Assembly (NCBI GenBank): GCA_947034895.1
Contig: OX344764.1
Coordinates: 68,739,348 to 68,803,347 of the forward strand
Length of the DNA stretch: 64,000 bases
Direction of reading: 5' to 3'
Source: Rhytidiadelphus loreus
Taxonomy: Eukaryota; Streptophyta; Bryopsida; Hypnales; Hylocomiaceae
The position numbers and the translations under genes were made by a program. Shown piece by piece: positions 1 to 64,000 of this stretch. How positions within the stretch are numbered: the stretch's first letter is position 1; each line of letters starts with the position of its first letter. The notes under the pieces are model-generated. The model ran no database searches. It was not told where the DNA came from and saw only the letters and a list, made by a program, of their open reading frames with translations.

Positions 1-896
1 AAACTTTGATATTTTGGGAGTTGTGGGAGTAGTTCCCAAGCTTTAGTTGATTTTATTGTTCTTTTGGATACTAACCAACCATTTGTGTGAATTGAGAATA
101 GTTTGTGAACTTAAAACTTTAAAGCGGCAAGACTAGACCTTGCCAAAAGGTTTTGAGCATCACCACGTGCCAAAACTCGTTGTATAACGGGTGTTTGTTT
201 TGAATGATTGCTAATGTTCGGTTAAGCACTGTCATATGTACCTCCTTTAGTGATTAAACTTAAAACTTTGCTTTGAATTTTGGAATTTAGTTTTTAATGT
301 TCGGTTAAACACTGTCATGTGTACCTCCTTTAAGAATTAAGTTTTCAAAAATACTAGTTTGGGTCCTTGGACATTGGTAATTCCTGGGGTTGCTCCCGCA
401 CGGCGGAGCTTTGACTTTGAAACCTGGAAACGGGTACTTGAAACTTTGATTTAACCGTTAATTCCTGGGGTTGCTCCCGCACGGCGGAGCTTTGACCTTT
501 AAAATTAAAGTTTATCTTTGTGAAAAATACTAATTACTGTTTGGCCTTATATGGCAAAGCTTTAACTTACTAACAAATAAGATTCCCGGGAAGCTTATTT
601 AAGTGCCAAGCTTTGTTGGTTGTTTCTCCTTTCCGTGTCAAACACGTGGTGGAGGTATTTGATTGCCAACCTTGCCATTGGTTTTCTTTTGGTTTTATTT
701 AAATTGTTCTATTTTGGTTCTTGATTTCATTGGAAGGGGTTGTTTAATTGTTGTGGTTTACATCCAATTCATAATTAGTTTCTTATGATTATTATTTTAA
801 ATATGGTTGATTTCTGTTAGAAGTCAAGGATTATAACCATTGTCCAAAATTTCAGTTTATCAAAAGTTAGGATTCACCTTCAGAAATTCAGACCTA

Positions 897-1165
897 AGGC
901 AAGGATAAACGAAAGGCAAGGACAGCCCGAAGCAAGGACAGCCCGAAGTAAGGACAACACGAAGTAAGGACAGCCGAAGCAAGGACAGCCCAAAGGCAAG
1001 GACGGAGTCCGTGTGAACTAGCCGCGGGGAACGTGGGAACGTTGGGCTGCGGGGAGCTGACCAACGGGGACGACAGGGCTTGCTCCAGGCAACTCAGGGC
1101 TTGATCTAGGCAGCTCAGGGCTTGCTTTCGGCAGCTCAAGGCTTGCTCCAAGCAACATAATGGAA
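897..1165. repeat. Minisatellite inside R1
   Basis: A run of imperfect ~17-base units around AAGGACAGCCCGAAG (897-1000) is followed by four ~21-base units around CAGGGCTTGCTCCAGGCAACT (1068-1160). It occupies the same place in the R architecture as the minisatellites at 16740-16940 (R3) and 61305-61600 (R2), but the unit sequence differs in each. The apparent 119-codon minus-strand ORF here is only the repeat read in frame. Confidence 0.75.
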
Positions 1166-1905
1166 AAACAATTCTAAAATTTGGTAAGTAAAATCCATCT
1201 TTGGTTACAAAAAATCTTTGATTATCATTAAGAAAAAGGGGGAAACATTGCAAGTTAATCTTGAGATTTTCAAAGCAAAGCTATCCCACTCCATATCCAT
1301 TCTATCTTGATACAACAAACCACAACTCTCTACAACCTTTACAAAACAAATAAGAATGCATTAAGGGGAAAGTGGGATTAAGAGAGAAAGGAAGAGGGAG
1401 AAATTTGACACGTAAGGGAATTTAAAAAATTAAATAACAATTAAGGTGAGAATCTAACTATTCATTTGGCTAATTGTTTTGGTTTGTTTATTCAATTTAT
1501 TCTTTCTACTATTCATTGATAGATTTGTTTTTTATTGTTTTTGATTATTTTATTAGAATATTATTCATTCATTTGGTTTTAGTTATTAATTAGGATTCCA
1601 AAGCCAAATTAGTTGTTTATTTGTAGTTTGGGGAATTTGTTTTATTAGGCCTAATGAGCCAAAACAATAAAAACAAACAACAACTAATATCTTGGAATAT
1701 TTAACAAAATAACTATTAAACAATTGGCAAACGAATAAAACTACTATTCATTGAAAACTTGGGGAAAATGAATTAAATTTATCATTTAATTTAATTTCCT
1801 AAAATCAAAGGATTAGTTTTAAATTGCCAAAACTAACAAACTTGGACTTTTTAGATAGGTTTAGAAACAATAATACTAAGATTTCTTTCAAATGCATGAA
1901 AGACA

Positions 1906-1983
1906 ATGGAGAATTTCGAGGAGACAATTATGATGGTGTTTTGCGATGACGGGACGATCGACATTCTTGACACCGAGGTATGA
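1906..1983 (+). other. Conserved 25-codon ORF within R1
   Basis: ATG to TGA reads MENFEETIMMVFCDDGTIDI followed by LDTEV. The same ORF is present without change in R2 at 62443-62520. The last codons GAG-GTATGA form a plausible splice donor, so it could be the first exon of a spliced transcript instead of a stand-alone peptide. The flanking non-coding DNA of R1 and R2 is equally well conserved, so coding constraint is not shown. R3 has a different short ATG-led ORF at about the same place (near 17560). Confidence 0.35.
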
Positions 1984-3128
1984 TTTCAAAATTTATCTTT
2001 TGTCTTTTCTTTTGCTTTCATTCTTTAAAAATCTAGATTAGAAAATTAAAACTAACAAAATTAACCATTAAGAATCCAATAGCTAGTAGAATTTAAATTG
2101 TTAGAAAACCTTTGAAAATATAACTAAAATCGTAAAGGTAATAATTAGATTAACTTTGAATTAATTTGGAAAACGAAATAGTAATCTCATCCAAAAGAAT
2201 CTCAAAAGGAATCTAATTTAATTTAGGAACTTAGGGAATATTAGAATAATTAGGGGAAGTCAAAACCTAATTTATCTACTTATTCTCTAGAAAATTATTA
2301 ACGGAACGAATTCCATCCAACCAAGGGGAATTTTCATCCATTTAAAAGTTTTCACCTAAAAGTTCTAAATTCTTACTTTTTATCTTAACAAGAAGTTAAT
2401 TAATCACTTTACTCATAAAAACCATAAAACCCTAAAAATTCACTAAAATTAGAATAATAACTTAGAATTAGGATTAATTAAAGAACAATTAGGAATATTC
2501 TCAAAGCACGACTAGGGAATCTTTTGAAACCATAATCTTTTAGAGAATCTTTTGAAGATTCTAAATCCACCTTTTACTTTTTAAATTACTTTAACTTGGA
2601 AGGATAAAAGTGTGGATGAAGTTTTGACCTAATTTGGATGAAAAATCCTAAAATAGGTCAAAATTAGGTTTTATCTTAAAATTCCATTAGTTAATTTAAT
2701 TAACCTTTCAACCCTGAAATTTAGATTTATTTCACATTATTTTGCTATTTTTAGTTGACGGATGAAGTTTCTAGGATAGAATTAGGTACGAATTTCATCC
2801 ACGCATAACTCTCACTAGGAATATCAGAATCCAACTTGCTTTACCAATTCGAAAAGGGCAAATTGTATTCTTTGATTTAGTTTAGATAGAATTTTAGTTT
2901 AGCTCAAAGTTTAAATCACAATTAACTAATTCTCAACAACCTATATTTCTTAACTATTAGAGTGTTTTGAAGTACTTAAATTAGGTAAAAATCAACATAA
3001 CAAAGTGTCCATTGCTTGGAAGGCCAAAGAACACTACGTTTACATTTCACCCTTACAATTTACTAACATATGCCGCTAGAACCTGTGTGCAACTTTCTGA
3101 CTTAAGGGTGGAGTTAGAAACACTCACA

Positions 3129-3769
3129 TGGAGCAAAACTTTTGGTTAGCATGAATTAAATTTTTTTGCCCATTGAATTTTAAATCTTCTGAGGTTCACT
3201 TAGGAAAACTTCTAGAAGCAAGTAAGCATCCGACAGGTTGACAATACGTTCTTGACTTGAAGATTGAAGTCCAAGAAGCCCTTACGTACTGGAGAGTTGT
3301 AAGATGGAGCAAACTTTCATGACTAAAGGACTAGAAGACATAAGGTAAATTAGCCCATTGTAGTCAAAATTTTGAGTCTACCCTCATGCCATTGTTGAAA
3401 AAAAAAATTCCCATATAAAGATAAGTGTGAGAAATAGTGAGAGCAATTGGAATTTTATTTTTCAATCAAAGTGTGAATTAGTAATGTATTTCTAAAGTGA
3501 TCATTCCAACATGGTCTATAGGCTACCCCATAACCAACAAAAATTGTACCTAATATGCTCATTTTAACCACCTAAAGTAGTCACAATAATTTCTAATGTA
3601 GAATGCTATGAAAAGTCACTTTCGACAATGATTTAGAGCATCCCCACAACGGGGGACCAAAGGGAGCCAACACGGGGAGTGAACTTCCTTTCGTGGGGCA
3701 AACTTATAGATAATACATAATCAATTAAAATTGAGTTTTAGATAAGCAGCTCAATGTTTTTTCCTGGAA
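3129..3769. other. Stretch without recognisable feature
   Basis: AT-rich DNA following the end of R1. I see no reading frame, repeat or RNA gene in it. Confidence 0.5.
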
Positions 3770-4130
3770 CTAACCAAACATAGTTAGTAAAGTTTGACTC
3801 CTTTTAGAATGTGACTTCGAGTCTCAAACTTGTATTGTTTTTGGAACAATTGTATGCTATATTTTATTGATTACGTACATGCCAAATTTCAAAAGTTGTT
3901 GAGGGTTTTTGCGAAAGATTCTTCAAGGATGCCTAAATTGCCTAAGCTACCCAAATTCTTTGAGGCAACATAACTTTTAATTTAGGCTTTTGATTGAAAA
4001 ATAAGTTATATTTTCACTAAGGAGATACATGTTTATACCTTGTATCCAAATTTGAGAATGTATGACCAAAATTAACTTTGTAGAACCCTACTTGAAAAGA
4101 CACTTGGTCCTTTAGGGATTAATTTTGTTT
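3770..4130 (+). mobile_element. Fragment related to hAT-type element C
   Basis: This stretch is clearly homologous, in the same orientation, to 57590-57900 inside element C. Shared runs include AGTTTGACTCCTTT, TGCCAAATTTCAA and GATACATGTT in the same order and spacing. It has no ends of its own that I can recognise, so it is a relic or an internal fragment of the same family. Confidence 0.65.
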
Positions 4131-4811
4131 TTTTCTTGCCTTTTCCATTGTTATTTTTACTTTTCTATTTTTTTTTACTTTCTACTTTTAACTATTTAGT
4201 GCATGATTGTAGCACATATTCAAGCTATTTTAGTTTTTGCTATCAGTGAAAGTTTATAATTGAGATGACATCCAAAATTAGTTGAATTATAGTACTTCAT
4301 GTTGGTGTTTAGTGCAAGATTAAAGCTAATTTATGTATCTATACATTCTTATTTGAACTTCACAAATCTACAAAATTTTGTTCTGATCTATTAGTATGTG
4401 CAACAATAATTTATTTGAGTCGAGATGTTTATGAAATAGTTAAAAGTTGCAAAGGTTGAAATACAATTGTGAGCTGCATCAAGTATCACAATTTCTTTAG
4501 GTAGAGAAACTAGTTTTGTAGGTGATGTTAATTTCACTTACACAAATTTCACCTTCACAGTAATAGTAGAAGTGTATTGGACTGTGTATCCCATCTCCGC
4601 CATGTACAATATTTATGTGAAGAAGAGTTTAGAGTTGAGGCGAGCGACGCTTATACAACGGAAAGTGAAGTGATTTTGAACAGCGTGTGAAAATCTAAGT
4701 GTGCTGAAGAATGCAAAGGATCAAGTAGACTTGGTGATGACGAGAGAGAGAACGAAAAGGTTGAGTAGCCATCGGTTTTATTAGCACCTCTGTTGAGTTT
4801 TATTTCCTAAG

Positions 4812-5458
4812 GTACGTCCTAGGCTCTCCTTCCTTCTTGCATCTCTTTGGTTGTTTTCGATTGCTTTGGCATCTAGATAGGAGCGAGATTGAGGATTGGG
4901 CCGTGTAGTTGACGTTATTTTCTTAGTGAGGAAAGAGGAGGCGTGAGAGGTTCAGTTTCTCTCGTGGCGTTGTCAAATTTAGGTTTCTTTGTCGCTTATT
5001 TGTGGCGTTCCAAGTTGTTGCACTTATTTATCAAAATTCAAATTCAAATTGTCATCCAAATTCTAGCGGAGGTCTTCTTCTTCCACAGCGTCTCCAACGT
5101 TTTTTTTATTTTCCAACAAAGTCTTTAACGTGTGGAATTTGCCATCTCTTTAGGGTCTGATTTATCTTGCAAGCTTTCTAGAACTTCTTCGAGAGTGATG
5201 TGAGAGTTCTTGTACAAGAAAAGTTTTGCTTTGGATTTCCAAACTTTTATATACTTTTGTTGGGGTCAGACAATGTTCTTGGGATTTTGAGGGGGATCGG
5301 AATGCTCCTTATGAACCTTTTGGGGAAGCAAAGATTATATTTGAAGCCAAGATTTGGTTGATGTCAATTTGTGTTTCGTTTGTAAGGTTGAATTGGCAAT
5401 TGTTGTTTGATAGACTAGAATTTTCTAGTGTGATGTGATGTGATCTTTTTCATTGCAG
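4812..5458 (+). other. Candidate 5' UTR intron of the small membrane protein gene
   Basis: A donor AAG|GTACGT at 4811/4812 and an acceptor TTTTTCATTGCAG ending at 5458 enclose 647 bases lying just upstream of the ATG at 5470. Several short ORFs inside have no supporting features. A leader intron of this size is common in plant genes. No transcript evidence is available from sequence alone. Confidence 0.4.
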
Positions 5459-5469
5459 GTTTGGTTGAT

Positions 5470-5841
5470 ATGGATGAGGACAAGGAACCACAATCAAAAA
5501 AGCAGAGAGGAAGAGGAAGAAGAAGTCATGACCTAGATTGGAAAGAGGTTGGAGCAATAGGGTTAGTAGGGGTTGGATTAGCTTGTGTAGGAGTAGGGGT
5601 TTATTTTGGATTGAAAGATCTTAGAGAGAGCTATGATGAACTTAAAAGGAGATTTAGTGAAATAGATGATATAGGATTAGAGATAATAGCGAGTGCTATA
5701 GATCCCCAAGTACACTTTGGTGGTCCACCTCTCTTTCAATCAAAAATTGATGATTATGTGAAGAAGAGGATCTCCCTGCAGCGTAGGGTGGAAATCACCG
5801 GGAAACAGCAAGGCAAAATGAAGCGAGAATCAAAAGAGTGA
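5470..5841 (+). CDS. Small single-pass membrane protein of unknown family
   Basis: A 123-residue ORF starting MDEDKEPQSKKQRGRGRR. Residues 1-25 are highly charged with a K/R-rich stretch (KKQRGRGRRS). Residues about 28-47 form one strongly hydrophobic Gly/Val-rich segment (GAIGLVGVGLACVGVGVYFG), which looks like a transmembrane helix. After it comes an amphipathic charged segment (LKDLRESYDELKRRF), probably helical, then a mixed region ending in a basic tail. I chose the ATG at 5470 because it lies 11 bases after a good splice acceptor and opens the hydrophilic N-terminus; the frame is also open slightly upstream. I do not recognise the family. It is the only ORF in the window with no link to a mobile element, so it may be a host gene or a captured exon. 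The protein could be longer if an upstream coding exon exists. Confidence 0.5.
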   Translation: MDEDKEPQSKKQRGRGRRSHDLDWKEVGAIGLVGVGLACVGVGVYFGLKDLRESYDELKRRFSEIDDIGLEIIASAIDPQVHFGGPPLFQSKIDDYVKKRISLQRRVEITGKQQGKMKRESKE

Positions 5842-6654
5842 CCCAAGGCCATATTCATTAAAGGGATTTTCATTTTAATCATCTTTCTAAATTTAGTATA
5901 TAGAAGAGTTCATTAAAATGAGACAATTCAATAAATTAAAACCATAAGATGCCAAAAGAATGAAGAATTTTTGCAAGTATAATAAATTGGGGAAAAAAAA
6001 TAGTAGTGAAGGACGTTGAAAGGGAGGTTTTAGGACTTGAACTTGAACCATTTATAATAATACTTAGCTAAAATATCTAAGTAAATAGTTTGACATATGG
6101 TGAGGTAGAGAACTTTTGAATCTTGTATCATAGAATACATTTGTACACCTAGCCTTACAAAAAACTACAATGTCAAAGTAAAGAATTTGACATATGCTTA
6201 GATAGAGAAGTTCATAATTACTCTGTTAGTATAGAAAACATCAGTACCCCTAGCGTTCCAAAACAAACGTGATAAACAATGGAATTACAATGAAGAACTT
6301 ACAAAATACACAATACAATACAAGAAATAGAAATAGAAATATATTATATTGTACAACATCCATAACATCAAATTCTAAAATAATATAAAAAAGATCAAAA
6401 CAATGAACTAAAAGAATCTAAAAACTAAATTTATTTCATCCATTCCACCTATTTTTTTCTAGCAATTTTTTATTATATTTTTTTAGACATATCTAAGAAA
6501 AACTATCAACATCTACAACTCCTTACAATCTTCTTTTTTCCATATTTTTTTCACCCTTCTTAAAGTTAAGTAAATAACCTACGAAATCAAAAAAACTCCT
6601 AATGACTTCCTATGCCTACAAACTATTCATCTTTACTCCAAAGATACATTATTT
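5842..6654. other. AT-rich stretch; short repeat shared with 14251-14400
   Basis: Positions 5845-5955 (AAGGCC-A-TATTCATTAAA and onward) resemble 14251-14350 in the same orientation. The rest is AT-rich and holds no ORF or repeat that I can support. Confidence 0.4.
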
Positions 6655-7545
6655 CTTTTGCTAGATACATATGCATCCACCGATGTCTGGGTGTCTGATA
6701 GCAATTTGTGTTCTGCGAATTTTGATTCTCGGATCAGTAGTGCCTGCTTTTACATGTGGCTTCCAAGCAGTCATAACGCAATCCGTATGCGTCCAACTTG
6801 GAGGGATAGCCTTATCCTTGCATCAAGAATTTCCTTGTTTTGTGTCCCATCCAGCATATGTTTCTTCATTGGTGTAATGAAAAGACGTAGGTGTCCTATA
6901 TTGCAATTGAATAGAATTGACATGCCTTGGATCTAGATTAGAATTTGTTAGAGCCCGAGCAAGCCAAAATGGACGGAGGTCACTGTCAACGGGTTGTACA
7001 ACGATTAAGTAACCTGCATATAAATTACTGCCAACACAAAATGAAGGAGGTGGACAGTCACGCCTACGACCAACAAAGGGTGCATTGTGCCATCATCTAG
7101 GTATTGGTCTTCCACCTCATCGGCAATTCAAGAATTTGGCCAAAATCCATCCCGCAATGTCTCATGCACCACAAGTGGTGCATAGTGAGAGCACTTCTCA
7201 TACCCTCCCAATATTTCCGCACTGGCTCATTCTTTCTCCTACACTTTCCAGATAAGTCATGATTTCTCATTGCCCTCCACAATGCAATGTACCCATCTAA
7301 ACCCTTGCAAATCTCATAAAAGCAACGCATTTGTTGCGGTGCCAAAGGTTGAGGACTATTTTAGGATGCCCATCTATTGTCTCCTTCCACAAGCGAATCC
7401 CCCCACCCTCCTTTCAATTGGCAACCAATCATCATCACTACAAAGGATCTTGTATTGGATCAATGGCCACCCAGTGGAATCCTTATAAAACTTGAACTCT
7501 TGTGCTTGAGAATGACCCTGTAGAGAATCATTACCTGTATGTAAA
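6655..7545 (-). pseudogene. DUF7869-type gene 1, C-terminal part (broken)
   Basis: Minus-strand fragments here align with the C-terminal part of the other DUF7869-type copy at 19016-20239: matching pieces are GHSQAQEFKFYKDS (versus GHSRSQQFKFYMDS), WPLIQYK (versus WPLMEYK), KGLDGYIALW (versus KGLDGFIAHW) and YWEGMRSAL (versus YWKGVRAAL). It is interrupted by frameshifts and stops. It picks up almost exactly where the N-terminal part at 12621-14262 leaves off (just after the EGYLG stretch), so the two are one gene split by the hAT-type element between them. DUF7869 proteins are known as widespread repetitive, transposase-like sequences in eukaryotes; no activity can be expected from this copy. 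Confidence 0.7.
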
Positions 7546-8043
7546 TGGGTGATTGCAAGAAACACTTCACGTTTTTTTTGTCCCCTTGACCTTAGACAAG
7601 TGTTTTTTTGCTCATAACTTTTGCATCGTGTGTCCTAGGGTCCGGGGAGTTCTGTGGGTGAAACGGTAGATTTCCTACAAAGTTTCATCCACCCCGTTTT
7701 TTTGGAAATTTGGCCGGAAGGCTGTAGTGAGGTGGCAGAACTTGCCGGTCAATTTCCTAGAACTTCAATTTCATCCGGTGGCATTGCTGCCATTTTCAAA
7801 TTTCAATAGGCTAATTTCCTTTACTATGTAAATGTAGCCGGTTAAGGACTTTTTTGTGTCTTCATTATTTATTTTTTTTGCTTTGAATTTTTTCTTTTTT
7901 CTTTGTATTTTTTTTTTTTGCTTTGTATTTTTTTTTTTGCTTTGAATTTTTGCTTTTTGCTTTGAATTTTTTTTTAGCATATAGCTATATCCCTAGCAGG
8001 ATTTGAACCTGGCATTGCCCCTACCAATTTAGGGCTAGGGATT

Positions 8044-8099
8044 CAGCCTTCCGAAAATGCAAAGATCCAAAATAGGGTCCATGCATTTTCAGGAGGCTG
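8044..8099. repeat. Short inverted repeat (hairpin)
   Basis: CAGCCTTCCGAAAATGCA at 8044 is the near-perfect inverse of TGCATTTTCAGGAGGCTG ending at 8099, with a ~20-base loop. It lies downstream of the hAT transposase. It could be a small foldback insertion or a 3' regulatory hairpin; nothing in the sequence decides between them. Confidence 0.5.
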
Positions 8100-8363
8100 G
8101 TTAGTACAACATGCCTACACAACTTTCAACATTCATAAGAATCAAAACAAGTGCAAAAAGATGGAGAGAAGAACATACAATCCACCACTTATAAGAATCA
8201 AAACATGTGGTAAAAGAATGAATAGAATAGAATACAAGCTACCATGATTAACATCAAAACATGTTAACAAAAAAAATGGAGAGAGAAGGATTCAACAAGC
8301 ATGATGAACATCACAACATGTGGAAAAAAATGGAAAGAATTAAATACAACCAAACACAAGCTG

Positions 8364-10628
8364 TCAAGGCAATTCAAGGCCAAATTCAGAAGTTGAAGTG
8401 CTAGCAGTAGGACCTGTGGCTATGGCTGAATTAGACAAATAGGTAGTTGGGTTAGCATAGAGGAACTTGTATTTGGTTTCATGCTTCCACATGGGTATGG
8501 CATCTATTAAAATAGCATCATACTCTTCGTCTGGTCCCTCTAAAGCAACTCTAAGCAAAGCATCCAGGTTTTTGCTTCCCAATCTATTCCTCACACGAGT
8601 TTTAATCAAATTCTGAATGCTAAAAGCTCTCTCACAAGTAGCAGTGGAAACGCACTGCACTCTAGCAATTTCAGCAAGAATAAGCAAATTTGGGTACCGT
8701 ATTTGTAGGGCATGATTCCAAGTAATCATACCCCACAAATCTCGGAAGGTTTTGTCCCCCTATTCAGTTGTACACTGTAATTTGAAGGACAAAAACTCTC
8801 GCTTACAAGCCTGCACATCCAGAAGGGGAGGGAAGGAAAAACCTGAATGAGATCGATCAGTTCCATAGAACTCAAGCAATTTGTCCAACTCGGTGACACC
8901 CCAGTTCTGCAGGCCAACTTGCTTAGACGGCATATTAGAAGGATTCAATATTTTAAAACAAGAAATCAAATCATTGTCACGAAATCTAGCCTCCAAACCA
9001 GCACAAACGGCCTCAGCAAATGAACGTTGGAACTGCAAAGCTTCTTCGAGGTCTACTCCTAGTCTAGAACGCTGAATTTTGCAACCGTGATACATATCCC
9101 CCCTAATCTCAGATGGAAGCTTCCTGAGCAAACCCCCAAAAGAGCCATACTCCGGAAGCACATGGTAGCCTAAATCTTCGTTAAACGTGTCTGCATTCAG
9201 ATCAGTATTTTCCACAATGAACAGCATACGAATTTGGGCTATCTCGGAACGCACAATGCTACCTACAGTGGTCACATCCACAAATTTGCACTGAAATACC
9301 TTTGACAACGTAGCTAAGCAATGCAAGATATCAGCAAGGAAATATAAAATATAAATGAACTTGAACTGCCCTAATTTCTGCAAGATGGGAGCAGCTGTAC
9401 TTGCATCTTGGCCCTTCAGGCCACGGAAGAATTCGAGGACAGACTCCAAAGACTCACACAGGGTTGTAATTGCTTGCCACCGACTTAGCCACCGGATTTT
9501 GTGGTAACGCTTCATTGTTTTTTTTACGTCAAAGAATTCCTCTTGAAGTTTAGTAAGGGTGTGCTTCCGCTTGCTAGACTTGTTGAAAAAACCAGCAACT
9601 GAATTTAGGAGAGAGTCGATTTGGGAAGAAATTACCTTGCAATCTGGAGACTTCGCTGCGTCCAAGGCCGCCAAATTCGTTCGATGAGCAACGCAGTGGA
9701 CAGATAAAAGGTAAGGATTCACCTGTGACTTGATTCGGGCAGCCACTCCTGTCAAATTGCTCACCATGGTGCTAGCACCATCGCTCCCAAATCCGACAAA
9801 TTTCCGCAGGTCAAGCCCCCATCTCCGAATGCTTGAAATTAAAGTTTCATAAACGACACCTGAGTCCTTCTTCCCCCCATCGATCTGCAACAAGCCAAGA
9901 AATAAAGTCACCGGTAGACCCTCCTCCACAATGCTAGCAAAAATGACGAGGTGCCCTGTGACACTAACATCGGTTGATTCATCAATCATGACACCAAAAA
10001 ACGCTGAATTCCGCACACGAGTAATAACCTGCTTCTGAATCACAACTGAAATGCATATCATGAGGTCAGCACAAGATTTCTCATCTTGGTACATCGATAG
10101 GGTCATCGGAGCTTTCACAGTAAGCAATAGTTTACACAAAGCAGGGAATTTCGAATAGGGTAAAGACTGCTTCCCTAGAAAATATGCAGCCCGAAAGAGT
10201 GAAGCCACAGCTTCGTCGCACGCCCTCTGCCCTTGCAAAATTGCCTTTTCCATGACCTTCTCACCACTTTGCGACGCCCAAGCTAGCCGTCTGTGCTCTC
10301 CAGATCGAGCATGGTCCTGGAAAGAGCTGACCTTCAAGTTCCTGGCACCGTCTTTGGCATACGACGATCGCCCGCCTTTATCCCTGCAGACTTTACAAAA
10401 AACCCTCCCAACATTTGGACAAAAATGCAACCAATCGAATTGAATGGCCCATTGCTCCTTCCACTGCCCTTGAGCAATTTCGACCTCTGAAGGAGGAGTG
10501 TAAGCGACTTGTGAATCAGCTGTTTCGGGAGAAGAGTTCTCGGACGTTGACGAGAAGATTTCAAAAACATCAAGTTCCCTCGATTTGGAAAAGTAATGGT
10601 CCCGTAAGGACCTTTGCCGTTTAGCCAT
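8364..10628 (-). pseudogene. hAT transposase with TTF-type zinc finger; one in-frame stop
   Basis: The ATG at 10628 opens a 622-codon frame (MAKRQRSLRDHYFSKSRELD) that stops at TAG 8760-8762. The same frame then continues without shift to 8364, giving about 754 codons in all, so a single nonsense codon separates the two parts. Order of domains: TTF-type zinc finger at about residues 55-120 (QWKEQW..FCKVCRDKG...SSFQDHARSGEH); RNase-H-like core with GVMIDESTD, GFGSDGASTM and SVHCVAHRTNLAALD; then, beyond the stop, the hAT C-terminal dimerisation block (YPNLLILAEIARVQ, VSTATCERAFS, RVRNRLG). This is the arrangement of zf-TTF/DUF4371/hAT-dimerisation proteins. No introns are needed. The truncated product would lack dimerisation and is probably inactive unless the stop is suppressed. 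It belongs to the element at 7546-12620. Confidence 0.88.
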
Positions 10629-11007
10629 TCAACTAGCAAGAAGAAACTAGACAGCAAGAGAATGCTCACAGTCCTAAACCCTGCAACCAACAATTGCAAA
10701 TGTTCAGTAACGCTAGCAACTTTAGCAACCCTACATTGTAGAATGAATGGTGGGAACTTGGTGGGTATCGATCTGTGGAGTGTATTCTGTGCTGGATTCA
10801 AAATGTGTGCCATAATTGAAAGACCACCAGCACCAGAGTCGATCTCACCAGCAGTCAAGTATGGTTGCTACAATCTGAAATTGCACATGCAAATTGCAGA
10901 ACCCTAGAACCCTACAATTCTACTTTGATCTCGTCACCATCATTCAGGGAAAAAAAAATGGGAAATGAAGAAGGGCGCAAAAAAATTGGGTGCAAAGTTG
11001 CGAACCA

Positions 11008-11140
11008 GGGTCACGAACTCGCCAGAAAGTCACGAACTTGCCAGAACTCGCAGAACTTTTGAAAGTCACGAACTCGCCAGAAATTGCAGGCTCGTACTCC
11101 CGCACTCCCGTTGTCCCGCACTCCCGCACTCCCGCAGACG
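11008..11140. repeat. Tandem short repeats upstream of the hAT transposase
   Basis: Three imperfect copies of GTCACGAACTCGCCAGAA are followed by four copies of a CGCACTCCCG unit. They lie ~400 bases upstream of the transposase ATG. Subterminal short repeats of this kind are typical transposase binding areas in hAT elements, but these are more than 1 kb from the proposed right end. The overlapping short ORFs on both strands are by-products of the repeats. Confidence 0.55.
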
Positions 11141-12593
11141 AAGTCACAATTCACAAACTCCTGGAGTGCTACAAATCGCATAGAAACTGACGGTGCAGTG
11201 GATGCACATTGCAAAATCACAAACTCGTGGCTTGGCGCTGCAAATCGTTGTAACACACGAAGACTCAAGCTCTCAATCAGCAAGGCTACAATTTCTGAAG
11301 GATGCGAGGGTTGCGACAATGCGAGCTTGAGAGGCGGCTCCGCGGTTGAGTGTGACTGACGAAGTGGTGATTGGTGACTGTGTGAGCGAAGTCCAAAACC
11401 CTACGGTTCAGATCAACTGAGGGAGCGATCAACGGCTCCGATGCCTTGGCGGAACGGCGGGATAGCGGGAGTGCGGGAAAATGAAATGGAGCTGTTGCCT
11501 GCATCGGAGGCCGCCAATATTTCCAAATCCCAACGGTAAAACTATAAAACACTAAAAGCAAATTATTTACTGACTTATTGATCTTGGTACACAATACAGT
11601 AATACACATTACACAGTTATACTGTTATACACTTACACAAGATGAGTTACAATGTTAGATGACATGGCCATATGGGTGAGGCCGTGAGGGGTCTACACAT
11701 AGTTTTAAAAAAATTACATGCATAGTAATAAAAAATTTCCTAGAAAGTATAAGATTGGTCGGCTGCCCGCCTACGAAAAATATTTTTAATAGGCAATTTT
11801 CCTACATACTTTGAGGCTAGACGGCTAAATGTCTAAATATAATTTTTTGAACCGGCCCATTTCCTAAACATTTTTTTTTCATTCGGAACCTTAGCCTAGA
11901 CTTCTCTATTTCATTAGGAAATTCTCAAATTCAACCGGCTAGGTCGTAACTAAATGCCGGTACTCCCCGTTCATTGGTGTGTCCATCTTCTATGAAACTT
12001 GAAATGAAGGTACATGTGGTAGTTTCAGATGTTGAGTAATTTTTTGGGTTTTCTTAAAATTATTTTACTGTTTTTAAACTGCCCCCGATTGGGTGTCTAC
12101 CTTGGCCATTTTGAAGGTTTTTAGTACTATTTTTCACCCAAAAATTCGAATTTGAAGCTCAAAATTGGTATACTAGGACTTCTACTAAAGTTACACAAGC
12201 TTAACAAAGATTTTTTTTAAATAGTTAATTTTTCATCTTCCACATGTGCTCAAAGTGCACTACCTTTGCGCAAGTGTAGAGAACACAATTTTATTTTTTC
12301 AATAGTGAAAATTCGTGAAAAGGAGTATCTATAAGTCAGAAATATGTCTTTTTTTTGAGAATTTTTTGAATTTTTTTACTATTTTTTAAGAATTAAATTT
12401 CAAACCGTCTATTTTCTTGCATTTTTCAACCCTCTTTGACCATGCATAACTCTTAGAGATAAATTTTGTTAGGTCTGAATTTTTGCACATATCATTTTTT
12501 TAATGCTTTACACATTATCCATATTTTATTTTATTTAAAAAAAAATATTCCAAAATCCATGAACAAGAGTGAAATGGTCGTTTTGAACAAAAA
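11141..12593. other. Non-coding right arm of the hAT-type element
   Basis: AT-rich DNA with poly-T runs and no supportable ORF. The first part (11141-11500) is the likely promoter region of the transposase; I see no clear TATA box. Confidence 0.4.
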
Positions 12594-12620
12594 TCGGCAG
12601 GTGTTTCTTGCAACTACCCA

Positions 12621-14262
12621 AATATCCTTCCACAAATTGCTTAAAATCAGGAACCTCCTCAATGAGATGAGGAATTACGGGTTATATTTCACAATCCATG
12701 AAAGACTTCATCAACCTTGGAAGCACAGGGTAGTCATTCGTCTTCAATTTGGTGCTCCAACGACCAAATAGACCATCAATGTCCTCATGAGTGTGTCCAA
12801 CAATGAGGAAATTGATGTATATCTCTCAAAAAATAACTCTATAGACAAGTATAGAACATAATGCAAAATCCTACCAATTCTTGTTGTCGCCAAAAGCATT
12901 GTAAAGTTGAAGAATCAATGTTGGAGGAAGAGGTTGAGCGTCCACCAACTCTTTAGGAGATGACCGAAGGGATTCCACACAAATATTAGAGCTTGTTAAC
13001 AAAGCCTTCATCAAATCAGAATGGTCACTTTCTACAAACAATTGACAAGATGAATGCTTTGGTGGCACTTCCAAATCTCGCAAAATTTTTGCAATGGACC
13101 CAATGGTATGATTGAAGTCTATTCGGAAGATGTCCAAGCCGTAGTACATCTCCATGACCGTGAGCAATTATGCCCGTAACAGCAATAGGCATCTTCATGC
13201 AAGAATCATTTTCTTTACTCTTATGAGAGTAATGAGGCGAAGCGGTCTTGGAGTGATCCATCTTGTTATGGATTACAGTAAAAAAAAATTCAGGATACAT
13301 CTTAGACATTTGAGCAGTTTCCATAATACAAGTCCCTATGTGCCTTTTGTCTTGATAGATGCACTTTCAATTTGTTAGACCACACTTCTTGCAATCTTGC
13401 GCCCATAAACGTGGAGTGCAAGCACTTTTGAGTTGCTTATATCTATCGTAGGTTCCACAATGAGCAAAACTATCTCTTCTAGCCTTCAGAGCATACTCTG
13501 AAAAAGATTGACATCGAATGTTGTTCAATTCACTAGCTGAAATATGTTGCAATTGAAGTGAAGAATTGATGTTGTTGATTTGTGGCAACTTGTCCTTCCA
13601 ACAAAATGTAGATAGTAGGACCATGGAAGGGACTTTCTCCGCGGACTCAAGGATCCTCAATTTGTGCGGCATCGTGTCCACTTCATTCCCCACTAATAAT
13701 CGAAGAGTTGTTGTGGCTTACAAAGTGTGTGTCCGAGGCTTTTTCATTCTAAGGTTGCCATGATGCTCCAGTTTTTGGTCATCTTTTGCCATCTTTTTGT
13801 ATCTATAAAAAATAGCCTTTGATACTCCATGGATGGCGCACCAAGCAACTGAACAAATTTCATGATTTGCCAAGGTGATCAAGCCCTTTCCATTGAAATC
13901 ATTGTGGGTTTGCTTGTGCACGTCAAGTAGACGTGACTTGCACCAAAACACTCCACTGTCAATATCAAGTAGAGACCAAATGGTTTGAATTTGCCCACGA
14001 GGAAATGGTTGCAAGCAATTCTTCTGGCAACACTTCATACTAGAAACATCAGCAATTGCTTGTGCTGTGAGAAGGGCTTCTTTCTTTGGGAGATTGGTAG
14101 GTTCAATCCTCTCACGTGAGCTTTCGTAGGAATGAACTCTAATCCGAACACGCCGCCTCAAACCGTTTGAAGAAACCGTTTGAAGAAATTGTAGTATTGA
14201 AGAGATGCATTTGCTCATGATCATATGTGTTGGCACCATTGAGGTAGACCAAGGCCTTATTC
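12621..14262 (-). pseudogene. DUF7869-type gene 1, N-terminal and middle part (broken)
   Basis: Minus-strand pieces align along the whole length with the second gene copy at 33699-35342: RVRIRVHSYESSRERIEPTN, LPKKEALLTAQAI, CCQKNCLQPF, IHGVSKAIFYRYKKMAK, EVDTMPHKLRILE, VLLSTFCWKDKLP and SFSEYALKARRDSFAHCGTY. The downstream part holds LILQLYNAFGDNKN and, near 12740-12790, VGHTHEDIDGLFGRWS, the hallmark of DUF7869. Frames are broken several times. At 12620 the gene is cut by the hAT-type element and resumes at 7545. On the other side similarity ends near 14262, where the short repeat shared with 5845-5955 begins. Confidence 0.75.
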
Positions 14263-15300
14263 ATTAAATTGAGACAAGGTCGAGTCTCATTTTAATTTTT
14301 TCTATATTTAGAGTAAAAATAGTGTTCATTAAATTGAGACTTTTCTATAAATTGAGAATGTAGAATGTAGAAATATTATTTTAAATATTTTGTTAGTACA
14401 AAATAATAAGGTGAAAATCCACAATTAACAATTTTATTATTTCAATTCATTACAAAAATAGAAATAAAATAGATAAAAAAATAAAAAAATACGGCATCTT
14501 AAATTAAGACTTGGTTGTGTCAAAAAGTTATTCTAAATACATTATAAAACAAAACATTTTGCAATTTGCATGAAGATTGAAGAGCATTCCAACCAAAAAA
14601 AATTTAGGAGAAAAATGCAAATGCATTTTACACTAATGTGTGAGTCCCAAATTCGTCACTTGGGACTCATTGTTTTCTTTTTTTTAGTTTATTACAAATT
14701 AAGGCATAAAGTACTACAAAAAGCCCAAAAAAGAGTGTAGAACCAAAATAGGTATGTCACGTACCAGTATAGCATTTGGTCATAAATAGCCTTTTATCCA
14801 TAGATTACCCATAAAACCCACTTGTATATAGGTTAGAACCCGTAATTAGTGGGAAACAATAGGGCTACTGGGAACTTACCCAAAATAGCCCAAAACCTAG
14901 TGCATGTGACCATGATAGGCTAAATTAAGTCTTAGGAGAGTGAGGGAGGTCCCCACGTAAATCTCCAAAGATAGGTTCTAGTTTCCCCATTCCACCGACG
15001 AAACATTAGGAATCCAAATTGTTAGCTTGCAGGTGTTACTTGTCCCAGACAGGCCGCATGGAGGAATCCACAGTTGCCGGATAGTGCTCTTGGATTTAGA
15101 ACATGTCGAGGTGTCCATGGCAAAACCCATTCGCCAAAATTCCCTCACATGTGAAAGATTCCCTGACTGCTGGTGATTCAACCGAAGTCAGTTTTCACCT
15201 CGCCACCAACTATGTGCCAGAATAGCCCAAGACTTGGCACGTGGCTTGGGGGACTCCATGAGAGGTTCCCCAAAAAGTCTCGGTTTTTTCTGATCTCCAA
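14263..15300. other. Stretch without gene between DUF7869-type gene 1 and R3
   Basis: 14263-14640 is AT-rich with repeats of CATTAAATTGAGAC in both orientations. Beyond 14640 the base composition rises toward that of R3, but I cannot place R3's left end. No ORF here has supporting features. Confidence 0.4.
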
Positions 15301-15901
15301 AGGATCTTTTTCCGAGTAGTCAACCGCCAAAAGCCACGTTGGGAAATTCATGGAAAATACCCAAGCCGCGGTAAAATCTCACTAAAAATTAGACTAGCAT
15401 CTCTTACGTTAATAACACGCCCTGACAAATTTCATGGTGTTCCAATAGCGGGAAGCAGCCAAAACTGACGACATCCCCCCAATTAATAATTACGGTAGGA
15501 TCTTTGTGGGGTTGACCGGCGTCCCGGGAGCGTACGAAGTCGGAACGAAGACATCAAGGAGCCTTTTCTTACTCCCTAGAGCCTCCCCAACAACCCTAGC
15601 TAGTTACCCAAGCCAAAAAAGGTAAACCCCAAAAGTTAGGTTTTTACCCTTTTAATTGGCTCCAGTTGGCACTAGTTTCCGATGGGTTTTTTGTGATAGA
15701 AATAGGGGGTAGGGGATCCTTCAGGCTAAAAATGGCATTCTGAAGCCATTGGCGCAATCCATTTGCAATTCCGAGATAAACTCCAAAAGTTAGAGGTTAG
15801 GACCAACGTAAAACCCAAAATTAGGTGAAAATCTCAAATTTGGATGAAAATCCGGATGGATGAGGTTACTCGTCGAGGGGGGGAGTGGGCCCTTGGAAAC
15901 C

Positions 15902-15910
15902 TATAAAAGG
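15902..15910 (+). promoter_or_regulatory. TATA box of R3
   Basis: TATAAAAGG within a C/G-flanked context, at the place where R2 has TATATAAGG (38706). Downstream in both lies a CT-rich leader and CAAGCC/CAAAAC motifs. It suggests that R elements have their own plus-strand promoter. Confidence 0.5.
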
Positions 15911-16739
15911 GGGCCCTTCTCTCTCCCAAAACACCCCCAATACTTGTTTTGGGTCCGTGGGTCCAAGTTATCTTGGAATTTTTGGCGTTTCAAGCCAAAA
16001 AACCTCTACGGTGTTTTCGGAGCACTTTTGGCTCCCATTGTCGTTTTATTTCAAGCTCTTTGAAGGTCCTTGAGGTCCTTCCATCTTACCTTGTACTTGT
16101 TGCGAGTGAAGCGGGTTTCATCTACATGCGTGTGTTTCCGTGTATCTTTTGTGTGTCTTGTACTAATCCTAAAGTTACCCCCCACCGTACCTTGGCGATG
16201 CCGCTTTGGGGGGCCTTTAGTATGTGAGTATTGCCTTGTTTATGCTTACTTTGGGGATTCGGTTGTCTCTTGTGCAAATCCTAACCATAGTCACCCTTGC
16301 CGTGTTGTTTGTGAGTGGGTCCCACCGCCCTTGAGGCGGCGAAGCTTTGAACTTGTAACTTACCCTAGTCTTAGAGTGTGTGTCAAAAACAGGCCTTAGA
16401 CGGCGAAGCTTTGGACCCGGGGGGCGTCACGAGTCTTAGAGTTGGTGTCAAAACCAATTCAACGGCGAAGCTTTGAACCCCCTATTCTTTTGGTTCTAAA
16501 GTTTAGTTCCCAAGATCTTCTTGGGAAAAGCCAAAGTTTAGCCCCCAAGAGTGCCTAGGTGGTATACAAGTGTAGGGAGAAACCCCGCCACTAGGCCGTT
16601 TGTTTTGCTAGTTGTTAAAATTTTGGTCTATCCCCCTAGGCGGCGAAGCTGTGACCCTGACCTGTCCAATTTAAAGTTGTGTAGTGGGTTCCCATATGGG
16701 AACCCAGAGAGTGAGGTTTGTAATAAAAAGTGTGGAACG

Positions 16740-16940
16740 GCCTTAGGTCCAACCCAAGGAGGACAGCCCGCAAGGGAACAGCCCAAGGGGAACAGCCCGT
16801 AAGGGGACAGCCCATAAGGGGGAGAGCAGTCAGCACCCGTAAGGGGGAGAGCAGTCAGCAGCCCGTAAGGGGAGAGCAGTCAGAAGCCCGAAGGGGACAG
16901 CCCGTCGGGGGACAGCCCGTCAGGGTCTCGGGGGCCGGGT
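16740..16940. repeat. Minisatellite inside R3
   Basis: Imperfect purine-rich units of about 15-30 bases around GGACAGCCCGTAAGGGG and AGAGCAGTCAGCAGCCCG. It is positionally equivalent to the arrays in R1 and R2. Overlapping short ORFs on both strands are by-products of the repeat. Confidence 0.7.
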
Positions 16941-18044
16941 ATCGGGGAAGCCAGTTTCGAGGAGTTCTGGGGGGGGGGAAGGAGAAATCCTTACCTCAAT
17001 TAAATTCAGCACTACGGGACGATGCCCTGCGGGGCCCCACCACACTTTTTTTGGGGTTTTCATCACACTAAGGTTGAAAATCGGGAGTCTAGTTAAGGAC
17101 TAACGAAAGACCAACTCAAGGCTAAAGGAAGAAGGGGGGAAGAGAAGTCGCCATCCTACGCGTCCAAACCTGCACAACCTCTCAAGGTCCCTCACCAACA
17201 AGCCACCTTACACAATGATGACAAAATTAGGAAGGGGGTAGTTATAGGAGAGGAAGAAGGGAGAGACGATAAATAGTGTTGCGTCATAGGATTAGGTAGG
17301 AAATCTCAAAAGCTTCTTACAACCATTAGGAAAGAGATTAGGATGACACCAAAATGACGACGTAAGAGAATAGGTGACTCTTCCATTAGATTAGCGTCAT
17401 ATGGTGTAAGGTCTCATTTAAGGGGTTGGTAGGAATAGTGTTGAAGCAAAAGAAAAAGAGATAAGGAGAAAGGAAGGGACCATTAAGGGTCTTTAGAGTG
17501 TACTACTTCGCCAAGGACTAAGCTGTAGGCATTTTACTACTTCAAAATACGTGTCGACTATGGAATACGAGCACGCGGCCGGAGGTATGGAGGAAAATGT
17601 CGCGCATGCCAACAACGATCAGATGAGTCAGTAAATTAATCCCTAGTGCTTTTCTTTTAATTTGTGCTAAATTCTGTTAAGTAGTGATTAATGTCGATTA
17701 GCAAATAGGAATTAGGGTGGACCTTAAGTTTAGACATAGAAGTTTATCGATAGGGCTAGAAGTATCTAAACCCCTCTCATACATAGAAGTTGACCGTAAA
17801 AGCAGCCAAATTAGATTAGGATAGGATAGGAATTAGATTACAAAACAAGGTAGAACAAGATAGGATAGGACTAGGGATTAGTAACCGTTAGGGTCAAAAT
17901 TCAACCAAGAAGTTAAACATTAGATTAGGACAAAATAATCCAATTAGGAGTTAAGGTTAAATTAGCAAATCAAAATTACCTTAGGTGATAAAGACGTAGG
18001 GTCAAGGGTAGAAAGTAAAAAGAGAAATTAGATTAAACGGTAAA

Positions 18045-18310
18045 TTAAATTAGGGGAAGGAATCAATTAAATTAGAAGATCAATCAAATTAGATTAGAAG
18101 ACAAATTAGATTAGAAGGGAAATTAAATTAGAGGATAAATTAAATTAGGAGGTCAATTAAATTAGATTAAAAGACAAATTAGATTAGAAGGGAAATTAAA
18201 TTAGAGGGTAAATTAAATTAGGAGGTCAATTAAATTAGATTAAAAGACAAATTAGATTAGAAGGGAAATTAAATTAGAGGATAAATTAAATTAGGAGGAA
18301 GATTAATTAG
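18045..18310. repeat. 73-base tandem repeat in R3
   Basis: About 3.5 copies of an AT-rich unit; AGAAGGGAAATTAAATTAGA recurs at 18113, 18186 and 18259, exactly 73 bases apart. It lies in the right arm of R3 and has no coding potential. Confidence 0.8.
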
Positions 18311-19015
18311 ATTAGAAGATAAATTAGAGTAGCAAACAACCGGTTAGGTTAGGAAACCAAAGTGGAAATTAGGTTTAGCCTAAACCCGAAGAGTTAAACT
18401 AAGGGTCTACTTTAAGTTGGAATTTAAGTTGAATCACGAGTTAAGATTAGATAGAGAAGAAACATTAAGTTTAGGAGTCCGGTTAGCCAACTACCTCAAG
18501 AAATTAAGCACATCCAATCGACATAGGAAACCATGGACGGGACTTAGGAATCCTCCCCCAGTGTTAGGAAAGGTCGATCAACCTTAGATTCCCATAGATT
18601 AGGATAGATTCGGTAGTAGTCCGTGTAGGTTACCGTTAGGGGACGGTTAGCCTGGACTATTTCCTCGCCAATCGGGGCAACTCCGTTGTCACTTGCGAAA
18701 ATTAGGAACTTAGGAAAAAAGATCCATTGCTTGGAAGGCACAATGGACCTACGCTTAGTCACCCGTTAGGTTAGAATTAGTTAACCCCTAGAACCTGGTT
18801 GTGTTCGATTAATTACCAAGGGTGGGTAATTAAGCGCCCACATAATGCAATGGAAAGAAAGAAAATTTACTATTAATAAAAATGAAGACTATTACATGGC
18901 TACAATATCATGATATAAACTACTCAACATATAGTTGCAAACCTCTCAAAACATTTAAAAGCAAAACACATGATATATGAGTTCTACAATAATAATTCAG
19001 TAACTGAACTACGAA

Positions 19016-20239
19016 CTACTCCTCGCCTTCATCTGAAGACGCATTGTTACTTGAATTAGACATGAAGGCCGCCACTGATGATTTGATGATGTTCATTTGC
19101 GGCTTAGAAATTGTAATTCAAGTAATATCTTCAATCCCTTTCTTTGCACGTGGCTTAAAAGCTGTCATGATACAATCCGTATTTGACCAGCATGGAGGCA
19201 TCACACAATCCTCACGCCAAACATTCCCTCTTTTTGTATCCCATCCAATATATGTATCTATATGAATGTGACGGCCTAAAGCGGGTGTCTAGTATTGGAT
19301 TTGGATTTGATGAATATGCCCCGGATCCGGATTTGGATTTATAAGTGCTCTAACAAGCCAAAAAGGCTTTGGGTCATCATTTGCAGGACGCACAACTACA
19401 AAATAACCTGCAAATACATCATATGCAATACGGAATGAAGGTTTAGGCCAGTCACACTTGCGTCCAACAAAAGGTGGATCGTCCGCAAACTCTTCACGCC
19501 TTGTGCCATCTTCACGCCTTGTGTCTTCCAGTTCCTCCGTAATTCTAGAAGCTAGCTAATATCCATCTTTTAAGGTCTCATACACCACTAGAGGTTCATC
19601 TAGAGCGGCTCTTACACCCTTCCAATAATCTTTTATAGGATCATTAATCAACCCAAAAGATCCAGAGTCTTCATTGTTGGCCATTCTGCTCCAATGTGCA
19701 ATGAAACCGTCCAAACCTTTTTTGATCTCACCTAATGCTTTCATTGGATTAGGAGCCAAAGGTTTAGGACTACCACTTGGCACTTTGGGATGCCCGTCCT
19801 CTGTCTTTGACCACAAACAAATCCCCCTTCCATATTCTGGCAACCATTTTTTTTCCGTATACAAATTTTTGTATTCCATCAAGGGCCACCGACTTGAATC
19901 CATGTAGAACTTGAATTGTTGCGATCTGGAATGACCTTCTAAAAAGTCCCCGCCTGTGCCCAAGTACCCTTGCACGAACCGCTTAAAATCATGAACTTCC
20001 TCAATGAAATGAGGAATGACGGGGTGGGTTTCACAATCCATATAGGATTTCATAAGCGTCGGAATTGTTGGGTAGCTCTTGCTCTTCAACATTGAGCTCC
20101 ATCTACCAAAAAGAGCATCAATGTCTTCATGAGTGTGGCCAACAATGAGGAAGTTGAAGTATATTTCACGGAAAATTCCTTTGTAAACCATAAAAGAGCA
20201 GAAAACAAAAACCCAACAATTCTTATTGTCCTCAGACGC
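19016..20239 (-). pseudogene. DUF7869-type gene 2, C-terminal part (split by element A)
   Basis: The minus-strand frame from 20260 carries DNKNCWVF, then IYFNFLIVGHTHEDIDALFG, the diagnostic DUF7869 stretch, then VIPHFIEEVHDFKRFVQGYL, KGLDGFIAHW and YWKGVRAAL, and continues with a few lesions to a serine/acid-rich C-terminus (SNSSNNASSDEGEE) and a TAG at 19016-19018. The N-terminal part of this same gene is at 33699-35342, and the join falls within LQLDNASGD|NKN. The gene was cut there by element A. The first ~20 codons of the open frame above 20239 are element A sequence. Confidence 0.8.
20228..20239. other. Left target-site duplication of element A
   Basis: GTCCTCAGACGC, matched by GTCCCCAGACGC at 33687-33698 with one mismatch. 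Removing element A plus one copy restores the reading of the DUF7869-type gene across the junction. MULE duplications are usually 8-11 bases; because the element ends begin with similar bases, the true duplication may be 10 of these 12. Confidence 0.75.
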
Positions 20240-20275
20240 AGCGGTGCTAGATTGTGAGCCTGCGAGCATGAGCCC
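20240..20275 (+). repeat. Element A left terminal inverted repeat
   Basis: The end reads AGCGGTGCTAGATTGTGAGC and continues CTGCGAGCATGAGCC. The reverse complement of the right end reads AGGGTTGCTATTTTGTGAGC and continues CTGTGAGCATGAGCC: about 30 of 35 bases agree without gaps. Element B's ends share the TGCTA core and the GTGCGAGCC/GTGAGCC units. Confidence 0.85.
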
Positions 20276-20736
20276 AAGAGCGGTGAGCAGGGATAATGTG
20301 AGCGGTGAATTCAGAATTAGAAAAATCAGAAGAAAGGACAATTTTGGGCTCCAAATAGACTATATTTTCTAAAATTTGTGGTCAAACTCTACTTTTTGGA
20401 TTTAGGGTGCCTATTACTGTGGACCTATAACCGTGGAAGTATTTAGGTGTAGCGATTACCACGGAGATATTACTAGGGACTTATTATCGTGGTTTAGGGT
20501 GAATATTTGTAGAATTTTTTATTGGAGCTATGAATTCAAATAATAGAGTACACATTATAAAGACGAAGCACAAGAATATTAAAACCGATATTGATATTGT
20601 AAATAGTTTGTACTGAGTACATTTCCAAATTCTAGTATTCACCCAAACAGAAAGTGATAATGCTGAAGCTATATTTCTAATTTCAGTCTACAATTCCAAA
20701 ATTTGAAATATCAATCACTGAAGTACTATTGGTCTT
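20276..20736. promoter_or_regulatory. Left subterminal region of element A
   Basis: No gene. It holds ACCGTGGA at 20430-20437 with related variants in both orientations nearby (TTACCACGG 20457, TATCGTGGT 20487). The same word recurs in the subterminal regions of element B and at element A's right end, so it is a candidate transposase binding site. The 3' end and polyadenylation of the transposase gene should also be here. Confidence 0.5.
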
Positions 20737-23700
20737 CTAGGCTTGTTCACAAGTGTCACTTGAATCCTTGATGATACCAGCCTTGACGAGAAGCAGCTTC
20801 ACTTCATTGAAGCTAAAGCTTGGAGAGTGTATGAACTTGTCGGCTACCGGATGCATTTTGCAGAAATAACGGAATAAGTAGTAAAGATGTTTGCAACTCA
20901 CATATTGATGCCGACCACCAATTGCGGAGACGGCCATATCTACAAAATTAGGACAAGTGCACTCAGAATACATGCCAAGTGTGATTCGATAAATCTTTTG
21001 TGTGGGCTCCATTCTAGATTGAAGAGTGATAATGGCTCCAAGTCCGGGTAAAGGAAGCATGGTAGCCCCCAGAATAAATCCTTTGACATTACTGGCACTC
21101 TCCCATTTATTTCGATGCTCTGTAGTTGGAGCATTTGCATTACGGCGAATGGCCTTGCTCCTTCGAGTTGTTGGATATGTGTCCGCATTCACTGGACTAC
21201 CTTCATTGTAAAAGTGCGCCTTAAACACATTTGACATTGTAAACAACCATCGAGGTGACATAACTGGCCGCTCTTGGAGTTGGAAGCCCGCCTCTTGTAG
21301 TAGCAGGGTTTCTTGTCGAGTCAAACTGGTGCCACTGAGCACTGGCCATACGTCAGGTACTTGGGGCCAATCAATAACCCAAGGATGTCTAGAGCCTCTA
21401 ACGCATTGTTCAATGTCATCAGGACAGAACCAGAAGTCCATCATGATCTCCTTGTTTCCGCCATATTGTTTCTTGCGACCACGATACGTTGGTGCTGGAG
21501 TACCTTTAGATCCCTTCGCAATTCTGGAAGTGCAACGAATGTTAGTCCCTCTTTGTTGGGCGTGACATTTACAGCTCGATTTATGAGACAATCTTGCAAT
21601 GTGCCATTGTGTAGTATCACAATCACTCTCCATTGCAGTTGAGACGTGCGGTACATGCGGGGAGTGAACGATTGGTGTTGCTTCATTAGAAGCCACTGTC
21701 GGTGGACATGTAGATCGAATCTGCACTCGTGGTTGAGAGAAGTTGACCTTGTCCGGACGATGAGAGTCACCATCCGACCCGATTGGTAGGTCAAGTTTAC
21801 ATTTGCTACTACCAAACACTTCTTCGCCTTCCAAATGTGGTATACGTGTTCCAACATCAATTGAGCTAGGCAGGTCATTCAAAGCCTCCGCAATCTTTTT
21901 TGGATCGCCGCTTCGTCTGGCACCTCTTAACTTCAACTCCTCTCTCGATGGCCCTGACCTTGATGTTGTACCATTCAAGAATGCTCGATAATTAGTCATT
22001 TGCATGAAGGCTCGGATGCAGTCATCGCAAGTGGCGGCAAACAAATCATTACCACGATTACCGGATTGTTGCAACCACTTGTTGTGAACTGTTTCCGATA
22101 AATTGCATGATGGCATGTCTGCTATTTCTTCAAGACTCAATCCCTGAATGAAAAAACACATGTATAGTCAGGCGCTACATGTACACATTTGGAAAAAACA
22201 AACCAAACCACTTCAATTTTGATCACTCTAGGAGGAGGTCTACAGTCCCCTTGGCGCCGAGGGGACTATCTTCCATGGCTCCACATTCAATACTGATTAG
22301 AGTTCCATACAAATTAGAAATGATAATTCAAGGCCAAAAACTAATAATAATAATGTACAACTGGTTCAGTGTATATAAATGAAAAAAATGAGATGGTAAG
22401 GGGTATATAAGCAACTCAAATATAGATTAAGAAAGGACATCCATTGAATTACCATTTGCATGAAGCCGCCCCATTGGCGATATCGAAAGTGCCAGAATGC
22501 AAGCCACAACTCCAATTCACGCAAAGACTCTTCTGAAGCTGCTCCGGATGATAGCCACCAAGAGCGGATTGCCAAGTATCGCGTCTCTGCTTCCTCCATA
22601 GTCTTTGAATCCTTGTACTGCTTGCAAAGATGAGTGTGTTGGTGTTGCATGTCTGGTTTGATGAGTTTCTGTGTATGGCGGTGTAAGGAAGTACTCCAGT
22701 GTAGGAGACATGTACGTTCACGATTCACCATCTCTATTTTAGAATCCCCTGCACCGTACACAATGCGAACGGCATTCCAATTAGCTTGTGCACTGTCAAC
22801 CATAAATCCCTTGAAGTTCGTATTTAGCACTCCATTGCGTCTCATGACCTCGTTCAAGGACCTCCACATTATGCTTTGCACCTCAGTGTCTTCGGATTGC
22901 ATGTCACACACGGCAATTGTCATGACCTTCCTGCAACCCGTATCATAGACATGGCAAGCCATAGTTGTCCAATCCTTCACCCGTTTGACGTGGTCAAACA
23001 TGAACCATGTGTTCTCTAAGTCTCCACCAGGTTGCATGCGGTTCACCAAGTCTACTCCACTACCCGGACCTTCTACCAACATCTTAAACAAGTACACCTT
23101 CTCTTTCCCTTGTCTAGGGAAGACATTGTTATGGATGTAGTCAAACTTCAAATTCCGCTTCATATTCATAATACTATCAATAACACCACCCTTTCCAGTG
23201 CTACGGAAAGAAGTAATGATATTACGGATGTTAGGAGAGCTTAGTCTTTGGAACCTGTCCATGACATCCTCTAACGATTTCCCTTGCAACATCTCCTTAG
23301 GCCCTTCACCACTATGTATCAAGTGGCTGTTTAGGAATTGCTTACTAGCTGCGAGTGCAATGGCTGAGTTAGTAGCAGTAGGAGTTTTGGCAACCTCACT
23401 AGCGATAAGACCGGAAATAGTCTCTAAAGACTCTCTACAAACTCCAGAAGCTACAGGATGCATGTGATTCCCTAAATGAATGCATGCTCTAGACATCAAC
23501 GCATTATCGCTGAATACGTAATATATTCTAGCGTCACACATACTAACACAACTCGGCGGATATTTGCATAGCTTGCAGAGAAGACTTGATTCCCTTGGTG
23601 CATCAGCGCCAACCTGGAATGGAGCAACAGTATATCCACACCACTCGGTCTCGTTCTGCTTGGAGAACCGCTGGAAGTAGGAATAGTCAGAATTAGTACA

Positions 23701-24612
23701 TACCAGATGTCCCGCACAAGAAGATTTCCTAAACTTCAACCCATCTTCATTGTGGATATTGGATGTCATGGTCCGACACCAAGCATGACCATCATATCGT
23801 TTATCCATGCCTTGAAGATTCCCCCCACTACATGACGAAGAAGAGACACGAAGTGATGGCAATTCAAATACTACATCTCCATCAAAGGCTGAAGGGAGGT
23901 ATTGCACTTTGTGGTGGACTAGTGAATTGTAATCTAATGCAGCAACTTCATTCCTCGATCCCCGAACTGATGCAAGATTCCTTAGGCACCCAACTATACT
24001 ACTCTGTCCCATACTATTTGGATACGTCGGTGGGCGAGAGCGAGTTGAAACAGGAACACTACTGGATGGCGTGTGGTATTTACCCAAAGTAGTATTGTGG
24101 GCATCTTCGAATACATCAACAGGAAGCATTGCTGCTATACATGGCTGGCTCGGGGACTCTCCCTCTGATTCACTAGATATATCTATGACAGGGTCAAAAA
24201 CTTCTTTTTTCATTCGAACATGTTCAGGTGTTGTACTAGTAATCGGAAAGGGCTCTCGTTCCATAGAATTCCCAACATCATGCCGAACACGAGGCATATC
24301 AACAGTAGAATGATCTGACCGACGATGTACAATGTCTCTTGAGGGATCCACCATGAGAGACGACAATCCGTAAGCTCTATAGCGACCACGACAAAGGTGC
24401 CAAACATGCCTGTCCTCGACTTCTAACCTGACCATGTGGACATACTCCTTCAATTGACCTGAATCGAACACGACCTCTTCTTCAACATATATACTAGATT
24501 GGATAAAACCAAATCGAACATGAAGAAGGTGTGAAGACACTACAGCATGACCTTCTATTCCAAGAGGGAGAACAACTGGAATTTCATGGCCGTTGGCTCG
24601 AATGGAGGCCAT
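20737..24612 (-). CDS. MULE transposase with zinc region, DDE core and SWIM finger (element A, intact)
   Basis: Two exons: 24612-22453 and 22143-20737, joined in phase 0 through donor ATG|GTAATT and acceptor TTTTTTCATTCAG. The product is 1188 residues. The start at 24612 (MASIRANGHEIPVV) was chosen because the element B homologue begins there (MAWLRVDGHDIPLV); the open frame extends 64 codons further up. Residues ~1-90: conserved unknown domain. ~142-150: VIDISSESE, a SUMO-interaction-like motif. ~268-385: WRKY/GCM1-like zinc region (C299, C305, C355, C359, H383-x-H385). DDE core: D540 (MFDHVKR), D606 (FMVDSAQANW), C635-x2-H638 (CLLHW), with a Glu near 699-701 before WHFRYRQW. Residues 1115-1139: SWIM finger CTC...CKH. 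The C-x2-H between the second D and E is the known signature of MULE/hAT-like DDE enzymes. No stops or frameshifts: likely functional. It is expected to bind the element ends and catalyse excision and insertion in the nucleus. Confidence 0.93.
22144..22452 (-). other. Intron of element A transposase with palindrome
   Basis: A 309-base intron between the DDE and SWIM-containing exons. At 22244-22267 it contains the near-perfect palindrome AGTCCCCTTGGCGCCGAGG + GGACT. Its core (CCCTTGGCGCCGA) recurs in the 118-base array of the partner gene (for example near 27786). The element B transposase has an intron at the same codon with a palindrome of the same form. Confidence 0.7.
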
Positions 24613-25660
24613 GGACACAAGAAGGAAGCACGAATACAAAGGATGTTGGAAGACTAGACCTTTCAATGAGATAGGAGACAGAGTGAGTGAATAGTGGTCA
24701 TATTTAACAGGCACGGAAGGAATGATGTTTAAAAGGATATGATTAATGCAGATGACAATAAACTTTATGACATATGTACAGACGTTGCCAATATAGATAT
24801 TCAAAAAGGATTCGGGGAAAGCTAGCCGACTCTCCTACCTAACTCATAAGTATGAGTGAAGTTCAATCTAAGGTACATCTTAGGTGATAGTAAATTTCCT
24901 TGCAAAATCCATTCCTTCCCTAATACCAATCTCAGGACCACAAATATTCATTACATCAGTCATAGACTTAATGACAAGTGTGTTCTGAAGTGGTCATTAT
25001 ACAATCCCCGTCTTGAACTTCCGTTCAACAACCAAAAATGGTGGATTCAAACTCAAAATCTCCTATACAACAGTGTTCATGGTCTACTAATCATTCAATA
25101 GAAAAATCAAACGAAAGAAAATATAAAATCAAGAAAATTCATTGTACTTTGAAATCTCATTGGAATGCTAATATTTCTTTGGGAGAAGTGCCAGAATAAT
25201 AAAGATCTCCTTAAAGACACGTCTTAGTGGTAGTCGCAGTATCCCCAGAGAACATCCCTCCTACTCTAATTATAGCAGTGTTGCGAAGGGGTAATAGCAT
25301 AGATGAAATAGGCAATTCAGGCAGATTTTGAAAATTATTACGGAACCGGCATGAGTTTGCCATTATGTAATTCATAATGCTAATAAGGCAAAAAATATAT
25401 GGAATGTCAGATTCTGAAAGATACGATATAAGAACTCAAAGACGATCATCACTAGAATACGTACTTCCAATCATCTTATAAAACGAAGCCTACAGTCAGT
25501 ATACCTCATTTGCAGTGGACATGGTGGAACATACTTATTATTTACAGTAGCATCTGCATTATGTGAAGTCTTTAGACTTCATATTTCTGTTTGTACCACT
25601 ATTGGCTTATAGATTATTATCCACTTTCTCAGTTCAAGACTAATATGTGCAATTAGTCTC
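24613..25660. promoter_or_regulatory. Shared upstream region of the divergent genes (element A)
   Basis: About 1.05 kb between the transposase ATG on the minus strand and the first ATG of the partner gene on the plus strand. It is AT-rich and has no supportable ORF. The equivalent interval in element B is 1.09 kb. A shared, bidirectional promoter is the simplest reading, which would couple expression of the two genes; I could not identify a TATA box with confidence. Confidence 0.5.
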
Positions 25661-25948
25661 ATGCATGCTGCAAGAGATAATATCGAAAAGGCAGTTAAGC
25701 ATAGAATTAGAAAGAGGAGGAAACGGAGGAAACTCCTATATTCTTCGCGGAAGGAGTTGCTACGGTCTAGAAGAGGAGGCAAGACTGTTCCAGTAACAAC
25801 TACATCATCTCTAAAGGGAACTTGCACACTAGATATAGAAAAGGATATTCTAATACCCTGTAGTGATGATGGAACTGACTGGGAGGTATCAAACATTGGA
25901 GAGGAGACTTTCGGATTGTCCAACGTAGGAGCAACTCCGAATTCCGAC
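25661..25948 (+). CDS. Basic leader exon of the ParB-methyltransferase-like gene, or separate small gene (element A)
   Basis: The ATG at 25661 opens 96 codons ending at a strong donor GAC|GTAAGT (25948/25949). The first half is very basic (HRIRKRRKRRKLLYSSRKEL), a likely nuclear localisation signal; the second half is acidic. Element B has a matching exon at 48338-48637 (KQKKRKRRGSLYFSSAKAL, donor ACT|GTAAGC, also ending in phase 0). The next acceptor, before 26765, is in the same phase, so splicing would give a continuous frame into the main gene. If the donor is not used, the frame runs to a stop at 26020, giving a 119-residue protein. Both readings are open. Confidence 0.55.
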
Positions 25949-26764
25949 GTAAGTGAACATTTCCTATCCAGATTTCAAAATTCAATGTTGCAATGCCTTA
26001 GGATGTTTTTGGTGTACTGAAACCATCAATGATCAATTCGAAATGCCATAAGAGAACTTATTACATGCCACGATAATAGGAAGCGTAGAATCTGAAATTA
26101 TATAGAATGCAGTTGACAACTCTTGCATCACATACCACACATCGATCAAGATCATAACAATTGAGACATATTTTTGTTATATTTTATATTATGATAGCCA
26201 ACCACAGAGTTCAGTAAATTGTTAACCTTCACAATATGTGTACATGTTCAGTACAAGTATCCTCCAACACCGTGCAATGAGCATATTATTGGATTTTGAA
26301 TTTTATTATTTAAGCGGTGTAATATGAAGTGCTTTCTGTGAAAGATTCCGATATGTTATTTCGATTTCACATTATACATAAGTCATAAATATAGAATATG
26401 ACATTTTCAATTCGAGACCGGAAACGAGGATGCTCACCCGCTGGTCAAGGTTCTGAGAACGGGGTCAACGGTTCCCGAGAAGAGAGTCACCCGAAGGCAG
26501 ACTGGACAAGGCCGACGGAGGGAAAAGGGAGCATCTTCAACCTCGGCAGTTTCTAGTCGGCGACAGCTCAACAGCGTTATCCCCTCGCGCGGCGTCTCCG
26601 ACGAAATTAGTCACAACCTCGCACAATCTGCATAGAGATACTGGTCCGTCTAGTTGAATCGCCGCCCCAAAGAACGAGTGGCTTCTGTGTAGATGCTGCC
26701 ATCCCCTTCTACTTCCGAAACTGGTTAGCAATAGGGTTTCAATTTTTTTTTTTCCATTCTGTAG
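25949..26764. other. Candidate intron between leader exon and second exon (element A)
   Basis: 816 bases from donor GTAAGT to acceptor TTTTTTTTTCCATTCTGTAG at 26764. I see no coding sequence in it. Element B has an extra ORF (44756-45289) elsewhere in the equivalent gene that has no counterpart here. Confidence 0.45.
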
Positions 26765-26908
26765 GAATCCCAGGCAATGGCGCGGAAACCGGCAACCCGA
26801 AGTGCGGCAATGGGAGGACAGCGGAATGCAGGTGATGCAAGCGGGAGCACTGACGAAGCAAGAGTTGAGCCTGAAAACATCAATCCTGCCACAGAAACAA
26901 CCTTCATT

Positions 26909-28351
26909 GTAAGAACCCTAAACAATTCTCTCCTCTACTCTTGGTCTATAGTGTTTATTCATTCACATGAACCTATCACCTCCAATGATTTGAACCTCAG
27001 GATATGTGCACTGGTAGCTATTGCAAAACTTGAGTACGACACCAGCCAGAAATTTATCCTCCTCCAGGGCCTCGAGATCACGGTGGTAAGGAATGGAACT
27101 TCACTCGCACCAGATAATAATGGTTGACTCGGCATAGATCTAGAGTTTGTGATTGACTGCTTGGGATATGAATGTGTCTCCTCTTTCTGCAAGTGAGCGA
27201 AGGGGAGCTACTGTGTCAGACTATACAGACTGATCCCAAATCATCTTTCTATCGACGGTGCATGATTGATGTTCAATGAGCATTGGTGCGCCAGCTTCAG
27301 CTGGTCCCTTCTGCCCTCGGCGCCAATGGTGCTCCCAGTTTGCCAGTTTGGGGCGATGATTTTTAAATTCTGGTGCACAAGGCACGGCGTGGGATCCCCA
27401 TTGGTGCGCCAGCTTCAGCTGCTCCCTACTGCCCTCGGCGCCGATGGTGCTCCCAGCTCGCCAGGTTGGGGCGATGATTTTTAAATTCCGGTGCACAAGG
27501 CATGGCGTAGGATCCCCATTGGTGCGCCAGCTTCAGTTGCTCCCTGCTGCCCTCGGCGCCGATGGTGCTCCCAGCTCGCCAGGTTGGGGCGGTGATTTTT
27601 AAATTCCGGTGCACAAGGCACGGCGTGGGATCCTCTTTCACCCGCCAGCTTCAGCTTCTCCCTGCTGCCCTCGGCGCCGATGGTACTCCCGGCTCGCCAG
27701 GTTGGGGCGGTGATTTTTAAATTCCGGTGTACAAGGCACGGCGTGGGATCCCCATTGGTGCGCCAGCTTCAGTTGCTCCCTGCTGCCCTTGGCGCCGATG
27801 GTACTCCCGGCTCGCTAGGTTGGGGTGGTGATTTTTAAATTCCGGTGCACAAGGCACGGCGTGGGATCCCCATTGGTGCGCCAGCTTCAGCTGCTCTCTA
27901 CTGCCCTCGGCGCCGATGGTACTCCCAACTCGCCAGGTTGGGGTGGTGATTTTTAAATTCCGGTGCACAAGGCACGGCGTGGGATCCCCATTGGTGCGCC
28001 AGCTTCAGCTGCTCTCTACTGCCCTCGGCGCCGATGGTACTCCCAGCTCGCCAGGTTGGGGCGGTGATTTTTAAATTCCGGTGCACAAGGCACGGCGTGG
28101 GATCCCCTTTCACCCGCCAGCTTCAGCTTCTCCCTACTGCCCTCGGCGTCGATGGTACTCCCGGCTCGCCGGATGCTTGACCGGATTACGAAACGCGTAC
28201 GCACCAGGGAGGGCCTGGGGTCCCCATTCGTCCGCCACCTTAGGCTGCTCGACGCTCCCATTGTCACCAACAGTGCTCCCTGCTGTCCAGCCGGTGGTCC
28301 TCCGCTTTAGAGTCCATTAGTCGTCGTTACTGACTTCTAGTGTTTCTGCAG
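26909..28351 (+). other. Long intron carrying the tandem array (element A)
   Basis: Donor ATT|GTAAGA at 26908/26909, acceptor TGTTTCTGCAG ending at 28351; both exons are in phase 0. At 1443 bases it is far longer than the other introns of the gene (about 85-295), because it holds the 118-base array. Confidence 0.7.
27274..28170. repeat. 118-base tandem array with TCGGCGCCGA palindrome (element A)
   Basis: About 7.5 GC-rich units. GGATCC at 27392, 27510, 27628, 27746, 27864, 27982 and 28100 is spaced exactly 118 bases. Each unit holds the palindrome TCGGCGCCGA or its variant TTGGCGCCGA. GC content contrasts sharply with the AT-rich flanks. Element B has a different ~320-330-base array in the same intron, each unit holding TCGGATCCGA or a close variant. 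The many short ORFs on both strands (GAEGSREQLKLAHQWG and similar) are the array read in frame. Confidence 0.92.
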
Positions 28352-31300
28352 GAGGTTGATGTTCAGGTTACCCAACCTGAGTCACAGGCTGCAGCGGGTG
28401 TGGAAGTCTCTGGAGATCAAGGTGAGGAGGATGGATCCTCGGACGACAACTCTGAGAATACCAATCCGGATTTCACAACAGAGGATGCATTTCGGAAAGC
28501 ACAGAAAGTGAATTCTGTAGCATCGATTGGCGCATTGAGATTGAAGCCTCACTCCGTATCTCGGCTACGGATCCCTCTATGCCGTCTTTCTCAGATGCCA
28601 ATGGTTCGCCCTGCCTTAATATGTGACCTCACACGACTAGAGCAGGAATTTGTTCATGGTTACAGAGATGGATCCTCTATTCTACGTGTCCGCCACGAAC
28701 GAACAGGGAGAGACGCAACAGGTGTCGGAGGCCGAGATGGAAGCATGGGGTCCTATCTGGAATGTCGAGAATGCCGATTTTGAGGCCAAGCTCAGCGCAA
28801 CACCGGGTTTGGCCCACTTACAAGGCTTAAATTTTTTTGTATGTGACGGGAACCACAAGCTTTTGGCTTGGTCTTCATATATTTCAAAACACCATGCTGG
28901 AGACAAAGACTGGCATATTTCAGTCGACTCAATAATATTGGAGACCAAGGGGAAAATTGGGGACGTTATGCACGCTATGCATGACATCAACAAGTACGTA
29001 CAATTGTTTGTCTTGTATTATTTCAAGTTCTTCTTTGGTTATCTGCTGTTGTATTGAACCACATATGTTTCTTTTGTAGGCAAACAGAGAATTTGTTTAT
29101 TAAAACAAGTCTCGTACATACGTTATATCGTGTTCAAAAATATGGCGTTCTTCCACTAGAGAAGTTTGCCGAGCACTTGAGTGCCTCCGAGATGACACAG
29201 TGCCAGCAAAACACCCGAAAGAGCTGGTACACAATGTCTTTGGAGGTGTTTACCTCATTTATTTTTCGGGTAATAATCTATTGCACTCTTATGCCTTTTC
29301 TTCGTTTTTTTCATATTTCTTTTACAGTGCTGATTTCCCAGTGGCTTTGTAGTACGAGGTTGCGACAGCTGCTGATATTGCGGTTCGCAAATACAAAGAA
29401 GACACTACAATTGAGGATCAGTGTGAAGAAGGAATCCTGGCGGCTATGCGATTGGGTACTAAAGATCAGACTTCAAAGCTGATTCAAAAATTGGGAAAAT
29501 TGACGGCGGTGGCAAATCCTAATCTAGGAAGTGAGTGGCTCAAAGAGGTATTATCATATTGTATATTCGCTTCTTCATATGATTTTCCTTCTTTTGTAAT
29601 GATTTTAATATAAATGATTTGCTGTCACAGGTGGAGCGCCATTGGAGCTGCAATATTGTTCCCGAAATGACACTTGACAAGCTGCAGATGATCGCTACTT
29701 GCAACGTTAAGAGTGAACAGAAGGTCAGGTGGTTGAGGTGGTGGAATTCTTCTGTTCAAACACAAGAGGCTAGAAGGTTTCCGTTGAAGCCCGTTGGAGA
29801 GAATGACTTAAAGTCATTTCTAACGAAGGCTTGCTGGTATGTTGGGGTATGTGATTTCTATTTATTGACCTTCTTCTACACTTTTTGCTATGATGCATGA
29901 CATTTTATATTGTATTTCTAAATGCTGTCCATGCATAGAATTGAGGTCCCTGCATTTTGCAGATTGAAGACACGGGATTTGAAATGTTTGATGACATTGT
30001 CAAGAAGGACCAGTTGGCATTGTCTATGGATTCTCCTACAGAACCGGAGAGTTTCGGAGATTACATTGAAGGATGGAGAATTAGAGTGTGGGACAAAGCA
30101 TTCTTGTCCAATTTCAAGGGGCAAGACGTATTCCGGAAGTCAGATGACTTCAAGAAACGCAAGGACACGGAGCTAGTTGTGAAGCGCGTGATTTATCGGT
30201 ATAATTTCTTTACTATATTTCCACACTTGATTGATGGTTGTTGTCATCGTCAATTCCCAAACACCATTTTCCATACCTTCACCAAATTTGTTGCTATAGG
30301 TACTTCAAGTACGAGCTCCTTCCGAAAGGAGCCATATTGAAGCGGGATCTTCCTCCTTTTCTAGGAACTTGGTTGGATATTTCCTCGGAGCATTGCATGT
30401 TCTCGGCCTCTCAGCTCAAGTGGTGGACTAGTTCACATTTGAAGTCCGGCGCTTGGTATTTGGATTGCCCACCTGAGTTTACACCGCCGTCGGAGGAGCA
30501 ACTCAAACAATCCATTGCTTCTCATGAGGTTGCTCAAGACCTGAATGACTTTGTCGGGCTTGATGAAGATGCCAAAGCAAGGGCTTTGAAGAAGAGAGAG
30601 GAAGTTGATAAGAAGATTGCATTGAAGAACTCGGAGGCTGTGGAGAAGGCAAAGGAGAGGATCGCAAAGAAGGCCTTAAAACTTGCTGAAACTGGGGAGG
30701 CATCTACAGCTAAGCAGTCAAAAGGAAGGAAGGCAAAGCAAGAAATTGTTCCCTCCATCACTAAAGACGAGGGCTCCCATCACCAACATTCGGTTTCACG
30801 AGGAACCAAGCGTGATGCTGAGTATATTTCACTCAGCGATGGTGGCATGGTGCATGGTCCTTCGGCTGTGGAGTTTGTAAATGACATAGAGATTTCGATT
30901 CACGAGTTGATTCTTAATTTTTCGTTGAAGCATGTATTGGCTGATCCACTACCCCGAGTGTACCATGACATTTTGAGTTTTATTGATAAGGTTAGCACTT
31001 CCACTTTTCTTCTTCACTTTTTATGGATAAATGCTTTGTAATTATTATTTCTTTGGGTACTAGTTACTGATTACTTGAATTCGGTTGCAGCACAAAGGAG
31101 ACAAACATCGATTTTTCAAAGGAGTGAAGAGTGATAAACCACGCATTGATCTCATCATTGCAGACATGCCAGAGGGATTGCCTGTCCCAGATTTGTCTGT
31201 GCCTGTGACTAGCATTCCTAAGTGGAATGTGGATGACCCTCTCTGGTTGGAGGCAGTGTTTGAATTTGCAGATGGTCACCTGCATGACGATGGAGCTCTC

Positions 31301-32750
31301 ATAATCATCTATCCTTTGAGAGCCATTACGAAAGCCACTATTCTCAAGTATGGTACTACTTACTCTTTTGAGAAGATGAAAGACTAGTGGGGAATGAACT
31401 GGCTACATTTGGCCTCACCGGTTTCTCCCTCAAGAACGGTATATTCTCTTTGTATTTCATTTTTTTGGATATCTTATAGCTTATGCGCATTTTATTTGTC
31501 TGTGTACACTTTTGCATTTGTAATGAAATCCAATGATTGTTTATATAGTATTGGAAGTGTATGACTGCATTTGTAATGAAATCCAATGATTGTTTATATA
31601 GTATTGGAAGTGTAAGACTGCATTTGTTTTAGTTACTGTCAATTTTATTTAATGTTTGTGCATTCCAATTACTCTCTTTTTCTGGCCCTACTCTACTTTC
31701 TGCAAATTCCTTAATTAACTTCGTTTTTGCAGACACAACGATTTGGGATTTCATTGTTGGTGAGGAACTTCCTTGGGATTGGCCCTTCCAAGTTCAAATT
31801 CCAACCATGCCCAACTTTGAAGAAATTAGGGGTGGATGTAGCTCGCGACGATGTTCTACAGAATTTCACGAAAGTAGAGACATTGAGTATGGACAGCAAC
31901 TCTAAGCCTTGGAGAGGGGCCCGAGAGAAAGATCCTCGATTTCTACAAATGTTGATTGAAGCATGCTCACTCTCAAACGATGTTGTTCTGGACTGCACTA
32001 CCGCAACATGTTATATCTGATGCTTTCACTACGTATTTTATGCAAACCTTCTTTCTATTTGTCATAGACTTTTAAAAAAAATTTATTGACTTCATTGGTG
32101 TCATATTGGTGGTGCTATTAGGTGCCTCCATCCATGCTTGCAGGATTTTGAGTAGGCACATTGTTGCACTTGAGGAAGACAAAGGCATCTTCGATGCAAT
32201 TTTGGCACCAATGATTCGCGTAAGTCCATGTGTTCCAACATCAACCGCAGCAATCGTCGAAAATTTTGACGATGATGACTCATTGGAAGTTGAAGTTCCC
32301 CACATTGTCAAGAAATCTCGATTCAGTAAGTAAGTCTATCCCGAACTAGCATTTACAATTAATAATAAAGTCGACTTCTAAAACATTCTCAGAAGTTATC
32401 TTTCACTTCTATTCATTCCGTTCAACACTATGCATAGGATTTGCATATGATTTCTAATTTTTGGGGTGGATTGCAGCATGATTTCTAAGAAGGTTGGTCA
32501 TCGACCTTTCTTCAGTCTACCTAGTTTTTTTCCCAGCCCGGAGAAGACATTCATGTTGCCGTCGTATGCAGAGGCTTTAGCTTCAACATATGCTTGTCAA
32601 CCAAATGCTCCTGTGAAGAAGAGTTCTAGGTCAATAGAGCCACGAGTCTTGCAGTTTGTAGACGTCATAGCCTTAGGATCAGACAATGAGACATCATCGT
32701 CTGATAGTAGTGATCACTCTCAATCTATGTCAACATCTTCTTCTACTTGA

Positions 32751-33649
32751 TTCATTTTGGCTTTGCATTGCACTACTTTCTTTTTTAAGTTTTTGACTTT
32801 CTATAAGAAATTGTATGTAGTTTCTTGTAAGCTTTGAGAATGTGAGCCTGAATTTCACAAATCCTTGGTAGGGTTTTAATATACCACTAATATCTCGGAT
32901 GACTAACATTCACTGTATTTCATTCCATTTCAATCTGAATCCATGATAATAAAATAACAGTGCTCGTCATGGTTAGGTCACGTCATATGCCGAAACCTAA
33001 TTCTGGTATAATAGATTTATGACGACCGTAACCCTAAATTTTTGAACATTCGAAATGAAGAGTTTTCCAGTGTACATGTCTTCGTAAGTGCCAATGCTTG
33101 GAGAATGAAACAAATGTTCCCTAAATAACCCTTAATCCTTGTTATGTTTTTTTTTTGTCATATGTGATTGTATGTCATGTTATATAAACCCTTAAAATCC
33201 TCTTTTCTCCCTTCATTCATTAGTGCAAAAGTGGTTATAAATATAACATTGTATTTGTGGGAAGTATTTCAATTTGAACTCTCTGAGTAATTTTGGTGTG
33301 GTAGTCCTAATGGCAGTTTGTAAGCTACATTTTAATGGTTGAATTCAACCCTATCCCCTAATCAACCAGAACTAGCCAACATACCCTAAAAAGATAATTC
33401 ATGGATTCAGTGTGAATATGATTTATAATTACCCTAATTTGTAACAAGGAAATTCAAAATGAATTTCACTGGGCATGTCCTAAACTCTTGAATAAAAAAA
33501 TATACATGACCATTTCTTTTTATGCACCTTAAATTCTCTGGTCCCGTCATTATTCTAAAATCCACGGTCATGGGTACTTCATCAATTTTAAAACCACAAA
33601 AAAAATTGGCACAAACTCCTAGGCTCACAGTCACATGCTCACAAGCTCA
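32751..33649. promoter_or_regulatory. Right subterminal region of element A
   Basis: No ORF with support. It contains TCCACGGT at 33561-33568 (inverse of the left subterminal ACCGTGGA) and, from about 33620, repeated GCTCACAGGCTCA-type units running into the right inverted repeat. The 3' end of the ParB-methyltransferase-like gene lies at its left edge. Confidence 0.5.
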
Positions 33650-33686
33650 CAGGCTCATGCTCACAGGCTCACAAAATAGCAACCCT
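33650..33686 (-). repeat. Element A right terminal inverted repeat
   Basis: GGCTCATGCTCACAGGCTCA followed by CAAAATAGCAACCCT, the inverse of the left end at 20240-20275. Preceded by further GCTCACA repeats. Confidence 0.85.
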
Positions 33687-33698
33687 GTCCCCAGACGC
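33687..33698. other. Right target-site duplication of element A
   Basis: GTCCCCAGACGC, paired with GTCCTCAGACGC at 20228-20239. It lies in the codons for the NASGD stretch of the DUF7869-type gene. Confidence 0.75.
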
Positions 33699-35342
33699 AT
33701 TGTCCAATTGCAAAGTCAATATAAGCGGTAATGGTTTAGCTGGGAGATGTTCCTTAAGAGGAGGAAGTAGAGAATCCAAACAAATGTCTGTGCCCTCCAA
33801 GACCGCTTGGGTTAAAGATGATTGACCCTCTTTCTCCGAAAATAACGTGCGCGACGAATTTTTGGGCTCTCCTTCGAGATCACGCAACAACAGTGCAATG
33901 GACTCAATGGTATGATTTGAGTCTGTCGATACAATGTCCAAGCCATAGTGAGCGTATCGAACGTTGCCGTGCCCATGGGCAATCATGCCCGTTATTGCTA
34001 CGAGCATTTTTATAAAAGAATCCGTTGCTTTTGTCTTGAATGTGAGAGAAGTGAGGTGAAGCGGTCTTTGAGTGATCCATTTTGTCATGGATGATGCATA
34101 ATATTTTCTAAGAAGAAAGTATTGATATTTCCCCAAACCCATAATAGAGGTACCTGTGGGCCTTTTGACCATCGAGATGGGTATTCAAAATGTTATTCCA
34201 CTTTTCTTGAGCAATGGACAGTAGACTGTGGGCACACCTCAGTTGCTTGTGAGTATCACATAGACCACATCTTGCAAAAGTGTCACCACGAGACTTCGCA
34301 GCATATTCAGAGAAAGAAGCATGCCGAATGTTGCTCAAGCTACTAGAAGAAATCGGTGGCAAATTTAACGCCGCATTAGACTCATTGAATTTGGGTAATT
34401 GGTCACTCCAACAAAATGCTGATGGCAACACCATTGCCAGGACTTTCTCCCCTAACTCTAGTGTTCTTGACTTGTGTGGCATTTCATCAACTTCACCTAC
34501 AATCAAGTTCCAAAGCATAGCTCGGTGACCTGCACAATTTGCATATGTGGCTTCTTTGACCCCAAATTCCCATGTTGCTCTGCTACCATCCTCGCTTTGG
34601 CCATGTGTTTGAACCTATAGAATGTAGCTTTTGAAATCCCATGAATGGTTCACCAAGCAGTGAGACATACATCAATGTTTTTCAAAGTTATCCATTCCTT
34701 TCCGGAAGTGTCTTTGCACGCATGCTTATGTGCCTCAAGAAGGCAAAGCTTGCGGACATACACGCCACCTTTAACATGCAGTTGACGACGTATGGTCTCA
34801 ATTTCGTGACGCAGGAAATGTTGTATACAGTTCCTCTGACAACATGGTTTCGTGGACACTTCAATAATTGCCTGTTGCATAAGAAGGGATTCTTTTTTAG
34901 GAAGGAGGTTTGCCTCCCTCTTCTCCCGAGTGGTTTCATATGAACAAACCCCAACCCGTACTCGGCAATTCAATGCACTTACAGCCATGTTGTAAATATG
35001 TGTCTGGTCATGGTCATAAAGTCCAATACCGTTCAAACACACTTGTTTAATGTGCCATGAATGCATAGATTACATCCAACCTGAGGGGACTTTTGCCTCA
35101 CACAAAGATTCTGCAATTTGCACGGCGATACAATCATCAGCTAAGGATTTCCCATCCATGTCAATGACGAGATCCACATCAACACTCTGACACACTGCTT
35201 TTGCAACGTCATCTCCTGCTTCGTTTTTGAGGATAACTCCTCTTGTAATCCAATACTTTTGAGGTCATCCTTTGCAATCAACAACATCAACTGGTAAAAT
35301 GGGCACTTGAAACGCAAAGTCGTCAAGCCCATGAACATCCAT
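33699..35342 (-). pseudogene. DUF7869-type gene 2, N-terminal part (split by element A)
   Basis: From an ATG at 35342 (MDVHGLDDFAF) the minus strand reads, with scattered stops and frameshifts, QTHIYNMAVSALNCRVRVGV, LPKKESLLMQQAI, CCQRNCIQHF, IHGISKATFYRFKHMAK, EVDEMPHKSRTLE, SFSEYAAKSRGDTFARCGLC, then HGHGNVRYAHYGLDIV and LILTLQLDNASGD, where it is interrupted by element A. The rest of the gene, with the VGHTHEDID stretch, resumes at 20239. It is homologous along its length to 12621-14262. Several stops look like TGG to TGA changes. This family is itself repetitive and probably transposon-encoded. Confidence 0.78.
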
Positions 35343-36044
35343 TTTGTAATTCAAGAAATTCACACTTTTAATATTTATCTTCGAATCGAAGATAAATAAT
35401 TCAACAAACAAATCATTGAGACAAGAGACTCAATCCAAGTGTTCATGATTACTTCTCGGTTTGCATACACACGAAAACATGGAGCCAACTATTAGATGAC
35501 AAGTAAAACTGTGCACATCCTTTGAATTAAATATCGTATTCTATAATGTAAACGATATTGAAAGCGACGGTAAATTTACCAACTATATCTTCAAATGAAT
35601 CACCGAATCAATGATAACTAATGTCAGTCCAAACAACCCTTAGACAATACTCAGTGGTACTCGTCGAATTGGTGAAGGATATCGTCGAGTTGACCATGCC
35701 CTTCTACAAAAGTTGATAAGTCACCCTCACCAGAATTGACATGGGATATAGTCCAATCGACATTAACCATTAAGTTCTAAGCATAATTGACCGTAACCAC
35801 AAAATATTCCTCAGACTACAATATCGTTGACTCGACAATAACAAAAACAACACTTGAGTAATAGGTTTTCATAACCCAGATCGACAAACGACACTACTGT
35901 ATTCTTGGAGAAGTGTATCATTGAGTCGACTTCTGTCACTATGCACTCAAAATTTTAATTAATTAATTTTAAACTCCCCTCCAGACCCCCCCGGATTTAA
36001 AAAAGAAATTTAATTAAAATTAGTTTCTTAATTTTTCATTCCCC
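35343..36044. other. Stretch without gene, with a palindrome at 35373-35397
   Basis: AT-rich. At 35373 ATTTATCTTCGA and TCGAAGATAAAT form a perfect 12-base inverted repeat around one base. Nothing else is recognisable. Confidence 0.5.
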
Positions 36045-39000
36045 TGTGGGCGCTTATTTAGTTATTTACCCACCCTTGGTAAATCGGTGAACACAACTAG
36101 GTTCTAATCCTATGGTAGTTCTCTACTTTAATGGGTGTCTAAGCGTCAATCCATTGTGCCTTCCAAGCAATGGATATTTTTTGCTAATTCCCTAATCATG
36201 ACTCTCTAATCGTGGTTCTAAATGACTCCTAAGTTGACTATCGTTCTATATTATGTTTTTGTGTTTCCTATTTCTAAAGTTTACTCTATTGTCCTAAGGT
36301 ATCAGATTATCTCATGCCATTTCTAAAAACCAAACTCGCTCAATTTGGATGCTCTGGTGAGCCGCTATGAGCGGATGAAGTTTTGACTGCGGGGCTATCA
36401 AACTTCATCCATAGTTTTCTATGGGTTTCCAAATTTGGTTGAGGGTGAAATTTGACCTACGGACCTGACTCCCTATTTTCTAGCTAGATCTTAAGTTCCA
36501 ACTTGGTTGGACGGACACTCCCAATTTTCATCCGTTTTGGGCTCTAAACTTCATCCATCAATATCTTGGGCGTCCTAACTCCGATTTGGGCGTGTTTTAT
36601 GTTTTTGGAAACCTATCGCAATCTACTCTAAGATTCTCTATTCATATTCAACCTGACTTGGCCTCTAATGGTACCTAGCTCTCGGCCTATTTGAGATTTT
36701 ATCCCTAGTGGGCCAACGACACGGGGGAAGGTTAGGTTCTTACATTGGCATGGTGGCCCGTGAGGAGGGCGGTCAATTCACCTTCTTCCACCATGGCGAG
36801 TTGCGACAGTAGGCCACTCGTTGGTTAACACAATACGTATTTGTATACTCAAAAGACTAGCACTTCTTTCCCTATGTGCCGCCTCCTTCTTTCTTTTTCT
36901 TTTGCCTTAACCCTCGTGCCCCGTTAATGGGGAGTAGTGGGTTGGGCACCTACCTACTTAGAAGGTCTAACTATGGCCTAATTACCACTTACGTGTCATC
37001 TTATCCTAATGGCGGAAGGAATTCTAGAAACTGAAAATGTGGCTTAACTACCTTTTACGCGTCAGCTTACCCTAATGGTGGAGTGGATTTCCCTTCTATC
37101 CTACCAATGGTACCCCCTTCCTACCTAAGCTTCCCCCCCACCTCTTGTGAGCCCTCAAGTTGGCACTTGGAACTCTGAACTTATTTTTCGCGATTTTTAG
37201 TTAATTTTTAGGTGAAAAATAGGAAAAAACATATAAAAATATAGTTATTGTGGGTTTTGGTAGAAGTCCCTACCAAAGAGGTGTGTAATGGCCTTAAATG
37301 CGTGAAACACATAAGACGTTACATTTTTACTAATTTTAGGTCTTATTAGTATAAATAAGTAGTTAAGTCAGTAATTCCGAGCGATGTGAGAATTTGAGAG
37401 TTAACCAGTCCTAGTGTCTTGTTCATGTAATACAACAGCTATAAGTATACGTGTAACAAACTGGTTAAAAGTTAGAGTCTAGTCCGAGTCAGTCCAAATC
37501 CAATTCGAAATAATTAGATTTGTTGTTTGCAGGTAATTTTGAGAAATATATTCATTCACAGACCAAGATGGAGGAAATGATGATTGGAACATACAGAGAG
37601 GTGCTTTTCTAGGTCAAAGCATGCCAAAAGGTCAAATAGAAGCCCGATCATCCAAGATTCCCCCAGTATCAAGAATAATTTCCCCCCCGGGTGGAAATTA
37701 TTAAAAAATTGCTAAAAATAGCATTCTTATTGGAGATTTGGTTTTGCCCTTAGTTGATGGACATCTTGTAGAAGATTTCCCAAAAGTTTCGGGATTTTAC
37801 AAAACTCCACGATGACTCCATGGGAAGTCAACCGCTTAAAACTGCATTCGTAAATTCCTAGAAATTACTAATGTTGCGGTAAAATCTCACTAAAAATTAG
37901 GATAGTGTTTTGTGTGCCAATAAAGAGCCCTATCAAGTTTGAAGACATTCCGACATTCCCAACTACCAGAATTAGGACCGACAGCGAATTTTACAAGAAT
38001 TTACAACTTGGCGGCGGGTTGACCGGCGAACCAGGAGCTGGCGGTGTCCGAATGGAGCGTTTCAAGGGTCAATTCTTACTCCCACGAATATTCTAAACCA
38101 CCCAGGACCGACAGTTTCATCAAAAGACGCAAACTCCAAAAGTTAGCTTTTTAACTTTTGTTCTGAGTTACCGTGACTCAAATTTGTGCTTTAAAACGGC
38201 TAGAGAGGTAGGGGTTAGGGGTCCTTTAGGCTAATTGGGGTCTTTTGAACGCGATGGCGCAGTTTGTTTTCAGTTTCGAGTTGTCCCTCAAAAGATAGAG
38301 AGGGTCAGCCCTTAGTTTGACTTTTAAAAGGTAATTTTTGATTAATCTGGGTTGATTTTGCAAATATCTCTTGTAAAATCGAAGATTGGATTTGCCCAAG
38401 ATACTTGTCTTGCGTAAGAAGCCATCTTTTGGGCTAAAGAAAGCCAATTTAGAACTAACCCTAGATTAAAACACAAAATATCTTGGTTAATTAGGTAGGT
38501 TTTCAAAATATCTTTGGGAAAATCAAATATTTGATTTGGGAAAAGATTCTAAGGCCATTTAGGGCCTAGAAGGAACTCGCTTGAGAACCTTCCTTCCCAT
38601 TAAACAAAGATTATTTAGAAAATACGTTTAGGTAGTTTAGCAAAATATCTAGATTGAAAGTGAAGATTATTTTACGAACAACTTACCGGGGGGGCCAGGA
38701 GCGAGTATATAAGGCCCTTCCTCGAGGTTGTCTGTGGCCCTCATTCTTTGTTTCATTCTTATTGTTGCTCTTATCGTGCTATCGACACTTGTCGGAACAC
38801 TTTTTAAGCCAACTTTTGGCTATTTTCTTCTATTTTCTTCTATTTTCTTCTATTTTCTTCTATTCTCTTGTACTTTGAAGGTCCGGAGGGCCTCTTCAAA
38901 GCTTTGTTTTCTTTTCTTGTTTGAATTTGGAGGCTTCAAGCCCCAAAACTTTGCTTTTCAAGAGTTTAGGTGGAGGAAATCCCCTAACTCTAGTGTTGTT

Positions 39001-39409
39001 TGTGTTAACTAACTTATTTCTTGAATTTGGAGGCTTCAAGCCCCAAAACTTTGATATTTTGGGAGTTGTGGGAGTAGTTCCCAAGCTTTAGTTGATTTTA
39101 TTGTTCTTTTGAATACTAACCAACCATTTGCGTGAATTGAGAATAGTCTATGAACTTAAAACTTTAAAGCGGCGAAGCTAGACTTTGCCAAAAGGTTTTG
39201 AGCATTACCACGTGCCAAAACTCGTTGTATAACGGGTGTTTGGTTTGAATGATTGCTAATGTTCGGTTAAACATTGTCATGTATACCTCCTTTAGTGATT
39301 AAACTTAAAACTTTGCTTTGAATTTTGGAAATTAGTTTTTAATGTTCGGTTAAACACTGTCATGTGTACCTCCTTTAAGAATTAAGTTTTCAAAATATTA
39401 GTTTGGTCC
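36045..39409. repeat. Non-coding repeat R2, left part
   Basis: Starts TGTGGGCGCTTATTTAG at 36045, preceded by CCCC. GCCTTCCAAGCAATGGA at 36158-36174 is the inverse of the motif near the right ends of R1, R2 and R3. From 39047 on it matches R1 from position 1. No protein-coding content. It is interrupted after 39417 by element C and continues at 60585. Confidence 0.75.
38706..38712 (+). promoter_or_regulatory. TATA box of R2
   Basis: TATATAA followed by GGCCC, in a position equivalent to the R3 box at 15902. A CT-rich leader with four TATTTTCTTC repeats follows (38820-38870). It implies plus-strand transcription through the leader and minisatellite. Confidence 0.5.
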
Positions 39410-39417
39410 TTGGATAC
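39410..39417. other. Left 8-base target duplication of element C
   Basis: TTGGATAC, repeated at 60577-60584. The uninterrupted sequence is seen in R1 near 365-375 (CCTTGGACATTGG), which fits the pre-insertion state. Eight bases is the hAT standard. Confidence 0.85.
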
Positions 39418-39421
39418 CATG

Positions 39422-39436
39422 GTTGTCATACCGGAC
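39422..39436. other. Left target-site duplication of element B
   Basis: GTTGTCATACCGGAC, exactly repeated at 54977-54991. It is part of element C's left inverted repeat. The usual MULE size is 8-11 bases, so some of the 15 may be chance matches with the element ends. Confidence 0.8.
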
Positions 39437-39500
39437 AGGGTTGCTATTGTGCGAGCCTAGGAGCGGGAGCCTGTGAGCCTGTGAGCCCGAGAGCAGGAAA
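39437..39500 (+). repeat. Element B left terminal inverted repeat
   Basis: The terminal TGCTA core is followed by repeated GAGCCTGTGAGCC-like units. It pairs imperfectly with 54895-54976. Confidence 0.8.
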
Positions 39501-40294
39501 TTTTTGTGATGGAAAAATTTGTGTCGGAATTTGTATTTGATCAAAATATCTGTGACGAACCCATGACCGTGGACTTTGGGACAAATGAAGTTCTATGACC
39601 GTGGATTCAAAAAACAGTTGAGGTCCAGCAAATTTAGGATCATTTGTGCACATTTAGAGGCACTTCCATTTTTGTTCGAAAACATGTCTAATATAAACTG
39701 GCTATTAGCGTATTTAGGGATTTAGCTAGTTTTGTAGGAATAGGAAGGTAAAGAAATGACCCCAAGATGTACGCACTCCTTTACGTACTACTATTGATAA
39801 TTTACCATTGCAGTTCTTTTTTAATTCTTTTATATTTATATTTTTATCATTCCATTACTTAGTACTTTGCAAAACCATGAAAATAGCTGGGAAATAGTTA
39901 TGACAATTAATTGTAACAATTAGTTCCCAGCTGCACCTTCACGGTGCTTGATGAAGCACATGATGAAAGTTATATGGGAGCTCATGCTATCACATCCAAT
40001 CCTCATGGGATATTTGAACAACCATCTTCCTTCACCCATCCCATGCATTGTATATTACATAAATTGTACCTCGTTTTCTCCAATTCTTTAAGGTGTAAGG
40101 GTTCATTCTCCACATTTGTCCACTAATTAGTCTGTATCTTGGGAGATATTTTTCCATTACATTTTTTTTATGTAAGAGAAATACCAAACATCAAACACAT
40201 TGTACCAAACTTGTAGTCATAAAACACACAAATCAAATCAACATAAAAATGAATACACATAGTTCAACTCATAAGATGTGTCAATCTCATGAGT
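39501..40294. promoter_or_regulatory. Left subterminal region of element B
   Basis: Two copies of ACCGTGGA in direct orientation (39566-39573 and 39598-39605). No supportable ORF. The 3' end of the ParB-methyltransferase-like gene lies at its right edge. Confidence 0.5.
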
Positions 40295-43200
40295 CTACGT
40301 CGCTGTGGACTCTATCATAGAAACCTCACCCGAAGATGACTCTGGAGTCTCTTCTCCCTCAGAAGCTGAAACATCTAAAAAATGAACCACATTTGCAGCA
40401 TATTTGGGTAAGCGAGGTTTTGGTTCTCTACAACCATTTCGTTCATACTGTAATGCCATCTTCTCCGCATACACTGGAAGATTGTAAGACTTTTCCGGAC
40501 TCAAAATGAGTCTTCGTATCTTCTTCATACGATGTCCGTCTGTCACTCGTTCGTTCCTTCAAATACAAAGATCTCAATGTTAAATCCTTGGAATTCATGA
40601 AATGCAAGACATGTTGAATACAAAAACACACAAGTCAGTATTGAATACAAAACTTACTTACTAGGTCTAATGTTGCGTGTAAACACCATTGGCTCCACAT
40701 GCACAGAATCTAAATCAAGAGCGGCAAAAACTTCTTCTGGAGCTCGTGTCACCCCTTCCATTTGAGTTGCTTTCTTCATCGGCAGGAGAATCCCATTGAA
40801 GATATTCTCGTCCTTCTCCAAAGCCATGATATGCCGCCCTGTGCCACGACATGCAATAATCGATGCTCCTACAAGAAAAACATGTGACGATTATAACTTC
40901 AATGTGTGAAGGCAGTATGCAAGGTACATGGTAAGGTTGTTCACAAATAAACATTTCACATCAAAACTATCATTTGAAAGCATTAGCTAACCTGTAGCTG
41001 TGGTGCAGTCGAGAACCACATCTTCTTCGTTGATGCACCCTTCAATGAAGAATTGTAGAAACCTTGCATCTTTCTCTCGCGGTCCGCGCCAAGGCATTTT
41101 GGACTCTTTCTCGACCAACATTGTCTCCTCCGTGATGTAATTGATGACCATGTCTTTCTTCTGCAGATTCCACTTTGCTTTTGTCATGGCCCTCGTCTGC
41201 CTAAACTTGAAATTTGTGGGCCCTTTCTCACCTACGTCCTTCATGAGAAGGGTAACTCCAAACTTCACAGTCTACAAAAATGAAAACAAAATGTTAAGTA
41301 CATAAAGGAATGCTTCCAAAACAATTGACATTAATACTGCAAATTTAGACAAACTTACCGTTTGTCCAGGATTAATACCCGATGCTAGGTCCAACTGGTT
41401 GAATGCCAACCACTCCTTCTTCATCACCAATTTCTTGAAAACATTCCGTAATCCTGCAAACATATGGCGCAACTGAAGGCTGTACGAGTGAAATACAAGA
41501 ATACAGCCATTGTCCTGTAAGTTTTCCTCGGCAAAGTGAAATGCATTTTGCATTCCCGCACAGGTTGGGTCCGAGTTCTATGGCGGAACGCGCTTGTCAG
41601 AGATGAGTGGCACGGGGAGGTTTTCTTGGCAGTCAAAAATAATGAGATCCACCAAAGGCTCCCGGCTGACCCTACCGTCAAATGACCGGGCTTTTCCTAC
41701 ATTCATCTACAATCAAGTGATTGTTCATGTTATTAGAAAACTCAAACTATAACAACTTGCTTCCAAATAAAATTTGAAGTTATAAATTGAACTTGAAGTT
41801 TAGGCTTACTTTTTCAATGAAGTCCATGACTTCAGTATAGCAATTCGGTGCTGCATTCCCCAAATTGTCCATGATGTCAACAATTGACACGTTCAAAATC
41901 AACTCCTTCGATTTCACATCATCATCGTCTAGTACGACAACTTGTGTACCTTGCATCACCATCTCCTCCGTCCACTTTGCAAGAACGGCCTTCCTCTTCA
42001 TCCCGCTCTGAGTTCCCTCCACCAACTGCGAGCTCTGATCGACTGCTGATGATGCTGGTATGCCGGTATCACCATCTTCGGGTTTTTTCCCCTTTGCCTT
42101 TGCTTTCTCCTCCTTCTCTAGTTGCTTCTCCTTCTCCTTCTCCTCTAGCTTTGCCAGACGTTCTGTCTCCTTCTTCTGCTTGTTCTCCAAAGCCATTTGG
42201 AGACGTGCCGCCTTCTTTTTGTCAGCTTGGTCCCTCTTGGCAATTGCCTTCTTTCTTTGATCCTCGGTAAGGCCTGCAAACTCGTCCACATTTAGATCAA
42301 CTGCTCCGATGCCCTCCAATGAATTTCGGAGTTCTACCTCCAACGGATGCGTGTACGAAATGGGGCAGTCAATGTACCATCCACCGCCATTGAGATGAGC
42401 GGTGGTGAACGTTCGGAGTTGATTCGGCGTGTACATGCAACTGGCTGAAGTGCGATCTAGAAACACCGAAAGAAATGGAGGAAGGTTTGCCCTTTGGATT
42501 GCTCCTTTTCCTTCAAGTTCAAACTTGAAATATCTGCACCGTGAGTTTTCAAAAACATTAAAGAAGAACTAAGAAAATCAAGTATGGCAAAAGATAAAAT
42601 GAAGACCATGTACTTCAACCACAAATCAAGGATTCTAACGTATCAACATAATCTGAGGTCAAAGACTTTTATTCTACAACTTTGAGGGGCCAAAATGGGG
42701 GTCCCTCTTCCACTTTTAGAACTTGCCTCGGATCCGAGGCATGTTCTAGAGGTTGCCCATGGACCCCCTACATTGTTATCTTCCTCAGTTTCTAACAATT
42801 TTTCTTCTTCAGCATAATGATTCTTATCCCCACAAAATCACATTTTAAAATCACATATTCCCGACATACCGGAAAAGCACCCTCTTCACGGCTTGTTGGG
42901 AGCCCTCATACGTGTTGAAGTTGTCGCTTTTTTTGAAGTAATTAGCTCCTCTCAGATGCGCCAAGAACCCTTGATTCCATATTTTCCTCCTCTAGCCTTC
43001 CAAGTATTCTGTTAATGTCTCTGGATGCAGTGGAACGTTCATGTCGATGATGATGTTGTCCTGTTTGACAACTTCCTCAAAGTATTGCACAACTCCATCT
43101 TCAATCTGTGAAAAGGAAATACATATTAGCAATCTTGGAACACGTAGTGCAATTCTAGAATTTTAAAATTCTAGATGTCATTGAATACCAATTTCTGGTG

Positions 43201-44541
43201 GCTATCAAAATGAAAAAAAAAAAAGATGTACACTTACCCCAGCGTACCAGACACAACGATTCAAGAATGGACCGAGCAATGTCTCCGATACTGGCCTAGG
43301 CGGAAAGCGTCTGGCATCACGTGATGGCGTAGATGAGTTCCACCACTTGAGGAACTTGATTTTGTGATCTGCTGTGGTATTGCAAGTGGCCACCATTTGA
43401 AGCTTTTCCAGAGTCATCTCTGGGACCTCATTGGAGCTCCAATGCTTCTCAATCTATACAAAAATAAAAAGAAGGTCAATTAAAATTTGAAGTCACAAAA
43501 ATACGAATGGCAAACCTTCAAGATGAAGGTTAGGAATTTACCTCAACAAGAAAACCCGGCTTGTTAGCTGGATGAGCCACGGCAACCAACTTTGACATTT
43601 TGACATTGAGTTTGCTGGTCTTTTCATTTGCTCCGGACCTCATTGCATGTGCAAGTTCCTCTGGAGTTTTAGCATCCTCCGCCGTTGTTTCATTGTACCT
43701 CCGAACCGCTGCATCAGCGGACTGGGCAATCTCTTGCTGCAAAAGTAATATGCAAATTACGTATGACAATATTTGTAAGAAAAGGCAACATTTTTGAATC
43801 AATAAAAACAATTTGAAGGTGAATTGTTTAATGAGGTAAACAAGATACTTACTTGTTTATGTCATGCATGACATGCATGACAAGCTCAATCTTGCCCTTT
43901 GTATCAAGAACAATCGAGTCAACCGCATAATGCCACTCCCTCTCCTTGGAGTGTTTTTTGTTGATGAAGTTCGTCTACGAGATGAGTCTGTGATTACCAT
44001 CACAAACATAGAACTTGAGGTTCTTCAAGAACCTCAGATCTGGCACGGAGTCCACACTAGCGTTGAAGGTGTCATTCTTTTCCTTCCATAGTGGATCCCA
44101 CTTCTCCATCTCTTCATCCGTGAATTGTGAGCTCTCTCCGGCCTCATCCGTCGTGGTAACGTAGAAAACTGCCGCTCCATCTCAATAACCCTTACTGAAT
44201 TCGTGCTCTAGAAAATCAATATCGCATGAGAGTGTCGGCCTCACCATGGGCATAGGCACCATTCGACAAAGCGGGATCTGGAGCCGGAAAAGGTGATCCG
44301 GCTTCATCCTCAGCGACGCAATGGTGTTCACTGAGTCCACCTTATGGTATTGTCGGAGATCATCTTCTAAGAAGTCCTTGTCATCTGCCTCCAACACATC
44401 ATCGGCCTCGTCTTCTTCCATGATGTCTTCTTCCCCTTCCCCGTCAGCTTCTCCTGCAATGGAAGGTTGATTTGACTCTTCGGTGTTTGGAGTTTCTTGA
44501 ATGGTCTCTTCAGGCCAAAGGTTTGTGGGAGTCCCATCCAT
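40295..44541 (-). pseudogene. ParB-domain plus N4/N6 DNA-methyltransferase-like protein (element B; several stops, one exon missing)
   Basis: Exons on the minus strand: 44541-43853, 43736-43542, 43453-43238, 43105-42870, 42533-41810, 41706-41359, 41271-40992, 40868-40658, 40556-40295. Exon lengths 195, 216, 236 and 348 equal those of element A, and phases agree; the counterpart of element A's exon 29080-29245 is absent, and joining its neighbours is out of frame. ParB-like part: FRLQIPLCRMVPMPMVRPTL, then FYVCDGNHRLI. Coiled coil of K/E repeats in 42533-41810. Motif IV region DLIIFDCQEN; motif I region DVVLDCTTATGASIIAC with GRHIMALEKDE, close to the VLDPFxGxGTT...IGIE consensus. Stops: TGA 44182-44184; TAG 43975-43977, 42992-42994, 41578-41580, the three TAGs each replacing a Trp codon of copy A. 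QVVVLDDDD resembles a SUMO-interaction motif. Not functional as it stands, but its motif I is better preserved than in copy A. Confidence 0.75.
42717..42748. repeat. 32-base palindrome in an intron of the element B ParB-methyltransferase-like gene
   Basis: TAGAAC-T-TGCCTCGGATCCGAGGCA-T-GTTCTA is self-complementary but for one symmetric base pair. Further out, GGGGGTCC (42698) and GGACCCCC (42763) are also inverse to each other. A similar arrangement lies in the transposase intron near 52035-52112. The host intron (42534-42869) is 336 bases against 101 in element A. Confidence 0.85.
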
Positions 44542-44755
44542 CTGCAAGTTCAGATTATGAAATTAATCAATATCCAGGGACATGCATTCGGAGATCCACA
44601 CTAACATACAAATAAAAACATAACAGTAAACCATATATAAATGAATGAAAGAAGAATAAAACCATCAAAGGCAAAGGTTCATGTTCAAATTGTATGTCGG
44701 CCATACAGAATGCTCTCAAGCAATATATCCTCAAAACAAATCCAATACAATGGAA
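44542..44755 (-). other. Gap between the small ORF and the ParB exon (element B)
   Basis: Short AT-rich interval ending in acceptor AATCTGAACTTGCAG before 44541. No other feature seen. Confidence 0.4.
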
Positions 44756-45289
44756 TTAGTCAATATCTACATCTTCCTCTGAGTCAGAGCTCAAGTGAAT
44801 GAAGATGGGTTCTCCTAATCCCTGCATTGCGCTACGTGCACAATCACATGTCTCCTCCATCAATGGACCGTCAATGGTGATGGACACGTGCGTGTCTGAG
44901 GTGTACTCTGTCTCTAAACTCTCGGCAGACATGAATACAACCGGTCTCTCTATAGCCCCACTAAGGATCAAATCAAGACGTCTACGTTTTAATGCAGGCG
45001 TATAGTAACGAGTACACTTTCGTGCTTGTGTGTCACTGACTCGACTTAGCACAGAGCTCTCAAACGCATCAACGGCGTGATCAGCTGCATCCATCACATC
45101 ATCAAAACTTACAAGTAAATCTTCGTCCACTTCTTCGTCTTCAGCACCTTCTTCTTCTTCATAATCTTTGGACACCTCCATGTTTGCATCCAGTGGTGTG
45201 AGTGGCTGAGATGGTCCTGCCTCATGAGTGATTGGGACAAGAGGAGGCTTTGGCGTTGGTGAAGATACATCCTGACCACGTCTTGCCCT
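44756..45289 (-). CDS. Acidic protein or alternative exon of unknown function (element B only)
   Basis: From an acceptor TTCATTTTCACAG the minus strand is open for 177 codons (RARRGQDVSSPTPKPPLVP...) to a TAA at 44756. It holds an acidic stretch (DYEEEEGAEDEEVDEDLLV), a basic nuclear-signal-like KRRRLDL, and a C-terminus IFIHLSSDSEEDVDID, a typical SUMO-interaction-like end. The frame is phase 0, so it could be spliced directly to the leader exon 48338-48637 to give a ~277-residue protein, separate from the ParB-methyltransferase-like product. Element A has no counterpart in its sequence. I do not recognise the family. Confidence 0.5.
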   Translation of the reverse strand, partial: RARRGQDVSSPTPKPPLVPITHEAGPSQPLTPLDANMEVSKDYEEEEGAEDEEVDEDLLVSFDDVMDAADHAVDAFESSVLSRVSDTQARKCTRYYTPALKRRRLDLILSGAIERPVVFMSAESLETEYTSDTHVSITIDGPLMEETCDCARSAMQGLGEPIFIHLSSDSEEDVDID

Positions 45290-45414
45290 CTGTGAAAATG
45301 AAGCATTGACAAAAGAAGAAATCAGACAAACCAGACATGCCTTAAATCCAAGACACCCAACCAAATAGTGAGCATGATCCCCGAGCCCCCAGCCAGAATG
45401 CGAAAACCAAATGC

Positions 45415-46500
45415 ATGTCACCGCCGCGAGGGCAGCAGTTCCTCATTGGAGGGGTGACAACGCAAACAAAAAAAACATACAAACTAAGCTGGTGGTGGCT
45501 CCTGCCCAGCCCGTCCCCTCAAAAATATAATTTCAAAAAAAAAGGCCAGGTCCCGCAAGCGGGCTCCAAGCATGCCTTGGATCCGAGGGCAACGCGACCC
45601 CCCGACACCAAGACAGAACGGAAAAACCAAACGCAACTCACGAGCTGGCCGACCAATTGAAGAGGCTCAACAAGCTTCAGTCACCGCCATGAGGGCACTC
45701 GATCCTCAGCAAGTGGAGGCCCAGCGAGCTCAGTCACCGCCGCGAGGACAGCAGCTCCTCACTGGAGGGGTGACGACGCAAACAAAAAAAATATACAAAC
45801 TAAGCTGGTGGTGGCTCCTGCCCAGCCCGTCCCCTCAAAAATATAATTTCAAAAAAAAGGCCAGGTCCCGCAAGCGGGCTCCAAGCATGCCTCGGATCCG
45901 AGACACCCAGCCAAGAGGGCAACGCGACCCCCCGACACCAAGACAGAACGGAAAAACCAAACGCAACTCACGAGCTGGCCGACCAATTGAAGAGGCTCAA
46001 CAAGCTTCAGTCACCGCCATGAGGGCACTCGATCCTCAGCAAGTGGAGGCCCAGCGAGCTCAGTCACCGCCGCGAGGGCAGCAGCTCCTCATTGGAGGGG
46101 TGACGACGCAAACAAAAAAAATATACAAACTGAGCTGATGGTGGCTCCTGCCCAGCCCGTCCCCTCAAAAATATAATTTCCAAAAAAAAGGCCAGGTCCC
46201 GCAAGCGGGCTCCAAGCATGCCTCAGATCCGAGACACCCAGCCACGAGGGCAGCGCGACCCCCCGACACCAAGCCAGAACGGAAAAACCAAACGCAACAC
46301 AGGAGCTTGGCCGACCAAGTGAGGAGGGTCAACAAGCTTCAGTCACCGCCATGAGGGCACTCGATCCTCAGCAAGTGGAGGCCCAGCGAGCTCAGTCACC
46401 GCCGCGAGGGCAGCAGCTCCTCATTGGAGGGGTGACGACGCAAACAAAAAAAATATACAAACTGAACTGGCGGGTTCCAAGCATGCCTCGCGAGCTCCAA
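45415..46500. repeat. ~316-332-base tandem array with TCGGATCCGA palindrome (element B)
   Basis: CCGCCGCGAG recurs at 45421, 45737, 46067 and 46399, giving units of 316, 330 and 332 bases, ~3.3 copies. Units hold TCGGATCCGA (45890) or one-base variants (TTGGATCCGA near 45579, TCAGATCCGA near 46222), as well as poly-A stretches and GC-rich parts. It lies between exons 2 and 3 of the partner gene, as does element A's unrelated 118-base array. ORFs on both strands across it are by-products. Confidence 0.9.
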
Positions 46501-46669
46501 GCATACCCGGGATCTGAGACTCCCGGCCAATAGCACAGCCCGACCACCCAGACCAAGCCAGCATGCGGAAAACCAAATGCAATACACGAATATGTCCACA
46601 CAGGTGAGGAACTAGAAATCGGTGGCCACGCAAAATCGATCTAGAAATTCAAATGGATCTCATTGATAC

Positions 46670-46759
46670 CTATGGGATTGCTCGAGAGCGAGTTGGGGGA
46701 GGAGTTGGATCTTCTGATCCTCCGCGGCCGTGGCTCCTGGTGTTCCGGATCATGGTTCC
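46670..46759 (-). CDS. Candidate second exon of the element B partner gene
   Basis: Acceptor CATCTGCGCAG before 46759 and donor ATAG|GTATCA after 46670 bracket 90 bases. GTMIRNTRSHGRGG resembles ESQAMARKPATRSAAMGG of the element A exon 26765-26908. In this frame the last codon is TAG, so either the exon is broken, it ends a short protein, or another frame is used (the frame two bases over is open from 46886). Low certainty. Confidence 0.35.
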   Translation of the reverse strand, partial: GTMIRNTRSHGRGGSEDPTPPPTRSRAIP

Positions 46760-46886
46760 CTGCGCAGATGGATGAGCAATGAGAGAGGAAATGGGTGGTG
46801 TTAGAAGTTGGAGGACATTGCGGTGAGGGTTCGAGGTCGCAGCAGCAAGACCTTCGCCGGACTGGATTTTGGGATGGAGAATTCAC

Positions 46887-48256
46887 GGGTCCCTTGCCTC
46901 CACTCCGGATTTTTTGGGGGGTTCTTATCTTGATATTATTGGTTGGCTTAGACTAAGAGGACTGGATTCTCAGATTAGGGGTCTGATGCGTTACACGCTC
47001 CGCGTGGGTGTTTAACCTGCATGACGGTAAGAAGGGCAAGTGCGGTTCACAGCTCTCCGAGAAGGTATCTCCCCCGATGCTTACAAGCGGGGATCTTTGG
47101 GAAACCTCCGCGGTGTTCAACATCCGGCCTCCCTTACTAACTGAAGGTATGTGAAAATGGAATCACTGGTAGTGATGCATTTAAATAAGAGCCATTTGCC
47201 TCGACAGATACTCAATCTAGTCACTTTCAGCTGCTCACGTTTGGCGATCACTTTCACAACGTTGCGAGTTTGTTGATCGGTTCATTGCAGCCGTTTGATT
47301 ATAAATTTTATTTTCAATCTAGCCGTGCATGACTTGCATGGGATCTCGGGAAATCATGTAGGCAGGCCAAGCGCGTAGATATAGAAGATGCCTCTTTCCT
47401 CACACGTCGCAGATTTTGTATTCATTTACCCCTACCTCAAGCAATGTGGAAATCTCTCATCCAACAGTAGTTGACAAGGCCATAAATCGTCCATTTGCAA
47501 GCTGGAACTCATTATTGAGTTGATGGAATTTTGTAAAATATTTTTTAATGAATTTTCCTTTAAAGACAAGTGGAATCGGCATCTAATCCATGATGTTTCA
47601 TGTTTTCTGAAAATTTATATAATTAGAAATAAACTTTTAAAGTTTAGGTGTAGTGGTCTGAAAATTTGCCCTTATCCTCAAATGTACACTATAAGGATTT
47701 GAAAGCTATGTGGGCTGAATGCTTTGGATTTCAAAATTCTAATGAAGGTGAATTTATTTGAGCACAGAACTAGATTTGTATTTCCCTTATTGTAGCAAAA
47801 ATTAACTCAAAATCAAAATTAACTCTACCTATTAGGCTATCACGTACGTAGTTCACTTGGTTCCACTTCTTGGCCCGTGAATCCATACAAAACTTTACTG
47901 GAAGCTCGAAATGACAAAGAGACAAACGAAGAAGCATTTCAACAAGCCATGTACTCAACTGCCTCCATTACCCTAAACCTTGAACGTAGAATGATTGGTT
48001 TTATTCATTGAAATCAACAAGGCACCCTAAAACTAAACTATTGTAGTGCACATCTCAATGCTCTGTGGACCTCTATAAGTTTGATGCTCAAGTTCTATAA
48101 ATATTCACTATAGATGATTACAAGTTCAAACTATACGCATGAAATAGTCTCTCAGGAAATTCACTAACTTTGTTCGAAAGTTAATGCAAACCTCATAACT
48201 CGCATCCTCAAAGAAACAACGGAAATGAAATGACTCCATCAAACTTGCTGCAAAAT
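46887..48256. other. Non-coding interval between candidate exons (element B)
   Basis: Most likely the first intron of the partner gene, together with the leader 3' part. ORFs here are short and carry no recognisable motif. I see nothing else. Confidence 0.35.
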
Positions 48257-48337
48257 TCATTGTATCCAAGGCCCTCTCATGAATGTCAAACGGAGAGGGT
48301 TCATGGATCTTTGAAAATAAGTCTCAAAGTAGCTTAC

Positions 48338-48637
48338 AGTTGAGACGTCCGCCGCCCTTCTACCATGTTGTAAATTTACGTGGTCCCTCGATGCCTCTTG
48401 AGTTGCACCAACATCGTCGGCAGGAGCATCCTCCGCTGCGGCAGTACTCCCTTGTTCATAGCGAAGAACTCTCCTCAAATCTACAGGTGCTGGCTCCGCA
48501 GTCTTCGGTGGCACTCTTCCTCTTGTCATTCTAGATCGGCTCAAGGCCTTGGCAGATGAAAAGTACAACGACCCACGTCTCTTTCTCTTCTTTTGCTTCA
48601 AACTAATCAAATCAACATCAACGCTGTCTACAAGCAT
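48338..48637 (-). CDS. Basic leader exon (element B)
   Basis: The ATG at 48637 opens exactly 100 codons to a donor ACT|GTAAGC. It contains KQKKRKRRGSLYFSSAKAL and RMTRGRVPP, aligned with the element A exon at 25661-25948, followed by an acidic/Ala-rich part. Without splicing it would stop at 48257 (126 residues). It reads away from the transposase across a 1.09 kb interval, as in element A. Confidence 0.55.
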
Positions 48638-49723
48638 GAAGGGAGAAGAGAATGGCTAAACCTTGACGCTCTCAACAACATGTAAAGGGAAGTGAAACCG
48701 AGAGAATGAGGACAATGGACAAAAGTGGCTCTTCATATGTTTCGCCATGTAGGTCAAGGAAGAGCCGTCACATTGAAACCGGCCATAATGACATGCGTGA
48801 AGATAGTTTCTAATAGTACCTCCGTGTGTAGGCCAATTCGTGTGCCGTCAAAATAACATCCAGAAAAGAGGCCTTGACATTGGGGGCTCTGTCAGTTTTT
48901 AGGGATATAATTCAGGTACGAAGATCAAGAAATTAAGTATACGGCCAGTCCTACATATTCAAGTGATTACCATCCCAAACCCCAATGCTAATTCAAAATG
49001 CCGTGTGTTGAAATGATTGCAATGTTGTACCAAAATTGAATGCGGCAGTCCAAGTTCATTGGGTTCTTTTTAACTCACTATGATTTCAAAACAAACGAAT
49101 TATATTAGAAAAAAATGGACTCTCATTAATTATACCTACTTGATGTTCTATGAATTACAATAATTGTAATTCCGAAATTGTGAAAATTTAAACCAATTTC
49201 TCTTGATATACTACAAACAAGTTCTACGAAGTTAATAGAAAAAAATGTACAAGTCATGTCCTAAAATGTGGTCAGGAGTTTTATGGATGTGTATCTAACT
49301 ACTTAGGTGAAGAGTACCTTTCATTTGCCCGTGTAATAGGCATTCACATTAATTGAGAAGATGGTAGATAGAAATCTCCAATCCACTGTCAATTTTGATT
49401 CTTCGTAAAACATTATTCTCTTAATCACTAATGTGGAGGGAGGTTTGATTATGTTCTATTGTCATGTACATAATGAATTCAATTCAATCTCCAGAATGAT
49501 ATTATTGCTTTCATAACAATTACAGTATCATCGTAATAATGATGTGAACAACAACAAAATCGGCGCATAGTATTGGATGAACAATGAATACATAAGAGTA
49601 CACAAATAGAAGGCCAAGAAGAAGCGCACTCATATAGTCCCCAATGTTTGGTTCTTTTTTACCTCATCTCTTGTGTTGGATTGAATTGTCAACGTTGTTG
49701 AAGTGTCTCCGTAGGGTTTAGCA
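48638..49723. promoter_or_regulatory. Shared upstream region of the divergent genes (element B)
   Basis: 1086 bases between the divergent ATGs. AT-rich and non-coding. The equivalent region in element A is 1048 bases. Presumed bidirectional promoter. Confidence 0.5.
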
Positions 49724-52700
49724 ATGGCTTGGCTTAGAGTTGATGGTCACGACATTCCCCTTGTGTTCCCAGTAGTAGACGGTGGATGCGCTAGAATTCC
49801 TTGTCATCTTCTGCATGTCCGTTTCAGATTTGTAGAAAGCTCCATCTATGTTGAGGAAGAGAAAAAGTCGGAATCAGGGGAAGGGCTACAATCTGTCCCG
49901 ATTGTGAGGTCGGTAGAGGATGGAACGCATTGCTGGTACCTTGGTCCTGGGAACTATAGAGCATACGGACTTCCACTCTCTATGCTAGGTGCATGTACAG
50001 AAATCCAGAGTCGCCAATCTGATGGTTCTACGGTGGATATGCCGTGTAGTCCTCATGCTGTGTCACCCAGTACACCTAGAGTTGCTTTGCCGGTCCTACA
50101 CATTCCTGCAATACTTCCTATCGTGAAAGAGGAGAGATTAGATCCAATTATAGAGTTGTCAACCGAATCAGAAGGAGAGTCTCCCAACGTCAATGCTGAA
50201 AAGCAAAGTTCTTCTTCCCGGATTGCATCTTGCGAGACAGATATTGTGAAATCACTATCTTGTAAGGGCCCGTCTGGAAGTCTCTCTAATTCTACAAAGT
50301 CACTATCTCTACCGCGACAAGATGTAGTGGCAAAAGAAAGCATAATGGATAGTCTAAAGAGACTTGCCACTATGCATCATTCTCGAAACGAATTGTCGTC
50401 AATGGATCTGAGCACCATGAAGCACCAGCGGGTTCCATTTCTTCCACCTGTATTCAACGGGGATGTCATCTTTGAATTGCCTCCTCGTGGGTCATCTTCA
50501 TCTTCATCGGGGGCCAAGAACTTGGAAGGAATGGACAAGCGCTATGATGGACATCCGTGGTGCAAGCTAATGACCACGAACATTCACAACTCGGACAACC
50601 TCAAAATTCGTAAGTCGTACTGTGCTGGCCATCTTGCTTGTCAGAATGACAATTGTGAGTATTTAAAGAGAGCTTCAAAGCAAAACGAAACTGAGTGGAG
50701 TGGCTATACTGTGTTTCGTTTTATTGTTGGTGGGTGTCCCCCCAAAGAATGTACCCTAGTTTGCAAGGTTTGCAAGATGGCACCGACGTGTCTTGACACA
50801 TGCAAGGCTAGGATATACTTTGTGTACACTGATAACCCAGAAATGACTAGGGCCGCTATTCACTTTGGAGAGCATGGCCACCCCGTCGCTAAAGGCATGT
50901 ATAGAGATTCTACTGAAATGATTTGCGGACTCATTGCGGAACAAGTGGCCAAAACACCCATGGCCACGAACTCCGCAATCACTCTCTCTGCTAGTAAAGA
51001 CTTTCTGGCAAGCTACCTATTTCATGATGGAGAGGGCGAGAAAGAGATGCTAAAAGCGGAAGAAATGGAGGAGGTCATGGACCGCTTCCAATATTTGAGT
51101 AGTCCAAGTATTCGCAATGTGATATCTTCTTTCCGGTCTAACAACCGAGGAGGAATAATCGACAACATTATGACCATGAAGAAAGAGTCAAAGTTTGAGT
51201 TCATACATGACAGCGTCTTCCCAGGTCAAGGCAAGGAAAAGGTATACATTTTCAAGATGCTTACTGAAGGACCAGGAAGTGGAGTCGACCTTGTAAGGCG
51301 AATGCAATGGGAAGGGGATCTACAGAATGTGTGGTTGATGTTCGACCACGTGAAGCGCGTGAAGGAGTGGACCACAATGGCCTGCCACGTGTATGATACC
51401 GAGTACAAGAAGGTAATGACTATTGCAATGTGCGACATGCAATCCGAAGATACCGAAGTTCAAGTACAATTTTGGCGAAGCTTAAACGCGGTCATGCATC
51501 GCCACGGAGTGGGAAAGCCTAACTTTAAAGGATTTATGGCAGACAGCGCTATGGCCAACTGGAATGCGGTCCGCATTGTCTACGGAAGTAGTTCTGCCAA
51601 TGTTGAAATGGAGAATCGCGAGAGGACATGTTTGTTGCATTGGAGTACCTCTCTTCACAAGCATACACAAAAATACATCAAGGAAGCATTTCAACAGCAA
51701 CATATTACTTTGTGTAAGCAATACAAAGATTCAAAGAATATGGACCAAGCCGAGGTCCGTTACCTTGCAATACAGTCTTGGTGGTTGTCATCTGGAGCTG
51801 CCAACGAAGAAGCTCTACATCACTTACAACACTGGCTAGCTTTTTGGCATTTCAGGTATCGCCAATGGGGAGGCTTCATGGACATGGTGAGTGAATCTTG
51901 GTTCCTCTTAGTAAAAGTGTTTAAGGCTGTAAGACTCATATTCTAATTAGAAGTTCAACTTCCTTGATTGTTATTATATATATATAAATTTTTTTTTAAA
52001 TTTAGTGGGACCTTTTATCTCCGTGGTACCAAAAACGAGGGGTCATCATAACGCTATAATAACATGCCTCGGATCCGACGGATGTATTTTTGTTGTCACC
52101 ATGACCCCCCTGATATCTGTTCTTCGATCAAAAATATCCAATGTTGGTAGTACAGAATGTTAAATGTCACTAATTTTTTTACTAGATAAGGATTTAGGGA
52201 GTAGCAATAGGAATCATTGCAAGTCCTTCCTCTTATGAAACTATACAGTGAATGAAGATAAATTATTTACAAGTTACCAATTAGAATTTTTGTGAACGCC
52301 CATTACTAACTATTTTATGGTCCTTTTTGAAATATATAGAAACTGAATTTGGAAGAGATGTTGGACTTACCATCGTGCAATTTATCCGAAACGGTACACA
52401 ACAAGTGGCTACAAATGTCTGGAAAGCGAGGAAACAACTTGTTTGACGCCACATGTGATGACAGCATCCATGCTTGGATGCAAATGACAAACTATCGTAC
52501 ATACCTGAAAGGATACGCATCGGGATCAGGGCCGTCAAAAGGGGAGCTGCGACTGAGAGCTACTAGAAGAAGTGGAGATCCCAAAAAGATTGCAGAGGCG
52601 CTAAACACATTGCCTGGAGCAGAGGGGGTGGGAACCAGAGTACCACACTTGGAAGGAGAAGAAATTTTTGGCAGTACAAAGAGGAAGTTGGACGTGCCCA

Positions 52701-53728
52701 TTGGTGATGCAAGAGATTCACATAGGCCTGACAAAATCAATTTTTCTCAACCCCGTGTGAGAACGAGGTCCAACACATCTGTTTCTGAATCTTCAGGAGA
52801 GATAGGTAAATACCCTCAAGCAAATAATTTTGGACATGTTACGGTAGCATTTGAAAGCGATTGTGATACATCAAAATGACACATTGCGAGAATCAGCCAC
52901 AGATTTGCCGCCAAATGTCAAGCTCAACAACAAAGATCAAACATCAAGTGCACCAGCAAGATTGCAAAAGGGAAGAAGGGAACTCCAGCTCCTACCTACC
53001 GCGGTAGAAAAGAAGAGTATGGGAGTAAGCGCCAGGTGGTGGTTGATTTTTGGTTTTGTTGGGATGACATCGAACGATGCGTGAAAGGTACAAAACGGAA
53101 GTGGGTTCTCGATTGGCCAGAGGTACCAGAGGTTTGGCCTGTTTTGTCAGGAACTAACCTAAACCGAGAAGAGACATTGTTATTGCAGCATGCAGGATTT
53201 CGCCTTCAAGAACGACCAATACTGTCGCCACGTCAATTGTTCAACATATCAAAGATTTTCAAACCTGCTTTGTATGACCACCCTCCATCGAAGAACACAG
53301 ATGTGTATCCAACCGTGAGGAACAGCAGAGCCATTCGAAGGATTGCAAACGCACCTACTGCAAAACAACGAAATAAGTGGGAAAGTGCAGGTAATGTGAG
53401 AGGCCAAATTTTAGGAGTAATACTGCTCCCTTTCCCAGGCCTTGGTGCAATAGTAGAGTTAGAGACAGGGTCAGAGCCAAACAAAAATGTATATCGAGTT
53501 ACAATAGGCCAATTCCCAGCGTGCACATGCCCAGACTTCGTGAATATGGCAATTTCCGCTATTGGAGGCCGGCAACAGTACGTGAATTGCAAACACTTGT
53601 ACTATTTGTACAGATACTTCTGCAAGATGGATGTCAACAAAGATAATTTCATTCATGCACCAAGTTATAGCTTCAATGAGTTGAAGCTACTGCTAGTTCG
53701 AGCTGGAATGATCACAATTCCAGAATAG
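49724..53728 (+). pseudogene. MULE transposase with SWIM finger (element B; single nonsense codon)
   Basis: Exons 49724-51886 and 52340-53728, joined in phase 0 (ATG|GTGAGT; AATATATAG|AAA). About 1183 residues, colinear with the element A enzyme: MAWLRVDGHDIPLV start, IIELSTESE motif, zinc region (CAGHLACQNDNC, CLDTC, HFGEHGHP), DDE core (MFDHVKR, FMADSAMANW, C-x2-H in CLLHW, WHFRYRQWGGF), and SWIM finger CTCPDF...CKH. The only lesion is TGA at 52877-52879, where copy A has TGG, between the DDE core and the SWIM finger; the frame continues unshifted beyond it. A truncated product would keep the catalytic core but lose the SWIM domain. It may have been mobile until recently or may be complemented by copy A. 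Confidence 0.88.
51887..52339 (+). other. Intron of element B transposase with palindrome
   Basis: 453 bases at the same codon as the intron in copy A. Contains CATGCCTCGGATCCGACGG near 52065, whose first part is identical to the palindrome in the tandem array (45886-45901), framed by GGGGTCATC (52037) and ATGACCCCCC (52101). Confidence 0.7.
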
Positions 53729-54894
53729 GCATGGACACATATTCCAATGTACTTCAATTGTAATGCACTCATTTTTATATATTACAATTGAAATGATTTG
53801 ATGCATAATTTTTTCATTTAAGTTCCATTCCCATTTCCAATCGGGTATCCATTTTCTGCATTTTCTCCATAATACTCTCCATTTTGAAGGTCCACTTTTA
53901 TTCTTCATTATGGCCCTCCACTGCCCACCTTTTCTTCATTTGTCTTTTGAGATCTAGGCCATGTTTTACTATTTATTCATTTTTTTTTCTACAAGGTCTT
54001 CCAGAATATCAAAATTGGCCACCCATTACTCTAATGAAACCCATAAAATGCACCTCTTATTTATTTTAAAATCCAATAACCACAGGTGAAGGAATGCACT
54101 TGAAGATGACAGTAACCTGCTTACCACTATGATTTAAAATAATCATGTCACCCTAATCATTTATGCAATAATGATAAACATGTGATTGTATTTGTATGAT
54201 GATGACATTGATTTGAATTAGGTAAATTTTACCATATTAAAACTACATGGCCAATGGAAAGCTCCAATCACAATTCATTATCAAGGCCCAATGGATGCAC
54301 TGAATTGTGATAGTCGACTTCCCATTGGTTTTGTAGATGTATGCTGATTTCAACTCAGTCCTTTTATAGCATCTCACGTAGCCAACTGCAACCGGTATGG
54401 GATATGTTGCACGCAACAATGTTAGTACGTGAGCAATAAGTGCTTATAAGTGCTAAAAATGTAGAAGTCCAATGCTCTAAGTTCCTATCCATGTGTCCCA
54501 AAATGATTGGCATTTTGGAACACGCCACTATAAGACTGATCAGACCCTAAACCCTTAGCATCAATGAGCCATGACTCCCACCCTCAAGCTGACCCCTCAT
54601 TTCTGTTTCTAATTTTTTTTTGGACAACACCGCGGGCACCACCTCCCTTTTCTAATATTTTTTTTAACTAAGGTTTCTCCTAAACCTTTGCCTCAACAAG
54701 AAATGACTCCTGGTCTCACTATCTGGTAGATTATTTGTACTACAAAGAATTCAAACACTACATAAAATATTTACTGACCCACGGTAATAGGATACACGAT
54801 TATAGGTCCCAAATTTACCATTAATAGCAAATAAAATTCAACTTTTTGATATTTTTGGTATAAAAATGGGAATTTTTTGGTTCTAGGCTCTAGG
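53729..54894. promoter_or_regulatory. Right subterminal region of element B
   Basis: 3' end of the transposase gene followed by non-coding DNA. CCACGGT at 54779-54785 is the inverse of the subterminal ACCGTGG word. No supportable ORF. Confidence 0.45.
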
Positions 54895-54976
54895 CTCACA
54901 AGCTCCAGGCTCCAGGCTCACAAGCTCCAGGCTCCAGGCTCACAAGCTCACGGCTCCAAGCTCGCACGCTAGCATC
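54895..54976 (-). repeat. Element B right terminal inverted repeat
   Basis: Repeated units GGCTCACAAGCTCCAGGCTC run into GCTCGCACGCTAGCATCG, the inverse of the left end. The number of GAGCCT/GTGAGC units differs between the two ends. Confidence 0.8.
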
Positions 54977-54991
54977 GTTGTCATACCGGAC
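54977..54991. other. Right target-site duplication of element B
   Basis: GTTGTCATACCGGAC, identical to 39422-39436. It is also where element C resumes. Confidence 0.8.
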
Positions 54992-57900
54992 GGACGTCCG
55001 ATTTGCCCGTCCGATAGAGGTCTCGCCCGTCCGATGTGGTCAACACTAAGTTGACTTTTTTTAACCCTTAAAGTACCGTCACTATGTTTTCACCAAAACT
55101 CTCCAAAACTGTCATTTCTAGTACAACTACCAAAATTTTGAAAAAATCTTTTTCTGACATATCTAACCGTAGGATGTTGTATTATATAGTATTAAAAACA
55201 TGTGGTAAAAATTTCAGACATTTCCACCAAGTGGATTGCAAGATATAAGCATTCAAATTAACTAAAATCATTTTTTGACCCTACGAAAAGCAGGGCAGCT
55301 GCACTTCACAAGCTCACATTTCTATGAAAAAATGACCTAAATGGTGGTGCTTCTTTGGATTTGTTTTCCTAGACAAGTTGGCCACATGCTTGAAAATTTT
55401 CAGATCATTTGGAATAGTACAACATATAGGAAAAAAATAGTAAGTAGGTAGTAGTAGAGAATGATTAAAAATACTAAATTATTTACAATTTAAATATGGA
55501 ATTGAAAATTTCCAATCCCAATGGTCGAAATGTTGTAATAATGTATCTACATCCTATAATTTTATTTTTGTCCAAAAATATTGAAAATTGGATAAGATAA
55601 AGGATGTCAAAGTTTATTTTAGAGTAGGAAATCCAAAATTGCCCGCAAACAAAAAATCCTCATAATTTTTGACTCATTGATCAAAACGGAATGATTCTAG
55701 CTTTTTGTGTATATCAAACTCTAGAAAATCAATTTCAAACATAATTAGTTGTTTGCTACTTTGTTTACTACACATTCATAAATTCACAAAAGTCATACAA
55801 TTGTCATGATGGAAGAAAGACCAAATTGCATATTACAAGATTTTCACCATATGTCCGTATCTTTATGTATGAAATTTGTAGCAACCATGAAATACACATG
55901 CTTGATGCTTTTCTAAGCAAAAATGTGTCATTATGTCATCATGTATCTAAGCAATAATGTATCATCATGTTTTGCATTTGAGAGTAGAAATGGGAGTTCA
56001 TTATATATTTATATGCATATGAGGTGGTACTGTGGTAGGATCACTAGGATGTACAACAACGCACATGAGAATGATGAGGTATATAAATTAAAATTAGTGC
56101 TCAAGAGTTCTATTCCCGGAGGGAACACTTACAGTTTTTAGAACACTATGTGAGTTAAAAGATAGGATTCATTTAATTCAAAGGGGGCAAATTTTATATA
56201 ATTTGTAGAGCTACTATAAGGTTCATGAAATGCTACACACTCTAATATATATAAATTAGGGTATGTAAAAACATCATATAATAGGAATTTTTATTAATAA
56301 GTTAGCCTTGACAAATAGAAGTCATGCAAATTTTTCATAATATGATGATTTCATATGGGTGATAAAATGAACATATTCAAGAAAATCTATGATGAAAGGT
56401 GGTCCACTAAAATTGTGCCATGGTACTTGTAGTGTTATATAAAAACAAACTAAATGTAAATGTAAGACATCAACTAAAAGTGGAAAAATTGTCACATTGT
56501 ATGAATAGGAAGATTTACCTTAGTGGGTTCAACAAACTGAAAATTGTACAATATGAAGATAGAATTAATAGTTCATTTAACTCTAAGCTTTGAAGCCATA
56601 AGGTAGCAACGCCCATAACCATTAAGTGTACCCATACTTCGATAGTAGAGTTCCCTTAAAGTGCCTCCAAATGTACTTTGAAACCGTGCCAATTCTTAAT
56701 TGTGGTTGGTAGGCTCTAATTTTTTTAGATTTTGGAACTACAATCAAGGCAACTTTAGTAGAGTGTGGTTTAGGGTGCCTTAGTGAGTTCTACTTTGAAA
56801 ATTCACAGAAATTAGATGCCTTATCCAAAAATTCTAATTCTTTTTTAAAAAATTCATGATTTTCAGTTGCTAATACTAAAAAAATATTTTTTCTAGAAAA
56901 AAGTGCCTCCAACTATGTTGAATTGCTTAATTTGACGGTTATGGGTGTTGCTACCTTATGTGTTAATCACACTCATATTGAATGAGATTTTCATGGAATA
57001 GTTTCATTAGGAATTCTAAAGTGTTCAATGTTATTAACCCCTAAAGACTAGAGGGTGTTTTGGAAGAGGAAGAATCCAAAATTGCTAATTTTGATGCATT
57101 GTCTAAAATAAAAAATTATTTGAAAAAAATCCAATTGTATAAAAGTGTATTATGTAGTTATAACAACGTGTAGAAACAATTTCAGCCCATTTGACCATGT
57201 GGATTGAAAGATTATAATGTTTGAAGTGAGAAAAAAAATCTTTATTTTCATTCTTGCAAACTAGGATCAACAAACTTCAAGCCCTCTTAGAGTAAAATAT
57301 TTGGTCTACACAAAAATGAGGATTTTGACAATTCATAAATATATGATGTTGGATTCACTCATAAAAAATCTGAATCAACTTGCAATGCAAAGAGGTTAAA
57401 TGCATTGGCAATACACTAGTCTTTTTTTGATGATTTCTTGTGCAAAGAGATATTTTTTAATTTGGAATCCAAATGGTTAAAAATTAGAGACAAATATTTA
57501 GAATATTTGGGAAAATTTTCAAAAACTTTGACTTCACATATTGCAAGATAATAGGGCTTGAGGTTAGAAGAAAAGGTTATTTTTCTTGAAGCCACCCTAA
57601 CATAGCTAATAAAGTTTGACTCCTTTGAGAATGTAATTTGAGAACTAAATTATTTTTGATAATTGTATGCCATATTTAATTAGTAATGTAAATGCCAAAT
57701 TTCAATAGTTGATGAGATTTTTTGCAAAAGACGCCCCAAAGATGCTCAAATTGCAAGGGCTACCAAAAAAATTTAGGGCAGAAAGAAATTATATTTCCAC
57801 TAAGAAGATACATGTTCACATCTTGTGTCAAAATTTTATGAACATTTGACCAAAATTGACTTCATAGGGACCTACCCAAAGTTTCAATTGTTCATTCAAT

Positions 57901-58900
57901 GGACAATTGGCCTTTATAGGTTAAAAATTGCCACTTAAATTCAATTGATTATTGTTAATTTCACAATGTCTACCCCATACATAGTTGCAGTAGATGGAAG
58001 AGAAAATTTGTGAAGAAGGGTGGGGGTGGGAGAAAATTGGACATTTAAATTTTATATGTAAGATAGATCCATTTAAAAACTTGCATGAATGAATTTATAA
58101 AAACTATAAGGTATTGGAAATATGCCCTTTTTAGCTTTTTATGTAAAAATACGGTCATCTTAAATGCAATAATTAAGGTAAATAGCCCCACATAAAATAC
58201 CCTCTTAACTCATGTGTATACCTTAAATTACAAGGAGTGATCCCCCCGAGTTTCAAAACTTTGTTTCCTTTCCAAATCCTTGTAGCCTCTATTTTCAAAA
58301 ATAACCCTTAAACTACATTTGAATACATTGTAATACATTAATGATGTGAATTCAAAACCCTTGTAGATTCAATTATAAAAAATAATTGAGAAGTATTAGA
58401 ACTCTACAAAATATAACTTGTGTTTCATTTTTTTAGGGAACTCCAAACCGTTTTAGTTTCTATTTGGAGAACTCTAAAATTCATCCTTTAAGTCTTCAAC
58501 TTGAATTTAAAAAAATGTGTACCTTATTTTCCGTTACGAATCCAAAAACTTCTAGCATCTAATTATATTTGTTTTCTTGAAAGTGTGCAAGTTAGTTTTA
58601 ATTTTCTAGAAATCTCATTTTCTGGGTGTGGGGACTATTTCTCAAGTCCTTGGAGAAGCGAAGAAGGACAAGAGCGACACATGAAAGGAGACACATCCTT
58701 CCATGAATTGTCTTTCAACTCAAAAAGTTGTTGGACCTCTTAATACAACCATTGACTTCAAGATATTCCCCGGGCTCAAATTAATGTCTGACTACATTAA
58801 TTGGTTTCCCACTTTCCCTCTCTCCATGGGAAGGAAGAATCCCATGCCAATTTCAAATCTGAAGGTCAATTTCACTCCCCCCCATCGTTGGTGGACGGAA
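54992..58900. other. Non-coding interior of element C
   Basis: AT-rich; 57590-57900 is homologous to the fragment at 3770-4130. No transposase or other protein motif in any frame; the short ORFs at 55923 and 58501 have no support. Confidence 0.55.
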
Positions 58901-58924
58901 TTCTTGCATATTTTTTCCTCCAAG

Positions 58925-59050
58925 GGTCAGGGCGCGGACGTGTGGACAGGGGCGCGGACGTGTGGACAGGGGCGTGGACGTGTGGGCAAGGGCGTGGATG
59001 TCTGGACAGGGCGTGGACGCCTAGGCGTGGACGTTCGGGCGCGGACATCC
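58925..59050. repeat. GC-rich ~20-base minisatellite in element C
   Basis: Imperfect units GGGGCGCGGACGTGTGGACA, degrading toward the right end. Follows the first copy of the internal duplication. Confidence 0.75.
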
Positions 59051-59079
59051 ACTCAAAATTCCAATTTTAAAGCAAGTCT

Positions 59080-59181
59080 TCAACTCCCTCCAAGCCAATT
59101 TTGAACTCTCTCCAAGCCAATTTTGAACTCTCTCCAAGCCAATTTTGAACTCCCTCCAAGCCAAATTTGAACTCCCTCCAA
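59080..59181. repeat. 22-base tandem repeat in element C
   Basis: About 4.5 units of AACTCTCTCCAAGCCAATTT + TG. Purely non-coding. Confidence 0.8.
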
Positions 59182-60189
59182 GGGTTTGAAGATTCCATGC
59201 CCAAAATAATTAAATAAACCGTTGACCATGAATTAAAAAATCACTTAATTAGTATTTCATTTCAATATTATCCCCTCGTAAGTCCTAGACTTTAGAGTTT
59301 AGAGTTCTAGGATCCCATTACACAAATTAAAGGGTGGAGTCCAATGATTGAATATTTGAAATCATAAACAATTTGGGTAATGTTTCATTTCATTCCCAAA
59401 GACCCAAACCGCTTTGCTATCCCCATATGCAAAATAAACCATTGCCCTTGAATTAAAAAATCACTTAACTAGTATTTCATTTCAATACCCACCCCTTTTA
59501 TTTTTCCCATGACAAGAATTTGTTGTTAAAGTCTTCAAGACCTAAATTCTTGTAGCCTTTTTTTCCAAAAAACCCCCCTTCAAGCATATTTAAAAGCATT
59601 ATAATTTGTATTTAATTTAAATCTGAAAGCTTGTAGCTTCGTATTGAAAAAACGAAGACTTAAACCTAAAGCTTGAAAAGTATACGTTGGTAATGGTTTG
59701 ATTTGTAAACTTCGAATCCAAAATCACAAATACCTTTTCTTTAGAAGCATAAAATATAAACCCTTAAACTCAAATTTAAACAAATATGTACCTTGACTTT
59801 CATTAGGACTCCAAACCCTTTGGGATTTTTTTCACACAAATTTTGTACTTCTTGTTTGGAAGTTCAATTTCATTTTCTAATTTTTTTTTGGTTTCCAACT
59901 TTACATGGGTCCTACTTCTCAAGTGCTTGATGAAGGCAAGAACTTAAAGTCCGGCCTCAAGAAGGGAGTGACATGCTTCAATACATTGTCTTTGAACTCA
60001 AAAAGTGGTTGGACCTCTTAATGTAGCCATTGACTTGAAGATATTCCCCATGCTCAAAGTAAAGGCTGACTACATTAATTGGTTCTCGTTCCTCTATGGG
60101 AAGGAAGAATCCCATGACTAAATTCATACCAAAGTTTAGTGTGGGACCTCCGTTCTATGCCGTCCGCGCCCTGCCGTCCGGGAACGTGA

Positions 60190-60385
60190 CAAGGTCGGGG
60201 CGGGGACGCATCTTGCCCGGGGCGGAAACGCGAAGGGACCGGGCGGTGACGCGAACGGGTCGGGCGGTGACGCGAAAGGGTCGGGCGGGGACGCGAAAGG
60301 GTCGGGTGGGGACGTGAAGGGGTCGGGCGGGGACCCGAAGGGCCGGGCGGGGACGCGAAAGGGTCGGGCGGGGACGTGTAGGAAT
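60190..60385. repeat. GC-rich 21-base minisatellite near the right end of element C
   Basis: Roughly seven to eight units of CGGGCGGGGACGCGAAAGGG + T. It lies at the place in the second duplication copy where the first copy has the 58925 array, so the two arrays may descend from one. The 209-codon minus-strand ORF across it (Pro/Ala repeats) is a by-product. Confidence 0.8.
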
Positions 60386-60576
60386 GATGTGACGTTTGCG
60401 CCTTGCCGTCCGCGCCCCGGTAGACTAAAACTGCCCTTCGTTGATGTCCCCACCCTTGACGGAAACGTTCGCACTTTGATTTCAGTGTTGGAAAATTTCA
60501 AAAATGAAAGGTGTCCGAAGCGTCCGGACCGTCCGTCCGGACCGATCACTCCGACCCGTCCGGTATGACAACCTTG

Positions 60577-60584
60577 TTGGATAC
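60577..60584. other. Right 8-base target duplication of element C
   Basis: TTGGATAC, matching 39410-39417. R2 resumes directly after it (TAGTTATTCCTGGGG). Confidence 0.85.
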
Positions 60585-61304
60585 TAGTTATTCCTGGGGT
60601 TGCTCCCGCACGGCGGAGCTTTGACCTGGAAACCTGGAAACGGGTATTTGAAACTTTGATTTGTCCATTAATTCCTGGGGTTGCTCCCGCACGGCGGAGC
60701 TTTGACTTTGAAACCTGGAAACGGGTACTTGATTTGACTATTAATTCCTGGGGTTGCTCCCACATGGCGGAGCTTTGACTTTTAGGATTAGAATTTACCT
60801 TGTGTAAAAAATACTAATGCATGGCGAAGCCTTGACTTTCAAAAGTTAAAATTTGCCAATGGAAACTTCGAATTATACGGCGAAGCCTTGACTTTAAGAA
60901 TCTGTGGAATAAGATTCTTTTTAAAACATATTTAAAGTCCAAAGTTCCGTTGTTTCAATTCTCTTTTGCTTAGCGCACGGGGTGGAAGGTATTCACTTCC
61001 AAAAACCGTCACTTGTTGTTGCTTTTAAATTCATCAATTCTTGTTTGTTTTCGTTCAAAGTGCTAGTTTCATTATTGCCTTTAAAAGTCTTTTAAAAAAA
61101 TTCCTTTATCCCTACCTTGTTACCAAAAATTAACCTCCTTTAATTCTTTCATCTCTTGGTATTTATGTGCAGTTCTTTGATTAAAAGATTTAGTCCTTAA
61201 TGTTTGGTCCAGTTCAATTTTAATGTTATTCAAAAGTTCAGTCTCCACTTGATTAACATTTAGGCAAGGTCGGGACAATTTAAAGGTTGGGAGTGAGTAC
61301 AGCA

Positions 61305-61600
61305 AAGGAACGGGCGTGCAGCAAGGGAACGTGAGCACAGCAAGGGAACGTGAGCACAGCAAGGGAACGTGAGCACAGCAAGGGAACGGGGAAGCCGCAG
61401 GCGGGTATCAGGCCTAGACGGGTATCAGACCCCAGACAGGTATCGGGCAGATCCGACGGTCAAAATTAGGCGCGCAGCTGACGGTTGAGATCGACAGCCC
61501 GCAGTCGGGCATCAAGCCAACAGGTAGGTATCAAGCCAGCAGACGGGTAGATCCCAGTCGGGTATCGGCTACAGTCAACGGCCAGACGGTGGGAACTTCT
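61305..61600. repeat. Minisatellite inside R2
   Basis: About five ~18-base units of AGCAAGGGAACGTGAGCAC, followed by units around CGGGTATCAGGCC. Same location as the arrays in R1 and R3, different sequence. Confidence 0.75.
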
Positions 61601-62442
61601 GCATACCGCAAGGGCTGTACTAGTCCAGGGAGATATCGGTGAACTCAAGAAGACAATCCAGGGAGCAAAGGAGGTTCCAAAACAATTCTTGAACTCACGA
61701 TTAAAATACAGTAAGTTTGGAAATCCCAAAACTCATATAGTAGTTATTCTAAAAGGCATAGGCGGTTGTTGCCACGCTCAAACATTTTGATTTTTTGGGA
61801 AAAAATCGAACACCAAGAATTGTGACTAACACTCTCGGGTTTTGGAACTCCAAACTTCTCTCCAAACGCCATAGCCAAATTCAAATCACAAAGAAGCCGA
61901 ATGAAATATTGAAGAACGAAAGAAGAATAAGAAGGAAGGAATTTGACACGTGAGGGAATTTAAAAGATTAAACAACAATTAAGGTGGGAATCTAACTATT
62001 CACTTGGCTAATTATTTGGGTTTGTTTATTCCATTTATTCTTTTTACTATTCATCGATAGATTTGTTTTTGATTGTTTTTTATTATTTTATTAAAATACT
62101 ATTCATCCATTTGGTTTTAGTTATTAATTAGGATTCCAAAGCCAAATTAGTTGTTTGTTTGTAGTTTGGGAATTTGTTTTATTAGGCCTAATAAGCCAAA
62201 TAGATAAAAACAAAAGACAACTAATATCTTTGGAATATTAAACTAAAAACTATTAAACAATTGGCAAACGAATAAAACTACTATTCATTGAAAACTTGGG
62301 AAAAATGAATTAAATTTATCATTTAATTTAATTTTCTAAAATCAAAGGATTAGTTTTAAATTGCCAAAACTAACAAACTTGGACTTTTTAGATAGGCGTA
62401 AAAACAATAATACTAAGATTTCTTTTAAATTCATGAAAGACA

Positions 62443-62520
62443 ATGGAGAATTTCGAGGAGACAATTATGATGGTGTTTTGCGATGACGGGACGATCGACA
62501 TTCTTGACACCGAGGTATGA
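62443..62520 (+). other. Conserved 25-codon ORF within R2
   Basis: Identical peptide to that at 1906-1983 (MENFEETIMMVFCDDGTIDI and on), again ending GAG|GTATGA. See R1. Confidence 0.35.
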
Positions 62521-63665
62521 TTTCAAAATTTATCTTTTGTCTTTTCTTTTGCTTTCATTCTTTAAAAATCTAGATTAGAAAATTAAAACTAACAAAATTA
62601 ACCATTAAGAATCCAATAGCTAGTAGAATTTAAATTGTTAGAAAACCTTTGAAAATTTAACTAAAATCGTAAAGGTAATAATTTGATTAACTTTGAATTA
62701 ATTTGGAAAACGAAATAGTAATCTCATCCAAAAGAATCTCAAAAGGAATCTAATTTAATTTAGAAACTTAGGGAATACTAGAATAATTAGGGGAAGTCAA
62801 AACCTAATTTATCTATTTATTCTCTTGAAAATTATTAAAGGAATGAATTCCATCCAACCAAGGGGAATTTTCATCCATTTAAAAGTTTTCACCTAAAAGT
62901 CCTAAATTCTTACTTTTATCTTAACAAGAAGTTAATTAATCACTTTACTCATAAAAACCATAAAACCCTAAAAAATCACTAAATTTAGAATAATAACTTA
63001 GAATTAGGATTAATTAAAGAACAATTAGGAATATTCTCAAAGCACGACTAGGGAATCTTTTGAAACCATAATCTTTTAGAGAATCTTTTGAAGATTCTAA
63101 ATCCACCTTTTACTTTTTTAAATTACTTTAATTTGGAAGGATAAAAGTGTGGATGAAGATTTGACCTAATTTTGGATGAAAAGTCCTAAAATAGGTCAAA
63201 ACTAGGTTTTCTCTAAAAATTCCATTAGATAATTTAATTAACCTTTCAACCCTGAAATTTAGATTTATTTTACATTATTTTGCTATTTTAGTTGACGGAT
63301 GAAGTTTTTTAGGATAGAATTAGGTACGAATTTCATCCACACATAACTTTCATTAGGTATATCAGAATCCAACTTGCTTTACCATTTTGGAAATGGAAAA
63401 TTGTATTCTTTGATTTAGTCTAGGTAAAATTTTAGTTTAGCTAGAAGTTTAAATCACAATTAACAACCCTCAACAACCTTTATTTCTTAACTATTAGAGT
63501 GTTTTGAAGTACTTAAATTAGGTAAAAATCAACATAACAAAGTGTCCATTGCTTGGAAGGCCAAAGAACACTAAGTTTACATTTCACCCTTACAATTTAC
63601 TAACTTATGCCGCTAGAACCTGTGTGCAATTTTCTGACTTAAGGGTGGAGTTAGAAAGACTCACA

Positions 63666-64000
63666 CCTCTCCTCATTGTATTTGGAGGTGGTGATGCGTG
63701 GTGTTGAAGGGGAGAGTTGGTGAGGTTGAGATGGAAACGTCTCTTGTCCTTTGGTTGCACCTTTCTTAGTGTGGATTGCGGGTTTCTTCCCTTCCTATGT
63801 TAACTCTTGTTAATTAGGTTCTAATCTTTCCTATCACTATCCTAGCCTCTATAATCTCTATGCCAATTCCTACCCTTATTATGCTAATTCCCTTCTTCCT
63901 TGTTTTCTATACTATCTACTTTGCTAACTTCCTCCCCTTCCTCCTAAAGTATAAAAAAAAATGAAACAAAAAAAACACAATCCGAACTCTGGGCGAGCTG
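63666..64000. other. Stretch beyond R2 without recognisable feature
   Basis: Pyrimidine-rich on the plus strand with short CTA/TTC runs; no ORF or repeat that I can support. The window ends here. Confidence 0.4.

Follow-up and report, generated by a model that had tools for sequence, protein, structure and literature searches.

Two elements, A and B, were delimited in the window, that is, the whole 64,000-nucleotide stretch of DNA analysed here, and they are very probably diverged, decayed copies of one old, large DNA transposon with two genes head to head. One gene encodes a transposase. The other encodes a protein of about 1000 amino acids with a basic/acidic N-terminus, a domain predicted to fold like ParB/sulfiredoxin, a middle part rich in lysine and beta-class N6/N4 methylase homology near the C-terminus. 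The initial annotation had proposed two related two-gene elements with divergent pairs, and this is borne out by the TIRs enclosing each pair, by 10-bp duplications and by a gene structure shared by 2 of 2 elements. Coordinates are collected in Table 1.

Table 1. Features of elements A and B in the window
Feature	Position	Strand	Remarks
Element A	20239..33687		13.45 kb; inside DUF7869-bearing element
A left TIR	20239..20303	+	77% over 66 columns vs 33687-33623, E 1.2e-5
A transposase exon 2	20738..22143	-	CxC..CxH SWIM-like motif close to C-terminal end
A transposase exon 1	22453..24612	-	intact frame; 55 homologues, best E 1.1e-294
A exon a	25661..25948	+	GT donor; basic stretch, 45% over 31 aa vs B exon a, E 3e-4
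A exon b, tentative	26765..26908	+	splice sites and frame only; unalignable with B
A 118-bp tandem array	27281..28170		7.5 copies; intron b-c
A exon c	28352..28993	+	ParB/Srx-like domain (fold of homologue), DGNHK; frameshift
A exon e	29080..29269	+	190 nt; missing in B; stretch present in Ceratodon protein
A exon f	29353..29547	+	195 nt
A exon g	29631..29846	+	216 nt
A exon h	29963..30198	+	236 nt
A exon i	30300..30990	+	691 nt; middle part rich in lysine
A exon j	31091..31438	+	348 nt; methylase motif IV position, DMPE; one in-frame stop
A exon k	31733..32009	+	motif X and I positions; DCTTATC, final letter across intron
A exon l	32122..32329	+	methylase domain continues (ALEED)
A exon m, last	32477..32750	+	35% over 69 aa vs B exon m, E 9e-8
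A right TIR	33623..33687	-	pairs with A left TIR, 77% over 66 columns, E 1.2e-5
Element B	39436..54980		15.5 kb; TIR pair and 10-bp duplication
B left TIR	39436..39494	+	TIR pair 79% over 62 columns, E 6e-4
B exon m, last	40295..40556	-	shared with A
B exon l	40658..40868	-	second gene
B exon k	40992..41271	-	motif X and I positions, DCTTATG
B exon j	41359..41706	-	348 nt; motif IV position, DCQE; one in-frame stop
B exon i	41810..42533	-	724 nt
B exon h	42870..43105	-	236 nt; one in-frame stop
B exon g	43238..43453	-	216 nt
B exon f	43542..43736	-	195 nt
B exon c	43853..44541	-	ParB/Srx-like domain, DGNHR; two in-frame stops
B exon b, tentative	45113..45289	-	splice sites alone
B 330-bp tandem array	45585..46470		2.7 copies; intron a-b
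B exon a	48338..48637	-	aligns with A exon a in basic stretch only
B transposase exon 1	49724..51886	+	first of two exons
B transposase exon 2	52340..53728	+	one in-frame stop
B right TIR	54924..54980	-	TIR pair 79% over 62 columns, E 6e-4

The limits of the elements were set by comparing the window with itself. The extent given earlier, 20240..53728, had to be corrected, as 1.25 kb of B had been missed. Element A ends in CAGCGGTGCTA (at 20239) and CAGGGTTGCTA (at 33687) and is flanked by the 10-bp duplication TCCTCAGACG / TCCCCAGACG, identical at 9 of 10 positions, while B begins with CAGGGTTGCTA at 39436, ends with CAACGATGCTA at 54980 and has TCATACCGGA on both sides (10/10). Both duplications exceed chance expectation: when 20,000 pairs of ends were drawn at random with similar spacing, a duplication with at most one mismatch occurs in 0.215% and one without mismatch in 0.005%. 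Because the right end of A (33550-33690) resembles the left end of B (39433-39584) with 68% identity over 154 columns, A and B are two members of one type.

The flanks of A match a sequence that lies unbroken at 12617-14161, each flank corresponding to one half of it (75.5% and 62.5% identity). The window holds pieces of two copies of a DUF7869-bearing element, one at 6616-7538 and 12617-14161 and the other at 18701-36196, which are 62.5-75.5% alike. The latter has inverted ends of its own (18701-18876 / 36010-36196, 72%) and was the target of the insertion of A; the ORF at 19559-20359 matches DUF7869 in Pfam at E 9.1e-27. Direct repeats were seen at 1382-3128 / 61918-63665 (95% identity) and at 1-394 / 39046-39445 (92.5%). 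The last of these stretches adjoins the left end of B, which places B within or next to a copy of a younger repeat. A 622-aa frame on the minus strand at 8760-10628, which we take to be hAT-like, matches zf-C17orf113 (E 1.9e-10) and, just under the cut-off, DUF4371 (E 5e-7). Scans of the window for tRNAs and Rfam families found neither.

Target duplications of 9-11 bp are typical of the Mutator/IS256 superfamily, and A and B have both the 10-bp duplications and the TIRs. The transposase core has an IS256-like RNase H fold, and the CxC..CxH end that is the signature of SWIM domains was found in transposase A and in the contig match described below. The Pfam MULE and SWIM models match none of 23 transposase members, in single-sequence scans that may miss distant members, and a PDB profile search with the transposase gave rows at chance level only. 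That A and B belong to a non-Mutator DDE superfamily, their transposase sharing just the RNase H core, is a reading we consider improbable, and we keep to a Mutator-type assignment.

The two-exon transposase gene described earlier is found in both elements. In A it is an uninterrupted frame of 1188 aa, and the two transposases are 61% identical in amino acids over 1172 compared codons. A genome-contig search also returned a transposase match on a 4.1-kb contig (L001, 1-4101; CADCWO010000080.1) that is catalogued as part of a cyanobacterial MAG. It apparently has an intron at the position of the transposase's intron, and its length leaves no room for a second gene to be seen. Contamination is the most likely explanation of its place in that MAG.

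The second gene spans 25661-32750 on the plus strand in A, with 12 exons, and 48637-40295 on the minus strand in B, with 11, in keeping with the 11-12 exons counted before; all introns in both copies are GT..AG. Between the start codons of the divergent genes lie 1048 bp in A and 1086 bp in B, in line with the 1.05-1.09 kb given before. Exons f, g, h and j have equal lengths in A and B, namely the 195, 216, 236 and 348 nt reported as unchanged, and the agreement of 28 of 65 residues reported for one exon is the precise figure for exon f (0.431, 65 codons). The claim that intron positions and phases are shared stands for the exons that can be aligned, where phases are the same as judged from exon lengths. 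It does not extend to exon e, which is missing in B, or to exon b, which is unalignable, and exon a aligns in its basic stretch only. In B, exons c and f are separated by just 116 nt, and exon e of A has, besides itself, only chance-level matches in the window. Without the 190-nt exon e the reading frame of B is broken.

On the minus strand, the frame of B exon b continues without a stop for some 118 codons beyond the chosen donor (44759-45112), with an acidic end; this is perhaps chance, an alternative end or the relic of a separate gene. A separate third gene at the 5' end, consisting of exon a and the B open frame to 44759, was considered and rejected: the splicing of exons a, b and c is in phase 0 in A and B alike, which makes one gene simpler, even with exon b unalignable. 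The tandem arrays of A and B lie in different introns and share only 12-bp chance matches (E 0.5); they may have no functional meaning.

Neither second gene is intact. That of A has one frameshift (exon c) and one in-frame stop (exon j), and that of B has four in-frame stops (two in c, one in h, one in j) in addition to the lost exon e. Recoding of the B stops was considered, since they fall at Trp/Arg positions, yet TGG codes for Trp elsewhere in the same frames, and the stops are therefore taken as plain decay. The second genes are 42% identical in amino acids over 921 codons. Nei-Gojobori counts gave pN 0.25 and pS 0.83 for the transposase and pN 0.40 and pS 0.79 for the second gene, the pS values being saturated and uncorrectable. 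These counts omit exons a, b, e and m, the part affected by the frameshift, any codon that is a stop in A or B, and alignment columns with gaps. Such low pN against saturated pS indicates long purifying selection, as expected of the old, selected pair that had been suggested. Among segments of the second gene (h and i pooled, k and l pooled), pN ranges from 0.30 in the half of exon c that is ParB-like, the lowest value, to 0.485 in exon j, the expected place of the methylase catalytic motif.

The initial annotation saw ParB-like and methylase-like parts in the second protein. The methylase part is recovered by profile, and the ParB part by predicted fold without a Pfam ParB match. A ParB/sulfiredoxin fold is predicted for a homologue of exon c, with a best ParB-type Foldseek match of E 5.9e-3. 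The Pfam ParBc profile matched 0 of the 22 homologues scanned among the 120 listed, in which DUF1015 (2 of 22) and DUF6551 (1 of 22) gave weak matches, and a PDB profile search with the ParB-like exon returned chance-level rows and no ParB chain. The ParB assignment thus rests on the predicted fold.

With three aligned exon-c stretches as query, 485 proteins were found at E <= 0.01 among 1353 candidates. The 120 listed homologues are short ORFs; by pattern matching, 107 have the MHDINK/MHDVNK/MHNINK exon end and 117 the GNH loop. We infer that each of these ORFs is one exon of a eukaryotic gene present in many copies. Scans of prokaryote-genome and viral collections, built on few short patterns, showed no relatives of exon c, and searches of viral contigs with three queries found nothing.

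MULEs can capture genes, and the second gene could in principle be a captured host gene carried as a Pack-MULE-style passenger, the more so as its homologue in Ceratodon purpureus stands as a named gene model within a contig of 28.7 Mb. We regard this as very improbable. The 485 proteins that match one exon are unlike a single stand-alone host gene, which had been named as the outcome that would overturn the proposal, and the exon structure is preserved next to the transposase in both elements at 42% amino-acid identity.

The Ceratodon homologue, a hypothetical protein of 1147 aa, matches with E 9.6e-131, 32% identity and 95% cover and was the sole match at E <= 0.001 among 7869 candidates when residues 80-1045 of the A protein were used as query. 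It scores 30.4 bits with PF01555, above the curated cut-off of 26.7, so that the other outcome named beforehand as refuting, the lack of a ParB/methylase match by profile, did not occur as worded; A and B fall below the cut-off (domain E 0.013 and 3e-4, whole-protein E 0.14 and 0.042, respectively). Direct PDB sequence searches gave weak rows of the DpnA methylase (E 0.3 with B, 0.053 with Ceratodon), and in a model of the whole Ceratodon protein the methylase region has a pLDDT of about 30. The motif order of the second protein, IV, X, I, is that of the beta class.

Motif IV, the catalytic motif of N6/N4 methylases, reads (D/N/S)PP(Y/F/W). At its position three phage methylases have DPPF, DIPY and DIPY, whereas Ceratodon has DTPF, which is ambiguous, and a catalytic motif is absent from A (DMPE) and B (DCQE). 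Motif I is GSG in the three phage methylases and STG, ATC and ATG in Ceratodon, A and B, its first glycine being replaced by A or S in Ceratodon, A and B; the lysine preceding it and the acidic residue following it are kept in 6 of 6 aligned sequences. Judged by these residues, catalysis has very probably been lost in A and B and is doubtful in Ceratodon, leaving a methylase scaffold. However, the methylase part is covered by just three sequences, and as two of these come from broken genes, the motif losses in A and B could be late decay. In Ceratodon, DTPF is similar to the DIPY seen in two of the phage enzymes, and the protein might be active.

These residues bear on the suggestion that the accessory protein is an active, or recently active, N6-adenine/N4-cytosine methyltransferase that marks its own element's DNA. 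The motif order and the acidic residue after motif I in all of Ceratodon, A and B would fit an enzyme, as would the above-cut-off score and D-x-P-F of Ceratodon, and epigenetic self-modification has been proposed in print, in the text available of PMC12477816. The motif IV of A and B, the loss of the first glycine of motif I in 3 of 3 sequences and the exon of motif IV being the least constrained among the segments compared make such an enzyme distinctly unlikely.

We favour instead a regulatory, non-catalytic role. The accessory protein would descend ultimately from a prokaryotic ParB-methylase and would recognise its own element's DNA, its methylase half serving mainly as a DNA/SAM-binding scaffold rather than as an enzyme; it might shield the promoter region or the tandem arrays of the element against host silencing, in a VANC-like way. 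We hold this mechanism tentatively, with somewhat less than even confidence. Its extension to a moss-wide Mutator lineage, in which a prokaryote-derived ParB-methylase of restriction-modification-type origin would have become a catalytically dead, self-recognising DNA reader with an anti-silencing function convergent with VANC, is more speculative and, taken whole, unlikely.

A direct co-factor of transposition, acting in end recognition, nicking or bridging in a mudrB-like role through a ParB fold that acts on DNA, has a claim as well. A transposase alone suffices for many MULEs, but the genes are paired head to head in 2 of 2 elements. Nicking, DNase or NTPase activity is described for ParB domains in the text seen of PMC5512222, including a domain that is joined to an adenine methylase; still, we think a co-factor role rather unlikely.

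Among known systems, VANC of the Arabidopsis VANDAL elements offers the model for the regulatory reading. According to the part available of PMC5735166, VANC is an anti-silencing protein; it evolves more rapidly than the transposase does, and the motifs it binds lie in tandem arrays, of which some are intronic. As VANC is a further gene of a MuDR-type element that is conserved less than the transposase (PMC5735166, PMC10398659, both in part), so is the second gene of A and B, and VANDAL elements likewise have tandem arrays within introns (PMC5735166). The VANC domains described there are DUF1985 and DUF287 rather than ParB and methylase, so the likeness is one of role only, and no homology is claimed. 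The earlier list of MULE accessory genes (mudrB, Ulp1-like proteases and OTU proteins) was incomplete, since it lacked VANC (PMC5735166, in part).

In domain content the closest system is Sola1-1_Ec32 of the brown alga Ectocarpus, whose accessory protein, in the portion of PMC12477816 available, is ParB-like with an N4/N6 DNA methyltransferase, like that of A and B, and is proposed to mark its own element's DNA. In 2 of 2 elements here both domains are likewise in one protein adjoining the transposase on the opposite strand. The carriers differ, Sola1 in the alga and an IS256/Mutator-like element in A and B; further differences here are a moss homologue, 11-12 conserved exons and the eroded methylase motif of A and B, the comparison being one of described domain content. 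Bce_0392 of B. cereus also has a ParB domain fused to an adenine methylase; it is prokaryotic, the cited passage (PMC5512222) gives it no transposase partner, and the likeness is by description. Fungal DNA transposons with TET/JBP dioxygenases, as far as PMC12730594 was seen, also carry a DNA-modification gene, but enzyme class, host and transposases all differ.

With the IS256 family (ISCth4) and eukaryotic Mutator-like elements, A and B share the transposase fold, the 10-bp duplications and the SWIM-like end; they differ in lacking a Pfam match and in the head-to-head pairing with a ParB-methylase partner. No Mutator-type carrier of a ParB-methylase gene was found in the open-licence literature searched. 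Thus the kind of accessory gene is already known from algal transposons, and, as far as our searches show, the Mutator-type carrier, the moss homologue, the conserved 11-12-exon structure and the eroded catalytic motif are new. This suggests that ParB-methylase accessory genes are not restricted to the published algal transposons, since one with a homologue in a moss is also carried by a Mutator-type element. In that case, unrelated transposases have one kind of prokaryote-derived partner, which argues for a real job, and if that partner is an anti-silencing reader, it would be a second independent case besides VANC and would provide a moss test system.
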